DNA of 62,193 nucleotides from Lentisphaerota bacterium (GTDB lineage Bacteria; Verrucomicrobiota; Lentisphaeria; Victivallales; Victivallaceae): contig SUWH01000011.1 of assembly GCA_015061605.1 (NCBI GenBank), forward strand, positions 1 through 62,193, in the 5' to 3' direction. Positions 1 to 62,193 of the stretch are shown here, in pieces. Within the stretch, counting starts at the first letter, position 1, and each line of letters starts with the position of its first letter. The notes under the pieces were generated by a model. The model saw only the letters and a list, made by a program, of their open reading frames with translations, searched no databases and had not been told where the DNA came from. A program made the position numbers and the translations under genes.

Positions 1-863
1 CGGATGTATGCCTCATCTGTCCGGTCGCTCAACGCTTCGATCGCGGCATATTGTGACGACGGCGGGACGCAGGCAACAATATTTTCCGTCATCTGGGTCA
101 TAACTTTTATCAAATCAGCCGGAGCCAATGCCCAACCGACCCGGTATCCCGTCATTGCATAGCGTTTGGAAAATCCGTTGACCACAACTGTCCGCTGCCG
201 CATTCCTTCGCGGGTCACAATGCTTTCGACCTTTTTATTGTCATAGACCAAATGGCTGTAAATCTCATCGGAAATCACCGTCAAATCATATTTCACTGCT
301 ATCCGGGCAATTTCATCCAGTACATTTCCGGGAATGACCGCGCCGGTCGGATTTGATGGCGAATTGAGAATAAGCACCCGGGTCGAAGCGGTTATACTTT
401 TTTCGATATCCTCCGGTCTTACTACAAAATTATCCGCTTCGCGGGTGTTGACCAGCACCGGAATTGCTCCGAGTGATTTGACGACCTCCCGGTAATTTAT
501 CCAGAACGGAGCAATTATTATCGCTTCATCGCCCGGATCCAGCAGACTCCACAAACTCAAATAAGCCGCTTCCATCGCGCCGACCGTGACGATGATCTCA
601 CCGGCAGGATCAAAATCCATTCCGTATTCCCGTGCACATTCTGCGGCAATTTTCTGTCGTAATTCAAGCAATCCGGCATTGGCACTGTAACGGGTTTTGC
701 CTGCGGCGATTGCTGAACAGGCCGCATTACGGATATTTTCCGGCGGCGGCAGATCCGGGTCTCCTAAAGTCAAATCGATCACGCCGCTGTATTTTTGAGC
801 TTCATCATAAATCCGTCTCGGTTCAGACGGGGTGAGATTCATTGCTCTGTCAGATATTTTCAT
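1..863 (-). CDS. Class I/II aminotransferase (PLP-dependent), C-terminus cut by window edge
   Basis: The first 287 codons of a fold-type I aminotransferase are visible; the gene runs off the left edge and lacks roughly its last 100 residues. The N-terminus (MKISDRAMNLTPSEPRRIYD) is followed by the GDPDLPPP stretch typical of aspartate/aromatic-type aminotransferases. The NSPSNPTG motif is present, and FSKRYAMTGYRVG carries the PLP-binding lysine at residue 233. The start at 863 is the first ATG and has a GAGGG ribosome site just upstream. The enzyme should transfer an amino group between an amino acid and a 2-oxo acid in the cytosol. The exact substrate (aspartate, aromatic or other) cannot be read from this part, so no symbol is given. 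Confidence 0.9.
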   Translation of the reverse strand, partial: MKISDRAMNLTPSEPRRIYDEAQKYSGVIDLTLGDPDLPPPENIRNAACSAIAAGKTRYSANAGLLELRQKIAAECAREYGMDFDPAGEIIVTVGAMEAAYLSLWSLLDPGDEAIIIAPFWINYREVVKSLGAIPVLVNTREADNFVVRPEDIEKSITASTRVLILNSPSNPTGAVIPGNVLDEIARIAVKYDLTVISDEIYSHLVYDNKKVESIVTREGMRQRTVVVNGFSKRYAMTGYRVGWALAPADLIKVMTQMTENIVACVPPSSQYAAIEALSDRTDEAYI

Positions 864-880
864 ATTTCCCTCGCAGTTGT

Positions 881-917
881 CCGGTGATAATTACCGGATT
901 TGATTATCAATATCCGG
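881..917 (-). promoter_or_regulatory. Two adjoining palindromes upstream of the aminotransferase
   Basis: Positions 881-897 read CCGGT-N7-ACCGG. Positions 894-917 read CCGGAT-TTGAT-T-ATCAA-T-ATCCGG, and the two share a CCGG. They lie in the 5' leader, between the start codon at 863 and a possible TATATT -10 box near 929-934 on the minus strand. They could be operator sites or leader hairpins. Function is inferred only from symmetry and position. Confidence 0.3.
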
Positions 918-998
918 AACGGTAATATATCAAAACGTTCAAAATCTTTAATATTTAAGTCTTACTCCCGGATGATGTGTTAAAATAGCACAGATTCT

Positions 999-1188
999 CT
1001 ACTTTTCAACATCATTCCCCGATATCGTTTTTAAAAAAATCAAATACAGTATCCATTGTCCGGGCAATGTAATCGGAGTGAGCAAAAACTGTTTGCGTTC
1101 TTTTTTGATTATAACATAAATCAGCCAGACCAGCCACAGTACCGGCAGGGCAGGGATGTTGGTGTAGATGTATTTGTAAAGTAAACCT
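999..1188 (-). pseudogene. Internally deleted copy of the 374-residue membrane protein
   Basis: The reading frame has two blocks that match the protein encoded at 2416-3540. One is the first transmembrane segment (PVLWLVWLIYVIIKKERKQF, against ALWLVWLICVIIQRKRKQF). The other is the third segment (LLTPITLPGQWILYLIF, against LLTPITLLGQWLLYLLF). In the intact gene these blocks are about 80 residues apart; here they are fused. The DNA shows the same join, near an AAAACTG stretch. No ribosome site or promoter is visible. It begins directly after the stop of the PstS-like gene, so the order membrane protein, PstS-like, membrane-protein remnant suggests a tandem duplication followed by decay. Confidence 0.65.
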
Positions 1189-2385
1189 TTACAGGGCGAC
1201 GTAGCCGGTTTTTTCAATCAACTCTTTTCCGGTGGTGGAGAAGAGAAAGTCGATGATTTTGCGGACATTTTCACTGCGCGGTCTGACGGTGATGATACAG
1301 CAGTCGGCAATGAATGGATAAGTGCCGTTGCGGATGTTTTCCACGGTGGGGGCAATGCCGTCGATAGAAAGCAGTTTGATTTCGCCGTTTTTGAACATTT
1401 CAGTTGAAAAATAGCGGAACGTAAAGCCGATCGCCTCCTGATAGTTGCGGTAGTTTGCAACATCGTTGATGATGTCGCCCATACCGCCGAGGCGATCCTC
1501 TTTCAAGGGCGGCATAATGGGAGTATTGCCCATGATTTTTTGCAGCATCGTCTGACTGCCGCTGCCCTCGTTGCGCTGAAACGGCTTGATTTTTCCGCTC
1601 AAACGGCGGTCGATCTGTGACCAGTCGGTGATTTTTCCGGAATAGATATCCCGGATTTGCTGTGAAGTGATATTTTCTATCGGATTTTTACTGTTGACAA
1701 AAAAGACAAAGGCTTCTTTGGCAAAGGGAGTTATTTCATACTTCAAGCCTTTGGCTTTGGCATCAGCGATCTGCTTTTTTGAGGGCGGCGCGCTGAAAAG
1801 AAGATCGGCTCTGTCATTGAGCAGATTGGTGAATGTCATATCAGAACCGTTGGTGTTCAGATATTTCCAACTGTCTTTGTCGTATTCTTTGCGATCATAC
1901 AGGGCGCGCACCACGCCGGAATAAACCGGATAGAGAGCGTATGCGCCGTCGATTCGCGGCAAATCTTTTTTGATTTTGAATTCCGGTGCGGCATCGACCG
2001 CGACAACTTTGGTACCGGTTCGCCACGGATCATAAGCATCCCAGTTGATGCGGTCGTTCAGTTGTTTGAACCGTTCCACCGTGAAGTAGCGGTATGCGGG
2101 AACAGCGCACAAAATCAGCATAAAAAAGAGGGCGGCGATTCCGGAATATTTCCAGATTTTCCGCGTTTTGCAGAACAGAAAAGCATATAACATGACCAGC
2201 AGCGAAAGCAGTACAAGGGTCATGAAAATTACCATCGGGGTCTGATTTAAAAAGCCGAAAGCGATCATAAATACTCCAAGAATCCAAAGAAAGCACGTTC
2301 CGGCAATACCAATGCCGAAAATCAGAATTTTTAAAATCAGAATACCGGTTTTGCCTTTAACGTGATTATTGCTGGCGCTGTTCAT
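1189..2385 (-). CDS. Membrane-anchored PstS-like phosphate/anion-binding protein
   Basis: 398 residues. Residues ~10-100 hold three hydrophobic segments with no cleavable signal. The rest is a periplasmic-binding-protein type 2 domain of the PstS/PBP_like_2 kind: TNGSDMTFTNLLNDRADLLF, then FVNSKNPIENITSQQIRDIY, and the phosphate-loop-like NEGSGSQT at residues 272-279. Known PstS proteins bind phosphate for the Pst ABC transporter and are usually lipoproteins or soluble. Here the binding domain is fused to membrane helices, and no pstCAB genes are nearby, so a sensing or anchoring role is as likely as transport. The start has GAGGA about 9 bases upstream and lies 30 bp after the gene at 2416-3540, so the two are probably co-transcribed. 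Confidence 0.75.
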   Translation of the reverse strand: MNSASNNHVKGKTGILILKILIFGIGIAGTCFLWILGVFMIAFGFLNQTPMVIFMTLVLLSLLVMLYAFLFCKTRKIWKYSGIAALFFMLILCAVPAYRYFTVERFKQLNDRINWDAYDPWRTGTKVVAVDAAPEFKIKKDLPRIDGAYALYPVYSGVVRALYDRKEYDKDSWKYLNTNGSDMTFTNLLNDRADLLFSAPPSKKQIADAKAKGLKYEITPFAKEAFVFFVNSKNPIENITSQQIRDIYSGKITDWSQIDRRLSGKIKPFQRNEGSGSQTMLQKIMGNTPIMPPLKEDRLGGMGDIINDVANYRNYQEAIGFTFRYFSTEMFKNGEIKLLSIDGIAPTVENIRNGTYPFIADCCIITVRPRSENVRKIIDFLFSTTGKELIEKTGYVAL

Positions 2386-2415
2386 TACATGATTCCTCTG
2401 TTACTGATGAAATTT

Positions 2416-3540
2416 TTATTTACCTGAATATGCTTTGCGGAAAAATTCTTGCAGTTCGCGGCAGCTTGCCGGGGCAGTCAAAACTTTTTTCAACGGTGCG
2501 TGCTGCGGGAAAGCTGTTTTTGCCTGATTGACCGCTGTAATCAAAAGTTGATCATTGCCGTCATAATTTGTCCATGATGAGCCGGTGATTTTTTCAGCGA
2601 TCATCACCGCCAGCACTCCGGTTGAAGCATTTTCAAAGTTGCAGATGTGGATTTTTGTTTCTGCTGTATCGGGGAATAAGAAAAGCAGAAATTCAAATTT
2701 ATCCGGATTCTGTTTGAGTTCTGCAAAATATTTCTGCCACTCCGGATCGTTGAATACCTTTGCTCCGAGGCATCCGGGCTTTTGAGCGGAAGTTAAAAAT
2801 TCAGTTTTATATTTTGCCTTCAAAATTTTTCGGGAACGGCGGGCGGCCAGGATACAGGAAACTGTTCCAAAATAGAGGAAAATCAGCGTGAGGATGATTG
2901 CCGGAATGCGCCAGTTTTTCCACTTACCAAAATAAAGCGGCAGAATCAGCGGGATGCAGCTGCACAGCAGCCAGTTGGTAATATCGCCAATCATACACAC
3001 CGAACCGAAACCAAGAATCGCTCCGGCAATGAATCCTGCCCGGGCAAGACGGAATTTCCAGTCCGGTAAAATGGCGGGGGCATCCGGATTTTCCGCTTGT
3101 TTTTTCCGGCGGAAAAAGAGCAGATAAAGCAGCCACTGTCCGAGCAAGGTGATCGGCGTGAGCAGAAGCACCCAAACGATTTGCCCATAGACCTGACGCT
3201 GTCGGGGACGGTAATGGTTTTTTGCATATTCCCGGCGGACTTCGGCGGGCATCCGGTCGAGGTCATAAGTTTTTTGACGTGAACTGTTGTCGGCATTGGG
3301 TTGAACAAGTGCATAGCGCTCATACAATTTCATCCGGTAGTGCCAGCCGCTCCAGGTGAAAACTCCACCAATGATAAAGATGCCGATAAACACCGCTGAA
3401 GTCCAAAAAAACTGCTTGCGTTTCCTTTGGATTATAACACAAATCAGCCAGACGAGCCACAGCGCCAGCAGTGCCGGAAGCAGATATTTGCCGCTTTCGT
3501 ACACGATATTGAAAATCCTGATGCTGAATGGGATGGCCAT
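2416..3540 (-). CDS. Polytopic membrane protein of unknown function
   Basis: 374 residues. I do not recognise the family. Hydrophobic segments lie near residues 15-34, 42-65, 117-140, 162-200 and 208-230, with a basic stretch (IIQRKRKQFF) after the first. The last ~140 residues look soluble and extracytoplasmic or cytoplasmic, with no motif I can name. It is the upstream partner of the PstS-like gene, 30 bp away, and has its own promoter at 3617-3645. A deleted second copy lies just beyond the PstS-like gene, so the pair was probably duplicated as a unit. A membrane partner for the PstS-like protein is an inference from linkage only. Confidence 0.6.
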   Translation of the reverse strand: MAIPFSIRIFNIVYESGKYLLPALLALWLVWLICVIIQRKRKQFFWTSAVFIGIFIIGGVFTWSGWHYRMKLYERYALVQPNADNSSRQKTYDLDRMPAEVRREYAKNHYRPRQRQVYGQIVWVLLLTPITLLGQWLLYLLFFRRKKQAENPDAPAILPDWKFRLARAGFIAGAILGFGSVCMIGDITNWLLCSCIPLILPLYFGKWKNWRIPAIILTLIFLYFGTVSCILAARRSRKILKAKYKTEFLTSAQKPGCLGAKVFNDPEWQKYFAELKQNPDKFEFLLFLFPDTAETKIHICNFENASTGVLAVMIAEKITGSSWTNYDGNDQLLITAVNQAKTAFPQHAPLKKVLTAPASCRELQEFFRKAYSGK

Positions 3541-3616
3541 TTTTTATTACTCTTTTGCTCCGGTACAGATACTGTATTTTGACATGTTTTTATGTTCAAA
3601 TCGACCGCCTGAAAGT

Positions 3617-3645
3617 AATATACCACATCCCGTAAGTGTTTACAA
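3617..3645 (-). promoter_or_regulatory. Promoter for 2416-3540 (TTGTAA-N17-TATATT)
   Basis: On the minus strand TTGTAA (3640-3645) and TATATT (3617-3622) are separated by 17 bases. The pair lies about 75 bases before the start codon of the polytopic membrane protein. It matches the TTGNNN-N16/17-TATATT pattern seen at several other genes in this window. Confidence 0.55.
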
Positions 3646-3687
3646 GCTGCGGAGTGCAGGATTTTCTGAAAATAAGAAAAGTGCAAA

Positions 3688-3715
3688 TTGAAATTCACCT
3701 TGCCGATGCTATATT
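3688..3715 (+). promoter_or_regulatory. Orphan plus-strand promoter (TTGAAA-N16-TATATT)
   Basis: TTGAAA (3688-3693) and TATATT (3710-3715) point rightward, but there is no plus-strand gene downstream. The next features are the long hairpin at 3805-3850 and the end of an oppositely transcribed gene. A transcript of about 130 nt from ~3722 to the hairpin would be a small RNA. This is an inference from promoter and hairpin alone. Confidence 0.35.
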
Positions 3716-3804
3716 ACATTGACGGCGTCTGATTTGCAATATCAACCGAACGGAAAGTGCAAAGATTTAATGATATATTCCGGGATAATCAGTTTTATGC
3801 GGAC

Positions 3805-3850
3805 TGAAGTGCACCCCAAAAGTTGGACACAACTTTTGAGGTGCACTTCA
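3805..3850. repeat. Near-perfect palindrome resembling two IS3-type ends; possible terminator
   Basis: Two 21-bp arms (TGAAGTGCACCCCAAAAGTTG at 3805-3825; its complement, with one mismatch, at 3830-3850) enclose only GACA. The arm resembles the terminal inverted repeats of many IS3-family insertion sequences (GTGCACCCCAAAAGTTGGAC-like ends). The two ends face inward with nothing between them, as in an element that lost its whole interior. It starts 33 bases after the stop of the PHP-domain gene and could also stop transcription from either side, though no clear T-run follows. Confidence 0.6.
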
Positions 3851-3882
3851 TTTTGCAGCAGCCCCTTTTATTTTTACCGGAT

Positions 3883-5292
3883 TTATCCCCAGAATTCCTT
3901 TTCCAAAGTTGCAAATTCAGCTTGAACAGCGGCGAATGCGGAAGCATCCGGGGAAAATGTGTTCCGCGTAAAGTCAGTAATGATCCCCAGACGCTGGGCG
4001 TAGGGGGTATTGACCACACGATCGTATTCCATATCCGGAGAACCTGTGGCAAAGGCTTTGAACATCAGATCAGCCTCTTTCACACAAAGTTCATCGTGAC
4101 GCGGATAATAGTTGTTGCGCAGATAGTGGTAGAAACTCACCAGTTCAGAACTTCCGGAAACCCGGGGGAATTCACCGGGGAGCTGACGGACGACCACATT
4201 GGTATTGCTCAATATGGCATCGCGCAAGGATGCAAAATCATTGGCTTTGGCAAATACCACCGATGAATTCAATCCCATTCCGGCACGGGTATGGGCATCG
4301 GTATTGCCGACCGCGGGGATCCGGCGGGCGAGTTTCAAACATTCTTCATGGTATACAGCAGAAGTTTCATCGCTGTTCTGCGAACCGGCACCAAAGAGTT
4401 CGATGCAGTCAAAGAGTTTGTTTTCAAACACATATTCCCGGATACAGCGCGGTAGAAACAGCCGGTCAAGCGGCCGCCAGAAGGGATGACAGAATACATT
4501 CATACCGCCGGCGTCATGCACCAGATCGTGAACCACATGGAACGCTGCCGCCAGATAGCGGACAAAATCATCATTGAAATCCGGAACAACTTTCATATAT
4601 TTTGCCAGAAGCTTGTCAAACACCGGATTGCCGCGATGCAGTTGTGCTGAAATCGGTTTACTGCTGCCGAAACTCAAATTGTGGATGGTATGCAGATCCG
4701 GCAGGTGGATCTCTTCTGATGGATAAACCTGAAATCCAACTCCGCACTGATCAACAAAATCGGCAGCTTTCAATGACGGATAGTGCTGTTTGTGGTCGGA
4801 AATGGCGATGAAATCCAGCCCGATGGAACGGTTGAGTGCGGCATAATATTCCGGGCAGAGCAGATTTTTTTCGTGGCAGCAGCCGGAATAGCCGCTGTGC
4901 AAGTGCAGATCGCCCCGGTACGGGCGCAATCCGAGCCATTCCCGGCGTACGGCGTAAATAAAAAAGGTGGTGATCACCCGTTCGCCAATGGTAATGCGGA
5001 AGGTGGTCTGCCCCTCCCCTTTGAAATCATATTTGAAGTGCAGTATGCCGTTTTCATCCAGAACCGACGGGATCGGCTCAAAAGCCGGCCGCCCCAAACT
5101 GAAACCGTTTCCGCAGGTGTAACCGGGCAGATCGCCGTTTTGAAACAGGCCGCCGGGGCCTACGGCATCGACAGTGAATTCACTTTGAAACGCCCGCAGA
5201 TCGGAATGGGGAAAATTTCCTTTGACAGCGATTTCTGTTATCGCATCGGCTGCGACCACCCGGGGAGTAATTGAGTAAAGTTCAGGGAACAT
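3883..5292 (-). CDS. PHP-domain metal-dependent phosphoesterase-like protein
   Basis: 469 residues. Residues 1-125 form a beta-rich domain I cannot name. From residue 126 a PHP (polymerase and histidinol phosphatase) fold follows, with metal ligands in DLHLHS (128-133), FIAISDHKQHY, NVFCHPFW and VGNTDAHT. PHP proteins hydrolyse phosphoesters in the cytosol; the substrate is unknown here. There is no signal peptide. The ATG at 5292 has AGAAG upstream and lies 21 bp after the lipoprotein gene, so the two form an operon. The palindrome at 3805-3850 may end it. A related group of PHP proteins occurs next to glycan genes, so a sugar-phosphate substrate is possible but unproven. Confidence 0.8.
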   Translation of the reverse strand: MFPELYSITPRVVAADAITEIAVKGNFPHSDLRAFQSEFTVDAVGPGGLFQNGDLPGYTCGNGFSLGRPAFEPIPSVLDENGILHFKYDFKGEGQTTFRITIGERVITTFFIYAVRREWLGLRPYRGDLHLHSGYSGCCHEKNLLCPEYYAALNRSIGLDFIAISDHKQHYPSLKAADFVDQCGVGFQVYPSEEIHLPDLHTIHNLSFGSSKPISAQLHRGNPVFDKLLAKYMKVVPDFNDDFVRYLAAAFHVVHDLVHDAGGMNVFCHPFWRPLDRLFLPRCIREYVFENKLFDCIELFGAGSQNSDETSAVYHEECLKLARRIPAVGNTDAHTRAGMGLNSSVVFAKANDFASLRDAILSNTNVVVRQLPGEFPRVSGSSELVSFYHYLRNNYYPRHDELCVKEADLMFKAFATGSPDMEYDRVVNTPYAQRLGIITDFTRNTFSPDASAFAAVQAEFATLEKEFWG

Positions 5293-5313
5293 AGTATCTT
5301 CTTTCTTTTAAAC

Positions 5314-6486
5314 TTATTTATCTGCAAGATGCCGGGTGAAATCGGCATCAGCAGGAAGTTTTTTCAAATTCTTGTGCTCCGGCAACGGAGTTGCGGCATT
5401 GCCGGATGCCAGAATGATGCCGCCGCGCGCCATGAAATCTTTCAGCTTTTCCCAACGGGTACCACGGGAGAAAAAATCCCGGTTGTGTTCGGCAATGCCG
5501 TGGGGCAAAATCAACACATCAATATGCCGCAGAGCGCCATCATCCATATGCGGCAAATTGAAATATTGAACCGTGATGTGTTTTTGATTTATAAGCGAAA
5601 CCAGCGCTTTGACAGGCCCATGCCCCATGATCGCTGAAGCACTCAAACCGACCCGGAGCGGGCGGAGAGATTTCTGCGGAAATTGCGGGGTAAGCCTGAC
5701 GCCGCTCACCGCATAGATCATGCCGACGGCGATATCCAAAGTTGACTCCCGGTATTCCGGATGAAAGCTGCTGGCAATCACCTTGCCTTTGCCTAAAGTT
5801 CCATAGACCAGCGCCGGTTTATCAAAAAGTCCGCCGTGCGGTTTACCGAAATAACTGATCGAATTCTTATAGAGTGCCAGCACCTCGCCGGTACTTGATG
5901 GATCAGGCTTTCTTCCGGGACGGGGAATCGGACCGCTGGCGTAGTGAACCACCCGCTTGCCGGGTTTGATACCAAGCAGCCGGGCGCCGCGTTCAGATAT
6001 TTCGATTTGCGTGTTTCCGGTAGCGCCGCCAGTGTTGGGATGGCGGACAAATGGCAGCAGCCGCAGCCGCGCCTGGTGGTTCAATGCGCAGGTCAATCCG
6101 GCACAGCTGCCGACATAAGTTCCGCCCTGTTTGATCCATTCCCGGAGGATGGCAATTCCTTCAGGTTTCATGGCTCCGTATTGGCGGGTGGGGTATCCGC
6201 CGGGCATGAGCAGCAGATCAATGGAGCTCAATTTACCATCGCGGATATCCTGCCCGGTGATAGTGTAAAGTTCCGCCTGCGGTGAGATTTCAACCAGTTC
6301 CGCCCAGTGAAAAACGCCGCCGCCGGAACTGCCGCGATCAACATAAAGACCGATACGCAACCGGGGAGCGGCAGATTTTTCCGGTGATTTTCCGGCATCT
6401 GCCGAAAGATTTGCCGTGGACTTGCACGAAGCACAGCTCAAAACGAGTATGGCGCACATCAAACAAGAGAATAATTTCAACTTCAT
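5314..6486 (-). CDS. Lipoprotein with BPL_N / class I glutamine-amidotransferase-like domains
   Basis: 390 residues. The N-terminus is a lipoprotein signal (hydrophobic core, then VLSCASC with the lipid-accepting Cys), so the protein is envelope-bound. Residues ~45-265 form a glutamine-amidotransferase-like domain of the BPL_N type: LLMPGGYPTRQYGAM, GSCAGL with the nucleophile-position Cys128, and SFHPEYR supplying His and Glu. A second, shorter half (from MGHGPVKALVSLINQ, with LILPHG) repeats the fold. Its nucleophile elbow reads ILASGNA, so it is probably inactive. The enzymatic role of exported BPL_N proteins is not established. It is first in an operon with the PHP gene; GGAG lies 8 bases before the ATG. 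Confidence 0.75.
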   Translation of the reverse strand: MKLKLFSCLMCAILVLSCASCKSTANLSADAGKSPEKSAAPRLRIGLYVDRGSSGGGVFHWAELVEISPQAELYTITGQDIRDGKLSSIDLLLMPGGYPTRQYGAMKPEGIAILREWIKQGGTYVGSCAGLTCALNHQARLRLLPFVRHPNTGGATGNTQIEISERGARLLGIKPGKRVVHYASGPIPRPGRKPDPSSTGEVLALYKNSISYFGKPHGGLFDKPALVYGTLGKGKVIASSFHPEYRESTLDIAVGMIYAVSGVRLTPQFPQKSLRPLRVGLSASAIMGHGPVKALVSLINQKHITVQYFNLPHMDDGALRHIDVLILPHGIAEHNRDFFSRGTRWEKLKDFMARGGIILASGNAATPLPEHKNLKKLPADADFTRHLADK

Positions 6487-6583
6487 AAAACATCTCCATG
6501 GTTAAATCGAAGTTTTCGCTATAATATAGCACCAGACTATGTAAATTTCTACAATGTACAGAGAATTCATTCCGCATTGCAAT

Positions 6584-6865
6584 CACAGATATCCCATAAT
6601 TTTTCAAAAAGCGGGTATTCTCTCTGCATTCAAGCGAGAGAAATTTGATTTTTGAAAAAGTGATTTTGGCAGATTTTCCTGCCCGAAGCAGTTCGCTCGA
6701 AACTGCCTGTTTCCAGTCGGCGGATGCAGTGCGAGGCAAGGTCGGGTTTTGCAAGCGAGAAGCGAGGGGAGTGTACGATTGTACTCGACCCGAGCGGCGA
6801 GCGAAGCAAGGCGCGAGATTGCCCGCAATGCGCCGCCGTCGGTTGTTTTTTATGAGACAGCTGTG
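6584..6865 (+). mobile_element. MITE-like element, copy A
   Basis: 282 bp. The left end is CACAGATATCCCATAATTTT and the right end (reverse complement) is CACAGCTGTCTCATAAAAAA, an imperfect inverted pair. The flanks are CATTGCAAT on the left and CATTGCAGT on the right, a 9-bp direct repeat with one mismatch. The inside is rich in short palindromes and has no credible coding frame. The rest of the 6487-7042 gap holds only leader sequence for the two flanking genes; I see no other gene there. Confidence 0.8.
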
Positions 6866-7042
6866 CATTGCAGTACAAAACTCCGGATAAAGTTTATCTC
6901 GGCACTTGCAATTAAGTAAACAGAGGTTACATTAAATCAAAACCGTTTACACCGGTCTTTCTGAAAAAGTTGTCCCGCCGGGAACAAGGCGCAGTGTATA
7001 TTGACCCTATAAAACAACCAAACTCTGAAATCTGAAATAATT

Positions 7043-8587
7043 ATGATCCACATAACTGAAAAAATCGTTTTGCTTGACGGGATTTGTACCTTTATAGACT
7101 TTGAGCTTGATGCTTTCTGTCAGCTGGATATTGAACTTGAACTGGAGTCTGCGGCAACTCTGGATATTGCTCTGGGCGAAGTAACTTCCGGGAACCGGGT
7201 AGATCGTAACCCGGGCGGCTATCGCATTGTCCGCCTTATGTCAAAAGAGTGCCCCACCGGAAAAAGCTCTTTTGCTTTTGATCTGCCACGTCATAAATCC
7301 CCTTATGCCAATTCAACCAGCGTTCCCCTGCCTCCGGAAGCAGGCAATCGGGAAATCGTTCCGTTCCGCTATGTAGAAATTCTTGGCGGCAAAGGCAAAG
7401 CCAAACTTATCCGCAAGGCTTTTTATGGAGATTTTGATGACAACGCTGCCGATTTTGTTTGCGATAACATCCAACTCAACCGGATCTGGCAATTCTGCAA
7501 ATACACCATGAAAGCTACTTCAGCTTTCGGTTATTACATTGATGGCGAGCGGGAGCGGCAGCCTTATGAAGGCGACGCCTTGAGCAATCTTTTAGGAGAC
7601 CTTTGCTGCGGTGGTTCGGCGAATACTGCCAAACGCACCATTGACTGGCTTTTGAAAGTGCCGACCTGGTTCAACGAGTGGCAGCTGATTACCGCTATAT
7701 TGGTGCGGGATTATCTGCTCTACTCCAATGATCATGCCAGTGTAAACAAATGGCTGCCCCAACTGGAAAAACATATAGCAAAGTTTTCTCTGGAAGAGAA
7801 TAATCTGCTGCGTGATGCCACACCGGAAGAAACAGCCCAACGCCTCCCGCGGGACTTGATCGACTGGCCGCGGGGAGAACGGGATGGTTATGAACTTGGC
7901 AAATTCAACTTAACTCCCAACTGCTACTATTTTAAAGCTATGCAGGTAATGTATGAGCTTACCGGCAAAAACGAATACTCCATTGCAGCCCAAAAAGTCA
8001 AAAACGCCATTCTGAAAAATTTCCGCAACGGCGAAAAGTTTATCGACAGTATCGGCAGCAGCCACACGGCACTGCACAGCTTGCTTTATCCGGCATACTT
8101 CAAGATCGCCGATTTAAGCGAAAACATGAAAAACTCTCTGATCGCCAAAGGTATGTCGTGCAGTGTTTATACTGCTCACTTCCTTTTAGAATACTGTTTT
8201 GACAACGGTCTGGTGGAGCACGCATACAATTTGCTTTTAAGCAATTGCCTCAGAAGCTGGAACAACATGCTCAACAAGGGTGCCACCATTACCATGGAAG
8301 CGTGGGATGATACATTGAAACCCAATCAGGATTGGAACCATGCCTGGGGAGCGGCCCCCGCCAACCTTATACCACGCTGCATAGCTGGCATCAAACCGCT
8401 GGAACCGGGTTTCAAACGTTTTGCAGTAACTCCCCATCCGGGCAAGCTCAAGGAGTTTTACTGCAAACACCCCACTCCATACGGAGCAATCGAGTTGGAG
8501 TACAAACAAGGTAAATACCGCCTGACCAAACCGGCAGAGTGCTTTGCCGAATTTGAGCAAAGTCTGGATATAGAAGTTATTTCCTGA
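7043..8587 (+). CDS. GH78-like (alpha-L-rhamnosidase family) glycoside hydrolase
   Basis: 514 residues with no signal peptide, so probably cytosolic. A short beta-domain (1-125) precedes an (alpha/alpha)6-barrel. The catalytic-region signature YYIDGERERQPYEGD (~165-177) aligns with the GH78 D-x-P-x-R-x-E-R-x-G-W-x-G-D motif. ITMEAWDDTLKPNQDWNHAW near 415-435 supplies the second acidic residue and the conserved H-x-W. The end (IAGIKPLEPGFKRFAVTPHP) is the usual GH78 C-terminal beta-domain. Family members remove terminal rhamnose. It is shorter than typical GH78 enzymes (about 900 residues) because the N-terminal carbohydrate-binding modules are missing, so substrate preference may differ. The ribosome site is weak. 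Confidence 0.78.
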   Translation: MIHITEKIVLLDGICTFIDFELDAFCQLDIELELESAATLDIALGEVTSGNRVDRNPGGYRIVRLMSKECPTGKSSFAFDLPRHKSPYANSTSVPLPPEAGNREIVPFRYVEILGGKGKAKLIRKAFYGDFDDNAADFVCDNIQLNRIWQFCKYTMKATSAFGYYIDGERERQPYEGDALSNLLGDLCCGGSANTAKRTIDWLLKVPTWFNEWQLITAILVRDYLLYSNDHASVNKWLPQLEKHIAKFSLEENNLLRDATPEETAQRLPRDLIDWPRGERDGYELGKFNLTPNCYYFKAMQVMYELTGKNEYSIAAQKVKNAILKNFRNGEKFIDSIGSSHTALHSLLYPAYFKIADLSENMKNSLIAKGMSCSVYTAHFLLEYCFDNGLVEHAYNLLLSNCLRSWNNMLNKGATITMEAWDDTLKPNQDWNHAWGAAPANLIPRCIAGIKPLEPGFKRFAVTPHPGKLKEFYCKHPTPYGAIELEYKQGKYRLTKPAECFAEFEQSLDIEVIS

Positions 8588-8690
8588 ATTTAATCTGTCC
8601 TGACATCACGGAGATGATCAATCGTCGCTCTGCGAGCTATGGCGGGACAGGCAGAGCAGCAAATACCCCGTTTTTCTCGAAAGAGGTGGG

Positions 8691-9050
8691 TATTGGTTTG
8701 CACAGCAAACCAATATGAAGCGCAGGATAAATCCTGCATGAAGCATTGCTTCGCAATGTGAAGCTTTTTGCCTGCGGCAAAAGTGAAGCGCTCGCTTGCG
8801 TGAGTAAGGATATGATAAATTATTTGAGGATGTGAAGAGACGGATTGCATCCGTCGTGAAGCATTGCTTCGCAATGTGAAGCTTTTGCCTGCGGCAAAGT
8901 GAAGCGCTCGCTTGCGCGAGTAAGGATATGATAAATTATTTGAGGATGTGAAGAGACGGATTGCATCCGTCGTGAAGCATTGCTTCGCAATGTGAAGCTT
9001 TTTGCCTGCGGCAAAAGTGAAGCGCTCGCTTGCGCGAGTAAGGATATGAT
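8691..9050. repeat. Tandem array of short hairpins separated by TGAAG
   Basis: Perfect or near-perfect palindromes are joined by TGAAG: ATTGGTTTG/CAAACCAAT, GCAGGAT/ATCCTGC, CATTGC/GCAATG, TTTTGCC/GGCAAAA, GCGCTCGC/GCGYGAG and ACGGAT/ATCCGT. A composite unit starting TGAAGCATTGC repeats at 8739, 8857 and 8973 (118, 116 and ~78 bp). The middle unit has lost one T and one A on opposite arms of the same hairpin, which keeps the stem paired. It is not CRISPR: there are no unique spacers and no cas genes. The 8588-9434 gap contains no gene. Confidence 0.75.
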
Positions 9051-9069
9051 AAGTTTTATTTAATAAAAC

Positions 9070-9262
9070 CACAGACATCTTACAAAAAACAACGGACGGC
9101 GGCGTCTCGCGGCCAATCTCGCGCCTTGCTGCGCTCGCCTCGCAGGTCACATACGTGAGTATGCTCCCCGCTCTTCTTGCTTGCAAAACACGACATTGCC
9201 GCACGATCCATCCGCCGATTGCATCATCCGTTTTTTTAGCACGGCGTAAAATGTCGGAGCGG
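9070..9262 (-). mobile_element. MITE-like element, copy D (truncated)
   Basis: It starts CACAGACATCTTACAAAAAA and runs nearly identical to copy E (61284-61604) through the shared core. The core includes TCACATACGTGAGTATGC and GCTTGCAAAACACGACATTG. Homology ends after AAAATGTCGG near 9257-9262, so about 130 bp and the other terminal repeat are missing. No second copy of the flanking TAATAAAAC is found to the right. Confidence 0.65.
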
Positions 9263-9298
9263 CAAAATACCTCGCTTTTTTCGAAAGGGGTGGGGTGC

Positions 9299-9346
9299 GG
9301 GGAGGGGAAAACCTTTTTTCACGGGAAAAAAGGTTTTCCCCTCCCC
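9299..9346. repeat. 21-bp perfect-stem hairpin
   Basis: Arms GGGGAGGGGAAAACCTTTTTT (9299-9319, 21 bp in all) and its exact complement (9326-9346) flank the six-base loop CACGGG. It lies between the truncated MITE and the terminator of the pyruvate:ferredoxin oxidoreductase gene. It has no proper T-tract after it in either direction, so it is unlikely to be that gene's main terminator. Confidence 0.7.
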
Positions 9347-9353
9347 GCAATAC

Positions 9354-9391
9354 CATAAAAAAATCCCCTCACAGTTAAGCGAGGGGATTTT
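9354..9391 (-). terminator. Rho-independent terminator of the PFOR gene
   Basis: On the minus strand ATCCCCTC (complement of 9381-9388) pairs with GAGGGGAT (complement of 9363-9370) around a 10-base loop, followed by a run of T. It lies about 45 bases after the stop codon at 9435. Confidence 0.85.
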
Positions 9392-9434
9392 TCGTATTCA
9401 CCGCCGGGATTTCCGGCGGGGAGAGGTGGAAATC

Positions 9435-12400
9435 TTACATGATTTCGCCCATCTTCTTGAAGAATTCCATACGACGTTTGGCGTCGGCTTCAGCTTCGGC
9501 AAAGATGCCTTCAGCTTCGGCAGGAGCTTTCTTCAGCAGCTGACGGTAACGGTTTTCACCTTTGAGGAATTCCTGGAAGTCGCCGGTGGCGTCTTTGGTT
9601 TCCCAGGTGAAGGGTTTTTCCGCAGTCGGGTTGTAGCGGTAGAGCGGCCAGTAGCCGGCTTCCACAGCGCGTTTGGCTTCTTCCTGGCTCTTGGTCATGT
9701 TGATACCATGGAGCATACAGGGAGCGTAGGCGAAGATGATGGACGGACCGTTGTAGGCTTCCGCTTCCTTGATGGCGGCGAGAGTCTGCTGACGGTTGGC
9801 ACCCATAGCGATGCTGGCGACGTAGACGTTGCCGTAGCTCATGCACATGAAACCGATGTTCTTCTTGGTCAGACGCATACCGGATGCCGCGAAGAGGGCG
9901 ATCGCACCGATCGGGGTGGACTTGGAAGCCTGTCCGCCGGTGTTGGAGTAGATTTCGGTGTCAAGGACGAGGATGTTGACGTTGCGGTTCTGGGAAACAA
10001 CGTGATCCAGACCGCCGTAACCGATATCGTAGGCCCAGCCGTCACCGCCGAGGATCCAGACGGACTTATCGACGAAGTAGTCTTTAAGTTCGAGCATCTT
10101 GGCGTAGTTTTCCTTGGCTTCGCCGGTGGATTTTTCGACCGCGATCGGGAGGATCTCGCCGAGTTTGGTCTGGTTGGCGATAGCGGCATCATCGGTTTTG
10201 TCCCAGTTGGCGACAGCGTAATCGAGAGCGGCTTTCATCTGATCGCAGCAGATGCCCAGGGCATAAGCTTTGTCGATGCAGTTTTTGAGCATCTTACGAT
10301 TGTTGTCGACAGCGACACGCATACCGAAACCGTATTCAGCGTTGTCTTCAAAGAGGCTGTTCGCCCAGGCGGGACCGCGGCCTTTTTTGTCCTGGCAATA
10401 GGGCAGGCTCGGGAAGGAACCGCCGTAGATACTGCTGCAGCCGGTGGCGTTGGCAACGATCATGCGGTTACCGAAGAGCTGGGAAACCAGACGGACATAC
10501 GGAGCTTCGCCGCAACCGGCGCAGGCACCGCTGAATTCAAAGTACGGCTGCTTGAAGCCGACACCCTTGACGTTGGCATCAGTGAGGCCGCCCATTTCAT
10601 CATCGGGAAGCGCGGTGAAGAAGTCCAGATTGGCCTGCTGTCCGGCGGCGCGTTCACCGGCGGCGCTGACCATGCTGATGGCTTTATCTTTGACCGGGCA
10701 GGTTTCGACGCAGACGCCGCAGCCGAGGCAGTCATCAACGTAGACCTGAAGACGGAACTTCAAACCCAGTTCTTTCTTGACCGGCGGTTTGGCATCGACG
10801 GTTTCAAAGGTGGCAGGAGCAGCGGTAAGTTCAGCCGGCTGGATCAGTTTGGCGCGGATGGCAGCGTGCGGGCAAGCCATGACGCACTGGTTGCACTGGA
10901 TACATTTAGCGGAATCCCAGTGGGGAACTTTGGGCGCGACGCCGCGTTTTTCGAAGCGGGAGGTGCCGATGGGCATGGAGCCATCGTAGCTCATGGCGGA
11001 AACGGGGACAGTGTCACCTTTCTGCGCGAGAACCGGCTTCATCAGTTTGACAGCGAATTCGCCCATGTCAGCGGTGAAGGCTTCTTTCGGAGTGTAGCAG
11101 GCGCCGGGAGCGGCGGGGACATCGACCAGTTTCAAGCCGTCCAGAGCTTTGTCAACGCAGAGTTTGTTTTCATCGACAACAGCCTGACCTTTTTTGGCGA
11201 ACTTCTTCTCGATACCTTTTTTGATGTAGCCGATAGCTTCAGCTTCGGGGATGATTCCGGCGAGCTTGAAGAAGCAGGTCTGCATGATGGTGGAGATGTA
11301 TTTCGGGCTGCCGACTTCGACGGCGACCTTGAGAGCATCAACGACATAGAATTTGACTTTGCGGTCGATGATGGTCTTCTGCATATCGGCGGTCAGGGTT
11401 TCAAAAGCCTTGTCAGCCGGAGCAGAGGTGTTGAGCAGGAAGGTTCCGTTTTCTTTGATGCCGGAGATCATATCGTACATGCCGATATAAGCCGGGTTGT
11501 GGCAGGCGACGAAGTCGGGCGCGGTGATGAGATATTCACTGCGGATGGGGTTGTCACCGAAGCGCAGGTGGCTGATGGTGATACCGCCGGACTTCTTGGA
11601 GTCGTAGCTGAAGTAAGCCTGAACGTACTTGTCAGTGTTGTCACCGATGATGGCAACGGAGTTCTTGTTGGAACCGACAGTACCGTCGGAACCCAGACCC
11701 CAGAACATGCAGCTGGTGGTGCCGGCAGGTTCAGTGACGATGGTTTCTTCGATCGGCAGAGAGAGATGGGTGACATCGTCTTCGATACCGACGGTGAAGT
11801 TGTGGAAGCATTTTCCGTCGAGGTGCTTGTAGATGGCATAGACCATGGACGGAGTGAATTCCTTACTGGCAAGACCGTAGCGGCCGCCGATGATGGTGAG
11901 ATCGGCGCGGTCGGCGAAAGCGGCTTTGACGTCGAGGTAAAGCGGTTCACCGAGACAGCCGGGTTCTTTGGTACGGTCGAGGACGGCGATCTTTTTGCAA
12001 CTGGCAGGGAGAGCCGCTTTGATATGTTCGACCGAGAAGGGACGATACAGACGGACTTTGATAAGACCGACTTTTTCGCCTTTGGCGACGAGGTAATCGA
12101 GAGCTTCTTCGATGGTTTCGCAGCCGGAACCCATGGCGATGATGACCTTATCAGCATCGGGGGCACCGACATAGTCGAAGAGGTGCATCGGACGACCGGT
12201 CAAGCCGGCGACCTGATCCATATATTTCTGGACGATACCGGGCAGATCGAAGTAGATCTGGTTGGTGGTTTCGCGGCCCTGGAAGTAGACATCCGGGTTC
12301 TGGGCAGCCATTTTGGCATAGGGAGCTTCCGGACGGAGAGCGCGCTGACGGAAACGTTCGATATATTTCATATCGACGAGGCTCTTCATATCAGCATAGT

Positions 12401-12959
12401 CGAGAAGTTCGATCTTCTGGAATTCGTGAGAGGTACGGAAACCGTCGAAGAAGCTGAGGAAGGGAACTTCGCTTTCGAGGGTCGCGAGGTGGGCGACGAT
12501 GGCGAGGTCGTGGGTTTCCTGAATGCTGTTGGCGCTGGTCATGGCAAAACCGGTAGCGCGGCACGCCATAACGTCGGAGTGGTCACCGAAAATTGAGAGT
12601 GACTGCGCGGCAAGCGCACGGGCGGACACGTGGAAGACGGTCGGGAGCATTTCACCGGCGATCTTGTACATATTCGGGATCATCAGGAGCAAGCCCTGGC
12701 TGGCGGTGTAGGTGGTGGTGAGAGCACCTGCGCTCAAGCTGCCGTGGACGGCACCGGCGGCACCGGCTTCGGACTGCATTTCGACGACCTGCATCGGTTC
12801 GCCGAACATGTTCTTCATGTCGCGGCTTGCCCATTCGTCGGCGTATTCACCCATCGGTGAGGACGGGGTGATCGGGAAGATCGCCGCCACTTCGCTGAAG
12901 GCGTACGCAACGTAACTTGCTGCGTAGTTACCATCAATTGTCTGCATCTTTTTTCCCAT
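9435..12959 (-). CDS. nifJ: Pyruvate:ferredoxin (flavodoxin) oxidoreductase, single chain
   Basis: 1174 residues, the normal size for the homodimeric enzyme. It oxidises pyruvate with CoA to acetyl-CoA and CO2 and passes electrons to ferredoxin or flavodoxin; it is a central enzyme of anaerobic energy metabolism in the cytosol. The order is N-terminal pyruvate-binding domain (YAFSEVAAIFPITPSSPMGE), CoA-linked domains, and two 4Fe-4S clusters (CIQCNQCVMACP at 686-697, CLGCGVCVETCP at 744-755). The C-terminal TPP domain follows, with GACAGCGEAPY, GGDGWAYDIGYGGLDH and DTEIYSNTGGQ. I chose the ATG at 12959, not the one 15 bases upstream, because AAAGGAG ends 6 bases before it. It is a single-gene transcript with its own terminator at 9354-9391. 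Confidence 0.97.
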   Translation of the reverse strand: MGKKMQTIDGNYAASYVAYAFSEVAAIFPITPSSPMGEYADEWASRDMKNMFGEPMQVVEMQSEAGAAGAVHGSLSAGALTTTYTASQGLLLMIPNMYKIAGEMLPTVFHVSARALAAQSLSIFGDHSDVMACRATGFAMTSANSIQETHDLAIVAHLATLESEVPFLSFFDGFRTSHEFQKIELLDYADMKSLVDMKYIERFRQRALRPEAPYAKMAAQNPDVYFQGRETTNQIYFDLPGIVQKYMDQVAGLTGRPMHLFDYVGAPDADKVIIAMGSGCETIEEALDYLVAKGEKVGLIKVRLYRPFSVEHIKAALPASCKKIAVLDRTKEPGCLGEPLYLDVKAAFADRADLTIIGGRYGLASKEFTPSMVYAIYKHLDGKCFHNFTVGIEDDVTHLSLPIEETIVTEPAGTTSCMFWGLGSDGTVGSNKNSVAIIGDNTDKYVQAYFSYDSKKSGGITISHLRFGDNPIRSEYLITAPDFVACHNPAYIGMYDMISGIKENGTFLLNTSAPADKAFETLTADMQKTIIDRKVKFYVVDALKVAVEVGSPKYISTIMQTCFFKLAGIIPEAEAIGYIKKGIEKKFAKKGQAVVDENKLCVDKALDGLKLVDVPAAPGACYTPKEAFTADMGEFAVKLMKPVLAQKGDTVPVSAMSYDGSMPIGTSRFEKRGVAPKVPHWDSAKCIQCNQCVMACPHAAIRAKLIQPAELTAAPATFETVDAKPPVKKELGLKFRLQVYVDDCLGCGVCVETCPVKDKAISMVSAAGERAAGQQANLDFFTALPDDEMGGLTDANVKGVGFKQPYFEFSGACAGCGEAPYVRLVSQLFGNRMIVANATGCSSIYGGSFPSLPYCQDKKGRGPAWANSLFEDNAEYGFGMRVAVDNNRKMLKNCIDKAYALGICCDQMKAALDYAVANWDKTDDAAIANQTKLGEILPIAVEKSTGEAKENYAKMLELKDYFVDKSVWILGGDGWAYDIGYGGLDHVVSQNRNVNILVLDTEIYSNTGGQASKSTPIGAIALFAASGMRLTKKNIGFMCMSYGNVYVASIAMGANRQQTLAAIKEAEAYNGPSIIFAYAPCMLHGINMTKSQEEAKRAVEAGYWPLYRYNPTAEKPFTWETKDATGDFQEFLKGENRYRQLLKKAPAEAEGIFAEAEADAKRRMEFFKKMGEIM

Positions 12960-13018
12960 GATGTCTCCTTTCATTTCACAGGTTGATAAAAAAGAATTTA
13001 ACTTTTAAGTTTATTAAT

Positions 13019-13051
13019 AAACAAACGCAGGGAAGAATCATTCTCCCCTGC
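13019..13051 (-). terminator. Terminator of the pseudopilin gene 13066-13788
   Basis: On the minus strand GCAGGG, an internal GAGAATGATTCTT part and CCCTGC form a stem-loop. GTTTGTTTATT follows. It starts 15 bases past the stop codon at 13066. Confidence 0.7.
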
Positions 13052-13065
13052 AAAAAACCTTTATT

Positions 13066-13788
13066 TCATTTAACTGCATCCTGCCAGACACTTCCGATCG
13101 CCACGGCAACACCATCGGTCGCGCTGGTCTGACTGGGATAGTATTTATTTTCATTGAAAGTATTCTTATCAAAAGATTCAGCGTGACCGTCAAAGAAGAA
13201 CATATTGACCATGTTGTTGTTATGGACTCCGGTCGGTTTACCGTTACCGACACCGGAACCGAGGTTCAACAGCTCCGTCGGCGTTTTGCCGTCAGCAGTG
13301 GCGCAGCCGCCGATGGCGAGAGCAGAGGGGGCGATTTCAGTTTTGTCGCTCTTGCGGAAAAGTTTAGTACCGCGGAAATCAAATTTGCCATTTGCAGCAT
13401 CACTGGCAACGACTACTCCGTAAGCCTCTTTGATGGATGCTGCAGTAAGGGTCTTGCCGTCGGTTTGATGATCCATTTCCGGACAGCGCAGACCGTCCAT
13501 ACTCTTTATGTAATTTTTTTCAGCAAGGAAACGGCTCCAGGAGGCTTTTTCAGTTGCCAATCCGTTTTCCGCCGGCGCACCGGTAGCAGTACCGGAATAG
13601 AGGAAGTTTTTATGGTTCGCCATCGCATTGATGATGGTTTTCATCGTTTGTCCCTGATTGCTGATGCAATTGGCAGTACGGGCGCGGCGGCGGGCATAGC
13701 CTACCGATGGAATGGCGATGGCGGCAAGAATTGCAATAATGGCAATAACAGTAAGAAGCTCGGTAATAGTGTAACTGTGCCGTTTCAT
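13066..13788 (-). CDS. Pseudopilin-like protein (prepilin N-methylation motif)
   Basis: 240 residues. MKRHSYTITELLTVIAIIAI is a class III (type IV pilin) signal. The usual FTLIELL reads YTITELL; the conserved Glu at +5 is kept. A long hydrophobic helix follows, then the basic YARRRARTANC and a beta-rich extracellular domain. The C-terminal motif is H-x10-DGH (HNNNMVNMFFFDGH), one residue longer than the usual H-x9-DG. Such proteins are exported and processed by prepilin peptidase; their individual roles in Lentisphaerae are unknown. The ATG at 13788 follows AAGGAAAGG, so I prefer it to the in-frame start 51 bases upstream. Its promoter is at 13859-13887. It stands alone, between PFOR and a MITE copy. 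Confidence 0.85.
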   Translation of the reverse strand: MKRHSYTITELLTVIAIIAILAAIAIPSVGYARRRARTANCISNQGQTMKTIINAMANHKNFLYSGTATGAPAENGLATEKASWSRFLAEKNYIKSMDGLRCPEMDHQTDGKTLTAASIKEAYGVVVASDAANGKFDFRGTKLFRKSDKTEIAPSALAIGGCATADGKTPTELLNLGSGVGNGKPTGVHNNNMVNMFFFDGHAESFDKNTFNENKYYPSQTSATDGVAVAIGSVWQDAVK

Positions 13789-13858
13789 ATCAAAATCCTT
13801 TCCTTTGTTCTTGATCCCCGAAAACCGGGAATAAGACATTTCACTTTGTCACTCAAAT

Positions 13859-13887
13859 ACTATACCACTTCCCCCGCAAAAAGTCAA
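13859..13887 (-). promoter_or_regulatory. Promoter for 13066-13788 (TTGACT-N17-TATAGT)
   Basis: On the minus strand TTGACT (13882-13887) and TATAGT (13859-13864) are 17 bases apart, about 70 bases before the chosen ATG. It is close to a housekeeping sigma-70 promoter. Confidence 0.65.
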
Positions 13888-13936
13888 GTCAAAACCTCGC
13901 TGTCAGATAAAAAATTATTTTAGTTTGTACAAAGAT

Positions 13937-14237
13937 CACAGCTGTCTCATAAAAAACAACCGACGGCGGCGCATTGCGGGCAATCTCGCGCCTTGCTTCG
14001 CTCGCCGCTTCCGGCTTCGTTACACTACGCCGCGACAAGCGGTCACCATGTAAGTCCACCCTGTCCCGCCGAAGCCTCGTGCGGAGGCGGATGCATCCGC
14101 CGACTGGAAACAGGCAGTTTCGAGTGCAACTGCTTCGGACAGGAAAATCTGCCAAAATCACTTTCTCAAAAATCAAATTTCTCTCGCTTGAATGCAGAGG
14201 GAATACCCGCTTTTTGAAAAATTATGGGATATCTGTG
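13937..14237 (-). mobile_element. MITE-like element, copy B, with exact 9-bp flanking repeat
   Basis: 301 bp, in reverse orientation to copy A. The left end is CACAGCTGTCTCATAAAAAA and the right end (reverse complement) is CACAGATATCCCATAATTTT. TACAAAGAT occurs immediately outside both ends (13928-13936 and 14238-14246), a perfect target-site duplication. The inner block carrying GAAACAGGCAGTTTCGAG is shared with copy A but not with C or E. No gene lies in the 13789-14353 gap. Confidence 0.85.
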
Positions 14238-14353
14238 TACAAAGATGAAAAAATCTTGCAGATTTGCAGAAAAATTTATTGAAAAACCGCTTTTCCGGCG
14301 TTAAAGTATAACAGAAGCACTATTTCAGCAAAAAAAGCAGGAGAAAATTCCTT

Positions 14354-15073
14354 ATGAAAAAACAGTTCAAACATTTCACTCTGGTCGAAATGCTCGCCGT
14401 TATCGCCATCATCGGTATCCTCGCCGCTCTGGTCATCCCCGCAGTTATCATATCCAGACAACGCGGTCAGATCACCCAGGCAAAGTCCGATATCAGCAGT
14501 ATCACTACTGCGCTCAAACAACTCAAGAGTGATTACAATCGCATCATGGTCAAATCCGGTTCAAATTACTGCATCGGTAATATCACCGCAAGCAGTGCGC
14601 AAACCCAGACATTCTCCTGTTCAGTCGGACACTCATCTTCCCAGACGCACACGGTGATCTGCCTTGACGATACGCTTTACGATGCGATGATCGCTGAACT
14701 TTCCGCTCCGAAAAACGGTGAATCTTCATTTTCCGCCTCGCTCACCAACCGGGTGAACAAACGCAAAAAAGTTTACCTCGATCCGCAGAACGGCTTTGAT
14801 CCGACCGCCGACTACAATTCAGCCGCCAATATAGAAAAGCTTTGGCGCGATCCATGGGGCAATCGTTACGTGGTTTTCGTCGGGGTCGATACCGACCATG
14901 CCTTGAAAATGGCAGACAATTCAAAAACTCTCGCCACCGGTCTTGCCGCCTATTCATTCGGTCCCAACGGTATCGATGACAACGGGTGCAATGTTGAATT
15001 GGACACCTGCCAGAACAAGGCAACCGGTGCAAACCACAAACTCTGTGATGATATCTCCTCCTGGAATATGTGA
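14354..15073 (+). CDS. GspG-like pseudopilin
   Basis: 239 residues. The N-terminus MKKQFKHFTLVEMLAVIAII is a prepilin cleavage/methylation signal with the +5 Glu, followed by the transmembrane helix and the RQRGQITQAKSDISSITTAL helix. Towards the end, EKLWRDPWGNRYVVFVG matches the D-P-W-G-N-x-Y signature of type II secretion major pseudopilins (GspG). It differs from the H-x9-DG group elsewhere in the window. It is longer than a typical GspG (~140 residues) through inserted loops. No other gsp genes are nearby, so it may be a specialised pseudopilin. AGGAG stands 9 bases before the ATG. Its stop overlaps the next start (ATGA), so the two genes are translationally coupled. Confidence 0.82.
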   Translation: MKKQFKHFTLVEMLAVIAIIGILAALVIPAVIISRQRGQITQAKSDISSITTALKQLKSDYNRIMVKSGSNYCIGNITASSAQTQTFSCSVGHSSSQTHTVICLDDTLYDAMIAELSAPKNGESSFSASLTNRVNKRKKVYLDPQNGFDPTADYNSAANIEKLWRDPWGNRYVVFVGVDTDHALKMADNSKTLATGLAAYSFGPNGIDDNGCNVELDTCQNKATGANHKLCDDISSWNM

Positions 15074-15999
15074 TGAAATATGCTGACTTGATCCGGATCT
15101 CTGAAGCGTTGAAACTCTGCCCGCCGGAGTTCAGCGTTTCAGAGCAGAGACGTGAGTTTTTGCTCCGGTTTGATAAACTTTTTGGTGAACAGTGTTCGGA
15201 ATTTTCTTCTGAACTCGGCAGATTTTATCACCGGCAGGTCGACCGGGTGCTGGAGGAAGTTGCCGCATACGGCGGCTCCGCTCCGCGCTTCTGGAAACTT
15301 TACAGCTCCGGTTTTCTCATCAAAGATGCCGGAAAAGTCATCGCATTCGATATCAACAACGGCTGTGTCCACCTCAATGGACGTGCCTCTGTATTTTTAA
15401 AGCCGTCACATATAAGCAAACTGGCAGCGCTTATCGACGAATGTTATGTCACACATTCCCACAGCGACCATATTTCAGGTGAATTGTGTGATGCTCTTGT
15501 CCGGCGCAAAAAATTACTGGTCATGCCCGATGAGTGCCGCTTCAGCTGGCGCGTCCCCCGCGCCGTTGCCGCCGAAAAATTGAACTGTCCCGGTATATAT
15601 ACATATTTGAATTGGCAGGGAACTGCTGCCGGCGGTCTGGATTGTGCGATGTATCACCTTACCCTTTCCAATAAAAAAACGGTCTGGGTGCGCGGAGATA
15701 TTTACCACGCCGAAGGCTTCATGGGCTGTATGGATTTTCTGGATGCCAATAAACTGGGTGTCGATTATGTCTTTGCCACCCATTATTCGACCTCCGGCCC
15801 GGAGCCGATACCCTTTCTCGATGAGAAATACCACTGCCGCTTCATTCCCATCCACGAATGGGAATTTTCCCACCGCAAACCGGGAAAACCGGGGCCTGCC
15901 ACCCAGTGTTTTGAAGAACTTTACCGCGTATATAACAACTGTTATCAGCAAAACCGCGCTCAAATCCTCTCCTGGGGCGAAAGCATCGCGCTGGATTGA
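15070..15999 (+). CDS. MBL-fold metallo-hydrolase
   Basis: 309 residues, no signal peptide. YVTHSHSDH (126-134) is the zinc-binding H-x-H-x-D-H motif of the metallo-beta-lactamase superfamily. VWVRGDIYHAEGF and FATHYSTSGPEP supply candidate further ligands. The first ~80 residues are helical and unrelated to the fold. The family covers hydrolases of many kinds, and I cannot assign a substrate. The 4-bp overlap with the GspG-like gene shows they are expressed together, which is an unusual pairing. A role in the same surface process is an inference. Confidence 0.78.
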   Translation: MMKYADLIRISEALKLCPPEFSVSEQRREFLLRFDKLFGEQCSEFSSELGRFYHRQVDRVLEEVAAYGGSAPRFWKLYSSGFLIKDAGKVIAFDINNGCVHLNGRASVFLKPSHISKLAALIDECYVTHSHSDHISGELCDALVRRKKLLVMPDECRFSWRVPRAVAAEKLNCPGIYTYLNWQGTAAGGLDCAMYHLTLSNKKTVWVRGDIYHAEGFMGCMDFLDANKLGVDYVFATHYSTSGPEPIPFLDEKYHCRFIPIHEWEFSHRKPGKPGPATQCFEELYRVYNNCYQQNRAQILSWGESIALD

Positions 16000-16041
16000 T
16001 TCTCCGGGAAAATTAAAGTTGCCGCTTTTTTATCAAACAAC

Positions 16042-16070
16042 TTGCAATTTTCAGTTTAGGCAACTATATT
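16042..16070 (+). promoter_or_regulatory. Promoter for 16125-17366 (TTGCAA-N17-TATATT)
   Basis: TTGCAA (16042-16047) and TATATT (16065-16070) are 17 bases apart and lie 55 bases before the start codon. Confidence 0.65.
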
Positions 16071-16124
16071 AAACAGCAAAACTGTATTAAGGTCATTATA
16101 TATAATAATACGGAGTATTTTATC

Positions 16125-17366
16125 ATGGCAAAAGTAGTCAAACTCGGAATCATCGGTCTCGGCGCACGCGCTGAAACCTTGCTGGCAACTCTCAATGAAC
16201 TGCGCAGATCTGATATCGAAGTCACCGCGATCTGCGATGTCCGTCAGGAACGTATCGACCGCATCCTCTCCATTCTGGCTTCCCGCAATGCACCGAAACC
16301 GGAAACTTATACCGATTACCGTCCTCTGATCGCTTCTGATAACGTGGATGCAGTGCTGGTTCCCACTTCCTGGAACTCCCACCTCAAAATCGCCGAAGAA
16401 GCGATGGCTCACGGCAAATATGCCGGTATCGAAGTCGGCGGTGCTGCCAGTGTCGATGAATTGTGGCATCTGGTCCACGCCGCCGAATCGACCGGAGTAT
16501 CATGCATGATGCTGGAAAACTGCTGCTACGGCCGTAATGAGCTTATGGCTCTCAACTTCGTCCGCAAAGGTATGTTCGGTGAACTCATCCACTGTTCATG
16601 CGGATATGAACACGATCTTTCCGAAATGGCGCGCCTCGACAACCGCGCTGAACGGGAAGTCCACAACTACCGCCGCTGCGGCGACCTTTACCCGACTCAC
16701 GGTATCGGTCCTATCGCCAAAATTCTCCGTATCAACCGCGGCAACCGTTTCGTTTCTCTGACCAGTACCGCCAGCAAGGCCCGAGGATTCATGCTGGAAG
16801 CTGAACGCTGCGGACGCGGTCAGGTGTTCTACAATCAGGGCGACATCGTCACCACTGTCATCAAGTGCGCCAACGGTGAAACCATCACCATGACTCACGG
16901 TGTTTCTCTGCCCCGTCCCTATTCCCGCGACTGCCGGGTTCAGGGAACCAAAGGTATTTGGCTCGAAGACGTAAAGGGCGTTTATATCGAAGGTATCAGT
17001 CCCAAATATGAAAAACTCGACGTCGCCGGAAACCCCTACACCACCCATGAATGGACTCCCATCGCCGATATGTATGAAGAATATGACCATCCGATCTGGA
17101 AAAAATTCCGCGAAGATATCGTCGGCGGTCACGGCGGCATGGATGCCTTGACCCTTCAGGCATTCTGTGAAGCAGTGCGTGACCGTACCGTCCCTCCGAT
17201 CGACGTTTATGACTGTGCGGCATGGATGTGCCTGACCTGTCTTTCCGAGCAGTCGATTGCCTGCGGCAGCATGCCGGTTGCGATCCCTGACTTCACCAAC
17301 GGCAAATGGATCTATGAAGATGTCGTGACCACCGGCAAGTGGTCTCTTGATGAAGTTTACGAATAA
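16125..17366 (+). CDS. Gfo/Idh/MocA-family protein, GH109-like (alpha-N-acetylgalactosaminidase type)
   Basis: 413 residues. The N-terminal Rossmann domain (KLGIIGLGARAETLL) binds NAD(P). The middle and C-terminal parts carry the features I associate with GH109, the NAD-dependent glycosidase branch of this superfamily: DLYPTHGIGPIAKILRINRG, GGHGGMDALTLQAF and DVYDCAAWMCLTCLSEQSIA. GH109 enzymes remove alpha-GalNAc, for example from mucin-type glycans, through transient oxidation by bound NAD. Most known members have a Tat signal; this one has none, so it probably acts in the cytosol. A plain sugar dehydrogenase is the main alternative. GGAG lies 8 bases upstream of the ATG, and the promoter is at 16042-16070. 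The next gene follows 28 bases later. Confidence 0.8.
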   Translation: MAKVVKLGIIGLGARAETLLATLNELRRSDIEVTAICDVRQERIDRILSILASRNAPKPETYTDYRPLIASDNVDAVLVPTSWNSHLKIAEEAMAHGKYAGIEVGGAASVDELWHLVHAAESTGVSCMMLENCCYGRNELMALNFVRKGMFGELIHCSCGYEHDLSEMARLDNRAEREVHNYRRCGDLYPTHGIGPIAKILRINRGNRFVSLTSTASKARGFMLEAERCGRGQVFYNQGDIVTTVIKCANGETITMTHGVSLPRPYSRDCRVQGTKGIWLEDVKGVYIEGISPKYEKLDVAGNPYTTHEWTPIADMYEEYDHPIWKKFREDIVGGHGGMDALTLQAFCEAVRDRTVPPIDVYDCAAWMCLTCLSEQSIACGSMPVAIPDFTNGKWIYEDVVTTGKWSLDEVYE

Positions 17367-17394
17367 TTTCAATCATTTTACGGGAGAATAGATC

Positions 17395-18204
17395 ATGCGT
17401 TTCGGAACAGTTTTGTTCTTGCTTGCTGTAAGTTTCTGTTCGTTTGCCGATGATATGCCGAAATTTCATTATCTGGCAGGATACACCGATGTCCAGGTGT
17501 TGAAAGTCAACCATCGCGGTATATTAATATCGCACAGCTCCGGCAGCAGCTATTTGAATGTCAATGATTTAAGTGAATCTGACCGGCGCCGCCTTGCTAA
17601 AGAAATTGAAGTTTTCAAAGTCAGAAAAAAAGAATACGATGTTCAGCAGGCCAAATTGAAAAAACAGCGTGCCATCGAAGCAAAGAAGCAGAAGGCCGAA
17701 CTGAAAAAACGGACCGCCGCTCAAAATAAAGAGATCGATGCTTTGATCAAGCAGTTCAGTAAAAAAAATGTCTATGATACATTGATCTTTTTTGAGAAAA
17801 AATTCGGCATCTATCAGAGCAACCGTCACCTGGGCTTGAAAGGCAGAGTAAGAAGCGTTGTGATGCGAATCGAAAAACAGTGGCCGCTGGCAAAAAAGGT
17901 CAAGCAGAGTTTTCAGCCCAAACCGGCAAAAGCGGTCAAAGTTATAACCACCACAGATAAGGACGGCAAAAAATCTACGAAATACCAGGAGACTCCCATT
18001 GCTCAAAGAGAACCTCCGGTTTTGATGAATCTGCTTTCTAAAAGTATCGTCCTGAAACGCATTGAACTGGAAGATAAAATTTATAACAAGGCTAAAAGCA
18101 AGTCAAAACCGGCCGGGGAACCGTCACAAGATGGTGAAAACGGAGAAAATGATGCTCCGGCGGAAGAAGCCCCTGAAGGCGGGGAAGAAAATCAGGAACA
18201 GTAA
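17395..18204 (+). CDS. Exported coiled-coil protein, unknown function
   Basis: 269 residues. A signal peptide (MRFGTVLFLLAVSFCSFADD) is followed by a small domain of ~50 residues (LAGYTDVQVLKVNHRGILIS, then SYLNVNDLSESDRRRL). Its pattern resembles the short beta-domains that precede coiled coils in PVC-group exported proteins. Residues ~70-130 are a Lys/Glu/Gln-rich coiled coil, and the last ~30 residues are acidic and low-complexity. I do not recognise a family and assign no function. GGGAG precedes the ATG. It lies 28 bp after the GH109-like gene, before a strong terminator, so it is probably the last gene of that transcript. Confidence 0.7.
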   Translation: MRFGTVLFLLAVSFCSFADDMPKFHYLAGYTDVQVLKVNHRGILISHSSGSSYLNVNDLSESDRRRLAKEIEVFKVRKKEYDVQQAKLKKQRAIEAKKQKAELKKRTAAQNKEIDALIKQFSKKNVYDTLIFFEKKFGIYQSNRHLGLKGRVRSVVMRIEKQWPLAKKVKQSFQPKPAKAVKVITTTDKDGKKSTKYQETPIAQREPPVLMNLLSKSIVLKRIELEDKIYNKAKSKSKPAGEPSQDGENGENDAPAEEAPEGGEENQEQ

Positions 18205-18216
18205 TTTTCAAAAATA

Positions 18217-18250
18217 CACGCCACGGTCCGCGTGGCGTGATTTTTATTTT
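18217..18250 (+). terminator. Rho-independent terminator
   Basis: CACGCCACG (18217-18225), loop GTCCG, CGTGGCGTG (18231-18239), then ATTTTTATTTT. It ends the transcript of the GH109-like and coiled-coil genes 12 bases after the stop codon. Confidence 0.92.
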
Positions 18251-18262
18251 AAGTAAAACAAT

Positions 18263-20290
18263 ATGAAAAAAATCGAAACATTGAAGCTTGCAAATCCGTT
18301 CTGGGGCAATGCCGGAACAACATCTCCCGATGCCATCGGCATGGCGCGCAACTGGAACTGGCTCAAAGCCCAGACCGGCAATACCCACCCGGGAGCATTG
18401 CTGCCCTGCGGGTGGGTTTCTGCGGTCCCCTATTCCGGAGCATATTCCAACGGCTACGGTATCAGCGGCATATCCAGCTGCGGCTCTGCCCCGGTGGCGT
18501 TTGACCGTAAATATGCGTGGGGAATATCTCATTTCCATACCAGCGGCGTTGGCTATCTCGGTTACTTTTACAACTATTTTCTGCTGACTCCGGCAGTCGG
18601 AAACGCTGATATTTCCAAACGTTCAAATCTGGATAACGAAGTTGCGCACCCGGGATATTATTCCGGAACCATGAGCGGTTACGGAGTTGATTTTGAACTC
18701 ACTTCCGGAAAATATGCCGCATTTCACCGTTATAAATTCAACAGTGATGCGGCAAAGATCGTCCTTGATGTCAAGCTGCTCGGCTTGGATAAAGAATTGC
18801 TCGGCAAGCGCAAACAGGAATATATCGAATCTTTTTCACTGAAAAACAGCGGCAGTAATATCTGGAATGGTTCTGTAACAGGTAATGGAGTGGAAATCTT
18901 TTATGCAATAAAATTTCTGGGCAATATCACTTCGGAAAATGCTGAAAACGGCAAACTTGAAGTTAAGATCGCAGGCAGCAATGCTGAAACCGTTATTGCA
19001 TTTTCCCTGAAAAGTGTGGATGAAGCAACAAGCCGCCTCGCTGAAGCCGTCGAAATTGGTTTCGATGCTGCTCTGAATAACGCCGAAGCCCAGTGGGAAA
19101 AACGGCTGGATACGATCCGCGCCGAATTTGCCAGTGAATCCGATGCCCGGATTTTTTACAGTGCGCTCTATCATTCACTGATCAAACCGGTCGATACCGG
19201 AAGTGAATTCACTGATTTCCAGACCATGTGGGACGTTTACCGTACCCAGCTGCCGCTGGTGATGGCAATTTGCCCTGATCTGGGTAAAAAAATCGCTGAA
19301 TCAATGCTTAATACCATTGAACGATTCGGATTTTTTCCCAATGGTTATATGATGACGACTGATTATCACCATGATGACAATCAGGCAACTTCGCTGGTCA
19401 TCTACACCTTATGCGATGCGTACAACCGCGGGTATATCCGCGATTATACCCGGTTGAAAAAGGCGTTTGAAACTGAATTCGGTCATGCTGATATTTCTCA
19501 ACAATCTCCCACTCATAAACTGGATATGGCAGGCGCGCTGCGGGCGGCAGCCGATGTGGCAATGCGCTGCGGCGATGAAGAATATTCAGCCAAACTCCGT
19601 GAGGAAAGCGGAGTCTGGAAAAGTGCTTATGATCCGGAGACCGGATTGATGGTCGCCGATGCCGTTTATTACGAGGGGACCCATTGGAACTATTCGTTCC
19701 GCCCGCATACTCAAATGAGTGAACGTATTGCGCTGGCTGGCGGCGTGGAGAAATTCAATATATTGCTGGACAAGTTTTTCGGAGCAGATTGTCCTCCTGA
19801 AACCGATCCCGGAGAAAGAGTTTCTATTCCGAACCGCTTCGAGGGCATGAATAACGAATCCGACATGGAAACCCCGTACTGCTATTTGTGGGCAGGACGC
19901 AGCGACAGATTGGCTGAAGTATGCGATCTGGTGCGCCGCTGCCGCTTCTGCGAAGGAGATGGCGGCTGTCCCGGGAACAATGATTCAGGCGGCTTGAGTT
20001 CATGGTATGTATGGTGTGTGCTGGGGATTTATCCATTTACCGGCAGCCGTTACTATCTTCTTGGTTCGCCGTCAGTTGAAAAAGCGGAGATCGATCTGCC
20101 CAACGGTACGTTGAAAATCGAAGTTGAACGTGAAAGTGCAAATTCGATTTATCCATCCGGTTACGAATTCAACGGCATTGAGTTCTCCGAACCGTGGCTG
20201 CCGCTGGATTGCATTGAACGCGGCGGAACATTGAAATTCCGTTTGAGAGACATTCCTTCCGGAGCGTCTCCGATACCGGAATGGTTGTGA
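18263..20290 (+). CDS. GH92 family alpha-mannosidase
   Basis: 675 residues. The family landmarks are in order: an N-terminal beta-sandwich with SNGYG and FHTSGVGYLGYF; then the (alpha/alpha)6 barrel with DFQTMWDVYRTQLPLV (the family's T/S-x-W-D-x-F/Y-R region) and DYHHDDNQATSLVIYTLCD. CPGNNDSGGLSSWYVWCVLG supplies the conserved G-N-D/N-D-x-G-G catalytic-base region, and the LGSPSVEKAEIDLPNG tail follows. GH92 enzymes are calcium-dependent exo-alpha-mannosidases acting on N-glycans or mannans. Unlike most GH92 proteins it has no signal peptide, so it may trim imported mannosides. It is on its own between two terminators. The ribosome site is weak; the ATG is the first in frame after the upstream terminator. 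Confidence 0.92.
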   Translation: MKKIETLKLANPFWGNAGTTSPDAIGMARNWNWLKAQTGNTHPGALLPCGWVSAVPYSGAYSNGYGISGISSCGSAPVAFDRKYAWGISHFHTSGVGYLGYFYNYFLLTPAVGNADISKRSNLDNEVAHPGYYSGTMSGYGVDFELTSGKYAAFHRYKFNSDAAKIVLDVKLLGLDKELLGKRKQEYIESFSLKNSGSNIWNGSVTGNGVEIFYAIKFLGNITSENAENGKLEVKIAGSNAETVIAFSLKSVDEATSRLAEAVEIGFDAALNNAEAQWEKRLDTIRAEFASESDARIFYSALYHSLIKPVDTGSEFTDFQTMWDVYRTQLPLVMAICPDLGKKIAESMLNTIERFGFFPNGYMMTTDYHHDDNQATSLVIYTLCDAYNRGYIRDYTRLKKAFETEFGHADISQQSPTHKLDMAGALRAAADVAMRCGDEEYSAKLREESGVWKSAYDPETGLMVADAVYYEGTHWNYSFRPHTQMSERIALAGGVEKFNILLDKFFGADCPPETDPGERVSIPNRFEGMNNESDMETPYCYLWAGRSDRLAEVCDLVRRCRFCEGDGGCPGNNDSGGLSSWYVWCVLGIYPFTGSRYYLLGSPSVEKAEIDLPNGTLKIEVERESANSIYPSGYEFNGIEFSEPWLPLDCIERGGTLKFRLRDIPSGASPIPEWL

Positions 20291-20317
20291 TTGTAAAGTG
20301 GTGATGACAACAAAAAT

Positions 20318-20357
20318 GCGGCAGGTAAAGTGAATGACACTTCACTTTACCTGCCGC
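20318..20357 (-). terminator. Terminator between convergent GH92 and purT genes
   Basis: GCGGCAGGTAAAGTGA pairs with TCACTTTACCTGCCGC across an 8-base loop. On the minus strand the stem is followed by ATTTTTGTTG, so it mainly serves purT. It may also stop the GH92 transcript from the other side. Confidence 0.85.
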
Positions 20358-20372
20358 TTGATTTACAGGAAA

Positions 20373-21551
20373 TTACAGTTCAATTTCCAACTTTGAATGG
20401 ATGCGTTTGACCTTTTCCAAAGCCTCTTCAACGGTGGCGGCACGTGCCAGCACCACGCCCAGACGGCGTTTGCCTTTGAGTTCGCCTTTGCCGAAAATGC
20501 GCATATCGGTGTCAGGTTCTGCCAGAACCGCTTCCAGATTGCCGAAGCTCACTGCATTGGAGTTGCCGTAGACTTTGATCGCCTTGCTGGCAGACGGGCC
20601 GTGGAACGCAATGTTGGGAATGGGCAGACCGAGGATGGCGCGGGCGTGCAGATCAAATTCGGACAAGTCCTGCGAAATCATCGTCACCATACCGGTATCG
20701 TGCGGACGGGGACTGACTTCACTGAAAATAACTTCATCACCGCAGACGAAAAGTTCCACACCGAAAATACCGCGACCGCCGAGGGCGGCAGTGATCTTTC
20801 CGGCGATCTCTTCGGCTTTTTTGCGGGCGACCGGGCTCATCGGCTGGGGCTGCCAGGATTCCTGATAGTCGCCGTCGACCTGATGGTGTCCGACCGGTTC
20901 GACGAAACTGGTTCCGTTGACGTGGCGGACGGTGAGGAGGGTGATTTCAAAGTCGAAGTTGACGAAACCTTCGACGATGACCCGACCGGCACCGGCGCGG
21001 CCGCCGGACTGGGATTCATTCCACGCCGCATCAATGTCCGCTTCGGTACGGATGGTACTCTGACCGTGGCCGGAGCTGCTCATGACCGGTTTGACCACAC
21101 AGGGAAGACCGATCTCTTTGACCGCGGCAGTAAACTCTTCATAGTTGGAAGCAAAACGGTAGGTGGAGGTGGGAAGTCCAAGTTCTTCAGCAGCCAGACG
21201 GCGGATGCCTTCGCGGTTCATGGTGAGCCAGGTGGCGCGGGCGGTGGGGATGACATTGAAGCCTTCCTCTTCCAGTTTGATGAGTTCAGGAGTGGCGATG
21301 GCTTCGACTTCGGGGACGATGTAGTCGGGTTTTTCCAGTTCAGCGATGCGGCGCAGTTCAGAGGCATTGAGCATGTCGACCACATAGGAACGGTGGGCAA
21401 CGTGCATTGCCGGAGCGTTGGGATAACGGTCGATGGCGACCACTTCCACACCGAGACGCATCATTGCGATGGCGACCTCTTTGCCGAGTTCACCGGAGCC
21501 GCAAAGGAGAACTTTGCAGGCACTGTCAGTTAAAGCTGTACCAAGTTTCAT
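20373..21551 (-). CDS. purT: Formate-dependent phosphoribosylglycinamide formyltransferase
   Basis: 392 residues, the expected length. An ATP-grasp enzyme of purine synthesis that makes formyl-GAR from GAR, formate and ATP in the cytosol. Landmarks: [20 protein letters not shown] and [18 protein letters not shown] in the N-terminal domain; [16 protein letters not shown] in the ATP-grasp domain; [20 protein letters not shown] and [14 protein letters not shown] in the metal/ATP site. AGAAAGGA precedes the ATG. It is the last gene of a three-gene minus-strand operon (thiD-like, amidase, purT), 13 bp after the amidase gene. The use of formate fits an anaerobe. Confidence 0.96.
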
Positions 21552-21564
21552 GACTTTATCCTTT

Positions 21565-22527
21565 CTATTTTATGGATTTTCTGTAATTTATGATGCCGTC
21601 GGCGATCCCGCGGGCGAGGGCATCGATATAAACTGAATTGTTGAGACGGCGTTCCTCAAGCCGGTTACTGATAAATCCGGTTTCGATCAGAACTCCCGGT
21701 GCAGTGATTTCGCGCAGCACGACGAAATTTGCCCGTTTTACGCCCCGGTCGGCGGCTCCGGTGCGTTTGAGCATCCCTCTTTGAATATTGTATGCCAGAG
21801 CAAGATTATTGCCGTCAAATTTATTGCCCGGTTTCACCGTACGCTGGATTCTGGTGGAACTGCTGGATGGTGCGTACGCCGGGGTGAGACAGTAGGTTTC
21901 TATTCCGGTGACCGAACGGTCTTTCGCTGAATTTACGTGAAGTGAAACAAAGAGGTCACTGCGGTGTCGGCGCTGGATGGCAGGGATTTTTTCCAGAGGA
22001 ACTTTGATGTCGGAATTGCGGACGAAACGGACTTTGAATCCATAACTCTGCAATATCTGTCCGAGTCTGCGACCGATTTTCAATGTGATATTTTTCTCTT
22101 TTGAAAACGCGCCGAGGGCTCCGGGGTCATTGCCGCCGTGTCCCATGTCGATCGTAATGGTATAGACGGTATGTTTCTTCAATGTCGAGGGAAAAAACAG
22201 CGGACGGAAAGTTTTGTGCCAGTCAAAGCCGGTAATATAAGGTACTCCGCTGATAAATGCCACCGGGAAATTCAACATCACCCGCACGCCGTTTACGGTA
22301 CTGCGGCGGTCATCTTTTTTTACCTCTCCATTAAAGAAACGTGAAGCAAATTCAAAATCCTTACCGCGCAGCCGTGTCCTTGCCCCGTTGTATTGCAGCA
22401 GCCGGGCAAAATGGAAACTCTGCCGTCCGTTGACTTTACACTCCGGTATCCGGGCTGTCGGCGCGGCATTGCACAGCAAAACGGCAAACAGGAAAATTCC
22501 AATGGACAATATACGCAGCAGAAACAT
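21565..22527 (-). CDS. N-acetylmuramoyl-L-alanine amidase (Amidase_3)
   Basis: 320 residues. A signal peptide (ends near VLLCNAAP) sends it to the periplasm. Residues ~130-315 are the zinc-dependent Amidase_3 domain: [11 protein letters not shown] (first zinc His), E in [20 protein letters not shown] (second His) and [17 protein letters not shown] (catalytic Glu). It cleaves the bond between MurNAc and the peptide stem during cell separation or wall recycling. The N-terminal ~100 residues are not a recognised AMIN domain. Its ATG overlaps the preceding stop by one base (TAATG), so it is coupled to the thiD-like gene. Confidence 0.9.
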
Positions 22528-23390
22528 TATTTTACATCCATTTCTTCAAGCTGAATACTGCCGCTGTAATCATTTCCCGGCGGATACATTGCGGTGATGT
22601 TTTTGCCGATACGGACATTTTCCACCAGAGAACCCATTACAAAAGATTTTCCGGCATAAACAGCTTCTTCCCAGGGAAATTCCAACGCCAGTGCGGCAGT
22701 CATTGCCGCCGAAAGTGTACATCCGGCGCCATGGGCGGTAGTTTGCGGTACATCAACTTTCAGCGAAGAGGCTTCCCATATTTTTCCGTTATGGCAGATC
22801 ACATCGGTCAATCTGGTCAATATCTGCCGGGAATTTTTTTCAACGGTTCCACCTTTCAGTAAAATCGATGCTCTGGAACAGCGGCAAAGCTCCTTTGCCG
22901 CCGCGATCCTGTCATTGACACCGGAAATCTCTTTTTTGAGCAGAAGTTCAGCTTCTGATTTACTGATGATCAGCCATGAAGCCTGCGGAAGCAGTTTCTG
23001 TTTGAAAACTTCAATGTTTTCCGGTTCTGTAAAAGAGTCAAAGTTGGCATCGCAAATCAGTTTTAATCGATATTTTTCTGTGGCTTGAGCGACTGCTTCA
23101 ATAATTCCGGCATTGAAAAGCATCCCGCATTTGACCGCTTTTATGTCGATCGCTGATAAAACCGCATCGATTTGGGAAGTTACGATTTCCGGAGAAACCG
23201 GATCACAGCGATCCGACTTTGCCGGATTTTTACTCATTATACCGCTGATAGCGCAACAACCGTAAACTCCGAACGCATTAAATGTGCGCAAATCAGCCTG
23301 GATACCGGAACTGCCGCCGGAGTCGCTTCCGGAGATGGTCAATGCTGCCGGATAAGATTTTTCAAGTTGTTTTTTTCTTTTCTTTTCCAT
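22527..23390 (-). CDS. ThiD-like pyrimidine kinase (ribokinase fold), atypical
   Basis: 287 residues. The overall match is to hydroxymethylpyrimidine/phosphomethylpyrimidine kinase, which phosphorylates HMP in thiamine synthesis: ALTISGSDSGGSSGIQADL, FGVYGC, CGML, ILLKGG and HGAGCTLSAAMTAAL. The last holds the catalytic-Cys/anion-hole region. Two usual motifs are changed: the A-Q-N-T region reads SKNP, and the D-x-V-M-x-A-K-S-G region reads DANFDSFTEP. A diverged kinase or altered substrate is therefore possible, and I leave the symbol blank. I chose the ATG at 23390; a TTG 24 bases upstream would add eight residues. It is first in the operon with the amidase and purT. Confidence 0.75.
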   Translation of the reverse strand: MEKKRKKQLEKSYPAALTISGSDSGGSSGIQADLRTFNAFGVYGCCAISGIMSKNPAKSDRCDPVSPEIVTSQIDAVLSAIDIKAVKCGMLFNAGIIEAVAQATEKYRLKLICDANFDSFTEPENIEVFKQKLLPQASWLIISKSEAELLLKKEISGVNDRIAAAKELCRCSRASILLKGGTVEKNSRQILTRLTDVICHNGKIWEASSLKVDVPQTTAHGAGCTLSAAMTAALALEFPWEEAVYAGKSFVMGSLVENVRIGKNITAMYPPGNDYSGSIQLEEMDVK

Positions 23391-23394
23391 AGAC

Positions 23395-23423
23395 TTGTTT
23401 TGTTGCACTTTCAATGTTATATT
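23395..23423 (+). promoter_or_regulatory. Promoter for 23481-24743 (TTGTTT-N17-TATATT)
   Basis: TTGTTT (23395-23400) and TATATT (23418-23423) are 17 bases apart and lie 58 bases before the start. The -35 box is weak; the -10 box matches the window's common form. Confidence 0.45.
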
Positions 23424-23480
23424 TTGTCATGTACTAAATTACATCCAAAATGGCAAAAAAACAACTGATATTTTATTGAA

Positions 23481-24743
23481 ATGGTAAGAATATTTAAAAT
23501 ATTTTCGGTCGCGGCTCTGCTTTTGTCGGTGGTTTTATCCGCCAACGGCGAAGTCGCTCTCGGGAATCGTGTCTATTTGCATCTGGAATATTCCCGTGGC
23601 GGAGATCGGAGATTTTTGTCCGGTTTGGTTCAGTACCTGCACAAAATCGCCGGTAAAAGCAAGGTCAAACGTCCTTATAAAAAAATTACATTCCATACAA
23701 AGGCAAAAAAATGGGATATTGCAGAAAATAAACAACAGTTTACCGTGTACATCCCGGGAACCAGCCGGGAATGGCTCCGTTCATTTGAAATGCGGCGGGC
23801 AATATACGGTATTATTTTTTATCTCCGGTTCGGGTTGAACCGTTCTATTGAAGCCGGAAAAACCCGGCTTCCGGTATGGATGAGTACGGCGGTGGATGAG
23901 GAGATCCTTGAACACCGCTCCGCAGAAAAATTTATCATCGGTGACCGGGATTATTCCATATTGCAGAATATATTTAAAAACAGTAAGAATCTGCCGGATT
24001 TCGGCGCGCTCTGCCGGTTTGAAAATATTCCGGAAGATCCGGCGATGGCGGCAGTTTACCGGCAGATGTCATGTTTGCTTCTGGAGTTGGCTGCCGGAAA
24101 GAAGCTGTTGCCGTATATGATCGAATACAGTGCCGCAAAACGTCCGGATGATCACTGGCTGAACCGTTTTCCTTCGCCGGAAGAGGCCCGGATCCAATTG
24201 ACCGATGCGGCAAAAAAAATATTATGGGACAGACGGTCGCCCATGCCGGAACCGCTGCTTAAAGGTGATTTGGATAAACTGCAGACGATAGTTGTGCCGG
24301 ATTTGGATACTGCCGGTATCCCGAACGGAAAGATGTTGAATTTAAGTTTTGCCGATGCCAATAAGCTGTTCCTTCCCGGAAAAAGACCGGATATAAATGA
24401 GGTGAGAGAGTATTACAGTCGGGAGTGGATGCTTTTCAGCTTGCGCCGTTCGGCAAAAGTGAAAGTGCTGGCTTTGAAGTTGAGTGAACTTGCTTTGAAA
24501 CTGGGAGCCGATGAATCATGGGCGGATGAGTTTGAGGTAATTTTCAGGCAATTGAAAGAGCAATTGGAATTTGAAGAAACGCAATACCGTACTTTTGTGC
24601 GCTTGATATTTGAAAATCTTGCGGTTGAACAGCTTTATTTATGGCAGTTCGCCGCGCAGGAAGCCTCTTACCGTGCCGCCGGAGTGGGGGAGGGCGGCAG
24701 ATTTTTGGAAAAGACTGAAAAGGAATATTTCAAAAAGTATTGA
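23481..24743 (+). CDS. Exported protein of unknown function
   Basis: 420 residues. A signal peptide (FKIFSVAALLLSVVLSANGE) is followed by an alpha/beta region and then mostly helix. LPVWMSTAVDEEILEH, about residues 130-145, resembles the P-x-W-x-x-E-G-x-A segment of gluzincin-type peptidases. No HExxH is present, so if it is related it has lost the active site. I do not recognise a family. No good Shine-Dalgarno is visible; the ATG at 23481 is chosen because the signal peptide begins there. It ends 78 bp before trxB, from which it may be separately transcribed. Confidence 0.6.
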   Translation: MVRIFKIFSVAALLLSVVLSANGEVALGNRVYLHLEYSRGGDRRFLSGLVQYLHKIAGKSKVKRPYKKITFHTKAKKWDIAENKQQFTVYIPGTSREWLRSFEMRRAIYGIIFYLRFGLNRSIEAGKTRLPVWMSTAVDEEILEHRSAEKFIIGDRDYSILQNIFKNSKNLPDFGALCRFENIPEDPAMAAVYRQMSCLLLELAAGKKLLPYMIEYSAAKRPDDHWLNRFPSPEEARIQLTDAAKKILWDRRSPMPEPLLKGDLDKLQTIVVPDLDTAGIPNGKMLNLSFADANKLFLPGKRPDINEVREYYSREWMLFSLRRSAKVKVLALKLSELALKLGADESWADEFEVIFRQLKEQLEFEETQYRTFVRLIFENLAVEQLYLWQFAAQEASYRAAGVGEGGRFLEKTEKEYFKKY

Positions 24744-24821
24744 TTTTTTATTCCGTAACTCTGGAAAAAACGCCTCCGGCAGTGTAAATTTAACATTGTA
24801 TCAAATTCAGGAGAAATATTT

Positions 24822-25745
24822 ATGATAGAAGAAAAACTTGTCATTGTCGGCAACGGCCCTGCCGGTTGTACCGCCGGAGTTTACGCCGCAAGAGCCGGAC
24901 TTAAGCCGCGCATTTTTGCAGGAGATCATCCCTGCGGTCTGCTGGCTTTAACCAGCGATGTGGAGAATTTCCCCGGTTTTCCCTCCGGTATCTCCGGTTT
25001 TGATCTGGTGATGGCGATGCAGGAACAAGCCGAAAAATTCGGTGCCGAAACCGATTATGATACCATCGTTTCCATTGAATTTGATGCCGTAAACGGTCAT
25101 CGTTTTACCACCGCTGACGGACGGGAGTTCCGCAGTCGCGCCATGATCATTGCAACAGGAGCCACTCCGCGCAAACTGGGTGTCCCGGGAGAAGAAAAGT
25201 TGTGGGGCAGGGGAGTATCCGCCTGTGCTACCTGTGACGGAGCATTTTTCAAAGAGGTTCCGGTCGTGGTTGCCGGAGGTGGAGATTCTGCTATGGAAGA
25301 GGCGATCTTTCTCACCCGCTTTGCTTCAGAGGTGCATCTGGTTCACCGCCGGGACAGTTTCCGGGCTTCGGCGATCATGGTCGAACGCGCCAGAAGCAAT
25401 CCGAAAATAAAGATGCATCTCAACTGCGTCGTCGAAGAGATCACCGGTTCAAATGAAGTTGAAGCGGTTCGTATTATGAACAAGGTTTCCAATGAAAGCG
25501 AAACCATTCCTGCAAAAGGATTTTTTGCCGCTCTCGGACACGTTCCCGCAACGGAACTCTTTAAAAATTCCGGAGTTGAAGTCGATGATAACGGATATAT
25601 CGTCACTGCCGGCAAAAGCAGTGAAACCAATATCCCCGGGGTCTTCGCCGCCGGAGACTGCATGGACCCGCGTTACCGTCAGGCGATAATCGCGGCTGGC
25701 AACGGCGCACGCGCGGCTCTGGATGCGGAGAAATATCTTGGCTGA
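24822..25745 (+). CDS. trxB: Thioredoxin-disulfide reductase
   Basis: 307 residues, typical of the low-molecular-weight enzyme. It reduces thioredoxin with NADPH through FAD and a redox disulfide. Seen: FAD-binding VIVGNGPAGCTAGVYAARAG, the active site CATCDG (Cys135, Cys138), the NADPH site VVAGGGDSAMEEA with HRRDSFRAS, and the C-terminal FAD motif GVFAAGDCMDPRYRQAI. AGGAG stands 7 bases before the ATG. The following metalloprotein gene overlaps its end, so the two are co-transcribed. Confidence 0.96.
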   Translation: MIEEKLVIVGNGPAGCTAGVYAARAGLKPRIFAGDHPCGLLALTSDVENFPGFPSGISGFDLVMAMQEQAEKFGAETDYDTIVSIEFDAVNGHRFTTADGREFRSRAMIIATGATPRKLGVPGEEKLWGRGVSACATCDGAFFKEVPVVVAGGGDSAMEEAIFLTRFASEVHLVHRRDSFRASAIMVERARSNPKIKMHLNCVVEEITGSNEVEAVRIMNKVSNESETIPAKGFFAALGHVPATELFKNSGVEVDDNGYIVTAGKSSETNIPGVFAAGDCMDPRYRQAIIAAGNGARAALDAEKYLG

Positions 25746-26409
25746 AATACCTGTCGATTTCCGGATAATCCGCAATATAAAACGCAGGCGTATCGCCTTG
25801 CGCATCGCTCCGGACGGGGTACTGGAAATATTGGCTCCAGCTGCTGTGCCGGAAGATTTTTTGCGGTCGATTCCGGTAAGAGAACCGGAACTGATCGACC
25901 GTTTGCGCTTGCGTACACAAACATTGGCACGCCCGCAGGCGGTATTGGAGGAAAATGCTGAATTTGCGCTTCTGGGCAGATTTTATCCGCTTCACTTGAG
26001 TTCCCGGTTGAAAATATTTGATGGCAACCGCTTCATCATCCCGCGCGGCGATGAAAATTCCATGCGGGAAAATCTGATTTCCCTCTACCGGGAACTTGCG
26101 GAAAAATCCCTGATCAAGCGGGCAAAAGTTCTGGAAGAGCTTACCGGTCTGCACCCGGATTGTTACCGCATAACTTCCGCAGAAACCCGCTGGGGATCAT
26201 GCAATAACCGCAAGGTTATCGCTTTTAGCTGGAAACTTATCCAGTGTCCGGCAGATACCATTGATTATGTGATGATCCATGAGCTTGCCCATCTGAAAGA
26301 GCTGAATCATTCAGTGAAATTCTGGAAACTTGTTGAGCATTTCTGCCCGGAATACCGGGCTTTGCGGCGCAAGCTCAACGCTTTTGCCCGCGCTCTGCCT
26401 CGGCTTTGA
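25738..26409 (+). CDS. YgjP/DUF45-type metallopeptidase-like protein
   Basis: About 223 residues. The C-terminal half carries a zincin motif, MIHELAHLKELNHSVKFW: HELAH at about 181-185 plus a further His. It follows ETRWGSCNNRKVIAFSWKLI, the usual W-G-S-C signature of the YgjP-like (DUF45) family. The function is not well established; the domain is linked to tRNA or ribosome-associated metalloproteins and restriction loci. The start is uncertain. TTG at 25738 has GGAG 7 bases before it and overlaps trxB by 8 bp. The ATG at 25723 overlaps by 23 bp and has no ribosome site. The 3' end overlaps the convergent recD2-like gene by 35 bp. Confidence 0.8.
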   Translation: MAEIPVDFRIIRNIKRRRIALRIAPDGVLEILAPAAVPEDFLRSIPVREPELIDRLRLRTQTLARPQAVLEENAEFALLGRFYPLHLSSRLKIFDGNRFIIPRGDENSMRENLISLYRELAEKSLIKRAKVLEELTGLHPDCYRITSAETRWGSCNNRKVIAFSWKLIQCPADTIDYVMIHELAHLKELNHSVKFWKLVEHFCPEYRALRRKLNAFARALPRL

Positions 26410-28549
26410 GCAGTTCAGGAAGCCGGGAGTAGCGGGGGCGCAGCCGGATGTTTTTCACCGCCATATCCACTGCTTTACTGCTGCCGATCAGAATGAGTAA
26501 TTTGCGCGCCCGGGTCATTCCGGTGTAGAGCAGATTGCGCTGAAGCATCATGTAGTGCTGGGAAAGCAGCGGAATTACCACCGCCGGAAATTCGCTTCCC
26601 TGCGATTTGTGAACGGTTATTGCGTAGGCAAGTGTCAGCTGGTCGGCATCGTCAAAAGGATAATCGACCAGTTTGGAGTTTTCAAAGCTGACGATGAACA
26701 TCTTTCTGCCGGGATCGATCTCCACGATCTGTCCCATGTCGCCGTTGAATACATTTTTATCATAGTTGTTGCTCGTCTGCATCACCCGGTCACCGAGTTT
26801 GAATACCCGGCTGCCGAATTGAAACTGCTGTCCGGCATTTTTATTGAGCAACAGAGAGAGTTGTTCATTCAAAGCGGCGGTTCCGCAACTGCCCCGGTTC
26901 ATGGGACACAATACCTGCACTTCACTCATCGGATCAAATCCGAAACGTTCCGGGATGCGTTCAGAAACCATTTTGGCAATCAGGTTGGCACAATGTTCCG
27001 GATCGTCCTGTTCGATCCAGTAAAAGTCCAGCAGTTCATTATTCGTGGCGGCGGCTTTTTCCGGCAACGCTCCTTTGTTGACCCGGTGGGCGTTGACGAT
27101 GATCCGGCTGCCGGAGGATTGACGGAATATCTTTGTAAGTTTGGTAACGTGAAAAAATCCGCTGGCGATGAAATCATTCAGCACCCGCCCCGGGCCGACC
27201 GATGGAAGCTGATCGGCATCGCCTACCAGTATCACGGAACAATCATCCGGGATCGCCTGAAACAGTTGATAGGCAAGGATGATATCCAGCATGGAGACTT
27301 CATCGACGATAAGCAGTTCGCACTTCAACTGATTGTTGCGGTCGTAATTGAATTTTCCCGTAGCAGGATCGAATATCAGCAGCCGGTGGAGTGTTTTTGC
27401 TTCCATGCCGGAACTTTCGCCCATCCGCTTGGCGGCACGTCCGGTGGGGGCGGCGAGGGCGAGTTTCACTCTTGCCGCTTTGGCGCGGCGGACGATTTCG
27501 CCGATGACGGTCGTTTTACCGACACCGGGGCCGCCGGTGATGATGGTCAAGGGATGTTTGAAAACCGCATTTATCGCCTGATGCTGCAATTCATCCAGCA
27601 CCAGATCGCCGCGTGAAGCAATTTTTTCCAACCGTTTTCCGGCGAAGTTCCGGCAGTTTGCCAAACGGGAAACGATACCGGGCAGCCGCTTTTCGGCGGC
27701 GAGCAGATACGGGGTGTAACAGCAGTTGTCTTCATTGAAAAGCAACCGCCGTTCCAATGCCGATTGCAGACCTTTGGCGGCGATATTCACCGGTTGTCCG
27801 GTCAATTCTGCGGTGCGGCGCAACAGTTCATCGACCGGAGAACAGACATGACCGTCATTTATCATACTGTTCAATGTGAAAACGACTGCGGCACTCATTC
27901 TTTCAACGGAATCTGCGGCGAAACCGAGTTCCCGTGCCACGGCATCGGCTTTGAGAAATCCGATACCGTGGATGTCCTCTGCCAGACGGTAGGGGTTGGC
28001 GCGGACGATGTCGGCGGTTTTTTCGCCGTAACAGCGCATGAGTTTCTGACAGTATGCCGGAGTCAGCCCCAAGCCTTGTAAAAAAATCATATCATCCCGG
28101 TGACTGCGGGCGTTTTTCCACGCTTTGGCGATAGCGGCGGCTTTCTGTTTGCCGATTTTGGGTACTTCACAGAGTCTTCCCGGGTACATGTCCAGGATAC
28201 GGATGGTTTCTTTGCCGAAGTGTTTGACGATCGAGGCGGCGGTTTTGGGGCCGATGCCGGTGATCTGATAGCGGAGAAATCTTTCGATACCGGCAATGGT
28301 GGAAGGCGGAACGATCCGCGCCTCTTCGATTTTGAAACGCAGACCGAAGTTTTCATGTTTTTCAAATTTTCCATCCGCTTCGATGCATTGACCTTCGGCA
28401 CAGCCGGGGATGATGCCGCACGCCACGAGGCGGCGTTCATCATCGCAGAGAATTTCGGCAACACAGAATCCCGTGTCGGGGTTCTGAAAAATCACCCGCA
28501 TTATTTCCCCGGTAATTCTGGTTCCGGTCAAAAACTGTATTTCCGGCAT
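26375..28549 (-). CDS. recD2: RecD2-family SF1B DNA helicase
   Basis: 724 residues. An N-terminal OB-like part and helix-hairpin-helix segments (IAGIERFLRYQITGIGPKTA) are followed by the helicase core. The core has Walker A GGPGVGKTTV (Lys345), Walker B LLIVDEVSMLD, GDADQLPSVGPG, YAITVHKSQGSEFP and YTGMTRARKLLILIG. RecD2 proteins are 5'-3' DNA helicases found without RecBC and act in DNA repair and mismatch processing. The ATG at 28549 follows GGGGAAAT. It lies 20 bp after the exported-protein gene at 28570, so they probably share the promoter at 29414-29441. Its 3' end overlaps the oppositely oriented YgjP-type gene. Confidence 0.93.
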   Translation of the reverse strand: MPEIQFLTGTRITGEIMRVIFQNPDTGFCVAEILCDDERRLVACGIIPGCAEGQCIEADGKFEKHENFGLRFKIEEARIVPPSTIAGIERFLRYQITGIGPKTAASIVKHFGKETIRILDMYPGRLCEVPKIGKQKAAAIAKAWKNARSHRDDMIFLQGLGLTPAYCQKLMRCYGEKTADIVRANPYRLAEDIHGIGFLKADAVARELGFAADSVERMSAAVVFTLNSMINDGHVCSPVDELLRRTAELTGQPVNIAAKGLQSALERRLLFNEDNCCYTPYLLAAEKRLPGIVSRLANCRNFAGKRLEKIASRGDLVLDELQHQAINAVFKHPLTIITGGPGVGKTTVIGEIVRRAKAARVKLALAAPTGRAAKRMGESSGMEAKTLHRLLIFDPATGKFNYDRNNQLKCELLIVDEVSMLDIILAYQLFQAIPDDCSVILVGDADQLPSVGPGRVLNDFIASGFFHVTKLTKIFRQSSGSRIIVNAHRVNKGALPEKAAATNNELLDFYWIEQDDPEHCANLIAKMVSERIPERFGFDPMSEVQVLCPMNRGSCGTAALNEQLSLLLNKNAGQQFQFGSRVFKLGDRVMQTSNNYDKNVFNGDMGQIVEIDPGRKMFIVSFENSKLVDYPFDDADQLTLAYAITVHKSQGSEFPAVVIPLLSQHYMMLQRNLLYTGMTRARKLLILIGSSKAVDMAVKNIRLRPRYSRLPELLKAEAERGQKR

Positions 28550-28569
28550 ATTTCCCCACTGCGCAGAAT

Positions 28570-29379
28570 TTATTTCACGGTCAATTTTACGATAACCTTT
28601 TTGCCCGCCGGATTGGCAAATACTACTTCAGTTTCTCCGGCGCGGATGGCATCGATTTCGATTTCCGCTTTGTAACGGCGCAAGGGCCAGATGCCATCCA
28701 CGTCGTGTTCGATTTTTACCCGGCACAGATCGGCGTTGTAACTTATGACCTGCCACGGATCGCCTTGAGTTTCCTCAAGTTCAAACTCGATATCTTTACC
28801 GGCTGCGAGAGTGGCGGCAAAGGGAAGCGCGGTCAAGTCGGTGAGGCGGTAGAAGCGTTCATTGGTCAGGGCAACGGTTCCGTTTACCGGAACATCTTTG
28901 CGGTATGGCGGTTCAAATTCCGCGTCGACATCTTCAAAGGTTATTCCGGAATTGGTTCCGGCTTCCAGTGTGACTGCCACAAATGCCGCTTGGGCGGGGA
29001 TGTTCAAACGCGCTTTGATTTTGCTTTTACGGTTTTGGGCGCTGAAGCGGATGCCGTCTTCGCGGAAAGTTATTGCTTTGCCATCCTTATCGAATGCGGT
29101 ATAGGAGAGCCGTCCCATGCCGCTGCCGCGGACTTCGGCTTCGAGCTTTATCTTATCGCTTTTTACCGGATAGAGTTTTGAAACGAGTTTGCTTTCCGGC
29201 GCAAGTTTGACCGCAAAATCATTGCCATCGACCCGGAGCCGGGTGAAGCTGCCCTTTTCGCAGTTCCAGGATGCCGGATTTTTGAAATCACCATCGATTT
29301 TCAAATCTATCCCGGCATAAACTGCCGGAAAAAACAAGGCGCAGAAAATGGTTATCATGCAGAGGTGATGAATTTTCAC
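28570..29379 (-). CDS. Exported two-domain protein, unknown (possible chagasin-like C-terminus)
   Basis: 269 residues, GTG start with AAAGGAG 8 bases upstream. A signal peptide ends near FFPAVYAG. Residues ~25-160 look like a jelly-roll carbohydrate-binding-type domain (DGDFKNPASWNCEKGSF, then LEAEVRGSGMGRLSY). The last ~90 residues (LEETQGDPWQVISYN, then AIRAGETEVVFANPAGKK) have the strand pattern of chagasin/I42 protease inhibitors or another Ig-like fold. That match is weak. I assign no function. Its pairing with recD2 downstream is probably only transcriptional. Confidence 0.6.
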   Translation of the reverse strand: MKIHHLCMITIFCALFFPAVYAGIDLKIDGDFKNPASWNCEKGSFTRLRVDGNDFAVKLAPESKLVSKLYPVKSDKIKLEAEVRGSGMGRLSYTAFDKDGKAITFREDGIRFSAQNRKSKIKARLNIPAQAAFVAVTLEAGTNSGITFEDVDAEFEPPYRKDVPVNGTVALTNERFYRLTDLTALPFAATLAAGKDIEFELEETQGDPWQVISYNADLCRVKIEHDVDGIWPLRRYKAEIEIDAIRAGETEVVFANPAGKKVIVKLTVK

Positions 29380-29413
29380 AATTTATTCTCCTTTCTGTTC
29401 AGTTCTGTGTTAG

Positions 29414-29441
29414 AATATAATACTCATTATTAGATTGTCAA
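29414..29441 (-). promoter_or_regulatory. Promoter for 28570-29379 and recD2 (TTGACA-N16-TATATT)
   Basis: On the minus strand TTGACA (29436-29441) and TATATT (29414-29419) are 16 bases apart, 35 bases before the GTG start. Confidence 0.75.
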
Positions 29442-29470
29442 GCATTTTTAATAAAAAACAGAAAATTTAA

Positions 29471-29556
29471 TTTTGCCGGAACAGTGATACTGCATCAGCT
29501 AAACAGCTCTCCTCATACTTTTTATCCGCTGCAGTATCAGAGTTGTTCCGGTAAAA
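29471..29556. repeat. Long imperfect hairpin, possible structured RNA or repeat
   Basis: TTTTGCCGGAACAGTGATAC, extended by TGCA (29471-29494), pairs with TGCAGTATCAGAGTTGTTCC, extended by GGTAAAA (29530-29556). There is a small internal bulge and a ~35-base loop. It lies upstream of the promoter at 29414-29441 and outside the MITE copy that starts at 29599. It is not seen elsewhere in the window. Confidence 0.5.
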
Positions 29557-29598
29557 ACTTAATTTAAACTGTTTCTTTACATTTTCAAGAACTCAATG

Positions 29599-29918
29599 CA
29601 CAGACATCCCATAATTTTTCAAAAAGCGGGTATTCCCTCTGCATTCAAGCGAGAGAAATTTGAATTTTGAAAAAGTGATTTTTGCAGATTTTGTTTTGCA
29701 CGGGCAAAACGTGCGTGCCGTCAGGCCGCACCACCATTTTACGCCGTGTTTAAAAAACGAATGATTCAATCGGCGGATGGATCGTGCGGCAATGTCGTGT
29801 TTTGCAAGCAAGAAGAGCGGGGAGCATACTCACGTATGTGACCCGCGAGGCGAGCGCAGCAAGGCGCGAGATTGGCCGCAATGCGCCGCCGTCCGTTGTT
29901 TTTTATGAGACAGCTGTG
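29599..29918 (+). mobile_element. MITE-like element, copy C, with exact 9-bp flanking repeat
   Basis: 320 bp. The left end is CACAGACATCCCATAATTTT; the right end (reverse complement) is CACAGCTGTCTCATAAAAAA. AACTCAATG occurs exactly outside both ends (29590-29598 and 29919-29927). The inner block (GGCAAAACGTGCGTGCCGTC, AATGATTCAATCGGCGG) is shared with E and differs from A and B. Apart from this, the hairpin at 29471 and two promoters, the 29380-30036 gap holds nothing I can identify. Confidence 0.87.
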
Positions 29919-29957
29919 AACTCAATGTTGAAAAACTGCCTTTTATAATCAGCAAGC

Positions 29958-29986
29958 TTGCAAAAAATCCAGTCAGGTATTATATT
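29958..29986 (+). promoter_or_regulatory. Promoter for 30037-30972 (TTGCAA-N17-TATATT)
   Basis: TTGCAA (29958-29963), 17 bases, TATATT (29981-29986), 50 bases before the chosen ATG. It lies just outside MITE copy C. Confidence 0.7.
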
Positions 29987-30036
29987 ATCACAATTATTTG
30001 TAATTGTATTGTTGGCGAAGCGAGGAGGCTGTCTGC

Positions 30037-30972
30037 ATGAACGATAATTTTATTCACGGAGTTACTACGGAAAAAAAACCGTGGACGCATTTGAATTTCG
30101 GCGACCGGGGCGGGATGGATTTTTCTTTCGGAATAATCTCCGACCGGACGGGACGCGCGACTCCGGGAGTTTTTGAGGGAGCTATCGAAAAATTCAACCG
30201 GATGCGGCCGGATTTTGTCATCAGTGTCGGTGATTTTATCGAAGGTGGCTGTATGGAAGACTTTTCTGCGCCGTTTCTGCAGAAGCAATGGGATTATATC
30301 AAACCGGAAATAGAGAAATCGGTTCAGCCGTTTTTTTATGTCGCCGGAAACCACGATTATTCACCGCCGGGATCAAAATCGCAAAACCGTGATCTCTGGA
30401 ACAGTTTATTCGGTGTTTCATATTACTATTTTATCTACAAAGAAACTTTGTTCATCTGCCTGAACAGCAGCTATGCTGCAAGCGGTCTCGGAGAAGAGCA
30501 GCTCCAGTGGGCATTGGAAGTGATCAAAAAAAATGTTGATGTCCGCTGGACGTTTGTATTTCTCCACAAACCCGCCTGCTGGCTCGAGGAGGAGTTTTCT
30601 CAAATCGAAGAAGCTCTCTATGAACGCAACTATACCGTAATTTCCGGAGATAAGCACACCTATACCAAGTATGTCCGCAACGGCAGGAAATATTTTATGC
30701 TCGGCACCTCCGGCGGCGGCGATGTCAGAGTCGCGCAAGGTCAGCGCGGTGTGCATTTCGGTGAATTTGATCACATCACCTGGGTTTCCATGTGCGAGCG
30801 CCCGGAATTCACCAATATCGCTCTGGACGGCATCTACGATGAAAACGTGGTGACAACTGAAAAAATCACCTGGCTTACCGCCAAATATTTCCGTGCCAAT
30901 AAGAAAATATCCCGCGATGAAGCGGAACGTCTGCGGAAAAAAGGTATTGATATAGAGGAAACTGAATTTTAA
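30037..30972 (+). CDS. Calcineurin-like metallophosphoesterase
   Basis: 311 residues, no signal peptide. Metal-binding motifs: [16 protein letters not shown] (D-x-H/R position changed to DRT), [34 protein letters not shown] and VISGDKHTY. The first motif lacks the usual D-x-H histidine, which occurs in some purple-acid-phosphatase-like subfamilies. Phosphoester substrate unknown. GGAGG lies 8 bases before the ATG at 30037, so I reject the in-frame start 33 bases upstream. The pseudopilin gene follows after 22 bp, so this gene heads a transcript leading into a glycosidase locus. Confidence 0.85.
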
Positions 30973-30994
30973 TAAGATAAAAAAGGAGAAGAGA

Positions 30995-31831
30995 ATGAAT
31001 AAAAGACAGACTCAATCAGCATTTACCCTTATTGAACTGTTGGTTAAAGGCTCACATCTTTGCTGTGATCGTGAAAAGCCTGCCCATGGGCAGGGTAAAG
31101 CGTGCTTTACCCTTATTGAGCTTCTCGTGGTTATTGCAATAATCGCTATACTGGCGGCAATATTGCTTCCGGCATTGCAAAGTGCCCGCGCGAGAGGCAT
31201 TACTGCAAATTGTGCCAGTAACATAAAGCAGTTAAATGCTGCACTCAACTCATATATGCCTGATTTTGATGAATATGTGGTGCCCGGCAAGCGTAATCAG
31301 ACCAATTATTTTCACTGGAGTGCAGCAATGTTAGCGTACAAGTATATAGATAACTCTTTGCTGATTTGTCCGGCAGTTCATAATTATCAATATGTCGGCA
31401 GCATTTTGAGTGCTGCACCAACTCCGACCAGTACTGTATCAACCTATTTGCGTTATGTGCATTATGGTATAAATGCCGGTATTGCCAGTAATTATATTCA
31501 TACAACGCGTGCAAGTTCAAAAATCAAAAGTTTACCGACAATGAAAGCCGGAAAGGCAATCAACCCCGGCAAAACAGTTGCTTTTGCCGATTCTTTCTGC
31601 AGAGAATACTATAATGTCGGTAATAAAACTCCTACCGGGTTTGCGTTCTTTTATGCGTATGGTTCCGGCTCCGGACAAATAATGGATCGTCATGCAAAGG
31701 GAGCTAATGTCAGTTTTGTTGACGGTCATGTCGCCTGGGATAAGGGAGCTGATAAAAAATACCGTGGGTTCAAATCCGGATCTTCAGCTCTTGTCGATTT
31801 GATCTACCTGAATCCGCTCTACCGGGAATGA
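30995..31831 (+). CDS. H-x9-DG pseudopilin with duplicated prepilin motif
   Basis: 278 residues. The N-terminus contains FTLIELLV twice: at residues ~10-17, and again after a 21-residue insert ([20 protein letters not shown] and neighbours), followed by the normal hydrophobic helix [16 protein letters not shown]. Only the second copy sits next to a transmembrane helix, so it should be the functional prepilin-peptidase site; the leader would then be unusually long. The C-terminus has [15 protein letters not shown], the H-x9-DG motif. AAGGAG precedes the ATG. It stands 20 bp upstream of a 1534-residue exported glycosidase. A surface partner role for that enzyme is an inference. Confidence 0.85.
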
Positions 31832-31851
31832 TTTAAAAGGAAATTGCAAAA

Positions 31852-34800
31852 GTGAAAAAATTTCTTCTTTTACTGTGCTGTTGCTTCTCCGTAAGTGTTT
31901 TTGCTGATATCACCGTTTTCCCCGGAAGCAAAATCAACTCCATGGCTGGCTTTCAGACGTGGCAATGCGGAGCTGATGCTATTACTGCTGTGCAGAGCCG
32001 GAGCTACTCCTGGAGCGCGATGGTTTCGGTCGAATTTAACGCCGCCAAGGTGAGTGCTTTCAATGTTGTACTTTCTGCAAGTGAAGATATCAACAGTAAA
32101 CTCACCATATATTTCCGGCGCAAAGGCGAAAAAACTTTTGACAAAGCAAGTTTTTGCCGCAAAAATTTCACCGCCAGAGCCAATGAGCCGCTGACGGTCA
32201 CTATCCCGATGAAGCACCGCAACTGGAACGGCGATATCACCGGATTCCGTTTCGACATTTCCGGTAAAAAAGGGGTGAAGTGGAATATTTCCAAAATTTA
32301 TTTTACCGCAGAAGAGGCGGCTTCACCAGTTGCTGCCGAAATCGGCATTTTCCCGGAAATGATGCTCTATCCAATGGCAGGATTTGACAAGTGGCTCTGC
32401 GGCAAAGATGCTATTACCACTGTGCAGACCAGACCTTATTCATGGAGCGCAGTGGTTCCGGTCGAACTTAAGGCTGCCGGGGTGAGTGCTTTCAATGTTG
32501 TGCTTTCTGCAAGTGAAGATATCAACGGTAAACTTACCATCTATTTCCGGCGCAAGGGCGAAAAAACTTTTGACAAAGCAAGTTTCTGCCGCAAAAATTT
32601 CACCGCCAAAGCCAATGAGCCGGTTCTGGTCACCATTCCGCTTAAAAATGGTAACTGGAAAGATATCATCACCGGATTCCGTTTCGACATTTCCGGTAAA
32701 AAAGATCTTGCATGGAAAATTTCAAGAATTTATTTCACCGGCTCTCCCGATGCACTCCTCTCCAGAGGTGCGAAACCCAAAACCACTGTCAAGGCCAAAA
32801 AAACGTCGGTTCCCGCTGAAAACCACAGCTCTGATATCGTGATCTTCCCCGGAAAAAAAAAGCTTGAAGCTCAAGTCGGATTCAAGACTTTTCAATGCGG
32901 AACTCAGGAAATCATTGCTGAACAGAGCCGCGATTACTCCTATACCGCCCCGATTTTTGTCAATCTCAAAAAGGCGGAAGGCTGCAAATTTTTGAACTGC
33001 ACTCTGGAAAGCGACAAAAATATTTCCGGCAATGTTGGAATATATTTTGCCCGCAAAGGAGAAAAATCTTTTAACCCGGTCAACCGCAAACGCATTACCT
33101 TTACGCTTGAAGCCAATAAAGCGCAGACCATCTCCATTCCGCTTTCCGGCGGCAACTGGAAAGGAGTTATCGAGCGTTTCCGCTTCGATATTTCCGGTAA
33201 AACGGATCAGAAATGGATCATCCACAAAATCTGGTTCAGCAAAAAACAGCCCGGCGCGTTTCAGAATAATGCGTTCAATGCTCCGGTGAAACTTACTTCC
33301 GGAAGTGTAAAATTGATCGAAAAACGCTACGATCTGCTTGAGGGCAGGGAATACCGTTTTGCCTTCAACAGTACCGGGGTGAAAACTTCTGCCATCAATG
33401 TCAAATTTTATAATGATGTTGACGAATCCGCCGGAGGGGTGGGGACTACCGCTCATCATGATGGTAATAATGATAAAGTGTTTGCCATTACTCCCGGAAC
33501 GACTTACACGGTGATCGAAGTCACCGCCTCCGGAGATGCGGACGGCGAACTCCGGGATTTCCAATTCGGCGAAACCGGCAGACGTACCGGAGCTAACTGG
33601 CAGGCATCGTGGATCTGTCATCCGCAGGGAAAAAGAACTGCCGATCCGGCAGTTTTTCATTACACCCGTGAATTTGAACTTCCGGAACTGCCGCAGGACG
33701 GCCGCATCCAGCTCACCGCCGATGACGGATATATTTTGAAAGTCAATGGTATTCCGGTCGCCAGACGGGATGGCGGCTGGCAGCAGACCGCACTGCATGA
33801 GATCACCAAACAGCTCAAAGCCGGTAAGAATCTGATTGAAATTTCGGTGATGAATGCCAATGGTCCCACCGCCTTGATCGCCGAACTGCGCTTCGATATG
33901 CCGGACGGTAAAATTATATTGATCAAAACCGATAAATCGTTCAAGGTCAAACAAATCGAAGGCAAAGGAACTTTACTTGGTGAAGCTGCGGCAATGGAAC
34001 TTGGTATTCCTCCCATTGCTCCGTGGCACAGCGTTGCTTACAACGCTCTTGCTCAACGGATTCCGGTTAAGATCGCCAAAAACAGTTTGAAATATGTTGA
34101 CGGAAAAATCACCGGTGAACTCACCATCGAAAAATTCCCCCCTGTCGGGTTGCCGATGCTGCTCTCATTTGACGGCGGTGTTGCCGGTAAATTCAAGCAT
34201 GCACATTTGAATAATACGTTAAAATTATCTTATGATGTTTCTGCGCTGCTGCCGGGAAAATATACTCTTTCCACCGATCCGGAATTCATCGTCAATGCCG
34301 GTAAACTGCTCAATTTCACCGTGCCGCCGCAGAAGAATGTGAAAAATATTGTGGTGAAACCGGTTCAAAAAGACGGTTATCTGCAGATGATGCTCGATGA
34401 CAAGCCGCTGTGGTTCAGCGGATTCCGCGCCAGACGGGAGAGCCAGCGCGACCGGGCTTACCGGGACGGAAACTACCGGATCATGTACTTCGGTGCCGGT
34501 ATGGGCGGCTCGGACGGTTCCAACTCCGGCAGAACCTGGCTCGGACCTGAACGCTACGAATTTGAAAAAGTTGAAGAAAGTCTGGGCAAATTCATCCGCA
34601 CCTATCCCGAAGCAAAGATCCTTGTCACCTACGGCATCGACGGCCCGCGCTGGTGGTGTCAGGCGCATCCGGAAGAGTGCGTCTGGTTTGAAAACGGCAA
34701 AAAGCCGGAGGGTTTGACCAGTCTTGCCTCCAGAAAGTGGCGCAAAGAGGGGGTCGCAGCGTTCCGGGCATTTTTGAAATATTTTGAAAAATCCAAATAC

Positions 34801-36456
34801 GCTCCGTGGATCATCGGATACCGTATTCAGGCGCACTGCTCCGGCGGCGAATTTCAGTATCTCGGTGCGTGGCAGCGCAAATATGCCGATTACAGCCCCG
34901 CCATGCAGAGTTATTTCCGGGAATTTCTCACCAAACGCTACGGCAGTGATGCCAAACTGCAAAAGGCGTGGAACAATTCTGCGGTTACTTTGAAAACGGC
35001 AAAAATTCCTACCGGCAAAGAGCGCAAAGCCGCCGAACTCGGAATGTTCCGCGATCTGGATAAAGCCCGCAATGTGGCTGATTTTATCGATTGCCTCTCC
35101 GATGCCATGGTCTCTGGAGCAATGGAGTTCCTGCAGGTTCTGCGCGAAGAAGCTCCCAATAAACTTGCCGGACTTTACGGCGGTTATGTCTACTATTACA
35201 GCGGTTATCAACTCTTGAACAGCGCGCATTCCAACTTCGGCAAACTGTACCGTTCCCGTCTGGCAGATTTCATCAGTTCGCCGCACGATTACATCCAGCG
35301 CAAAGTCGGCTGGCCCGGCGGTCATCACGGTCCGGTCGTCGGAACTTCGCTCTATGATCTTTCGTGGTGGGATGAAAACGACACCCGTACCATCATGTGC
35401 GCCCCCGGCGGTCACCGCCATGTGGACAGTATGCATGAGACCATCGGCGTGCTGAAACGCGACCTTATCCTGCAGATCACCAAAGGTGTCGGCAACACCT
35501 TTTACGATCTGGCGGGCGGCTGGTTCGACCATCCGGCGATCATGGAAGCGTTACGCAAGACCAACCAAATCGGAAAATTTGCCCTGACCGTGCCGGGATT
35601 CAAACGCGGTCAGGCGGCGGTGCTGTACTGTGCCGAATCGATCAAGCGTCTGGCAGAGAATAATAATGGCATAACTGTTCCGTTGCGGCAGGATATGCGG
35701 CGCAATCTGGGATGGAGCGGGATCACCGTCGATCAGTATCTTCTGGAAGACATCCTGCAGGACAACTTCCCCGAATACGATTGCTATATCCTCCCCAATG
35801 CCTATGCTCCCGGCGACAAAGTTCGTAAGGCAATCCACGAAAAATTGCTGAAAAAGGGCAAACTGGTCATTTTCGGTTACGCTCCGGGAGCGTTCCGTGA
35901 AAATTCCGGAAAAATCGACCTCGCTGCGATGAAAGAATTGACCGGCATCGGTTTCGGTTGTGCCGACGGAAAAATCACCCGCATGGTCAATTCAAAATTT
36001 GGAAAACTCGGCAATGCGGTGAAATTCAGTCCGGCATTCTTTGTCAAAGACAAAAAGGCGCAAGTCATGGGAACTTTTGTCAACAGCAAACTTGGTGCCA
36101 TTGCCGCTAAAAAGGTCAACGGAGCCAATGTCGTGGTGACGATGGTTCCTGAATTGAATGCGGCGATGTGCCGGGATATTTTCCGTAAAAACGGTCTTCA
36201 CATATTCTGTGAAAGTGAAGATCCCGTTTATTATGACGGCAGATTTATCGCCATTCATGCCAACACTTCCGGAGAAAAGATGCTTACTTTGCCGGAGGCG
36301 CGGGAGTGGTATGATCTTTTCCGCAACAAAGCCGTTTCCGGTAAATCCAGAACTTTGAAGCTGAAAATGGAACGCGGTCAAACTGAAATCTTCTTCATCG
36401 GCAGCAGAGCCGATGCTGAACGTTATAAAAAATGTGAAAGGAGTTCGGCAAAATGA
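31852..36456 (+). CDS. Giant exported GH42-like (clan GH-A) glycoside hydrolase
   Basis: 1534 residues, GTG start preceded by AAAGG, with a signal peptide (FLLLLCCCFSVSVFAD). Residues ~20-155, ~164-300 and ~327-465 are three copies of one beta-domain (first: DITVFPGSKINSMAGFQTWQ). Copies 1 and 2 are about 90% identical in DNA at a 432-bp period. A fourth beta-domain and a PA14/rhamnosidase-N-like domain (IQLTADDGYILKVNGIPVAR) follow. The catalytic TIM barrel spans ~840-1220: AHCSGGEFQY supplies the likely acid/base Glu, and YFREFLTKRYGSDAKLQKAW is the GH42-type helix. After it comes a GATase-like trimerisation-type domain. Probable beta-galactosidase-like activity; the substrate is unknown. 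It overlaps the next start by ATGA. Confidence 0.82.
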   Translation: MKKFLLLLCCCFSVSVFADITVFPGSKINSMAGFQTWQCGADAITAVQSRSYSWSAMVSVEFNAAKVSAFNVVLSASEDINSKLTIYFRRKGEKTFDKASFCRKNFTARANEPLTVTIPMKHRNWNGDITGFRFDISGKKGVKWNISKIYFTAEEAASPVAAEIGIFPEMMLYPMAGFDKWLCGKDAITTVQTRPYSWSAVVPVELKAAGVSAFNVVLSASEDINGKLTIYFRRKGEKTFDKASFCRKNFTAKANEPVLVTIPLKNGNWKDIITGFRFDISGKKDLAWKISRIYFTGSPDALLSRGAKPKTTVKAKKTSVPAENHSSDIVIFPGKKKLEAQVGFKTFQCGTQEIIAEQSRDYSYTAPIFVNLKKAEGCKFLNCTLESDKNISGNVGIYFARKGEKSFNPVNRKRITFTLEANKAQTISIPLSGGNWKGVIERFRFDISGKTDQKWIIHKIWFSKKQPGAFQNNAFNAPVKLTSGSVKLIEKRYDLLEGREYRFAFNSTGVKTSAINVKFYNDVDESAGGVGTTAHHDGNNDKVFAITPGTTYTVIEVTASGDADGELRDFQFGETGRRTGANWQASWICHPQGKRTADPAVFHYTREFELPELPQDGRIQLTADDGYILKVNGIPVARRDGGWQQTALHEITKQLKAGKNLIEISVMNANGPTALIAELRFDMPDGKIILIKTDKSFKVKQIEGKGTLLGEAAAMELGIPPIAPWHSVAYNALAQRIPVKIAKNSLKYVDGKITGELTIEKFPPVGLPMLLSFDGGVAGKFKHAHLNNTLKLSYDVSALLPGKYTLSTDPEFIVNAGKLLNFTVPPQKNVKNIVVKPVQKDGYLQMMLDDKPLWFSGFRARRESQRDRAYRDGNYRIMYFGAGMGGSDGSNSGRTWLGPERYEFEKVEESLGKFIRTYPEAKILVTYGIDGPRWWCQAHPEECVWFENGKKPEGLTSLASRKWRKEGVAAFRAFLKYFEKSKYAPWIIGYRIQAHCSGGEFQYLGAWQRKYADYSPAMQSYFREFLTKRYGSDAKLQKAWNNSAVTLKTAKIPTGKERKAAELGMFRDLDKARNVADFIDCLSDAMVSGAMEFLQVLREEAPNKLAGLYGGYVYYYSGYQLLNSAHSNFGKLYRSRLADFISSPHDYIQRKVGWPGGHHGPVVGTSLYDLSWWDENDTRTIMCAPGGHRHVDSMHETIGVLKRDLILQITKGVGNTFYDLAGGWFDHPAIMEALRKTNQIGKFALTVPGFKRGQAAVLYCAESIKRLAENNNGITVPLRQDMRRNLGWSGITVDQYLLEDILQDNFPEYDCYILPNAYAPGDKVRKAIHEKLLKKGKLVIFGYAPGAFRENSGKIDLAAMKELTGIGFGCADGKITRMVNSKFGKLGNAVKFSPAFFVKDKKAQVMGTFVNSKLGAIAAKKVNGANVVVTMVPELNAAMCRDIFRKNGLHIFCESEDPVYYDGRFIAIHANTSGEKMLTLPEAREWYDLFRNKAVSGKSRTLKLKMERGQTEIFFIGSRADAERYKKCERSSAK

Positions 36457-37280
36457 TTTTCGATCCTGATAAGATCTACTGGCAGGCTCATCGCGGCGGC
36501 GGTGGAAACGAAGCACCTGACAACACGCTTTATTCCATGAGATACGGCTGGGATCTGGGCGGTATTCCGGAAGCGGATATCCGCATGACCAGGGATAAAA
36601 AGGTGATTTGTCTGCACGATAATACTTTGGCGCGTACCACAGATGCTCCGGAAGATATTGCTGTTTGTCCGGTCGGAATGCTGGATTTTGCCACGATCCG
36701 GCACTATGATGCCGGAAAAAAGTTTTCTCCGGATAATGCGGGAGAAAAAGTTCCGGCATTGAGCGAAGTTTTTGAAATCATGCGCGACGATCCGGCAAAG
36801 ATGCTTTATGCCGATATCAAAAATTATGATGCAGAACTGTTCCCGGTCTTATTGGAGGAGTTCGGCAAACTGCTTGATGAGTACGGTGTCGCTTCGCAGG
36901 TCATTGTTGCCGGTAAAGATTATGAACTCAACTGCCGGATGAAAGAAGCATATCCGGAGATAAAGACGATGCAGTGGATCGGGCACTCTCCGGCGGAACG
37001 AATGGAAATTTTCCGGATGCTGGAAAGCAAAAATTTTGCCGGTTTGGATCTGGTGCAGCTGCATTTGCGGATCGCAGAAAATCCGGTCGGCAACTGGATT
37101 TATGATTTGTCTCTGTCAGAGTTGAAGTATGCGGTAAACCGCCTTGGCAGTAATCTGGAAGTTTTTCCTTTCGGGGCATTTACCGAAGCGGCGATCAAAA
37201 CCATGCTCGATCTCGGGATCCGTCAATATGCCACAGATGAACCGACCCGGTTCTGCCGGATATTGAACAAACTGCGCTGA
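36453..37280 (+). CDS. Glycerophosphodiester phosphodiesterase-family protein
   Basis: 275 residues, no signal peptide. AHRGGGGNEAPDNT holds the H-R and E-N-T catalytic motif, and EADIRMTRDKKVICLHDNTL the E-x-D metal site plus second His. The family hydrolyses glycerophosphodiesters to glycerol-3-phosphate and an alcohol. Members in PVC bacteria are often tied to glycan loci, where the true substrate is unclear. The ATG overlaps the stop of the giant glycosidase (ATGA) and AAAGGAG lies just before it, so the pair is translationally coupled. No terminator is seen before the convergent tsaB. Confidence 0.88.
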   Translation: MIFDPDKIYWQAHRGGGGNEAPDNTLYSMRYGWDLGGIPEADIRMTRDKKVICLHDNTLARTTDAPEDIAVCPVGMLDFATIRHYDAGKKFSPDNAGEKVPALSEVFEIMRDDPAKMLYADIKNYDAELFPVLLEEFGKLLDEYGVASQVIVAGKDYELNCRMKEAYPEIKTMQWIGHSPAERMEIFRMLESKNFAGLDLVQLHLRIAENPVGNWIYDLSLSELKYAVNRLGSNLEVFPFGAFTEAAIKTMLDLGIRQYATDEPTRFCRILNKLR

Positions 37281-37326
37281 AAAATTTTTGAAAGTTGTGT
37301 TGCAATCATCCTTCTCCCATGATTGA

Positions 37327-37980
37327 TCAACTGAAGACCGCAGGGCGGATGTAGACGAGATTGTCGAGATTGTTGTCAAAGGGAATGGAGTTGTTTTCTG
37401 CCAGAGCCGCAGGGCAGGGGAAGACGGCTTCGACATTTACGGAGTCGGGGAGGATCGCTTCGACGGCAGATTTTTCACACTCAAAGCAGACCAGTTTTTC
37501 CTGCGGGCGGGCGGCGAAAAATTCGACTGCCTGAGCAGCGTTGAGGACGGCGGTTTCGCCGGAACTTTCCCATGCACCGTTGCGTTTTACTGCGCCGAAA
37601 TAAAGTATTTCCTTATTGCGGCCGTCGTAGAGAACTCCGCAACTTTCATTGTCAGAGGCTCCGGAATTCCCTGCCAGCGCCAATGCCCCCGGAATACAAC
37701 GGAAATCCATTGCCGGATCGGCAAACTTCCATCCGGCCGCCAACGCAGCGACCAGTCGCAAAAAGGTGAAACTGCCCGGTCCGGAACCGATGGTCCATTG
37801 TTTGACATCATTTATTTTCAAATCGATTTTCTGCAATTCACCGGCAACAAAATCCGGCAATATGGCGGCGTCACGGCCGTGCATCGGACAATCGGAATGC
37901 AAAATCAATTCACCATCGCGGAAAAGGGCAAAGGCAAGATTGCCCGGCTGCGGATCAAGGATACCATGGAGTTTACTCAT
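37327..37980 (-). CDS. tsaB: tRNA threonylcarbamoyladenosine synthesis protein TsaB
   Basis: 217 residues. An ASKHA-fold partner of TsaD in making t6A37 of ANN-decoding tRNAs. Seen: WTIGSGPGSFTFLRLVAALA (~62-81), the family's G-P-G-S-F-T-x-L-R motif, and AILPDFVAG in place of the usual L-L-P-x-I. The usual opening L-x-I-D-T-S reads GILDPQPG, so it is a diverged member. The start codon overlaps the lysA stop by ATGA. It is last in the gatB-recO-lipoprotein-lysA-tsaB operon. Confidence 0.82.
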   Translation of the reverse strand: MSKLHGILDPQPGNLAFALFRDGELILHSDCPMHGRDAAILPDFVAGELQKIDLKINDVKQWTIGSGPGSFTFLRLVAALAAGWKFADPAMDFRCIPGALALAGNSGASDNESCGVLYDGRNKEILYFGAVKRNGAWESSGETAVLNAAQAVEFFAARPQEKLVCFECEKSAVEAILPDSVNVEAVFPCPAALAENNSIPFDNNLDNLVYIRPAVFS

Positions 37981-39206
37981 TTTGCCACCTCCGGCGCGAA
38001 ACGCGCCAGCACCGAGTCGATAAGCTCATCTTCGCTTTGCGCCTGATGGACGCTTACAACTTTGTCATCCACGACGATAACTTCAGAGGGCATCGCACGC
38101 AGATTGTAAACTGAACCCATTGAGTAGCAGTATGCACCGGCGTTTCCGATTGCCAGCAGGTCATATTCGCGGATCTCCGGCAGTTCGCGCTGCTCGGCGA
38201 AGCGGTCGCCGGTTTCGCAGATATTGCCGCAGACATCATAGGTGTGCAATGCGCCGTCCGGGTTGGAAAGGTTGACTATATGATGATAGGCATCATACAG
38301 CACCGGACGGATGAGCTGCGGGAAACCGGCATTGCATCCGGCAATGGTGCGGGTACGGTTGTGCTTGATGGTGTTGACTTCAGTGATGAGCGTGCCGCAC
38401 TCTGCGGAAAGATATTTGCCCGGTTCAAAGCGCATGATAAGTTCTCTGCCGTAAGTTTTGCAAAAGTCGTTGAAGAGCGCGTCGATCTCTTTACCCATGG
38501 CAACGTAGTCGATTTTTGCTTCATCGGGACGGTAGGGGACCTTGAAGCCGCCGCCGAAGTCCATAAATTCCAGTTCCGGGAAGTTTTCTTTTGTCGCTAT
38601 CGCCATCAGATTGCGCATACTCTGCAATACCGATTCAACGTGCTGAAGCCCGCTGCCGGTGTGTTCATGCAATCCGACCACGTGGAGATCACCTGATTTG
38701 ACGATCTTTTTCACCTCTTCAACGGCATCGAGCAGAATACCGAATTTGGTCAGATCGCCGCCGGTCATGGTCATTTTGTTGTCACCATCGCACACATCTG
38801 GATTGAAGCGCAGACAGATCCGGCTGCCCGGATAATTCTTTGCACACTTCTTTAACCGGGAAAGTGAACCGATGTTGATGATGACACCGGTTTTCATAAC
38901 GCGGTCAAATTCGGCATCGGTCATATTGTTGGCGGTGTAGATGATGCGGTCGGGGGCGAAACCGAGCTTCAGTGCCAGTTTGACTTCGGCGGGGCTGACG
39001 GCGTCAATTCCCGCCCCGGCATCGCGCAGAAGCGTGAGCAAGGCGGGGTTGTAGTTGGCTTTCAACGCGTAATGGACTTTCAAATTCGGATTTTTGATGA
39101 ATTTGAAAAGGTCAAAGTAACGTTCAAGCATCAGTGAACCGTCATATATAAAGAGCGGTGTGCCGTAAGTTTTTGCACATTCGATAAGTTTTGCGTTGGA
39201 AATCAT
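37977..39206 (-). CDS. lysA: Diaminopimelate decarboxylase
   Basis: 409 residues. A PLP fold-type III enzyme that makes lysine from meso-diaminopimelate in the cytosol. HYALKANYN carries the PLP lysine (Lys49); HEHTGSGL and FMDFGGGFKVPYRPDE are the phosphate-binding parts; YDVCGNICETGDRFA and IGNAGAYCYSMGSVYN contribute the active-site Cys and Tyr from the partner subunit. I chose the ATG at 39206, which follows GAAGG and begins MISNAKLIECAKTYGTPLF. The in-frame start 102 bases upstream has no homology to the family. It lies 34 bp after the lipoprotein gene. Confidence 0.95.
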   Translation of the reverse strand: MISNAKLIECAKTYGTPLFIYDGSLMLERYFDLFKFIKNPNLKVHYALKANYNPALLTLLRDAGAGIDAVSPAEVKLALKLGFAPDRIIYTANNMTDAEFDRVMKTGVIINIGSLSRLKKCAKNYPGSRICLRFNPDVCDGDNKMTMTGGDLTKFGILLDAVEEVKKIVKSGDLHVVGLHEHTGSGLQHVESVLQSMRNLMAIATKENFPELEFMDFGGGFKVPYRPDEAKIDYVAMGKEIDALFNDFCKTYGRELIMRFEPGKYLSAECGTLITEVNTIKHNRTRTIAGCNAGFPQLIRPVLYDAYHHIVNLSNPDGALHTYDVCGNICETGDRFAEQRELPEIREYDLLAIGNAGAYCYSMGSVYNLRAMPSEVIVVDDKVVSVHQAQSEDELIDSVLARFAPEVAK

Positions 39207-39240
39207 TTTTATATACCTTCGTTTTATTCCGATTGCGGAG

Positions 39241-39654
39241 TTACCGTCCGCGCAAAGTCCGGTTCGGCTTGGTCCGGCCGAAATTTTTGCCATTGGTATT
39301 CTGGACAATCATCGCACACTGCGGTATGCGCAGATCAAGCTGCCGGTCAAACCACATTCCAAGTTTGCGGGTCGGGGTTTCCCAGCTGATGATGGCAGTA
39401 CCGAAACAGTCGCCCCGGTATTCGATATTTATATCCGGAGCTGTGGTGTTGATGATCCTCAATTCTCCGGCGGAAATATTATTTTTTTTATCGCTTTTCA
39501 GGGCATTTCTTGCCATTGCAACAAGATAGGACAGTTGTTTGTCCGACAGGGCGCGGCATTTTCTGCCGTCGGAGGTCGTTGCCGTCGGTCCCATAACACA
39601 ACCGTTGAAAATCAGTACGGAAAGAATGAAAAAAGATGACAGCAGTAATTTCAT
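39241..39654 (-). CDS. Small lipoprotein, unknown function
   Basis: 137 residues. The N-terminus MKLLLSSFFILSVLIFNGC is a lipoprotein signal, with Cys at residue 19. The mature part (SDGRKCRALSDKQLSYLVAM, then TAPDINIEYRGDCFGTAIIS) resembles the small YcfL/DUF-type envelope lipoproteins only loosely, and I do not name a family. The ATG at 39654 has GAGG 9 bases upstream. A TTG 15 bases earlier overlaps the recO stop but would spoil the signal's start. It sits between recO and lysA in the operon. Confidence 0.7.
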   Translation of the reverse strand: MKLLLSSFFILSVLIFNGCVMGPTATTSDGRKCRALSDKQLSYLVAMARNALKSDKKNNISAGELRIINTTAPDINIEYRGDCFGTAIISWETPTRKLGMWFDRQLDLRIPQCAMIVQNTNGKNFGRTKPNRTLRGR

Positions 39655-39665
39655 AAATAATATCC

Positions 39666-40292
39666 TCAACGTTTAAGGTGATGAAATTCAATGATCGAAT
39701 TGAGCCAGTTGTTCAAAATATTCCAGTATTGCGGACTGCACGCCGGAAGCGGTTCGTTGTCGGCTCCGGCGGAAACGAGATTTTCCAGAAACTCGTTCTG
39801 CTGTTCGGTTTGACCTTCCGGGAGCAGACCGTTGTCGGAAAGATAAGCGCACTTGACAACTACTGCACACTGTTCCAGAGTCCACGGTTCATGACCGCAA
39901 TCCATATTTGCAAGGTTGGCAAGCACCGAACGCAGCGCACCGTAGACAAAGAGCTGCGGCTGGTCGATTTGAGTGTTTTTGAGCAGAAACGAAGCGATTC
40001 GTCCCGCCATTTTGAAGTTACGCGGCTCATTGGCTATATCATCAAAACTGGTCAATACTTCCACGTTTTTTGCAGTATAAAGCTCTTTTGCTTTGCCGTC
40101 ATCGCTGAATTCCAATTCAAGTTCACGGAAGAGATCCGCTTTCGGAAAACTTTTTTCCGAAAGCTTCTGCGCTCCGTGGATGACAAAGGATATTTTGCCG
40201 TAATCGGGACTTATGCCGCTGCAAATAAGGGCACTTTCCCGGTACGGCCGTTTATCCAGCACGATGAATTGGCATTGACAGTTGATTATCAA
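39666..40292 (-). CDS. recO: DNA repair protein RecO
   Basis: 208 residues, slightly short for RecO (about 230-250). The N-terminal OB-fold pattern is present: CQFIVLDKRPYRESALICSG, then DYGKISFVIHGAQKLSEKSF. A helical C-terminal domain follows, in which the family's zinc-binding cysteines are absent. RecO loads RecA on SSB-coated DNA with RecR in recombinational repair. It lies 12 bp after gatB and just before the lipoprotein gene. The identification rests on the N-terminal domain and length. Confidence 0.75.
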   Translation of the reverse strand: MIINCQCQFIVLDKRPYRESALICSGISPDYGKISFVIHGAQKLSEKSFPKADLFRELELEFSDDGKAKELYTAKNVEVLTSFDDIANEPRNFKMAGRIASFLLKNTQIDQPQLFVYGALRSVLANLANMDCGHEPWTLEQCAVVVKCAYLSDNGLLPEGQTEQQNEFLENLVSAGADNEPLPACSPQYWNILNNWLNSIIEFHHLKR

Positions 40293-40304
40293 TTTATGAA
40301 CCTG

Positions 40305-41762
40305 TTATTTTCTTTCAGCAAGCTGTTTCTTGAGTTCAGCGATCGCCACGCCCGGATTGGCGCGGCCCTTGGAAAGTTTCATCACCTGACCGACAAAATA
40401 CTGGAGTACGCGCTCATTTCCGGCGAGATATTCGCCGACCTGCTTGGCATTGACATCCAGTGCTTGAGTGACGATACCGGCGATGGCGGAAGCATCGCTT
40501 ACCTGGGACAACCCTTTTTCCTCGATCAGGACGGCGGCGGATTTGCCGCTTTCAAACATTTCCGGGAAAAGGTCTTTTGCGATCTTGCCGCTGATTTTGC
40601 CTGATTCAACGAAGTTTACCAGTTCAGCGAGCATCGCCGGAGTGACGGGAGAAGATTCAACAGAAATTTTTGCCGCACCGGTCAGGCTCAACAAGGTGGA
40701 AATGATCCAGTTGGCTGCCGCTTTGGGATTCTTTGCCGCTTTGGCACACTCGTCAAAGTATGCCGCAAGTTTCCGGTCGGCAGTCAGGACCTCCGCATCA
40801 TAGGCGGTGAGACCGAAGTCGGCTACGAAACGGGCGCGTTTGGCTTCCGGCTGTTCAGGGAGTGTGGCGCGGATGGCTTCGATATCTTCATCGGTGAATG
40901 TTACCGGCATCAAGTCCGGATCGGGGAAGTAACGGTAATCGTGTGCGGACTCTTTGGTACGCATCAGATAGCTTGAACCGGCTTCATCATCCCAGCCGCG
41001 GGTCTCCTGCTTGAGGACAGTTCCGGCGTCGAGCAGTTCCGCCTGCCGTTCGATTTCCGATTCGATGGCACGGTGGACGGCGCGGAAGCTGTTGAGGTTT
41101 TTCATTTCGATTTTGGTGCCGAATTTTTCCGTACCGACCGGGCGCAGAGAGATATTGACATCACAGCGGAGCTGACCTTTTTCCATATCGCAATCGCTGA
41201 TTTCGCTGTAACGCATAAGTTCTTTCAAATTGGTGAGATAGGCGTAGGCTTCGTCGGCACTGCGCATATCCGGTTCGCTGACGATCTCCAGCAGCGGCAC
41301 TCCGGAACGGTTGTAGTCCGCGCCGCTGCCGTTGGCGAAGTGGGTGAGTTTGGCGGGGTCTTCTTCCAGATGGATACGGGTGATGCCGATGACCTTTTCC
41401 GGGAGAGCTTCGCCGGAGAACCCGGTGCCGGAAATATTCATTTTGCCGTTGACGCAAAAGGGCAGATCGAACTGGGAGATCTGGTAGTTTTTGACCAGAT
41501 CGGGATAGAAATAACTTTTGCGGTCGAATTTGCTGAATTTGGCGATCTCACAGCCCATGAGCAGTCCGGCTTTGACGGCGGCGCGGATGGCTTCCTTGTT
41601 GGGAACGGGAAGAGTTCCGGGATAACCGAGGCAGACCGGACAGGTGAGGGTGTTGGGTTCGGCACCGAATTTATTGGCGCAGGAGCAGAACATTTTGCTG
41701 GCGGTACGGATTTGAACATGTACTTCCAGACCGATAACGGCTTCGTATTTCATTTTGGGCAC
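40305..41762 (-). CDS. gatB: Asp-tRNA(Asn)/Glu-tRNA(Gln) amidotransferase subunit B
   Basis: 485 residues, full length. With GatA and GatC it converts Glu-tRNA(Gln), or Asp-tRNA(Asn), to the amide form; GatB holds the kinase site and the tRNA-binding tail. Landmarks: YEAVIGLEVHVQIRTASKMF, CSCANKF and TCPVCLGYPGTLP (zinc site), FYPDLVKNYQISQFDLPF, and the C-terminal YqeY-like part. The first codon is either GTG at 41762 (AAGGA close upstream) or the ATG 9 bases later. gatA and gatC are not in the window. It heads the operon with recO and lysA. Its presence implies indirect amidation of Gln- or Asn-tRNA; two tRNA-Asn genes lie at 61 kb. Confidence 0.96.
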   Translation of the reverse strand: MPKMKYEAVIGLEVHVQIRTASKMFCSCANKFGAEPNTLTCPVCLGYPGTLPVPNKEAIRAAVKAGLLMGCEIAKFSKFDRKSYFYPDLVKNYQISQFDLPFCVNGKMNISGTGFSGEALPEKVIGITRIHLEEDPAKLTHFANGSGADYNRSGVPLLEIVSEPDMRSADEAYAYLTNLKELMRYSEISDCDMEKGQLRCDVNISLRPVGTEKFGTKIEMKNLNSFRAVHRAIESEIERQAELLDAGTVLKQETRGWDDEAGSSYLMRTKESAHDYRYFPDPDLMPVTFTDEDIEAIRATLPEQPEAKRARFVADFGLTAYDAEVLTADRKLAAYFDECAKAAKNPKAAANWIISTLLSLTGAAKISVESSPVTPAMLAELVNFVESGKISGKIAKDLFPEMFESGKSAAVLIEEKGLSQVSDASAIAGIVTQALDVNAKQVGEYLAGNERVLQYFVGQVMKLSKGRANPGVAIAELKKQLAERK

Positions 41763-41913
41763 AAAATCCTTAAAATTGTTTGAACTTACAATACATCTCT
41801 ATACAATACTACTTGTAGAGCGATTTTTCCAGTTGATTTCAAAGAAAATCACAGTTAATTTGTGTTTGGAAGTGCCCGCAGGTAAAACAGACATTATTTT
41901 TTCTGTTTACGCT

Positions 41914-41942
41914 TTGATTTTTTTTACGACAGAAATTATATT
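41914..41942 (+). promoter_or_regulatory. Promoter for 41983-43293 (TTGATT-N17-TATATT)
   Basis: TTGATT (41914-41919), 17 bases, TATATT (41937-41942), 41 bases before the start codon. It lies in the divergent gap between gatB and the M20 gene. Confidence 0.6.
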
Positions 41943-41982
41943 AATCGCAAATCATATCTCAAAACAGGAAAGGCAATTTTTT

Positions 41983-43293
41983 ATGGATCATTCAGAAGCC
42001 CGTAACGCTGTCAGAGCGGCAATTGAAAAACGCCGTGATTTTCTCTGTGCTGTCGGAACTCATATCTGGAACAATCCGGAACCCGGTTTCCGCGAAGAAA
42101 AGACTTCCGCGTACCTGGTCGATATTTTCAGATCTCTCGGACTTGAAGTCAAGACCGGACTCGCCGTGACCGGTTTCCGCGCCGATATCGACACCGGCCG
42201 CCCCGGTCCCACTGTCGCTATACTCGGAGAACTCGATTCTCTTGTGCTTCCAAATCATCCGGAATGTGACAAAACTACCGGAGCTGTCCACGCCTGCGGT
42301 CACAATGCCAGTGCCACCGGGTTGCTCGGTGCCGCCATCGGTATTGTCGAATCCGGCGTGATTGATTCACTCTGCGGCAAAATCGCTTTCATCGGCACCC
42401 CCGCCGAAGAGGGCATCGAAATGGATTACCGCAAATCCCTGATCGATGCCGGAAAAATCAAATCCATTTCCGGTAAATCCCAGCTCCTGCGTGAAGGTGT
42501 TTTCGATGATGTCGACATCTCCTATATGCACCATTTGAGCACCCGCTACGGTTACAACGACCACAACGGTTGTGTCAATAAAAAAATCACCATCCGCGGG
42601 AAAAGCTGTCATGCCGCCTCTCCGCAGAAAGGCCACAATGCTCTCAACGGTGCCACCCTTGCCCTCAATGCCATTGCCATGCTCCGTGAAGTTTACAGCA
42701 ATGATAAGTATGTCCGTATCCACGGTATCATTTCCAACGGCGGCAGCGCGGTCAATATCATTCCCGATACTGTCACCCTTGAATACATGCTCCGTGCCCC
42801 CGATCTTGACAGCATCGTCGCTCTCAATGACCGCTTCGATAAAGTCGTGATGTACGCCGCCCGCGCCGCTGAATGCGAAGCCGCCATCGAAACGGTTCAC
42901 GGTTTCATGCCGCTTATCGATGATCCTGAACTCGGTGAACTTATGAAAGAAACTACGCTTTATGTCAATCCGGAAGCAAATTATGACCACAATCAGAATT
43001 TCCTTTCCAGCTGCACCGATATGGGAGATATCGCCACTGTGATCCCCGCCGTCCACGGCTACGTACCCGGCGGCAGCGGTACTGCGCACGGTATTGACTA
43101 CCGGATATCCGATCCGGAAAAAGCCTATATCGAAAATTCCATCATTAATGCGATCATCGCTGTCGATCTCCTTTATGGCGATGCCGCCAAAGGTAAAGCG
43201 ATCGCCGCCGGGAAAAAAGATCTGCTGCCGATTCCGGAATACATCCGCATTATCGACAGCTTGAGTAAAACTGTCAAAAGCGAAGAGCTTTGA
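41983..43293 (+). CDS. M20-family amidohydrolase (AbgB-like)
   Basis: 436 residues. A cytosolic metal-dependent hydrolase of amide or peptide bonds. GELDSL, HACGHNASATGLLGAA (metal His), GTPAEEG (catalytic Glu), SCHAASPQKGHNALNGATLA (dimerisation-domain His) and SSCTDMGDIATVIPAVHGYV fit the M20D subgroup. That subgroup includes p-aminobenzoyl-glutamate hydrolase AbgB and N-acyl amino-acid hydrolases. The ATG at 41983 has AGGAAAGG upstream. The longer in-frame start would add 76 residues of non-homologous sequence that includes the promoter. It has its own promoter and terminator. Confidence 0.9.
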   Translation: MDHSEARNAVRAAIEKRRDFLCAVGTHIWNNPEPGFREEKTSAYLVDIFRSLGLEVKTGLAVTGFRADIDTGRPGPTVAILGELDSLVLPNHPECDKTTGAVHACGHNASATGLLGAAIGIVESGVIDSLCGKIAFIGTPAEEGIEMDYRKSLIDAGKIKSISGKSQLLREGVFDDVDISYMHHLSTRYGYNDHNGCVNKKITIRGKSCHAASPQKGHNALNGATLALNAIAMLREVYSNDKYVRIHGIISNGGSAVNIIPDTVTLEYMLRAPDLDSIVALNDRFDKVVMYAARAAECEAAIETVHGFMPLIDDPELGELMKETTLYVNPEANYDHNQNFLSSCTDMGDIATVIPAVHGYVPGGSGTAHGIDYRISDPEKAYIENSIINAIIAVDLLYGDAAKGKAIAAGKKDLLPIPEYIRIIDSLSKTVKSEEL

Positions 43294-43307
43294 ACCGCTT
43301 TTTTGAA

Positions 43308-43337
43308 AAATCCTCCGGAAAAATGGGGGATTTTTTT
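43308..43337 (+). terminator. Rho-independent terminator of the M20 gene
   Basis: AAATCCTCC pairs with GGGGGATTT (one G-T pair) around GGAAAAAT, followed by T's, 15 bases past the stop codon. Confidence 0.85.
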
Positions 43338-43491
43338 ATTTGCCCCCTTGATTTTATCCATCCAACGATATATGTTATACACCAGAAAGCAGGTTTGTCT
43401 CGGAACAATTATGTTATTCGGGTCCATCTTCGGGCTTATTGTACGTCGTGTTGCCGCTGAGCGTACACCTGCTTTCTTTTTTTGTGTTCAC

Positions 43492-43608
43492 GGAGCGATC
43501 TCGCTTTGCCGGGCGGGCCTTGCGGCGCTCGATCCTCCAGTCACGTACGCAAGTACGCTCCTGTCGGTTCTCGCTTGCAAAACCCGCCCGGCTGTGCGAT
43601 ATCGCTCC
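43492..43608. repeat. Long hairpin with a core related to the MITE family
   Basis: GGAGCGATCTCGC-TTT-GCCGGGCGGG at the left pairs with CCCGCCCGGC-TGT-GCGATATCGCTCC at the right, enclosing about 65 bases. The enclosed part (CACGTACGCAAGTACGCTCC, GCTTGCAAAACCCG) parallels the MITE core (CACATACGTGAGTATGCTCC, GCTTGCAAAACACG), but the MITE ends are missing. It is the first block of the 43438-43890 repeat region; no gene lies in the 43338-43989 gap. Confidence 0.6.
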
Positions 43609-43633
43609 TGATTCCGGGCTGGCTGGAGTTTGC

Positions 43634-43889
43634 GCCTGTCGCCGGGCTGAAGCCCGGCAGGCGGATGGTAGTGTTTGATTCCGCCTGACGGCGGCTGTTG
43701 TGCCTGTTGTCGCGCCTCCGGCACGACAGGCAAGGTAGTGTTTATTCCGCCTGACGGCGGCTGTTGTGCCTGTTGTCGTGCCTCCGGCACGACAGGCAAG
43801 GTAGTGTTTTGTTCCGCCTGACGGCGGTTGTTATGGGTCGGACACGTCCGACCAGTCCGACCAGTCCGACTTGTCCGACTTGTCCGGAC
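43634..43889. repeat. 66-bp tandem hairpin array plus GTCCGAC repeats
   Basis: A partial unit at 43634 precedes units that start CCGCCTGACGGCGG at 43681, 43747 and (partial) 43814, with periods of 66 and 67 bp. Each full unit contains two hairpins: CCGCC/GGCGG, and GCCTGTTGTCGTGCC/GGCACGACAGGC. GTAGTGTTT separates units. From 43837 to 43889 a 9-bp unit, GTCCGAC plus two bases, is repeated four times after GTCGGACAC. There is no coding frame and no cas genes. Confidence 0.72.
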
Positions 43890-43919
43890 AAAATATTTCA
43901 GGAAAAGTTCGTTGTCAAC

Positions 43920-43948
43920 TTGAAAAACAGCTCTTCAGGCTTTATATT
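43920..43948 (+). promoter_or_regulatory. Promoter for 43990-44220 (TTGAAA-N17-TATATT)
   Basis: TTGAAA (43920-43925), 17 bases, TATATT (43943-43948), 42 bases before the NifU-like start. It directly follows the repeat array. Confidence 0.65.
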
Positions 43949-43989
43949 TTAAGGTAAACTGCAATCACAAATAATAAGGAATTTTTGCT

Positions 43990-44220
43990 ATGGAAAATCT
44001 CGCTGAAAAAATCACTGCCCGTCTGGAAGAGCTCCGTTGTCATCTGCAGGCTGACGGCGGCGATCTGGAAATCGTTTCCATCAAAGGCAAGACCGTCAAC
44101 CTCAAACTGCGCGGTGCCTGCGGCTGCTGTCCCCATGCCACCATGACCATCAAAAATGGTCTGGAACGCATCCTGCGGGATGAACTCGACCCGGAAATCA
44201 CCATCGAACGGGTAATGTAA
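43990..44220 (+). CDS. NifU C-terminal-domain Fe-S scaffold protein
   Basis: 76 residues, one complete NifU/NfuA-type domain: LEELRCHLQADGGDLEIVSI, then GACGCCPHATMTIKNGLERI. The CGCC pair corresponds to the family's C-x-x-C cluster ligands. Such proteins carry a 4Fe-4S cluster and pass it to client enzymes in the cytosol. Stand-alone domains of this size are common in anaerobes. AAGGA precedes the ATG. The serine hydrolase follows after 9 bp on the same transcript. Confidence 0.92.
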   Translation: MENLAEKITARLEELRCHLQADGGDLEIVSIKGKTVNLKLRGACGCCPHATMTIKNGLERILRDELDPEITIERVM

Positions 44221-44229
44221 TAATTTCTT

Positions 44230-45306
44230 ATGTACAACTGGCAGCTTCTCTCCCGGCAGCTTCAAATGCTGTTGGACAATATCTGTAAAAAAGGTGAGGA
44301 GTGCGGCTGTCAGCTGGCGATTTATCACCACGGCGAAGTGGTCGTGGATATATCATCCGGAACAACGGAAGTCGAACAGGGACGTCCGATCGTTCCGGAT
44401 GATTTGTTTCCGCTTTTTTCCTGTGGAAAAGCGATTCTGGCAGTTGCGGTGTTGAAAGCGGTCGAAAAAGGAAATTTCACTCTTGATACGCCGCTTGCTG
44501 AATTCTGGAAAGAGTTCGCTTCTCCGGATAAAGCCGGGATCACGGTCGAACATGTTTTAAGCCACCGGGCCGGGATGTACATCCTGCCTAAAGTGGATTC
44601 TGATGACAACTTCGCCGACTGGGAAACGATGTGCCGCCTTACCGCTTCGCTTACTCCGCGCAACGCTCCGGGGAAAAAGTGTGTTTATCACCCGCTCACC
44701 TTTGCGTGGCTGGCGGGAAATCTGCTCGTTCTTACAGAAAAACGTCCGCTTAAAGATATTATTGAAGAGTGGATATTGCGTCCATGCGGTATTGAAAAAG
44801 AACTTTTTTTCGGCTTGGACAGTGAAACTGACCGCCGGTTTATCCCGATAGATGACACAGCCATGCCGGATAAGCCTTCGTGGTATGCTGTAAAAATGCA
44901 CAATAAATTATTGCGTTACAGCTGCATACCCTCATTCAACGGCTGCGGTTCGGCACGGGCGCTGGCAAGGTTTTATGCGGCATTGAGTGGCTCATTGCCC
45001 GGGATAGAGCTTATTTCTCCTGAAACTCTGGAGCTTGCTTCCAACCGGGAGTGGCGCGATAAAGATGATACTGTGGCGGTCAATGCGTGGCATCACTTCG
45101 GGCTTGGTTTTGTACTGGCAGGACCTGCCTACAACCGGACCCGCATTTACGGTCACGGCGGAGCGGCTGGTGCAGAAGGATTTTTTGACCGTGACAGTGA
45201 ATTGGCGATCGGTTTTACCAAAAACCGTCCGCTTCCCACTCATCCATTGCATCCGGTGCGCAACCGCATATCTGAAATTCTGAACATCCCCGTCCGGCTC
45301 TGGTAA
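44230..45306 (+). CDS. Serine beta-lactamase-family (class C/esterase-type) hydrolase
   Basis: 358 residues, no clear signal peptide. FSCGKAILAVAV holds the S-x-x-K pair (Ser64, Lys67). YHPLTFAWLAGNLL gives the Tyr-x-x motif (YHP), and GHGGAAGAEGFF the third H/K-x-G-like motif. Members without export signals are usually esterases or peptidases, not antibiotic-inactivating enzymes, and that is my preferred reading. It is 9 bp downstream of the NifU-like gene, with only a weak ribosome site. There is no terminator before the next promoter, although AT-rich sequence follows. Confidence 0.85.
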   Translation: MYNWQLLSRQLQMLLDNICKKGEECGCQLAIYHHGEVVVDISSGTTEVEQGRPIVPDDLFPLFSCGKAILAVAVLKAVEKGNFTLDTPLAEFWKEFASPDKAGITVEHVLSHRAGMYILPKVDSDDNFADWETMCRLTASLTPRNAPGKKCVYHPLTFAWLAGNLLVLTEKRPLKDIIEEWILRPCGIEKELFFGLDSETDRRFIPIDDTAMPDKPSWYAVKMHNKLLRYSCIPSFNGCGSARALARFYAALSGSLPGIELISPETLELASNREWRDKDDTVAVNAWHHFGLGFVLAGPAYNRTRIYGHGGAAGAEGFFDRDSELAIGFTKNRPLPTHPLHPVRNRISEILNIPVRLW

Positions 45307-45363
45307 ATTCCGGCAAAACGTTCATCACTTTTTATTTTTTTTCTGAAAATGTTTAAAAGTTGC

Positions 45364-45401
45364 TTGACAAGCAGTTTTTTATGTGGTACATTACACTGTA
45401 C
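45364..45401 (+). promoter_or_regulatory. Promoter with overlapping palindromic operator for the regulator gene
   Basis: TTGACA (45364-45369), 17 bases, TACATT (45387-45392). GTACA-TTACAC-TGTAC (45386-45401) is a palindrome that covers the -10 box and the probable start site. A repressor bound there would block transcription, so autoregulation by the GntR-type protein encoded next is likely. That step is inferred. Confidence 0.65.
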
Positions 45402-45421
45402 AACATGAAAAAGGAGCTGTT

Positions 45422-46564
45422 ATGTCGCAGGTATTCAATTGGCAACTTACTGTAGATCCGGCATCTGCTGCACCGATGTGGAGTCAGATCGCAGATGGTA
45501 TTTGCCGTGATCTGGTCCGTTTCCGTCCGGAAGTCGGAACGGTTGTAGTTTCAGAACGCCAGCTCGCTGCTGATTTGAAACTCCACCGCAACACCGTCCG
45601 TCAGGCTTACGCCGAATTGCGGGCCAAAAATATTCTGATGAACCGCAACTGCCGTTCTATTGCGGTAGGTCCCGGCGTAAAAGAGCTGTTCAAAACGCCG
45701 TTTCCCACGATAACACTGATATTCAACCAGCCGTTCTCTGAACAGTTGAAATCATTTTCCCGGCAGGGATTGGAAGTTTTCGGCGGCATCATGGAACGTG
45801 CTTCAAAACTGGGTATTTCAGTTAATATTGCCGCATTGCCTGCTCCTGATGCCAATGCTGAAATTATTGAAAACTGGCTTGATGAGATCCAGCAGCACTC
45901 CATCGGTGTGATAAATTTCTGTCCGCGTTATGTGGATAAAACCGATATGATTTTTGACCGTCTTGCTGATTTGCGCGGCTTGCCGCAGGTGCTGGTGAGT
46001 GCGAAATTGAATGATGATACGATAAGTTCAGCTTCCGAAGACTATGTGAGCGGTTTTGATGAGGCTCTTGAATATCTCAAAAACCTCGGACACCGTAAAA
46101 TCGCAGTTTTTGAACAGCACTGGGATTCCGGAAGATTTTTGAGCACCGCAACTTTCCGGGGGAAAATCATGTATGAACGAGCTTTGCTCCACGGTTTTGA
46201 GGCGAAACGTATTTTCTATTGCAAGCCGGAAACTGCTGAATTGGAACTTCAGCTTGACCAAATGTTTTCAAGCGGTTTTGCCCCGACTGCCATCTGGTGT
46301 CAGAACGATCATTGCGGTATGATCATATATGGGTTATTGAAAAAACGTAATATCAATGTCCCGGAAGATATTTCGCTTCTCGGATTTGACAATGATACCG
46401 GTGGATTTCTTTCTTCCGTAGATTATTCGCGCCCCGCGCTGGGCGCTGAACTGGTGGAGCTTTTGTGGTACTTGCACAACTGCAGCAGTGCCGGTACGGT
46501 CATCCACCGCAATGTGCCAAGTAAATTCTATTTAAATAAAACTATTGCAGAGGTGAAAAAATGA
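45422..46564 (+). CDS. GntR-type DNA-binding domain fused to LacI-type sugar-binding domain (AraR-like)
   Basis: 380 residues. Residues ~12-80 are a winged helix of the GntR class (MWSQIADGICRDLVRFRPEV, SERQLAADLKLHRNTVRQAY). The rest is a periplasmic-binding-protein/LacI effector domain ending in LLGFDNDTGGFLSSVDYSRP. The layout is that of AraR, a sugar-responsive repressor. AAGGAG stands 6 bases before the ATG at 45422, so I reject the longer GTG start, which overlaps the promoter. Its stop overlaps the next ATG by 4 bp, making it the first gene of the glycan locus to 57500. It probably controls that locus in response to a released sugar. Confidence 0.9.
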   Translation: MSQVFNWQLTVDPASAAPMWSQIADGICRDLVRFRPEVGTVVVSERQLAADLKLHRNTVRQAYAELRAKNILMNRNCRSIAVGPGVKELFKTPFPTITLIFNQPFSEQLKSFSRQGLEVFGGIMERASKLGISVNIAALPAPDANAEIIENWLDEIQQHSIGVINFCPRYVDKTDMIFDRLADLRGLPQVLVSAKLNDDTISSASEDYVSGFDEALEYLKNLGHRKIAVFEQHWDSGRFLSTATFRGKIMYERALLHGFEAKRIFYCKPETAELELQLDQMFSSGFAPTAIWCQNDHCGMIIYGLLKKRNINVPEDISLLGFDNDTGGFLSSVDYSRPALGAELVELLWYLHNCSSAGTVIHRNVPSKFYLNKTIAEVKK

Positions 46565-48057
46565 AGAACACCGTGATCGCGCTGCTTACGGCAGCAGGAG
46601 TCGCCGCCGGAGCAAGGGAAGTCAGTTTGATCAACAACAGCAACTTTGCCCGCGGTCTGCTCCATTGGCACTACACCGGAAACGGCAAAGCTGCCATTGT
46701 GAAAAAAGCCGCTTCATTTGCTGATGGAACTTTGAGCCATTACTTCGATCTGGGCAACCTTGAACACGCCGATCCCCAGTGTGCCATGCCTGCCAACCGG
46801 ACTTTCCGCTTCCGGGTGCGTGCCAAAGGGGAGGGGACGATGCGGCTTCATGTCCGTGCCCGGCAGATGCTGGCCGGAAACGCGGTGGAATTTGCAACGT
46901 TGAGCAGTCCGGAATACTCTTTGACCAAAGAGTTTAAAGAATATGATTTTGAAGCGGTCGATACTTCGCGTTTTACCGTGTTCCACGATAAAATTTCCAT
47001 TGAATGCAGTGGGAAAATTTCAGTGAATGCCACCTCATTTTATTATCTGGACAAAAAAGCCCACCCGCTGGTCTTTTATCCCGAAGCGGCAGTCGTCCGC
47101 CCGGGAGATACGGTCAAAGTCACCATCGCGACCGGAGTCCCGGAACAAAAGCTGGTCTGTGACCTTTATTGCGGACAGACCCGGCTTTCCGGATATGCTG
47201 CTCCGGAACGCGAAGAGATCACGACCGGTAAAGATGGTTCTGTTGAATATACTTTCAAAGTTTCCAATGCCGCCAGTGACGGTATGCGTTTGAGCGTATC
47301 AAATCCGGAAACCGGAGTCAAAAAAAGCTTTTTTGCCACCATCGTTCCTGAAGCGCAGCTGGCGCGTTTCCGGGAATACGGTAAAAAGATCAGCGGCAAA
47401 AAGCATATCCTCTTTCTCGGTGACAGTCTGACCGACTACGACCGGGGGCGCAATTATGCCAGCATTACCGGGACTTTTCTTCCCGAAGCGTGGAGTTTCC
47501 GCAATGCCGGAGTCGGCGGCGACACTCTCCCCCGGGTCTATGCCCGCTTGACCGGAGGCAAAGTCAACCGTCCGGAGATGTATGAAAATCTTTTTGCTCC
47601 CATGCCGGATATGATTTTTCTCCTCTGCGGCGGCAATGATACCAAAGTCACCTTTTCCAGCAATTACAAAAAGAATTTCACTCCGGTCACCACCCAGCGG
47701 CCGCTGATGGAGAAAATCGTGCAGGAATTGAAAAAGCGCGCTCCCAATGCAAAAATCGTCCTGGTAACTCCGCTGGACAGCTATCTGCCCTATCAGAAGT
47801 CACTCACTGAAACGATGGCGGCACAGAAGATAAATCACAATCTTTTCGGACTGCCCGGTCCCATCGCCGATTATTCGGAAAAATTGCGTCTGACCGCCAA
47901 AAAGTATCAGACCGGTTTCCTTGATGCCGGAAAGGTTTTCCGCAGTGCCGAAGATCTTCAGGAGTTGAATGTCGAAGATGACGGCGTGCATCTTTCGCTC
48001 AAAGGTCACCAGCTCATGGCTGAAATCGTTTTGAAACATCTGTCTGAAATGAAATAA
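46561..48057 (+). CDS. Exported SGNH/GDSL-type esterase with N-terminal beta-domains
   Basis: 498 residues. A short signal-like N-terminus ([19 protein letters not shown]) is followed by a carbohydrate-binding-like jelly roll (~20-165) and an Ig-like domain. The SGNH hydrolase spans ~283-498: block [12 protein letters not shown] (Ser289), [18 protein letters not shown] (block III), and [17 protein letters not shown] (block V, Asp and His). SGNH enzymes in glycan loci usually remove acetyl groups from polysaccharides. It overlaps the regulator gene by 4 bp, and GAGG precedes its ATG. Confidence 0.85.
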
Positions 48058-48073
48058 AATGAAAGGGATTGTT

Positions 48074-48793
48074 ATGAATAAAAAGTTTCGCTTTACTCTT
48101 ATCGAACTTCTCGTTGTCATTGCCATCATCGCCATATTGGCGGCGATCCTGCTCCCCGCATTGCAGCAGGCACGCGAACGCGGACGCAGTTCAGCATGTC
48201 TTAATAATTTCGGTCAGCTTGGTAAAGGAATGCAAATGTATTTTACTGATAACAATGGATGGATTCCCGCCTATCAGATAAAACCACCCGGATCTAATGC
48301 GTTAAAACATATAATGTCCCCTAAAGTTAATATCGGCAACCTTGCTCCTTATGTCGGAGCCGTAGGTGATATTACCAATATCGGTAATATCAACGATAAG
48401 GGTTTTTACAGTAAATTTGCCTGTCCGTCAGCGCGGGCGGTCAGTGGCTCTAACAACAGTACAATTGCTTACAATAAGCAATTTGAAAACTGGAAAGTCA
48501 ACCGGTTGTCCAAGGTCAAACGTCCAAGCCGTGCAATGTTATTTATGGATGTGGAAAGTGAATTGACATTGACCTACAAGATGGATATTTCTCCTTCTAC
48601 CCAGGAGGAATATAATAAATTTTTCCGCCACAATAAGGCCGCCAGTATTGCTTATGTTGACGGTCATGTCAACCAGTTGAGAAATATTCAGATTTCTCAT
48701 ACAAATACAAATTTGACCGGTTATCATACAGAGGGGTCCAAGGTCTTTTTCTGGTTGGGGGATGGAAAAACTTCTTTGGAATCTCTGTATTGA
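48074..48793 (+). CDS. H-x9-DG pseudopilin
   Basis: 239 residues. [20 protein letters not shown] is a canonical prepilin signal, followed by [20 protein letters not shown] and a beta-rich domain. The C-terminus has [19 protein letters not shown], the H-x9-DG motif. The start at 48074 follows AGGG; an in-frame ATG at 48059 directly after the preceding stop is the alternative. It sits between an SGNH esterase and two exported proteins in the glycan locus, the same relative place as the pseudopilin at 30995. Confidence 0.88.
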
Positions 48794-48825
48794 GACTGAT
48801 TTATTAATTTTAAAGGAACTTGGAA

Positions 48826-49338
48826 ATGTATAAAAGTTTTATTTTTGCTTTTCTGTTTGCCGCTATCGCCGTTTCCGGTGCAGTAATTCCGGTCGAATCA
48901 TACAAATTTGATATTCCAGTGTTGCCGGAAAAGCGCAATTCTTATGAAGATAAAGAGTTCAAAAAACTTACCGATGGCGACCTGTCCGGCAAATCCCGCG
49001 TTATCTGGGAATATAAAAAGGCTCCCAAACGCGTGATAAACATCACTTTTAAACTTAAAGAATCAGGTGTTGAAAAACTCCATCTGGATATTTTCCGCGG
49101 CCCGCGCAGTTACGGCATCAAAGAGGTAAAACTCTTTGCAATCGTTGACGGTAAAAAAGTTGAAGCTGCTTCAAAACTGTTCAAACACCCCTATCAGCTC
49201 GGCAAAGAAGATAAAAATTATGAGAAACTTACCGTCGAAATCCCTGCAACCGCCCCCAAGGCGGTCGATTATGAACTGGTCATTTCCGGTACCGGAAGTT
49301 ACCTCGGGCTTTGCGAAGTGAGCTTTGAAAAGAAGTAA
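48826..49338 (+). CDS. Exported single-domain protein, copy of the N-terminal domain of the next protein
   Basis: 170 residues. A signal peptide (FIFAFLFAAIAVSGAVIPVE) is followed by one beta-sandwich domain of the F5/8 (discoidin-like) kind. It matches residues ~20-165 of the 1733-residue protein encoded 12 bp downstream: LTDGDLSGKSRVIW against LTNGDTSSKSRIIW, LDIFRGPRSYGIKEVKLF against LDIFRGPKSYGYKDVNLF, and ISGTGSYLGLC against IRGTGSYIGLC. It probably binds a sugar. The ATG at 48826 follows AAGGA; a TTG 6 bases earlier is unlikely. A free-standing version beside the parent enzyme is unusual. Confidence 0.8.
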   Translation: MYKSFIFAFLFAAIAVSGAVIPVESYKFDIPVLPEKRNSYEDKEFKKLTDGDLSGKSRVIWEYKKAPKRVINITFKLKESGVEKLHLDIFRGPRSYGIKEVKLFAIVDGKKVEAASKLFKHPYQLGKEDKNYEKLTVEIPATAPKAVDYELVISGTGSYLGLCEVSFEKK

Positions 49339-49350
49339 GGTTTTATTAAG

Positions 49351-52300
49351 ATGAAAAAGTTTTTGATTTGCTTTTCCGCACTTCTGACTTTGAGCCAGAT
49401 TGCTGCAGCTCCACTGAAAATCGCCTCTTACCGCTTCACCCCTGCGGTCATGAGTGCCGACTATGCCGACAGCGGTTATACCCGGTTGACCAATGGTGAT
49501 ACCTCAAGTAAATCCCGTATCATCTGGAACCTTAAAACTCAGAAAGACAAACGGGTGGTCATCAGTTGCCAGTTTGAAGAACCGGTAAAAATTTCCTCGG
49601 TCACGCTGGATATTTTCCGCGGTCCCAAAAGTTACGGTTACAAGGATGTGAACCTTTTCGGTGTGGATGGTGATAAGCGCATCCCGCTGGCATCGCAGGT
49701 TTTCAATCATCCTTATGCCCTTGCCAAAGGTGAATCTTATTATCAGAAACTTTCTTTCAAAACCAGTGATGATACTCCTGTTTCAGCAGTCGAACTGGTC
49801 ATCCGGGGTACCGGAAGTTACATCGGTTTGTGCAATTTGAGTTTCGACGGCAGCGTGGTTCCGGTCAAAAAGGTCGCTCTTGCCGCCAATCCGCTGGATA
49901 AATTGCAGAAAAATATGAAAGATGAGCTGCGCTTTTACCGCGATGGCGTCTATTACATTCTGGAAAACCGCCACGTCCTCTATGCCATCGATCCCCGCAA
50001 CAACGGCGGCGTGGCTTATGCCTATGACAAACATGCCAAACGCAATAATATCCATTTTATGCCCGCCAAAGGTGATTTTGGTGTGGCGTTTGCCGACCGT
50101 TTTTATGGCGGCAGCGGCAACAAGACCCTCTATCATCATGTGGAATATGAGGGCAAGGTGCTTCAGGATAAAGCAAATTTGAAACAGCTCCAATTCAGCG
50201 GCAGCGGCAGAAGCGGTGCGTTTGAGAATGTCTGCATCACCAAGAGATACACCCTCGAAGCGGACAGTCCGGTTTTGCGTGCCGATTATTCCATTGAAAA
50301 CTCTCTGGACAATGTCGTCCCTCTGGAAAGCGGCTACTGGATGAATGCCGGTGTCGTTTTCCCTGACCGTTACTTCCGCTTGATCCCCGGCGAAAACGGC
50401 GTTGAACTTTCTCCGGGCGGAGTCAAAGAGTTTTCCACCCGCGACATCGCCGGAACTTGGTTCGGGGCAGGGGACAAGGACGGCGGCGTGGCGTTTGTCA
50501 TGCCCTATGAATTGATGAAAGAGGTTTATTTCTGGAGCAACAATCCCAATTTCGGTACGGCGGAGTGCAAACTCGGCATTTATCCCATCAAAGCGGGAAC
50601 TGCGATGGATTTTTCCATGTACCTTGCTCCATTTTCCAAAGTCGGTATCCCGGACAAAGTCAATCAGTTTGCCGCCGGAAGTTTCGCTCTGGAACGGGAA
50701 TATGCCAAACGTCCGGCAGCAATCGTTTTCAAAGGTGAAATATTCAAACCGGGTAAATATACGCTTAAAATAAGTTCCGGAACGATGAAAAAAGGCAATA
50801 TTGTAGCCAATTTCAAGGAGGTGAAATCAGTTCCACTTGACGGCAAACGCTTTTTTGAAGTTGAGTTTGCCAATAGGGAAAAGTATGGTACTGCAGTTTA
50901 TAAAGCCGAAATTTTTGACGGCAAAACCAGAGTTTTCTCGGCTGAAAAAGCGGCGATCATCAGCCGTTCAAGCGGAATATTCAAAGTCACCCCCGACGGT
51001 GTCCGCCGTCCCGATGCCGCCGCCAAAGGTGCCAAACTCAATTTGAATTTCAACAGTAAAAAAGTCGGTGATGCGACCTTTGACTTTGCACAGAAATATG
51101 CCGGTAAACTCCCCCGGGTTCTGGCGGTGAACTCCGTTTCCGGCGGCATCCGCGATATGATCGAACTTTCACGCCGCTTTGAAATGAAACTCACTACCAA
51201 TTTCATCGCCGGGATGTGGTCGTTGAGCGGTCATACGGTTTCGCTCAATATTGCCACCTGTGTCCGGGAGTTGGGTGAGCAGCTTAAAAACGACTGGGAT
51301 TGTATCGTCATTTCCGGCGATGTCTGGGGATGTTTGAGCAAAGATGTCACCGCCGCCATCCTCGGCAAAGTTGCCAATGGCGCCGGATTGATCGTCACCG
51401 CTCCGGAAGAGCTGCCTGCTGATTTGAAAAATATCATCAAACTCCGCCGTTCCCCCGGCAAAGTTCAGGTATGGAAAAATACCGGAAATTCAACACTGCT
51501 TGCCGGTATCCCCTTTGCCGCATTGCCGCCGACTCCGGCGTTTACTTACCAGATCAAAGGCGGCAAAATCCTTGCCAATGCCGGAAATGCTCCGCTGGTT
51601 ACGGAAACCTCTTTCGGAAAAGGAAAAGTTTTCATCTGCTCCTGGCAGGTGGTGAAAGCGCGTAAATCCAAATACAACCGCAGCAGCAACTTCTTTCTGC
51701 CCTTCCTCAACGACAATGTACCAAATGTTCCGTGGATGTATCAGGAATACCAGATGTCGCTTCTGGGCAGACTCATCTACAATGCTGCCAATATTGACAG
51801 CGGCGTGAATGTTGCCGGTATCGCTGTGCAGAATGGCAAGGCTCAACTCAAACTGTTTTCTGACAAGGCGCAAACGGTGAAAATAAATGCCGTCCTGCGG
51901 AATAAATTTTCTATCATTGACGGTAAATCGGTCAAAGATGTGCAGTTGAAAAAAGGCGAAAACCTTATCGCTCTCGAATTGCCCCGCGCCGTTATGAACG
52001 GCAGAAACTTCTATGATTTTACCATCGGCAATGCCAAAGGTACTCTCTGCTGGGGTGGAGAATGTTTTGATTATGCCGCTCCGGACAAACTGCTTGATAT
52101 TTCCATTGACACCGGACGCATCTGGAAAAATTCTGATACGGTAAAAGTTTCCGTCAAAGCTGAAGGTAAAGGCGATCTCATTGCCGAACTTTTTGACAGC
52201 AACGGTAACTGCTTCGCCCGCGTCAACGGCAGCAACATCGCTCTGCCGCTTGTTGATTGTGCCACCAAAACTGCCCGTTTGCAAATCCGTAAAGAATTGA

Positions 52301-54552
52301 ACGGCAAAGTTCTTGACCGGGCGGACTTCCGGATCGTGCTTCACGGAGCACCCGATCCACGGATTTTCAGCGTGATGCAGGGCTGGCCGGGCATCAGTCA
52401 GCGCGCCCATCTCTGGAATTACGACCTTTATTTGAAACAGCTTAAAGAATTCGGTGTCAATATGGCGGGCGGCAGCGGTTCATATGTCGATATGCCCTCT
52501 GCTGAAGCCGCGTTCCGCAACAACAATATTCTCTACGGCAGCACTAACGCCACCTCCTCCGTCGGCGGCAAGCTCCCCTTTGATCCCAAGGTCAAAGAAA
52601 AGGACAAAATGGTGCGCATCCCCTGTTTGAGTGAACCCGGATTCAAGGACAAACTGGCGCAGAAACCCACCGCTTTCGGTCCCTCCTATCGCTATGGCGT
52701 GCTCGATGTCGCCGGCCCCGATGAATCCAACAGTATAAACAACTGGGACGGTTGTTTCTCCGACGCTTGTAAAGTTGAGTTCCGCAAGTATCTGCAAAAG
52801 GTCTATCCCTCGCTTGAAGCATTGAATAAATCGTGGCAGACCGATTTTGCCCGCTGGGAAGATGTGGTCGCTTCCACTGTCGATGAAGCCCGCAAGATGA
52901 AATCTTTTGCTTCATGGCTCGATCACCGTTCATTCAACGACTGGAATCGCGCCGATGCGCTCGCTCATCTGGTGCGCGGTATCAACGCCGCCGATCCCAA
53001 ACTCACCTATTCGCTTTCCGGAACCCAGAACACCAATCCGTGGAACGCCTGGGACTACTATCAGATGATGCCCAGTCTGCGCGCGCTCTCCGGCTATCGC
53101 GGCGAACAGAGTGCCCAGCACCGCAGTTTTGCCGCCGGTAAATTGCGCAACTGTCCGTGGGTCGGTTACGATCAGAACTTTACTGCTGCCAACTACCGGA
53201 TACTGGATGCGCTGATGGATGGAGCTTCCGGGGTTTCGATCTACGGCAATTTCAATATCGATCCTGCCTATGAACTCTCTCCCCGGGGTAAAGATCTTGC
53301 CCGGGCGATCAAAACTTATCAGAACGGCATCGCTGAAATGCTTATGCGTGCCGAGTTCCACAGCAGTCCGGTGGCGTTTCACTACTCTCCGGCTTCCATC
53401 AAAGCGGACTGGTTCATCGGTCTGGATGCGTTGCGGCAGAGTTCGATCAAGGGCTTCCGGGCGGCGATGGAAGATTACGGCATCACCTATGATTACCTCG
53501 CCTACGGAACTATGGAAAAATCCGGCGTTCCGGAAAAATACAAAGTTCTGGTTCTGCCGCTTTCCAGTGCCATGTCCGATAAGGAAATTTCTGCTGTAAA
53601 AGCATTTGTCAAACGGGGCGGTCTGGTCATCGCTGATTTGATGCCCGGATTCTATGATGAACACGGTGCGGTGCGGGAAAACAATCCGCTTGCTGAACTT
53701 TTCGGCGTGAAAAATATCGGCAATGCCGTCCGTTCCACTGCCGCTGTGCAGTATAAGAATATTGCTATCAAGTCGGCTTATGCCGATGCTGCGGCAGCGG
53801 TCACTTCCGCCCGCGCGATTTGTACTTTGAACGGTAAACCGGTACTCTTTGTCAACAATTACGGCAAAGGCAAGGCGGTCTATTTTGCATCATCGATTCC
53901 GGCGACATTCGGTGACTGGGAGCTGATGCGTTTTTCCAAAGGCAATATCAATGCGTCAAAATTCATCACCGGATTGTTCCACGAATTGCTCCACATAGAG
54001 CGGAAAATCCCTGCTTTGATGAAGTCTCCCGGTATGCCCGGAGCGCGCTTCACCGCCCGGCGCAGCGGCGATGGATTCTTTACCGCAGTCCTTCGCGACC
54101 CCACCACGTCGGCGATGCTGGGCAAATATACGATCCCGTTTCTCTTGCAGCTTTCCGGCAAATATCACGTCTACGATGTGATAAATAAAAAATATCTGGG
54201 CTTTACGGATAAATTTAAGTATCCATTTGCTCCGGATACTCAAGCATTGTTCGCATTGATGCCGTACAAGGTCGAAGCGGTGAAACTTAACCTCAAGTTA
54301 AATGCCCGCCGTGTCACGCTCAATATTGAAGCTGTCAAAAGTTCCGGCAGCGGCAGCTGTGATCACACCTTCCGGGTAAAAGTTTACTCCCCGGACGGCA
54401 AAGAAAACAAATCTTTTTCACAGATGGTTTTTGCGGATAAAAATCAGGGCAGTATGAGCCTGGTTCTGCCGCTTAATCTGCCGGAAAAGAATTGGAAATT
54501 TGAAGTCACTGATATTATCAGCGGCATAACTGAAAGTGTGGTGTTGAAATGA
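49351..54552 (+). CDS. Giant exported GH42-like glycoside hydrolase (1733 residues)
   Basis: Signal peptide (FLICFSALLTLSQIAAAP), then a discoidin-like domain (~20-170). Residues ~175-450 form a galactose-mutarotase-like beta-domain (YRDGVYYILENRHVLYAIDP). A GATase-like domain (~585-800) and Ig-like domains to ~1000 follow. The TIM barrel is at ~1010-1370, with DVAGPDESN as the probable acid/base Glu and FRKYLQKVYPSLEALNKSWQ as the GH42-type signature. A second GATase-like (beta-galactosidase trimerisation) domain (LVLPLSSAMSDKEISAVKAF) and a C-terminal beta-domain end the protein. The substrate is unknown; the neighbouring CE15-like and DUF4838 genes suggest a uronic-acid-bearing glycan. Its stop overlaps the next ATG (ATGA). 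Confidence 0.8.
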   Translation: MKKFLICFSALLTLSQIAAAPLKIASYRFTPAVMSADYADSGYTRLTNGDTSSKSRIIWNLKTQKDKRVVISCQFEEPVKISSVTLDIFRGPKSYGYKDVNLFGVDGDKRIPLASQVFNHPYALAKGESYYQKLSFKTSDDTPVSAVELVIRGTGSYIGLCNLSFDGSVVPVKKVALAANPLDKLQKNMKDELRFYRDGVYYILENRHVLYAIDPRNNGGVAYAYDKHAKRNNIHFMPAKGDFGVAFADRFYGGSGNKTLYHHVEYEGKVLQDKANLKQLQFSGSGRSGAFENVCITKRYTLEADSPVLRADYSIENSLDNVVPLESGYWMNAGVVFPDRYFRLIPGENGVELSPGGVKEFSTRDIAGTWFGAGDKDGGVAFVMPYELMKEVYFWSNNPNFGTAECKLGIYPIKAGTAMDFSMYLAPFSKVGIPDKVNQFAAGSFALEREYAKRPAAIVFKGEIFKPGKYTLKISSGTMKKGNIVANFKEVKSVPLDGKRFFEVEFANREKYGTAVYKAEIFDGKTRVFSAEKAAIISRSSGIFKVTPDGVRRPDAAAKGAKLNLNFNSKKVGDATFDFAQKYAGKLPRVLAVNSVSGGIRDMIELSRRFEMKLTTNFIAGMWSLSGHTVSLNIATCVRELGEQLKNDWDCIVISGDVWGCLSKDVTAAILGKVANGAGLIVTAPEELPADLKNIIKLRRSPGKVQVWKNTGNSTLLAGIPFAALPPTPAFTYQIKGGKILANAGNAPLVTETSFGKGKVFICSWQVVKARKSKYNRSSNFFLPFLNDNVPNVPWMYQEYQMSLLGRLIYNAANIDSGVNVAGIAVQNGKAQLKLFSDKAQTVKINAVLRNKFSIIDGKSVKDVQLKKGENLIALELPRAVMNGRNFYDFTIGNAKGTLCWGGECFDYAAPDKLLDISIDTGRIWKNSDTVKVSVKAEGKGDLIAELFDSNGNCFARVNGSNIALPLVDCATKTARLQIRKELNGKVLDRADFRIVLHGAPDPRIFSVMQGWPGISQRAHLWNYDLYLKQLKEFGVNMAGGSGSYVDMPSAEAAFRNNNILYGSTNATSSVGGKLPFDPKVKEKDKMVRIPCLSEPGFKDKLAQKPTAFGPSYRYGVLDVAGPDESNSINNWDGCFSDACKVEFRKYLQKVYPSLEALNKSWQTDFARWEDVVASTVDEARKMKSFASWLDHRSFNDWNRADALAHLVRGINAADPKLTYSLSGTQNTNPWNAWDYYQMMPSLRALSGYRGEQSAQHRSFAAGKLRNCPWVGYDQNFTAANYRILDALMDGASGVSIYGNFNIDPAYELSPRGKDLARAIKTYQNGIAEMLMRAEFHSSPVAFHYSPASIKADWFIGLDALRQSSIKGFRAAMEDYGITYDYLAYGTMEKSGVPEKYKVLVLPLSSAMSDKEISAVKAFVKRGGLVIADLMPGFYDEHGAVRENNPLAELFGVKNIGNAVRSTAAVQYKNIAIKSAYADAAAAVTSARAICTLNGKPVLFVNNYGKGKAVYFASSIPATFGDWELMRFSKGNINASKFITGLFHELLHIERKIPALMKSPGMPGARFTARRSGDGFFTAVLRDPTTSAMLGKYTIPFLLQLSGKYHVYDVINKKYLGFTDKFKYPFAPDTQALFALMPYKVEAVKLNLKLNARRVTLNIEAVKSSGSGSCDHTFRVKVYSPDGKENKSFSQMVFADKNQGSMSLVLPLNLPEKNWKFEVTDIISGITESVVLK

Positions 54553-55763
54553 AAGAAAAACGTTTCCCGAAAGCCAATCTGCCGGAATATATCCAGCAGA
54601 TCGCTGATAAAATGAATACCTGTGAAGCAGATGTTCCCCCTTATCAGGCGTTGCCGTTGATCTCTGACCGCAAGGCAGTACTTAAAACCTTTGCCGATGA
54701 GATGTACGGTGAAATTCCTCCCGCGTGCGAAATGAAGCTCGTTACCAAAAATGAGGGCATCGTTTTCGGCGGTATCGGTATAAGAAAAGAGATCGATATG
54801 ATCTTTTCCAACAACGGTGTCGAACGCACTTTGCACATGCTGCTCTACATCCCGGCAAAACGGCAGAGGAAAGTTCCCTGCTTTTTCGGTTTGAACTTTC
54901 TCGGCAATATCGCCACCACGCATGATACGGAAGTGACCTTTTATCCATTCAGGCGTTATCAATCCGAATTTGTCTGGCACGCCGACCGCCGTGTGGAGGC
55001 AGGAGCTTACGGCGGCAAGGCTGACCGCTGGGATTTTGAAAAGGTGCTTAAAGCCGGATTTGCTTCGGCGACCATCTGCTGTTTTGACTGTTTTCCGGAT
55101 CATCCGGACGGCTTTGATGAAAGTATCCTGCCGCTGTTTTTCAGCCGCAAAGAGTGGGATGCCCCTGAACGCCGCTGTCCGGGCGCGATTTCCGCGTGGG
55201 CGTGGGGCTGTCTGCGCGCCGTGGATTGTCTGCTTCAACAGCCGGAGATCGACGGGGAAAGGATCATTGTCCACGGGCTTTCCCGTTTGGGAAAAACGGC
55301 ATTATGGGCAGGGGCAAACGATGAACGTATTGCGATGACGGTTTCGATTTGTTCTGGGTGCTGTGGAGCTAAAATGACCCGGCGGCACTTCGGAGAGGAT
55401 CTGGGCTGGCTGCTCTTCTGGCGGAAATACTGGTTTGTGCCGGGGATTTGCGATTTCATCGACCGCGATACGGAAGTACCTTACGATCAGCAGCAGCTTA
55501 TGGCGGCGATCGCCCCGCGCAAACTCTATGTCGCCAGTGCCGATCTGGATGAATTCGCCGACCCGTTGGGCGAATTTACCGCGACCAGACTTGCCGCCAA
55601 AGCATGGAAGAGTTCGCTTGCTTCGGCAGAATTTCCAGCCGCCGGAAACGGGGCAGGGGATGACAATGTCCGCTACTTCATGCGTAAAGGTGAACACAAC
55701 TGTACTCCGGAAAACTGGGACGATCTTCTCGCTCATGCCGGTAAAATATTTTTGAATGATTGA
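54549..55763 (+). CDS. CE15-like glucuronoyl esterase
   Basis: 404 residues, alpha/beta hydrolase, no signal peptide. HGLSRLGKTALWAGANDERI (242-261) matches the CE15 motif G-x-S-R-x-G-K, with Ser245 as nucleophile; the usual G-C-S-R reads G-L-S-R. SGCCGAKMTRRHFGEDL and the late GEHNCTPENW (catalytic His) also fit. CE15 enzymes split the ester between glucuronic acid of xylan and lignin alcohols. A cytosolic version acting on imported uronate esters would be unusual, so a related acyl esterase is the alternative. It overlaps the giant glycosidase gene by 4 bp and precedes the DUF4838 gene by 9 bp. Confidence 0.8.
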   Translation: MKEKRFPKANLPEYIQQIADKMNTCEADVPPYQALPLISDRKAVLKTFADEMYGEIPPACEMKLVTKNEGIVFGGIGIRKEIDMIFSNNGVERTLHMLLYIPAKRQRKVPCFFGLNFLGNIATTHDTEVTFYPFRRYQSEFVWHADRRVEAGAYGGKADRWDFEKVLKAGFASATICCFDCFPDHPDGFDESILPLFFSRKEWDAPERRCPGAISAWAWGCLRAVDCLLQQPEIDGERIIVHGLSRLGKTALWAGANDERIAMTVSICSGCCGAKMTRRHFGEDLGWLLFWRKYWFVPGICDFIDRDTEVPYDQQQLMAAIAPRKLYVASADLDEFADPLGEFTATRLAAKAWKSSLASAEFPAAGNGAGDDNVRYFMRKGEHNCTPENWDDLLAHAGKIFLND

Positions 55764-55772
55764 GGTTTATCT

Positions 55773-57500
55773 ATGGGAAACACCCTGAAACTTGCTGAAA
55801 AGGAGATGCGCCGCTACGGCTTTGAAGCAAAGCTCGTTATCGAAAAAGATCTCCCCGCTTTTGAATTGCGGAAAGTCAACGGTCAGATCATCATCGCCGC
55901 CCCATGTGAAGTAGAACTTCTTTACGGTGTTTATGATTTCGCTGAACGCTTCGGCGGCTGGAACTTCTTTGAAGTAGGAGTCGACCGTTACGATGAAACG
56001 CGCAAGATGAATGATTTACCGGATGGTGTTCTCTTTCCGGCAAAAGCTCCGCTGCTCAAGCGGCGGGGATTTATTCAGGAGTTCCCCTTTGACCACGAAA
56101 CGGAACAGCTCTTTGACTGGATGGCAAAAAATAAGCTCAACTATCTTCTGGTCTGGATGAAGTATTATGATAAACTCGCTCCGGAACTCAAGGAGTTTGC
56201 TCAACTGCGCGGCATTGAGATCGAAAGCGGTCACCATAACTTTGATTACTGGATCCCCGGTAAAGTTTACGGAAAGACCAACCCGGAATTTTTTGCCGAA
56301 ATCAACGGCAAACGTATCAATCCTTCCGGCGGCGACGGTCTTTTGTTGAGTGAGCAGTTGTGTACCACCAATCCTGCGCTGCGTCGTGAGATCGTGGCGA
56401 GAATGGTCGAATACTGCGCCAATCACCCCGAAGTAAAAACTATTTCTCTCATCCCCAATGACGGTTTCGGCTGGTGCGAATGTGAAAACTGTTCCAAATT
56501 TTATGATAAAAACAAAATGGGGGACTTTTACAGCGTTTCGGAACATGTCTACAAAGCCGATGTGATCTATCATGATCTGCTGCGTGAAGTGGCGGCAGAA
56601 CTGCAAAAGGTGCGCCCGGACATCCAGTTGACCTTCTGCGCTTACATCAACTACTGCGCGCCGTCACCGGGATTCAAACTTGAACGCGGCATGGCGGTCC
56701 ACATGGCAACTTACTGGCGGTGTATCAATCACACTCTGGAAGATGAAAATTGTCTTATCAATCCCCATTACGCCCGGGATATCCAAGCATGGTGCCGCGC
56801 CAAAAACGGCGGTGAAGTCAATGTTTACGAATACTTTATGGGAGTCAATTTCTATCTTTCATTGCCGATGCTCCATTTTGAGGAGATGTTCCACGAAATG
56901 GAACTTTATTCCAAGTGGGGCGTGGACGGCATACTGACCCAATTCCATGTGGCGCACTGGAGTGTTTACGGTGTCAATTACCGCTTGATGGCACAGGCGG
57001 CGCGCGGCGAGGATGCCGATGCTTCAATAAAAGGATTTTTCGTCGGACTTTTCGGCAAAGATGCCGCATCTGCCGAAGCATTTTACCGTGAAGTCAAAAA
57101 ACTTCTGCTCAATGCAGGTTTGTGCCATATACCTTATCCGGATTCACTTTTGCGCCGCATAAAAGTTGACGATTGCGAAAAATTGTTCAACACGGCACAG
57201 CAGCTTTCTTCACTTGCTCCGCAGGATAAATTCCGGCAGGATCTGGTCATCTGGATGGAATATCTGTTGCGCTTCAAGAAGTTTTATGACTTGAATGCTT
57301 CCGGCAATGCTTCCGTCAGCGATGTCGATGAATTACTCAATTGGATCCACCGTTTCCGCGACAGCCGGGTCTTTGTCCACAGCAAATATGATACCTATTT
57401 CGGACGTGTCAAAGAGGTGCTTGCCGAAAAGCGGCAATGGCTCCACTTTGACTTGGACTGGGAAGATAAATACATCCTGCGCCACCGCGAATTACTTTGA
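55773..57500 (+). CDS. DUF4838 protein, alpha-glucuronidase-like
   Basis: 575 residues, no signal peptide. LLYGVYDFAERFGGWNFFEV is the N-terminal GH67/GH20-like alpha/beta domain. VKTISLIPNDGFGWCECENC is the DUF4838 hallmark, in a TIM barrel with TYWRCINHTLEDENC and VYEYFMGVNF further on. DUF4838 is distantly related to alpha-glucuronidase GH67 and other GH families; no activity is firmly established. Linked to a CE15-like esterase, it may remove a uronic-acid side chain. GAGG precedes the ATG. It is the last gene of the locus that begins at 45422. Confidence 0.8.
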   Translation: MGNTLKLAEKEMRRYGFEAKLVIEKDLPAFELRKVNGQIIIAAPCEVELLYGVYDFAERFGGWNFFEVGVDRYDETRKMNDLPDGVLFPAKAPLLKRRGFIQEFPFDHETEQLFDWMAKNKLNYLLVWMKYYDKLAPELKEFAQLRGIEIESGHHNFDYWIPGKVYGKTNPEFFAEINGKRINPSGGDGLLLSEQLCTTNPALRREIVARMVEYCANHPEVKTISLIPNDGFGWCECENCSKFYDKNKMGDFYSVSEHVYKADVIYHDLLREVAAELQKVRPDIQLTFCAYINYCAPSPGFKLERGMAVHMATYWRCINHTLEDENCLINPHYARDIQAWCRAKNGGEVNVYEYFMGVNFYLSLPMLHFEEMFHEMELYSKWGVDGILTQFHVAHWSVYGVNYRLMAQAARGEDADASIKGFFVGLFGKDAASAEAFYREVKKLLLNAGLCHIPYPDSLLRRIKVDDCEKLFNTAQQLSSLAPQDKFRQDLVIWMEYLLRFKKFYDLNASGNASVSDVDELLNWIHRFRDSRVFVHSKYDTYFGRVKEVLAEKRQWLHFDLDWEDKYILRHRELL

Positions 57501-57720
57501 ACCGCGGTGGTTTTTTACCGCATTGTTACAGGGCAGAGAGGGCATCCTGTTTTACCACATCTTCCGGCAGCAGCATGGTGGTATTCAGCAGCGAGTACAG
57601 GGGCGGGACGGATGCCGGAAGTTCCGTCGCCTTTCTGGATGGGGAATTGTTTGCGGTAGATTTTTTCCAGAATGGCACTCAACTTCTTTGTTGCCGGATT
57701 GCAAATTTTATTCCCGGAAC

Positions 57721-57759
57721 ACAAATAAAAAAAACGGCAGAAGCACAAACTTCTGCCGT
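57721..57759 (-). terminator. Terminator of the FAD oxidoreductase transcript
   Basis: ACGGCAGAAG (57734-57743) and CTTCTGCCGT (57750-57759) flank CACAAA. Read on the minus strand, the stem is followed by eight or more T's. It lies 15 bases after the stop at 57774. Confidence 0.9.
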
Positions 57760-57773
57760 CGGGGATTTACCGG

Positions 57774-59054
57774 TTATTTATCAAAAATCGTATAGTGCAT
57801 CCCCGCAATTTTCTGCTGCAATGCTTTGATGTCTACCTTGCGGGTCGAACCGCTTTCGATAGCGGCACGGCAGGCGCATCCGGCGGCTTCGCCGATCGCC
57901 ATGCAGCTGGCGTTGATACGCGAAGATGAGTGTGCCACATGGTCGACCGAGATCGGGCGTCCGGCAATATAAAGGTTGTTGATGCCGCGCGGTGTGATAC
58001 AGCGGTAAGGGATACCATAGGGTTTTTCCAGCTTGTGTCCGCAGCCGCGGTGGATGCCGTCCGGGGTGTGGATATCGATCGCCCAGATCGCCTGCGCGAT
58101 CTCGTCTTCAAAATGGCGGTAGCTTTTGATGTCGCTTTCTGTAAGATAATAGTCACCCAGAATGCGGCGGGTTTCGCGGCAGCCGATCTGCGGAGCATAC
58201 TGGCTGATCCAGGCGTTTTCACAACCGGGGATCTCCTTGCGGAAGAATTCATAAACGAGATATTCCGCCTGTTTGACCGCTTCTCTGCGGATCCTTGTCA
58301 AATCTTCGGGGATGGTGCAGTCGCAGTTGATGACATGAGTCATGTTTACTGCGACTTCATTGGTTTTTTCCCCATGGGGGACAAACTGGAAAACGCTGTG
58401 GTCGATGGGGACGGGGCGTTCGACGCTCTTCCAGACCTTGCGGACATCCATATATGCCGGAAGTCTTTCCAGATCGATTCCGCCCATGATGAAAACAAGC
58501 GTGGAAGATTGAACTTTGCCGTCTTCGGGTCTGCCCTTTTCAAAGGGGCAGCCCGCCATTACCGCAAGATCTCCGTCGCCGGTGGCGTCGATGAAAACTT
58601 TTGCCGGGATGGCGGAAACTCCGGCTTTGTTGGCAACGACCGCATGAGTGATGATGCCATTGGCTGAAGCACAGCCGATGAGCTGGGTGTAGGAGTGGAA
58701 GTCGATTTTATAAAAGTCGATGATCTCCAGCAGAAATCCGGTCAGTGCTGGGGGTGTCAGATTGATATTGCTGCCGCCGCCCTGTTCTTTAGCGAGGTGG
58801 CGGTCGATGAGTTCGTTGGCAAAGGCGCGGGGGAAACCGGCGACAGCGACTTCATCGAGGCGGCTGTAACCGGAAATCGAACCGAGGCGGCCGCTTACGG
58901 GGATGCCGCCGGGTTCGCCGAAGTATTCAACGATACCGACTTTGAGACCATCCTGGGCGGCGGCGACGGCGGCGGAGATACCGCCCATTCCGGAACCGCA
59001 GACCAGTACATCGTATTCATATTTTGACAACGTCGGGGTGATGGAAATATTCAT
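57774..59054 (-). CDS. FAD-dependent oxidoreductase (FAD_oxidored family)
   Basis: 426 residues. The N-terminal dinucleotide site is VLVCGSGMGGISAAVAAAQD, then VGIVEYFGEPGG. KVFIDATGDGDLAVMAGCPF, IGCRETRRILGDYYLTESDI and the C-terminal NLYIAGRPISVDHVAHSSSR are typical of the family PF12831. The exact reaction is unknown; these enzymes are frequent in PVC genomes near glycan genes. I chose the ATG at 59054 with AAGGAAAG upstream. A longer in-frame start would overlap the neighbouring gene by 254 bases. It is 22 bp downstream of the trehalase-fold glycosidase gene. Confidence 0.88.
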   Translation of the reverse strand: MNISITPTLSKYEYDVLVCGSGMGGISAAVAAAQDGLKVGIVEYFGEPGGIPVSGRLGSISGYSRLDEVAVAGFPRAFANELIDRHLAKEQGGGSNINLTPPALTGFLLEIIDFYKIDFHSYTQLIGCASANGIITHAVVANKAGVSAIPAKVFIDATGDGDLAVMAGCPFEKGRPEDGKVQSSTLVFIMGGIDLERLPAYMDVRKVWKSVERPVPIDHSVFQFVPHGEKTNEVAVNMTHVINCDCTIPEDLTRIRREAVKQAEYLVYEFFRKEIPGCENAWISQYAPQIGCRETRRILGDYYLTESDIKSYRHFEDEIAQAIWAIDIHTPDGIHRGCGHKLEKPYGIPYRCITPRGINNLYIAGRPISVDHVAHSSSRINASCMAIGEAAGCACRAAIESGSTRKVDIKALQQKIAGMHYTIFDK

Positions 59055-59076
59055 GATATTTTCTTTCCTTAAAAAA

Positions 59077-60687
59077 TTAGCGCCATTCCGGATGGTTGAG
59101 CATTTCGATATAGAGTGTTCCGGACCAGCCGTAGTCGTGGAAGACCTGATGGAAAGGGTGGTAGGAACCGTCTTCAGTTTTGCCCTTGCGTTCCAGTTCG
59201 GGGGGAGTGAGTTCTTTGCGGTCATCGTGGAATTCAAAAAAGGTACCGAACTGCAAATAGAATTTCTCCTGTTCGCGCAGGGTGTCCTGAACGATCGACT
59301 TGGCAAGGTCATGGTAGCCGTAGCGTTCAAGGCCGAGGGCGATCATATAGTTGATATTGGTCCAGACCGGTCCGCGCCACATATCTTTTTTGTAGGCGGC
59401 GACATTTTTCTTTGCAATGGAAGGAACCCGCAACGGAGTACCGAAAGTTTCCGGATCAGTGAGGTGGGCAGCCATTTTTGCCGCCTGTTCTTTTGAGGCG
59501 GCTCCGCACAAAAGCGGCAGGAAGCCGGCACTGGACATCACATCGGTACGCTTGTTGGCGACAACATCAAAGTCCACATACAAATTGACTTCATTGCTCC
59601 AGAGCCGTTCATTCATAAGTTTGCACAATCTGGCGTGGTGAGCCATCCAGTAATCGCGTTTTCCGGGGATGAACATGGCAAGTGATTCGCATTCATAGGC
59701 GAGGAAAGCATTGAAGTCCGGCGCATCGAGCTGGGTGGCTCCGTCGAAACGCGGGGAGTTGTCCATGCCGCTTTCGCCGCTGCGGCAGTTGACATTTGCT
59801 TCGATCGCCCATTCCACCAATCCGGCTCCATCGGTGTCGCGGTTGGCAAAGATCCATTCGATATAACGTTCGAGTTTGGGGGCAAGTTCAGCGATCCATC
59901 CGGGGGAGGGGGATTGTTCGTTGATGGCACGCATTGCCAGAGAGAGTACCGGCGGCTGGGTGAGTTGAGGACGGTTGACCACCGGATCACCGGAGTGCGG
60001 GATCAAGCCGTCTTCATCCTGAATATCGAACATCGCGGAAATGAACTGTTTGGCAAGATCGACATTGAGGTGGCGCATCCCCAGAGCATGGAACGCTGAA
60101 TCCCAGAGCCACATTTTTTTGTGCGGCCAGCGGTCAGGGGTGCTCCATTTGCAGGAAATTCTGCCTTCCGGGGCGTAGGTTTGGGTTTTGATCTGGGAAA
60201 CCGCCTTGAGCAGAGTCTGGCGTGAGGCATCAGAAATATTTTCCGGGATCGGGGCGGAAGTGATGAATCTGCCGCGTTTGGCGATTTCGTCTTCGACATT
60301 CAGTTCCAGCAGAGCCGGATCGAAAAATCCTTTTCTGCCGATAAGCATTTTACCGTCTTTGCCGGCAATGTCATATTTGTCCTGCAGTTCAACGGAGAAG
60401 TCACCGTCCAGCAGCACATGGTAACTGTCGGGCAGCACGCCGCTTGAAACGGTTCCGTCTTCGCCGTAAAAACGGAAAAAGTCTCCGGTAAGTTCCAGTT
60501 TTTCCACTTCGCTTCCAGCGTAGCGGATGACCGGCGGAGTGGGGGTGTACGCTCCATCTTTTAACTGAATGACATATTTTTCAAATGCGGTACGCAGGCA
60601 CAGGCCGTTTTTGAAGTCGGTCTGACCATCGATCCCGGAAAAGGCGATCAGTTGGCCGCCTCCCCAGACTGCCGGGAATTTATTCAT
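59077..60687 (-). CDS. Trehalase-fold glycoside hydrolase (GH63/MGH1-like)
   Basis: 536 residues, no signal peptide. A short N-terminal beta-domain is followed by an (alpha/alpha)6 barrel: MWLWDSAFHALGMRHLN (W-D-S/W-x-F), IQDEDGLIPHSGDP, SGMDNSPRFDG (catalytic Asp), YKKDMWRGPVWTNINYMI, and the final HDYGWSGTLYIEM. This is the GH63 / mannosylglycerate-hydrolase-like pattern, so an alpha-glucoside, alpha-mannoside or related substrate is likely. I chose the ATG at 60687 (AAGGA 10 bases upstream) over an earlier in-frame start without a ribosome site. It is the first gene of a two-gene operon with the FAD oxidoreductase. Confidence 0.88.
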   Translation of the reverse strand: MNKFPAVWGGGQLIAFSGIDGQTDFKNGLCLRTAFEKYVIQLKDGAYTPTPPVIRYAGSEVEKLELTGDFFRFYGEDGTVSSGVLPDSYHVLLDGDFSVELQDKYDIAGKDGKMLIGRKGFFDPALLELNVEDEIAKRGRFITSAPIPENISDASRQTLLKAVSQIKTQTYAPEGRISCKWSTPDRWPHKKMWLWDSAFHALGMRHLNVDLAKQFISAMFDIQDEDGLIPHSGDPVVNRPQLTQPPVLSLAMRAINEQSPSPGWIAELAPKLERYIEWIFANRDTDGAGLVEWAIEANVNCRSGESGMDNSPRFDGATQLDAPDFNAFLAYECESLAMFIPGKRDYWMAHHARLCKLMNERLWSNEVNLYVDFDVVANKRTDVMSSAGFLPLLCGAASKEQAAKMAAHLTDPETFGTPLRVPSIAKKNVAAYKKDMWRGPVWTNINYMIALGLERYGYHDLAKSIVQDTLREQEKFYLQFGTFFEFHDDRKELTPPELERKGKTEDGSYHPFHQVFHDYGWSGTLYIEMLNHPEWR

Positions 60688-60727
60688 AGCTTTAAAATCC
60701 TTTAATTTTATTGCAGGTTCCATACTT

Positions 60728-60762
60728 TTACATAATGTAATTGACAAGCCGGATCATTGCAA
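60728..60762 (-). promoter_or_regulatory. Promoter with palindrome over the -10 box, for 59077-60687
   Basis: On the minus strand TTGCAA (60757-60762), 17 bases, TACATT (60734-60739). TTACATAATGTAA (60728-60740) is a perfect 13-bp palindrome over the -10 box. The layout parallels the regulator promoter at 45364-45401, but the palindromes differ in spacing, so a shared regulator is not shown. Confidence 0.5.
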
Positions 60763-60911
60763 GAATAAAAACAGATTATTGCGTTTGATATCTTATCAAA
60801 GATGTTCGTTTTTTTATCACATTACGAAACCGGAAATACCTTCCGGGGGCAAAATAATTTTTCTGCGTGGAAAAATCCGTGGAAAAAATCATATTTTTTC
60901 ACGCACAGGTA

Positions 60912-60940
60912 TTGACAAAAGAAGTTTTTGGCAGTATATT
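60912..60940 (+). promoter_or_regulatory. Promoter for the tRNA-Asn genes (TTGACA-N17-TATATT)
   Basis: TTGACA (60912-60917), 17 bases, TATATT (60935-60940), 17 bases before the first tRNA nucleotide. It is preceded by the hairpin CGTG-G-AAAAAA-N5-TTTTTT-CACG at 60878-60903. Confidence 0.85.
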
Positions 60941-60957
60941 AAACAATGTTACAACGC

Positions 60958-61032
60958 TCCGGCATAGCTCAGCGGTAGAGTAGGTGGCTGTTAACCACTT
61001 GGTCCTTGGTTCGAATCCAAGTGCCGGAGCCA
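60958..61032 (+). tRNA. tRNA-Asn (GTT), copy 1
   Basis: 75 nt with encoded CCA. The acceptor arm is TCCGGCA/TGCCGGA with G as discriminator. The anticodon loop CTGTTAA gives GTT, and the T-loop is TTCGAAT. The D arm has GCTC/GAGT with one G-T pair. The promoter is at 60912-60940. Confidence 0.96.
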
Positions 61033-61089
61033 TTTTTTTGGATATTCCGGTTGTAGCGGTCCTGACACGGACTTGAAAAGTGTTTTTGC

Positions 61090-61164
61090 TCCGGCATAGC
61101 TCAATGGTAGAGTAGGTGGCTGTTAACCACTTGGTTCCTGGTTCGAGCCCAGGTGCCGGAGCCA
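61090..61164 (+). tRNA. tRNA-Asn (GTT), copy 2
   Basis: 75 nt with encoded CCA. It is nearly identical to copy 1 and 57 bp downstream; the few differences are in the D loop (CAATGG for CAGCGG), variable loop and T arm. Probably a tandem duplication transcribed from the same promoter. Confidence 0.96.
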
Positions 61165-61283
61165 TTTTCATTTTAAACGAATTCCCCCCTCTTTCAGATA
61201 GAATCCCTCTTTAACATGCAAAGATGTATTCGATGATCTGGTTTACAAAGTATATCTGCTGACTGTTCACCACAATTTTTGAA

Positions 61284-61604
61284 CACAAACATCTCATAAA
61301 AAACAACGGGCGGCGGCGCCTCGTGACCAATCTCGCGCCTTGCTGCGCTCGCCTCGCGGGTCACATACGTGAGTATGCTCCCCGCTATTCTTGCTTGCAA
61401 AACACGACATTGCCGCACGATCCATCCGCCGATTGCATCATCCGTTTTTTTAGCACGGCGTAAAATGTCGGTGCGGCCTGACGGCACGCACGTTTTGCCT
61501 GGGCAAAACAGAATCTGCCAAAATCACTTTTTCAAAATTCAATTTTTCTTTTGCTGAAAAATTTGAGGGAACGGATGTTTTTCTTATTTTATGGGACAGC
61601 TGTG
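61284..61604 (-). mobile_element. MITE-like element, copy E
   Basis: 321 bp. The left end is CACAAACATCTCATAAAAAA; the right end (reverse complement) is CACAGCTGTCCCATAAAATA. Flanks ATTTTTGAA (61275-61283) and CTTTTTGAA (61605-61613) form a 9-bp direct repeat with one mismatch. The inner block is shared with C and D. Between 61605 and 61817 I see no gene or repeat. Confidence 0.8.
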
Positions 61605-61817
61605 CTTTTTGAAGAATATTTTACTTGTTCCTGTTGAAATCTACGAACTTTTTGTGTACAGTAAAGGTTGACTGGCATTGCTTACCCCCTATCGTTTTGG
61701 TGCTATAGAACAATAGGTGTAATTCCAGTATTTTTCAATTCCGTCTTTCAGATTTTTATATTTCTCTGCCTGTTCCTGTCACAAACCGTCGATGAACCCG
61801 GAAATCATACGATGATA

Positions 61818-62193
61818 ACGCCGGTAAGTTGCGGGGCGGGGTGAACTTCTGTTCCCGGGCTCTTAAAACGCCGCGCAAGCGGCATAATTTATTTACAACC
61901 ATTCGCCTGTCGGGCGTTTCGCCCGACGTCAGGCGCAAAATCCCGGATCGTAGTATTTGAAAACTCCCTGTTTCCAATCGGCGCGTAAATCGTGCGAAGA
62001 TGACGCCGGTAAGTTGCGGGGCGGGGTGAACTTCTGTTCCCGGGCTCTTAAAACGCCGCGCAAGCGGCATAATTTATTTACAACCATTCGCCTGTCGGGC
62101 GTTTCGCCCGACGTCAGGCGCAAAATCCCGGATCGTAGTATTTGAAAACTCCCTGTTTCCAATCGGCGCGTAAATCGTGCGAAGATGACGCCG
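61818..62193. repeat. 185-bp tandem repeat running off the window
   Basis: ACGCCGGTAAGTTGCGGGGC starts at 61818 and 62003, and its first six bases recur at 62188, an exact 185-bp period. The two full units are nearly identical. Each holds hairpins CGCCTG-T-CGGGCG/CGCCCG-A-CGTCAGGCG and GCCGC/GCGGC. CTCCCTGTTTCCAATCGGCG resembles CTGCCTGTTTCCAGTCGGCG inside MITE copy A. The period is not a multiple of three, so it is not a coding repeat. The array continues beyond the window. Confidence 0.85.

What the first reader, a model, noticed from the sequence alone, without database searches (positions are those of the whole stretch)
6584..61604. A MITE family with 9-bp target duplications and modular insides
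Copies at 6584-6865, 13937-14237, 29599-29918 and 61284-61604 have matching inverted ends (CACA(G)..TC.CATAA). Each is flanked by a 9-bp direct repeat: CATTGCAAT/CATTGCAGT, TACAAAGAT (exact), AACTCAATG (exact), ATTTTTGAA/CTTTTTGAA. A truncated copy is at 9070-9262. None encodes a protein. A and B share one inner block; C, D and E share another; all share a palindromic core. The end CAGATATCCCATAATTTT loosely resembles the IS10 end (..AGAGATCCCCTCATAATTTC), and IS10 also makes 9-bp duplications. An IS4-family transposase in trans is therefore an inference.
Basis: partly seen in the sequence, partly recalled or inferred. Interest (0 to 1): 0.75.

Follow-up and report, generated by a model that had tools for sequence, protein, structure and literature searches.

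The report
IS4-type MITE carrying shared hairpin core
A gut bacterium's genome is dotted with small protein-free jumping elements that appear to borrow the machinery of a known transposon type, and inside them they carry a folded hairpin that a second kind of jumping element also carries.

Summary
Copies A-D sit at the stated coordinates with 9-bp flanking repeats (B, C exact; A, D 8 of 9); E is truncated. The genome has 145 end-motif matches against 7 for the reversed pattern. Of 37 two-ended copies with both flanks, 20 have an exact and 28 a <=1-mismatch 9-bp duplication (mismatched pairs: 1 and 14 of 1332).

The IS4 inference is supported; the IS10 link is not. A congener shows nine left and nine right ends of one long element with these ends; 7 of 9 left flanks have an exact 9-bp partner, and its right end carries a transposase start. 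Of 38 related IS4-family loci examined, 13 have CAC-type ends and exact 9-bp duplications, 12 of them with one open YREK transposase frame, including Oligosphaera ethanolica and Lentisphaera marina. No such intact IS was found in the window's own draft genome.

New: the 120-bp palindromic core occurs in 21 of 34 genomes of the genus, varies with compensatory changes, and also sits in a second MITE family with other ends and, most likely, 8-bp duplications. Its role is open.

The parts
6584..6865 (+). MITE copy A (282 bp); flanking repeats 6575-6583 and 6866-6874 (8 of 9)
6718..6838 (+). core hairpin of copy A
   Evidence: model R1 127 bits; -68.7 kcal/mol as RNA
13937..14237 (-). MITE copy B (301 bp); flanking repeats 13928-13936 and 14238-14246 (exact)
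13964..14102 (-). core of copy B with its apical part replaced
   Evidence: model R1 15.8 bits, E 0.1; alignment
29599..29918 (+). MITE copy C (320 bp); flanking repeats 29590-29598 and 29919-29927 (exact)
29771..29891 (+). core hairpin of copy C
   Evidence: model R1 115 bits
29599..29697 (+). left arm of copy C, 83% identical over 99 bases to an end of the IS in congener G011
61284..61604 (-). MITE copy D (321 bp) with the second left-arm type; flanking repeats 61275-61283 and 61605-61613 (8 of 9)
61311..61431 (-). core hairpin of copy D
   Evidence: model R1 116.8 bits
9070..9262 (-). truncated copy E: right end and core, left arm missing
9097..9217 (-). core hairpin of copy E
   Evidence: model R1 114 bits
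43491..43609 (-). diverged core without recognised MITE ends
   Evidence: model R1 54.5 bits

Best explanation
The repeats are non-autonomous elements (MITEs), mostly 270-380 bp, moved by an IS4-family DDE transposase supplied in trans. The transposase is inferred to act on the ends CACAG-N-YRTCYCATAA and to insert mostly at AT-rich sites with a 9-bp staggered cut. The left arm of A, B and C descends from the end of such an IS that lies opposite the transposase start. The interior is a captured module: a 120-bp hairpin that also sits in a second MITE family with other ends (GGTAATGTCCC...GACAATAAC) and, most likely, 8-bp duplications. Shown: ends, duplications, copy number, an IS-like element with such ends and duplications in a congener, full-length relatives with an IS4-family transposase, the shared core with compensatory changes. 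Inferred: mobilisation in trans, capture of the core by the 9-bp family from the 8-bp family, past or present activity.
For: Exact 9-bp repeats in 20 of 37 two-ended copies against 1 of 1332 mismatched pairs. Congener G011: nine left and nine right ends, one sequence each over 118 bases; 7 of 9 left flanks have an exact 9-bp partner, 0 after shifts of 1-5 bases. Its right end reads into a start MNPQEHNMAVLGQ (my reading), like the N-termini in G012 and G019. G013 transposase P0002: NF033592 IS4 208 bits, cut-off 115; PF01609 88.8 bits; D-67-D-127-E and YREK. 13 of 38 related loci examined have CAC-type ends with exact 9-bp duplications, 12 of these one open frame of 406-465 codons, all 13 the YREK motif. 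Left arm 83% identical to the G011 IS end. Core in 21 of 34 congeners, covariation 31 double-change cells against 11.8 shuffled, core also in the second family.
Against: No intact IS of this clade in the own assembly: two PF01609 matches (one with stops, one below the cut-off), one diverged P0002 match with stops, no promoter-type end among 132 ends seen (one search lists 100 of 145). The interior of the G011 element is not assembled, so its transposase is read from 13 codons. 9 of 37 copies lack a good duplication. 25 of 38 related loci gave no clean 9-bp result. No movement was observed and no exact empty site shown.
Confidence: 0.88

Rival explanations
1. An IS10-subgroup (Tn10-like) transposase moves the elements, as the loose end likeness suggests.
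Against: IS10-subgroup ends begin CT in that table; these begin CA. The relatives with such ends have another IS4-family transposase, though it was not placed in a tree with IS10.
Confidence: 0.03
2. The core hairpin is itself a small mobile palindrome (REP-like) that inserted into both MITE families, rather than passing from one family to the other.
For: Cores also occur without recognised ends (32 of 88 distinct cores unlabelled; window 43491-43609) and side by side in some loci (L101, L151, L192).
Against: Core and flank labels rest on a right-end pattern, so unlabelled cores may sit in other or decayed ends. No boundary or duplication of the core itself was found. A-type cores of family 1 are close to family-2 cores of G003 (0.041) and one of this genome (0.083), as transfer would give.
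Confidence: 0.25
3. The compensatory changes come from correction within palindromes (template switching or conversion), not from selection on a folded RNA or DNA.
For: Such correction is expected in long quasi-palindromes (recalled). The number of further pair types does not exceed shuffles (22 against 20.7, 141 of 500 as high).
Against: Three other covariation measures exceed all 500 shuffles, and slid structures give far less; but related sequences can exceed such shuffles, and the structure was derived from the same alignment.
Confidence: 0.45
4. The IS110-family element found inside some copies is the driver of the repeats.
For: A composite of 1818 bp with an exact 9-bp duplication, and one split over contigs C14/C35.
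Against: The IS110 lies inside the core, was seen in only these two copies of this genome, and in relatives lies in unrelated sites, CT at the junctions. IS110 elements make no such duplication (recalled).
Confidence: 0.02

Closest known systems
IS4 family, IS4Sa subgroup (De Palmenaer 2008, PMC2266710; passages and Table 1 seen)
   Same: Related full-length elements: ends CA with T at position 9, 9-bp duplications, 1444-1550 bp, YREK, DDE spacing within the family range.
   Different: Subgroup not confirmed by a tree; the MITEs themselves have no transposase.
MITEAba12 with ISAba12 (PMC6382973, passages seen)
   Same: Small element without a gene, 9-bp duplications, parent inferred from shared ends and duplication length.
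   Different: 113 bp, likeness to the IS limited to the ends, only weak predicted folding; here the left arm keeps about 100 bases of the IS and a strong hairpin core is shared with another family.
Correia/NEMIS and other bacterial MITEs (PMC2229807, passages seen)
   Same: Small, highly structured repeats, many between genes; size forms that differ by an inner block.
   Different: Mostly TA at the termini; the passages seen describe no core shared by two families with different duplication lengths.
MIC231-type mobile cassettes of IS4-family IS231 (search listing only)
   Same: Non-autonomous derivatives of an IS4-family element (recalled).
   Different: IS231 subgroup: other ends and 10-12 bp duplications.

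Membership tests
Bacterial MITE | Terminal inverted repeats, short, no transposase gene | tested here: met
Bacterial MITE | Target-site duplication of fixed length | tested here: met
   9 bp: 20 of 37 exact, 0 at 8 bp, 1 at 10 bp
Bacterial MITE | Many copies in the genome | tested here: met
   145 end matches against 7; 38 two-ended copies paired
Bacterial MITE | Ends shared with an autonomous parent | tested here: met
   in relatives; no intact parent found in the own assembly
Bacterial MITE | Empty sites in related strains | tested here: inconclusive
   neighbour genes of copy C kept in G029, no MITE match listed there, junction not alignable
IS4 family (partner element) | DDE transposase with Y-(2)-R-(3)-E-(6)-K and D(60-110)D(100-150)E | tested here: met
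   P0002 D-67-D-127-E, YREK; YREK in 13 of 13
IS4 family (partner element) | Duplication of about one helix turn | tested here: met
   exact 9 bp in 13 of 38 loci examined and 7 of 9 pairs in G011
IS4Sa subgroup (partner element) | Ends CA------T, 8-10 bp duplication, 1150-1750 bp | tested here: met
IS4Sa subgroup (partner element) | Transposase grouping with IS4Sa members in a tree | not tested
   no subgroup-labelled reference set was used
IS10 subgroup (partner element) | Ends beginning CT, 9-bp duplication | tested here: not met
   ends begin CA; only the duplication length agrees

The most novel reading that the evidence does not exclude
The 120-bp core is a functional nucleic-acid cargo, a folded RNA or DNA hairpin kept by selection, that passes between different transposition systems (one making 9-bp, one making 8-bp duplications) and so spreads through a whole bacterial genus independently of any one transposase.
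Probability: 0.3. Interest if true: 0.7.

Novelty: new variant of a known kind. Interest (0 to 1): 0.45.

Why it matters
Bacterial MITEs with an identifiable parent are known. A structured core shared by two MITE families with different duplication lengths would show that MITE cargo can evolve apart from MITE ends. Dozens of copies per genome in many related species make a natural data set for asking whether the hairpin is selected, and what for. The duplications also pair broken contig ends of these draft genomes.

Tried and rejected
One search lists 100 of 145 end matches, so some ends with 1-2 mismatches were never seen.

An IS4-family remnant with ends CACTGCTGTCCGGTAAAAATT (G000:C38, G008, G011, G021) looked like the parent at first. 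It was dropped: its ends differ at several positions, and the two end pairs seen (C38, G008) show no 9-bp repeat. The transposase remnant at C52:38340-38645 lies outside the copy beside it.

Family 2 first looked like 9-bp from single cases; over 25 places 8 bp fits best. The element boundaries were picked from 24 offsets, and 13 of 25 places have a 9-bp match with one mismatch at another offset, so 8 bp is likely, not certain. No IS with family-2 ends turned up among fetched loci. Rfam finds only two tRNAs in the window. Structure prediction and fold search were not used.

In one search the 1818-bp composite was let in by its known length. In one search I left out three ends by hand: those of contigs C33 and C18, and the low end of C14. 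In one search the labels rest on the right end; 32 of 88 cores got none, and I read no support values. My note 4 counts L280 as exact 9-bp; one search shows an ambiguous 11-bp reading there, and the report does not count it.
Full report
Observation. All coordinates hold. A, B, C and D have matching inverted ends and 9-bp flanking repeats (B and C exact, A and D 8 of 9). E has lost its left arm, and no partner repeat was found for it. The copies lie in spacers between the long ORFs; seven short ORFs overlapping A, B, D and E match no Pfam family at E 0.01. The core model scores 114-127 bits in A, C, D and E, only 15.8 bits in B, where the apical part is replaced, and 54.5 bits at a further diverged core at 43491-43609.

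Copy number and duplications. The window lies in a draft genome of 2.56 Mb, 52 contigs, 88.7% complete. Copy C gives 56 and copy B 51 BLAST matches. The end motif CACARNYRTCYCATAAWW with up to 2 mismatches gives 145 matches against 7 for the reversed pattern. On the fetched stretches I found 132 ends, 124 with at most 2 mismatches. They pair into 38 two-ended copies; one lacks a flank. Of the other 37, 20 have an exact and 28 a <=1-mismatch 9-bp repeat; 9 have 2-5 mismatches. None is exact at 8 bp, one at 10 bp. Mismatched left/right pairs give 1 exact and 14 near matches of 1332. The left 9-mers are 81% A+T. Copy B was not in that set and is exact. Many copies break contigs about 127 bp inside the element, probably an assembler word size (inference). 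Of 13 left ends at contig termini, 8 have an exact and 3 a one-mismatch 9-bp partner among 15 right ends at other termini (three ends left out by hand).

The parent. Of 60 genomes searched by BLAST with copy C, 20 match, all among the 34 of the genus and none of the 26 outside it; many matches cover only the core. Congener G011 has nine left ends and nine right ends, one sequence each over the 118 bases compared, each about 121-126 bp from a contig end. Seven of nine left flanks have an exact 9-bp partner among the right flanks, none after shifts of 1-5 bases. So G011 holds about nine copies of one long element with these ends and 9-bp duplications. By my reading its right end carries a promoter-like stretch, a ribosome-binding site and the start MNPQEHNMAVLGQ. 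G012 shows a similar end and a start that runs further; G019, G003 and G013 show related ends and N-termini. In G013 the frame continues as an IS4-family transposase (P0002, 411 codons, N-terminus cut by the contig end): NF033592 208 bits, cut-off 115; PF01609 88.8 bits; D115-67-D183-127-E311 and a full YREK motif. In the other genomes the two-mismatch end motif is mostly near its control level.

Full-length relatives. One scan of GTDB contigs with P0002 gave 127 relatives, 80 kept. I looked for ends and duplications in 38 of the 80. Thirteen have CAC-type ends with an exact 9-bp duplication: Oligosphaera ethanolica 3 of 6 loci (1550 bp, CACAGCCGTCCCATAACT / CACAGCCGTCCCATAGTC), Lentisphaera marina 3 of 4 (1444 bp, CACAGTCATCCCATAAGA / CACAATCATCCCATAAAT), and seven others labelled Phycisphaerae, Planctomycetota, Spartobacteria, Verrucomicrobiia, Kiritimatiellia, Verrucomicrobiota and Verrucomicrobiaceae. 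Two more have CAC-type ends with another reading (L280, 11 bp; L286, 8 bp with a mismatch). The other 23 gave nothing or chance-like pairs. Twelve of the thirteen have one open frame of 406-465 codons, L344 only 325; all thirteen have YREK.

Subgroup. Table 1 of De Palmenaer 2008 (PMC2266710, passages seen) gives IS4Sa as CA------T, 8-10 bp, 1150-1750 bp, and IS10 as CT, 9 bp. The partner fits IS4Sa and not IS10. It was not placed in a tree.

Descent. Bases 1-99 of copy C are 83% identical to the G011 end that lies opposite the transposase start, so the left arm of A, B and C descends from an IS 3' end. The own assembly shows no intact IS of this clade: PF01609 gives two matches, one with stops and one below the cut-off, P0002 one diverged match with stops, and no promoter-type end is among the 132 ends. 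The IS may be lost, or hidden in the missing part.

The core. The inner 121 bp fold into one long hairpin (-68.7 kcal/mol for A, -67.7 for C). In 12 sequences from 11 genomes, 94.8% of cells keep a 37-pair structure. Eleven pairs change on both sides in some sequence; 31 cells carry such changes against 11.8 in shuffles (0 of 500 as high) and at most 7 when slid. The number of further pair types does not exceed shuffles (22 against 20.7). The structure came from the same alignment, and palindrome correction can also make such changes, so this is not proof of selection. The model matches in 21 of 34 genomes of the genus, up to 103 matches in one; four of the 21 have only 1-3. A palindrome can match on both strands and at most 106 candidates per genome were scored, so these are not copy numbers.

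A second carrier. In sister species, and in this genome (L158, L198), the same core sits in elements of mostly about 276 bp with ends GGTAATGTCCCAAATTTTGTGA and, read inward, GTTATTGTCTCATTTSTTGTGA. Of 25 distinct places 21 have the core inside. Over all 25 the best length is 8 bp: 11 exact, none in 600 mismatched pairs; with the core, 9 of 21, none in 420. Exact 9-bp repeats number at most 3 of 25. Boundaries were chosen from 24 offsets. Family 1 with fixed ends shows the opposite (20 exact at 9, 0 at 8), so two different machineries are likely. In a tree of 88 distinct cores the core of copy A lies 0.041 substitutions per site from a family-2 core of G003 and 0.083 from one of this genome; the other two family-2 cores of this genome are at about 0.2. 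Family-1 labels occur in this genome (18), G003 (2) and G031 (1), family-2 labels in 12 genomes; 32 cores carry neither label. The simplest reading is that family 1 took the core from family 2. This is inference.

Composites. An IS110-family element (NF033542 215.5 bits, cut-off 140) sits in the core of a copy on contig C3 (1818 bp, exact duplication) and of one split over C14/C35; G003 has a similar right junction (L365). The C3 composite joins a left half of one interior type to a right half of another (my reading), so recombination at such insertions could shuffle interiors. Other IS110 copies lie in unrelated sites.

Empty sites. Congener G029 keeps genes beside copy C (79% identity over the downstream gene, 67-77% over parts of the upstream one), with no MITE match listed in the spacer, but the spacer does not align at the junction.

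Literature. In the open-licence library, searches for Lentisphaerae with MITE and insertion sequence (one paper, on Porphyromonas), MITE with IS4 family (six listed), Victivallales with transposable element (none), palindromic MITEs (five listed), MIC231, MITEs with different inverted repeats and the same interior (none) and Oligosphaera with insertion sequence (none) listed nothing that describes these elements. I judged by titles and abstract starts except for passages of PMC6382973, PMC2229807 and PMC2266710.

Verdict. The MITE alone is a new member of a known kind. The shared, covarying core in two MITE families that differ in ends and probably in duplication length makes it a new variant, and the role of the core is the open question.

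Noticed in passing
window 43491-43609 (-): A sixth, diverged core hairpin without recognised MITE ends, next to a tandem repeat (43667-43832, unit 66 bp).
   Followed up: partly
window 8739-9052: Tandem array, unit 116 bp, 2.7 copies, of hairpin-like segments just beside truncated copy E; similar sequence flanks an IS110 copy elsewhere in the genome (L382).
   Followed up: no
window 61802-62193: Tandem repeat with a 185-bp unit, 2.1 copies, running to the window's end.
   Followed up: no
window 60958-61164: Two tRNA-Asn (GTT) genes in tandem shortly before copy D.
   Followed up: no
L033:245-2062 (C3:37144-38961); L063, L037: IS110-family elements inserted in the MITE core; the C3 composite joins two interior types, a possible route for shuffling insides.
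   Followed up: partly
L047:174-1165 (C38:98673-99664): Degenerate IS4-family element with another end type (CACTGCTGTCCGGTAAAAATT), also seen in G008, G011 and G021.
   Followed up: partly
L077:973-1021 (C14:973-1021): A 49-bp near-perfect palindrome made of two MITE-type left ends back to back.
   Followed up: no
contig ends of G000 and G011: Exact 9-bp duplications pair broken contig ends (8 of 13 left ends in G000, 7 of 9 in G011), which could help scaffold such drafts.
   Followed up: yes
L200-L207 (G016): All nine distinct core copies labelled for G016 carry neither end type; a third kind of end is possible there.
   Followed up: no
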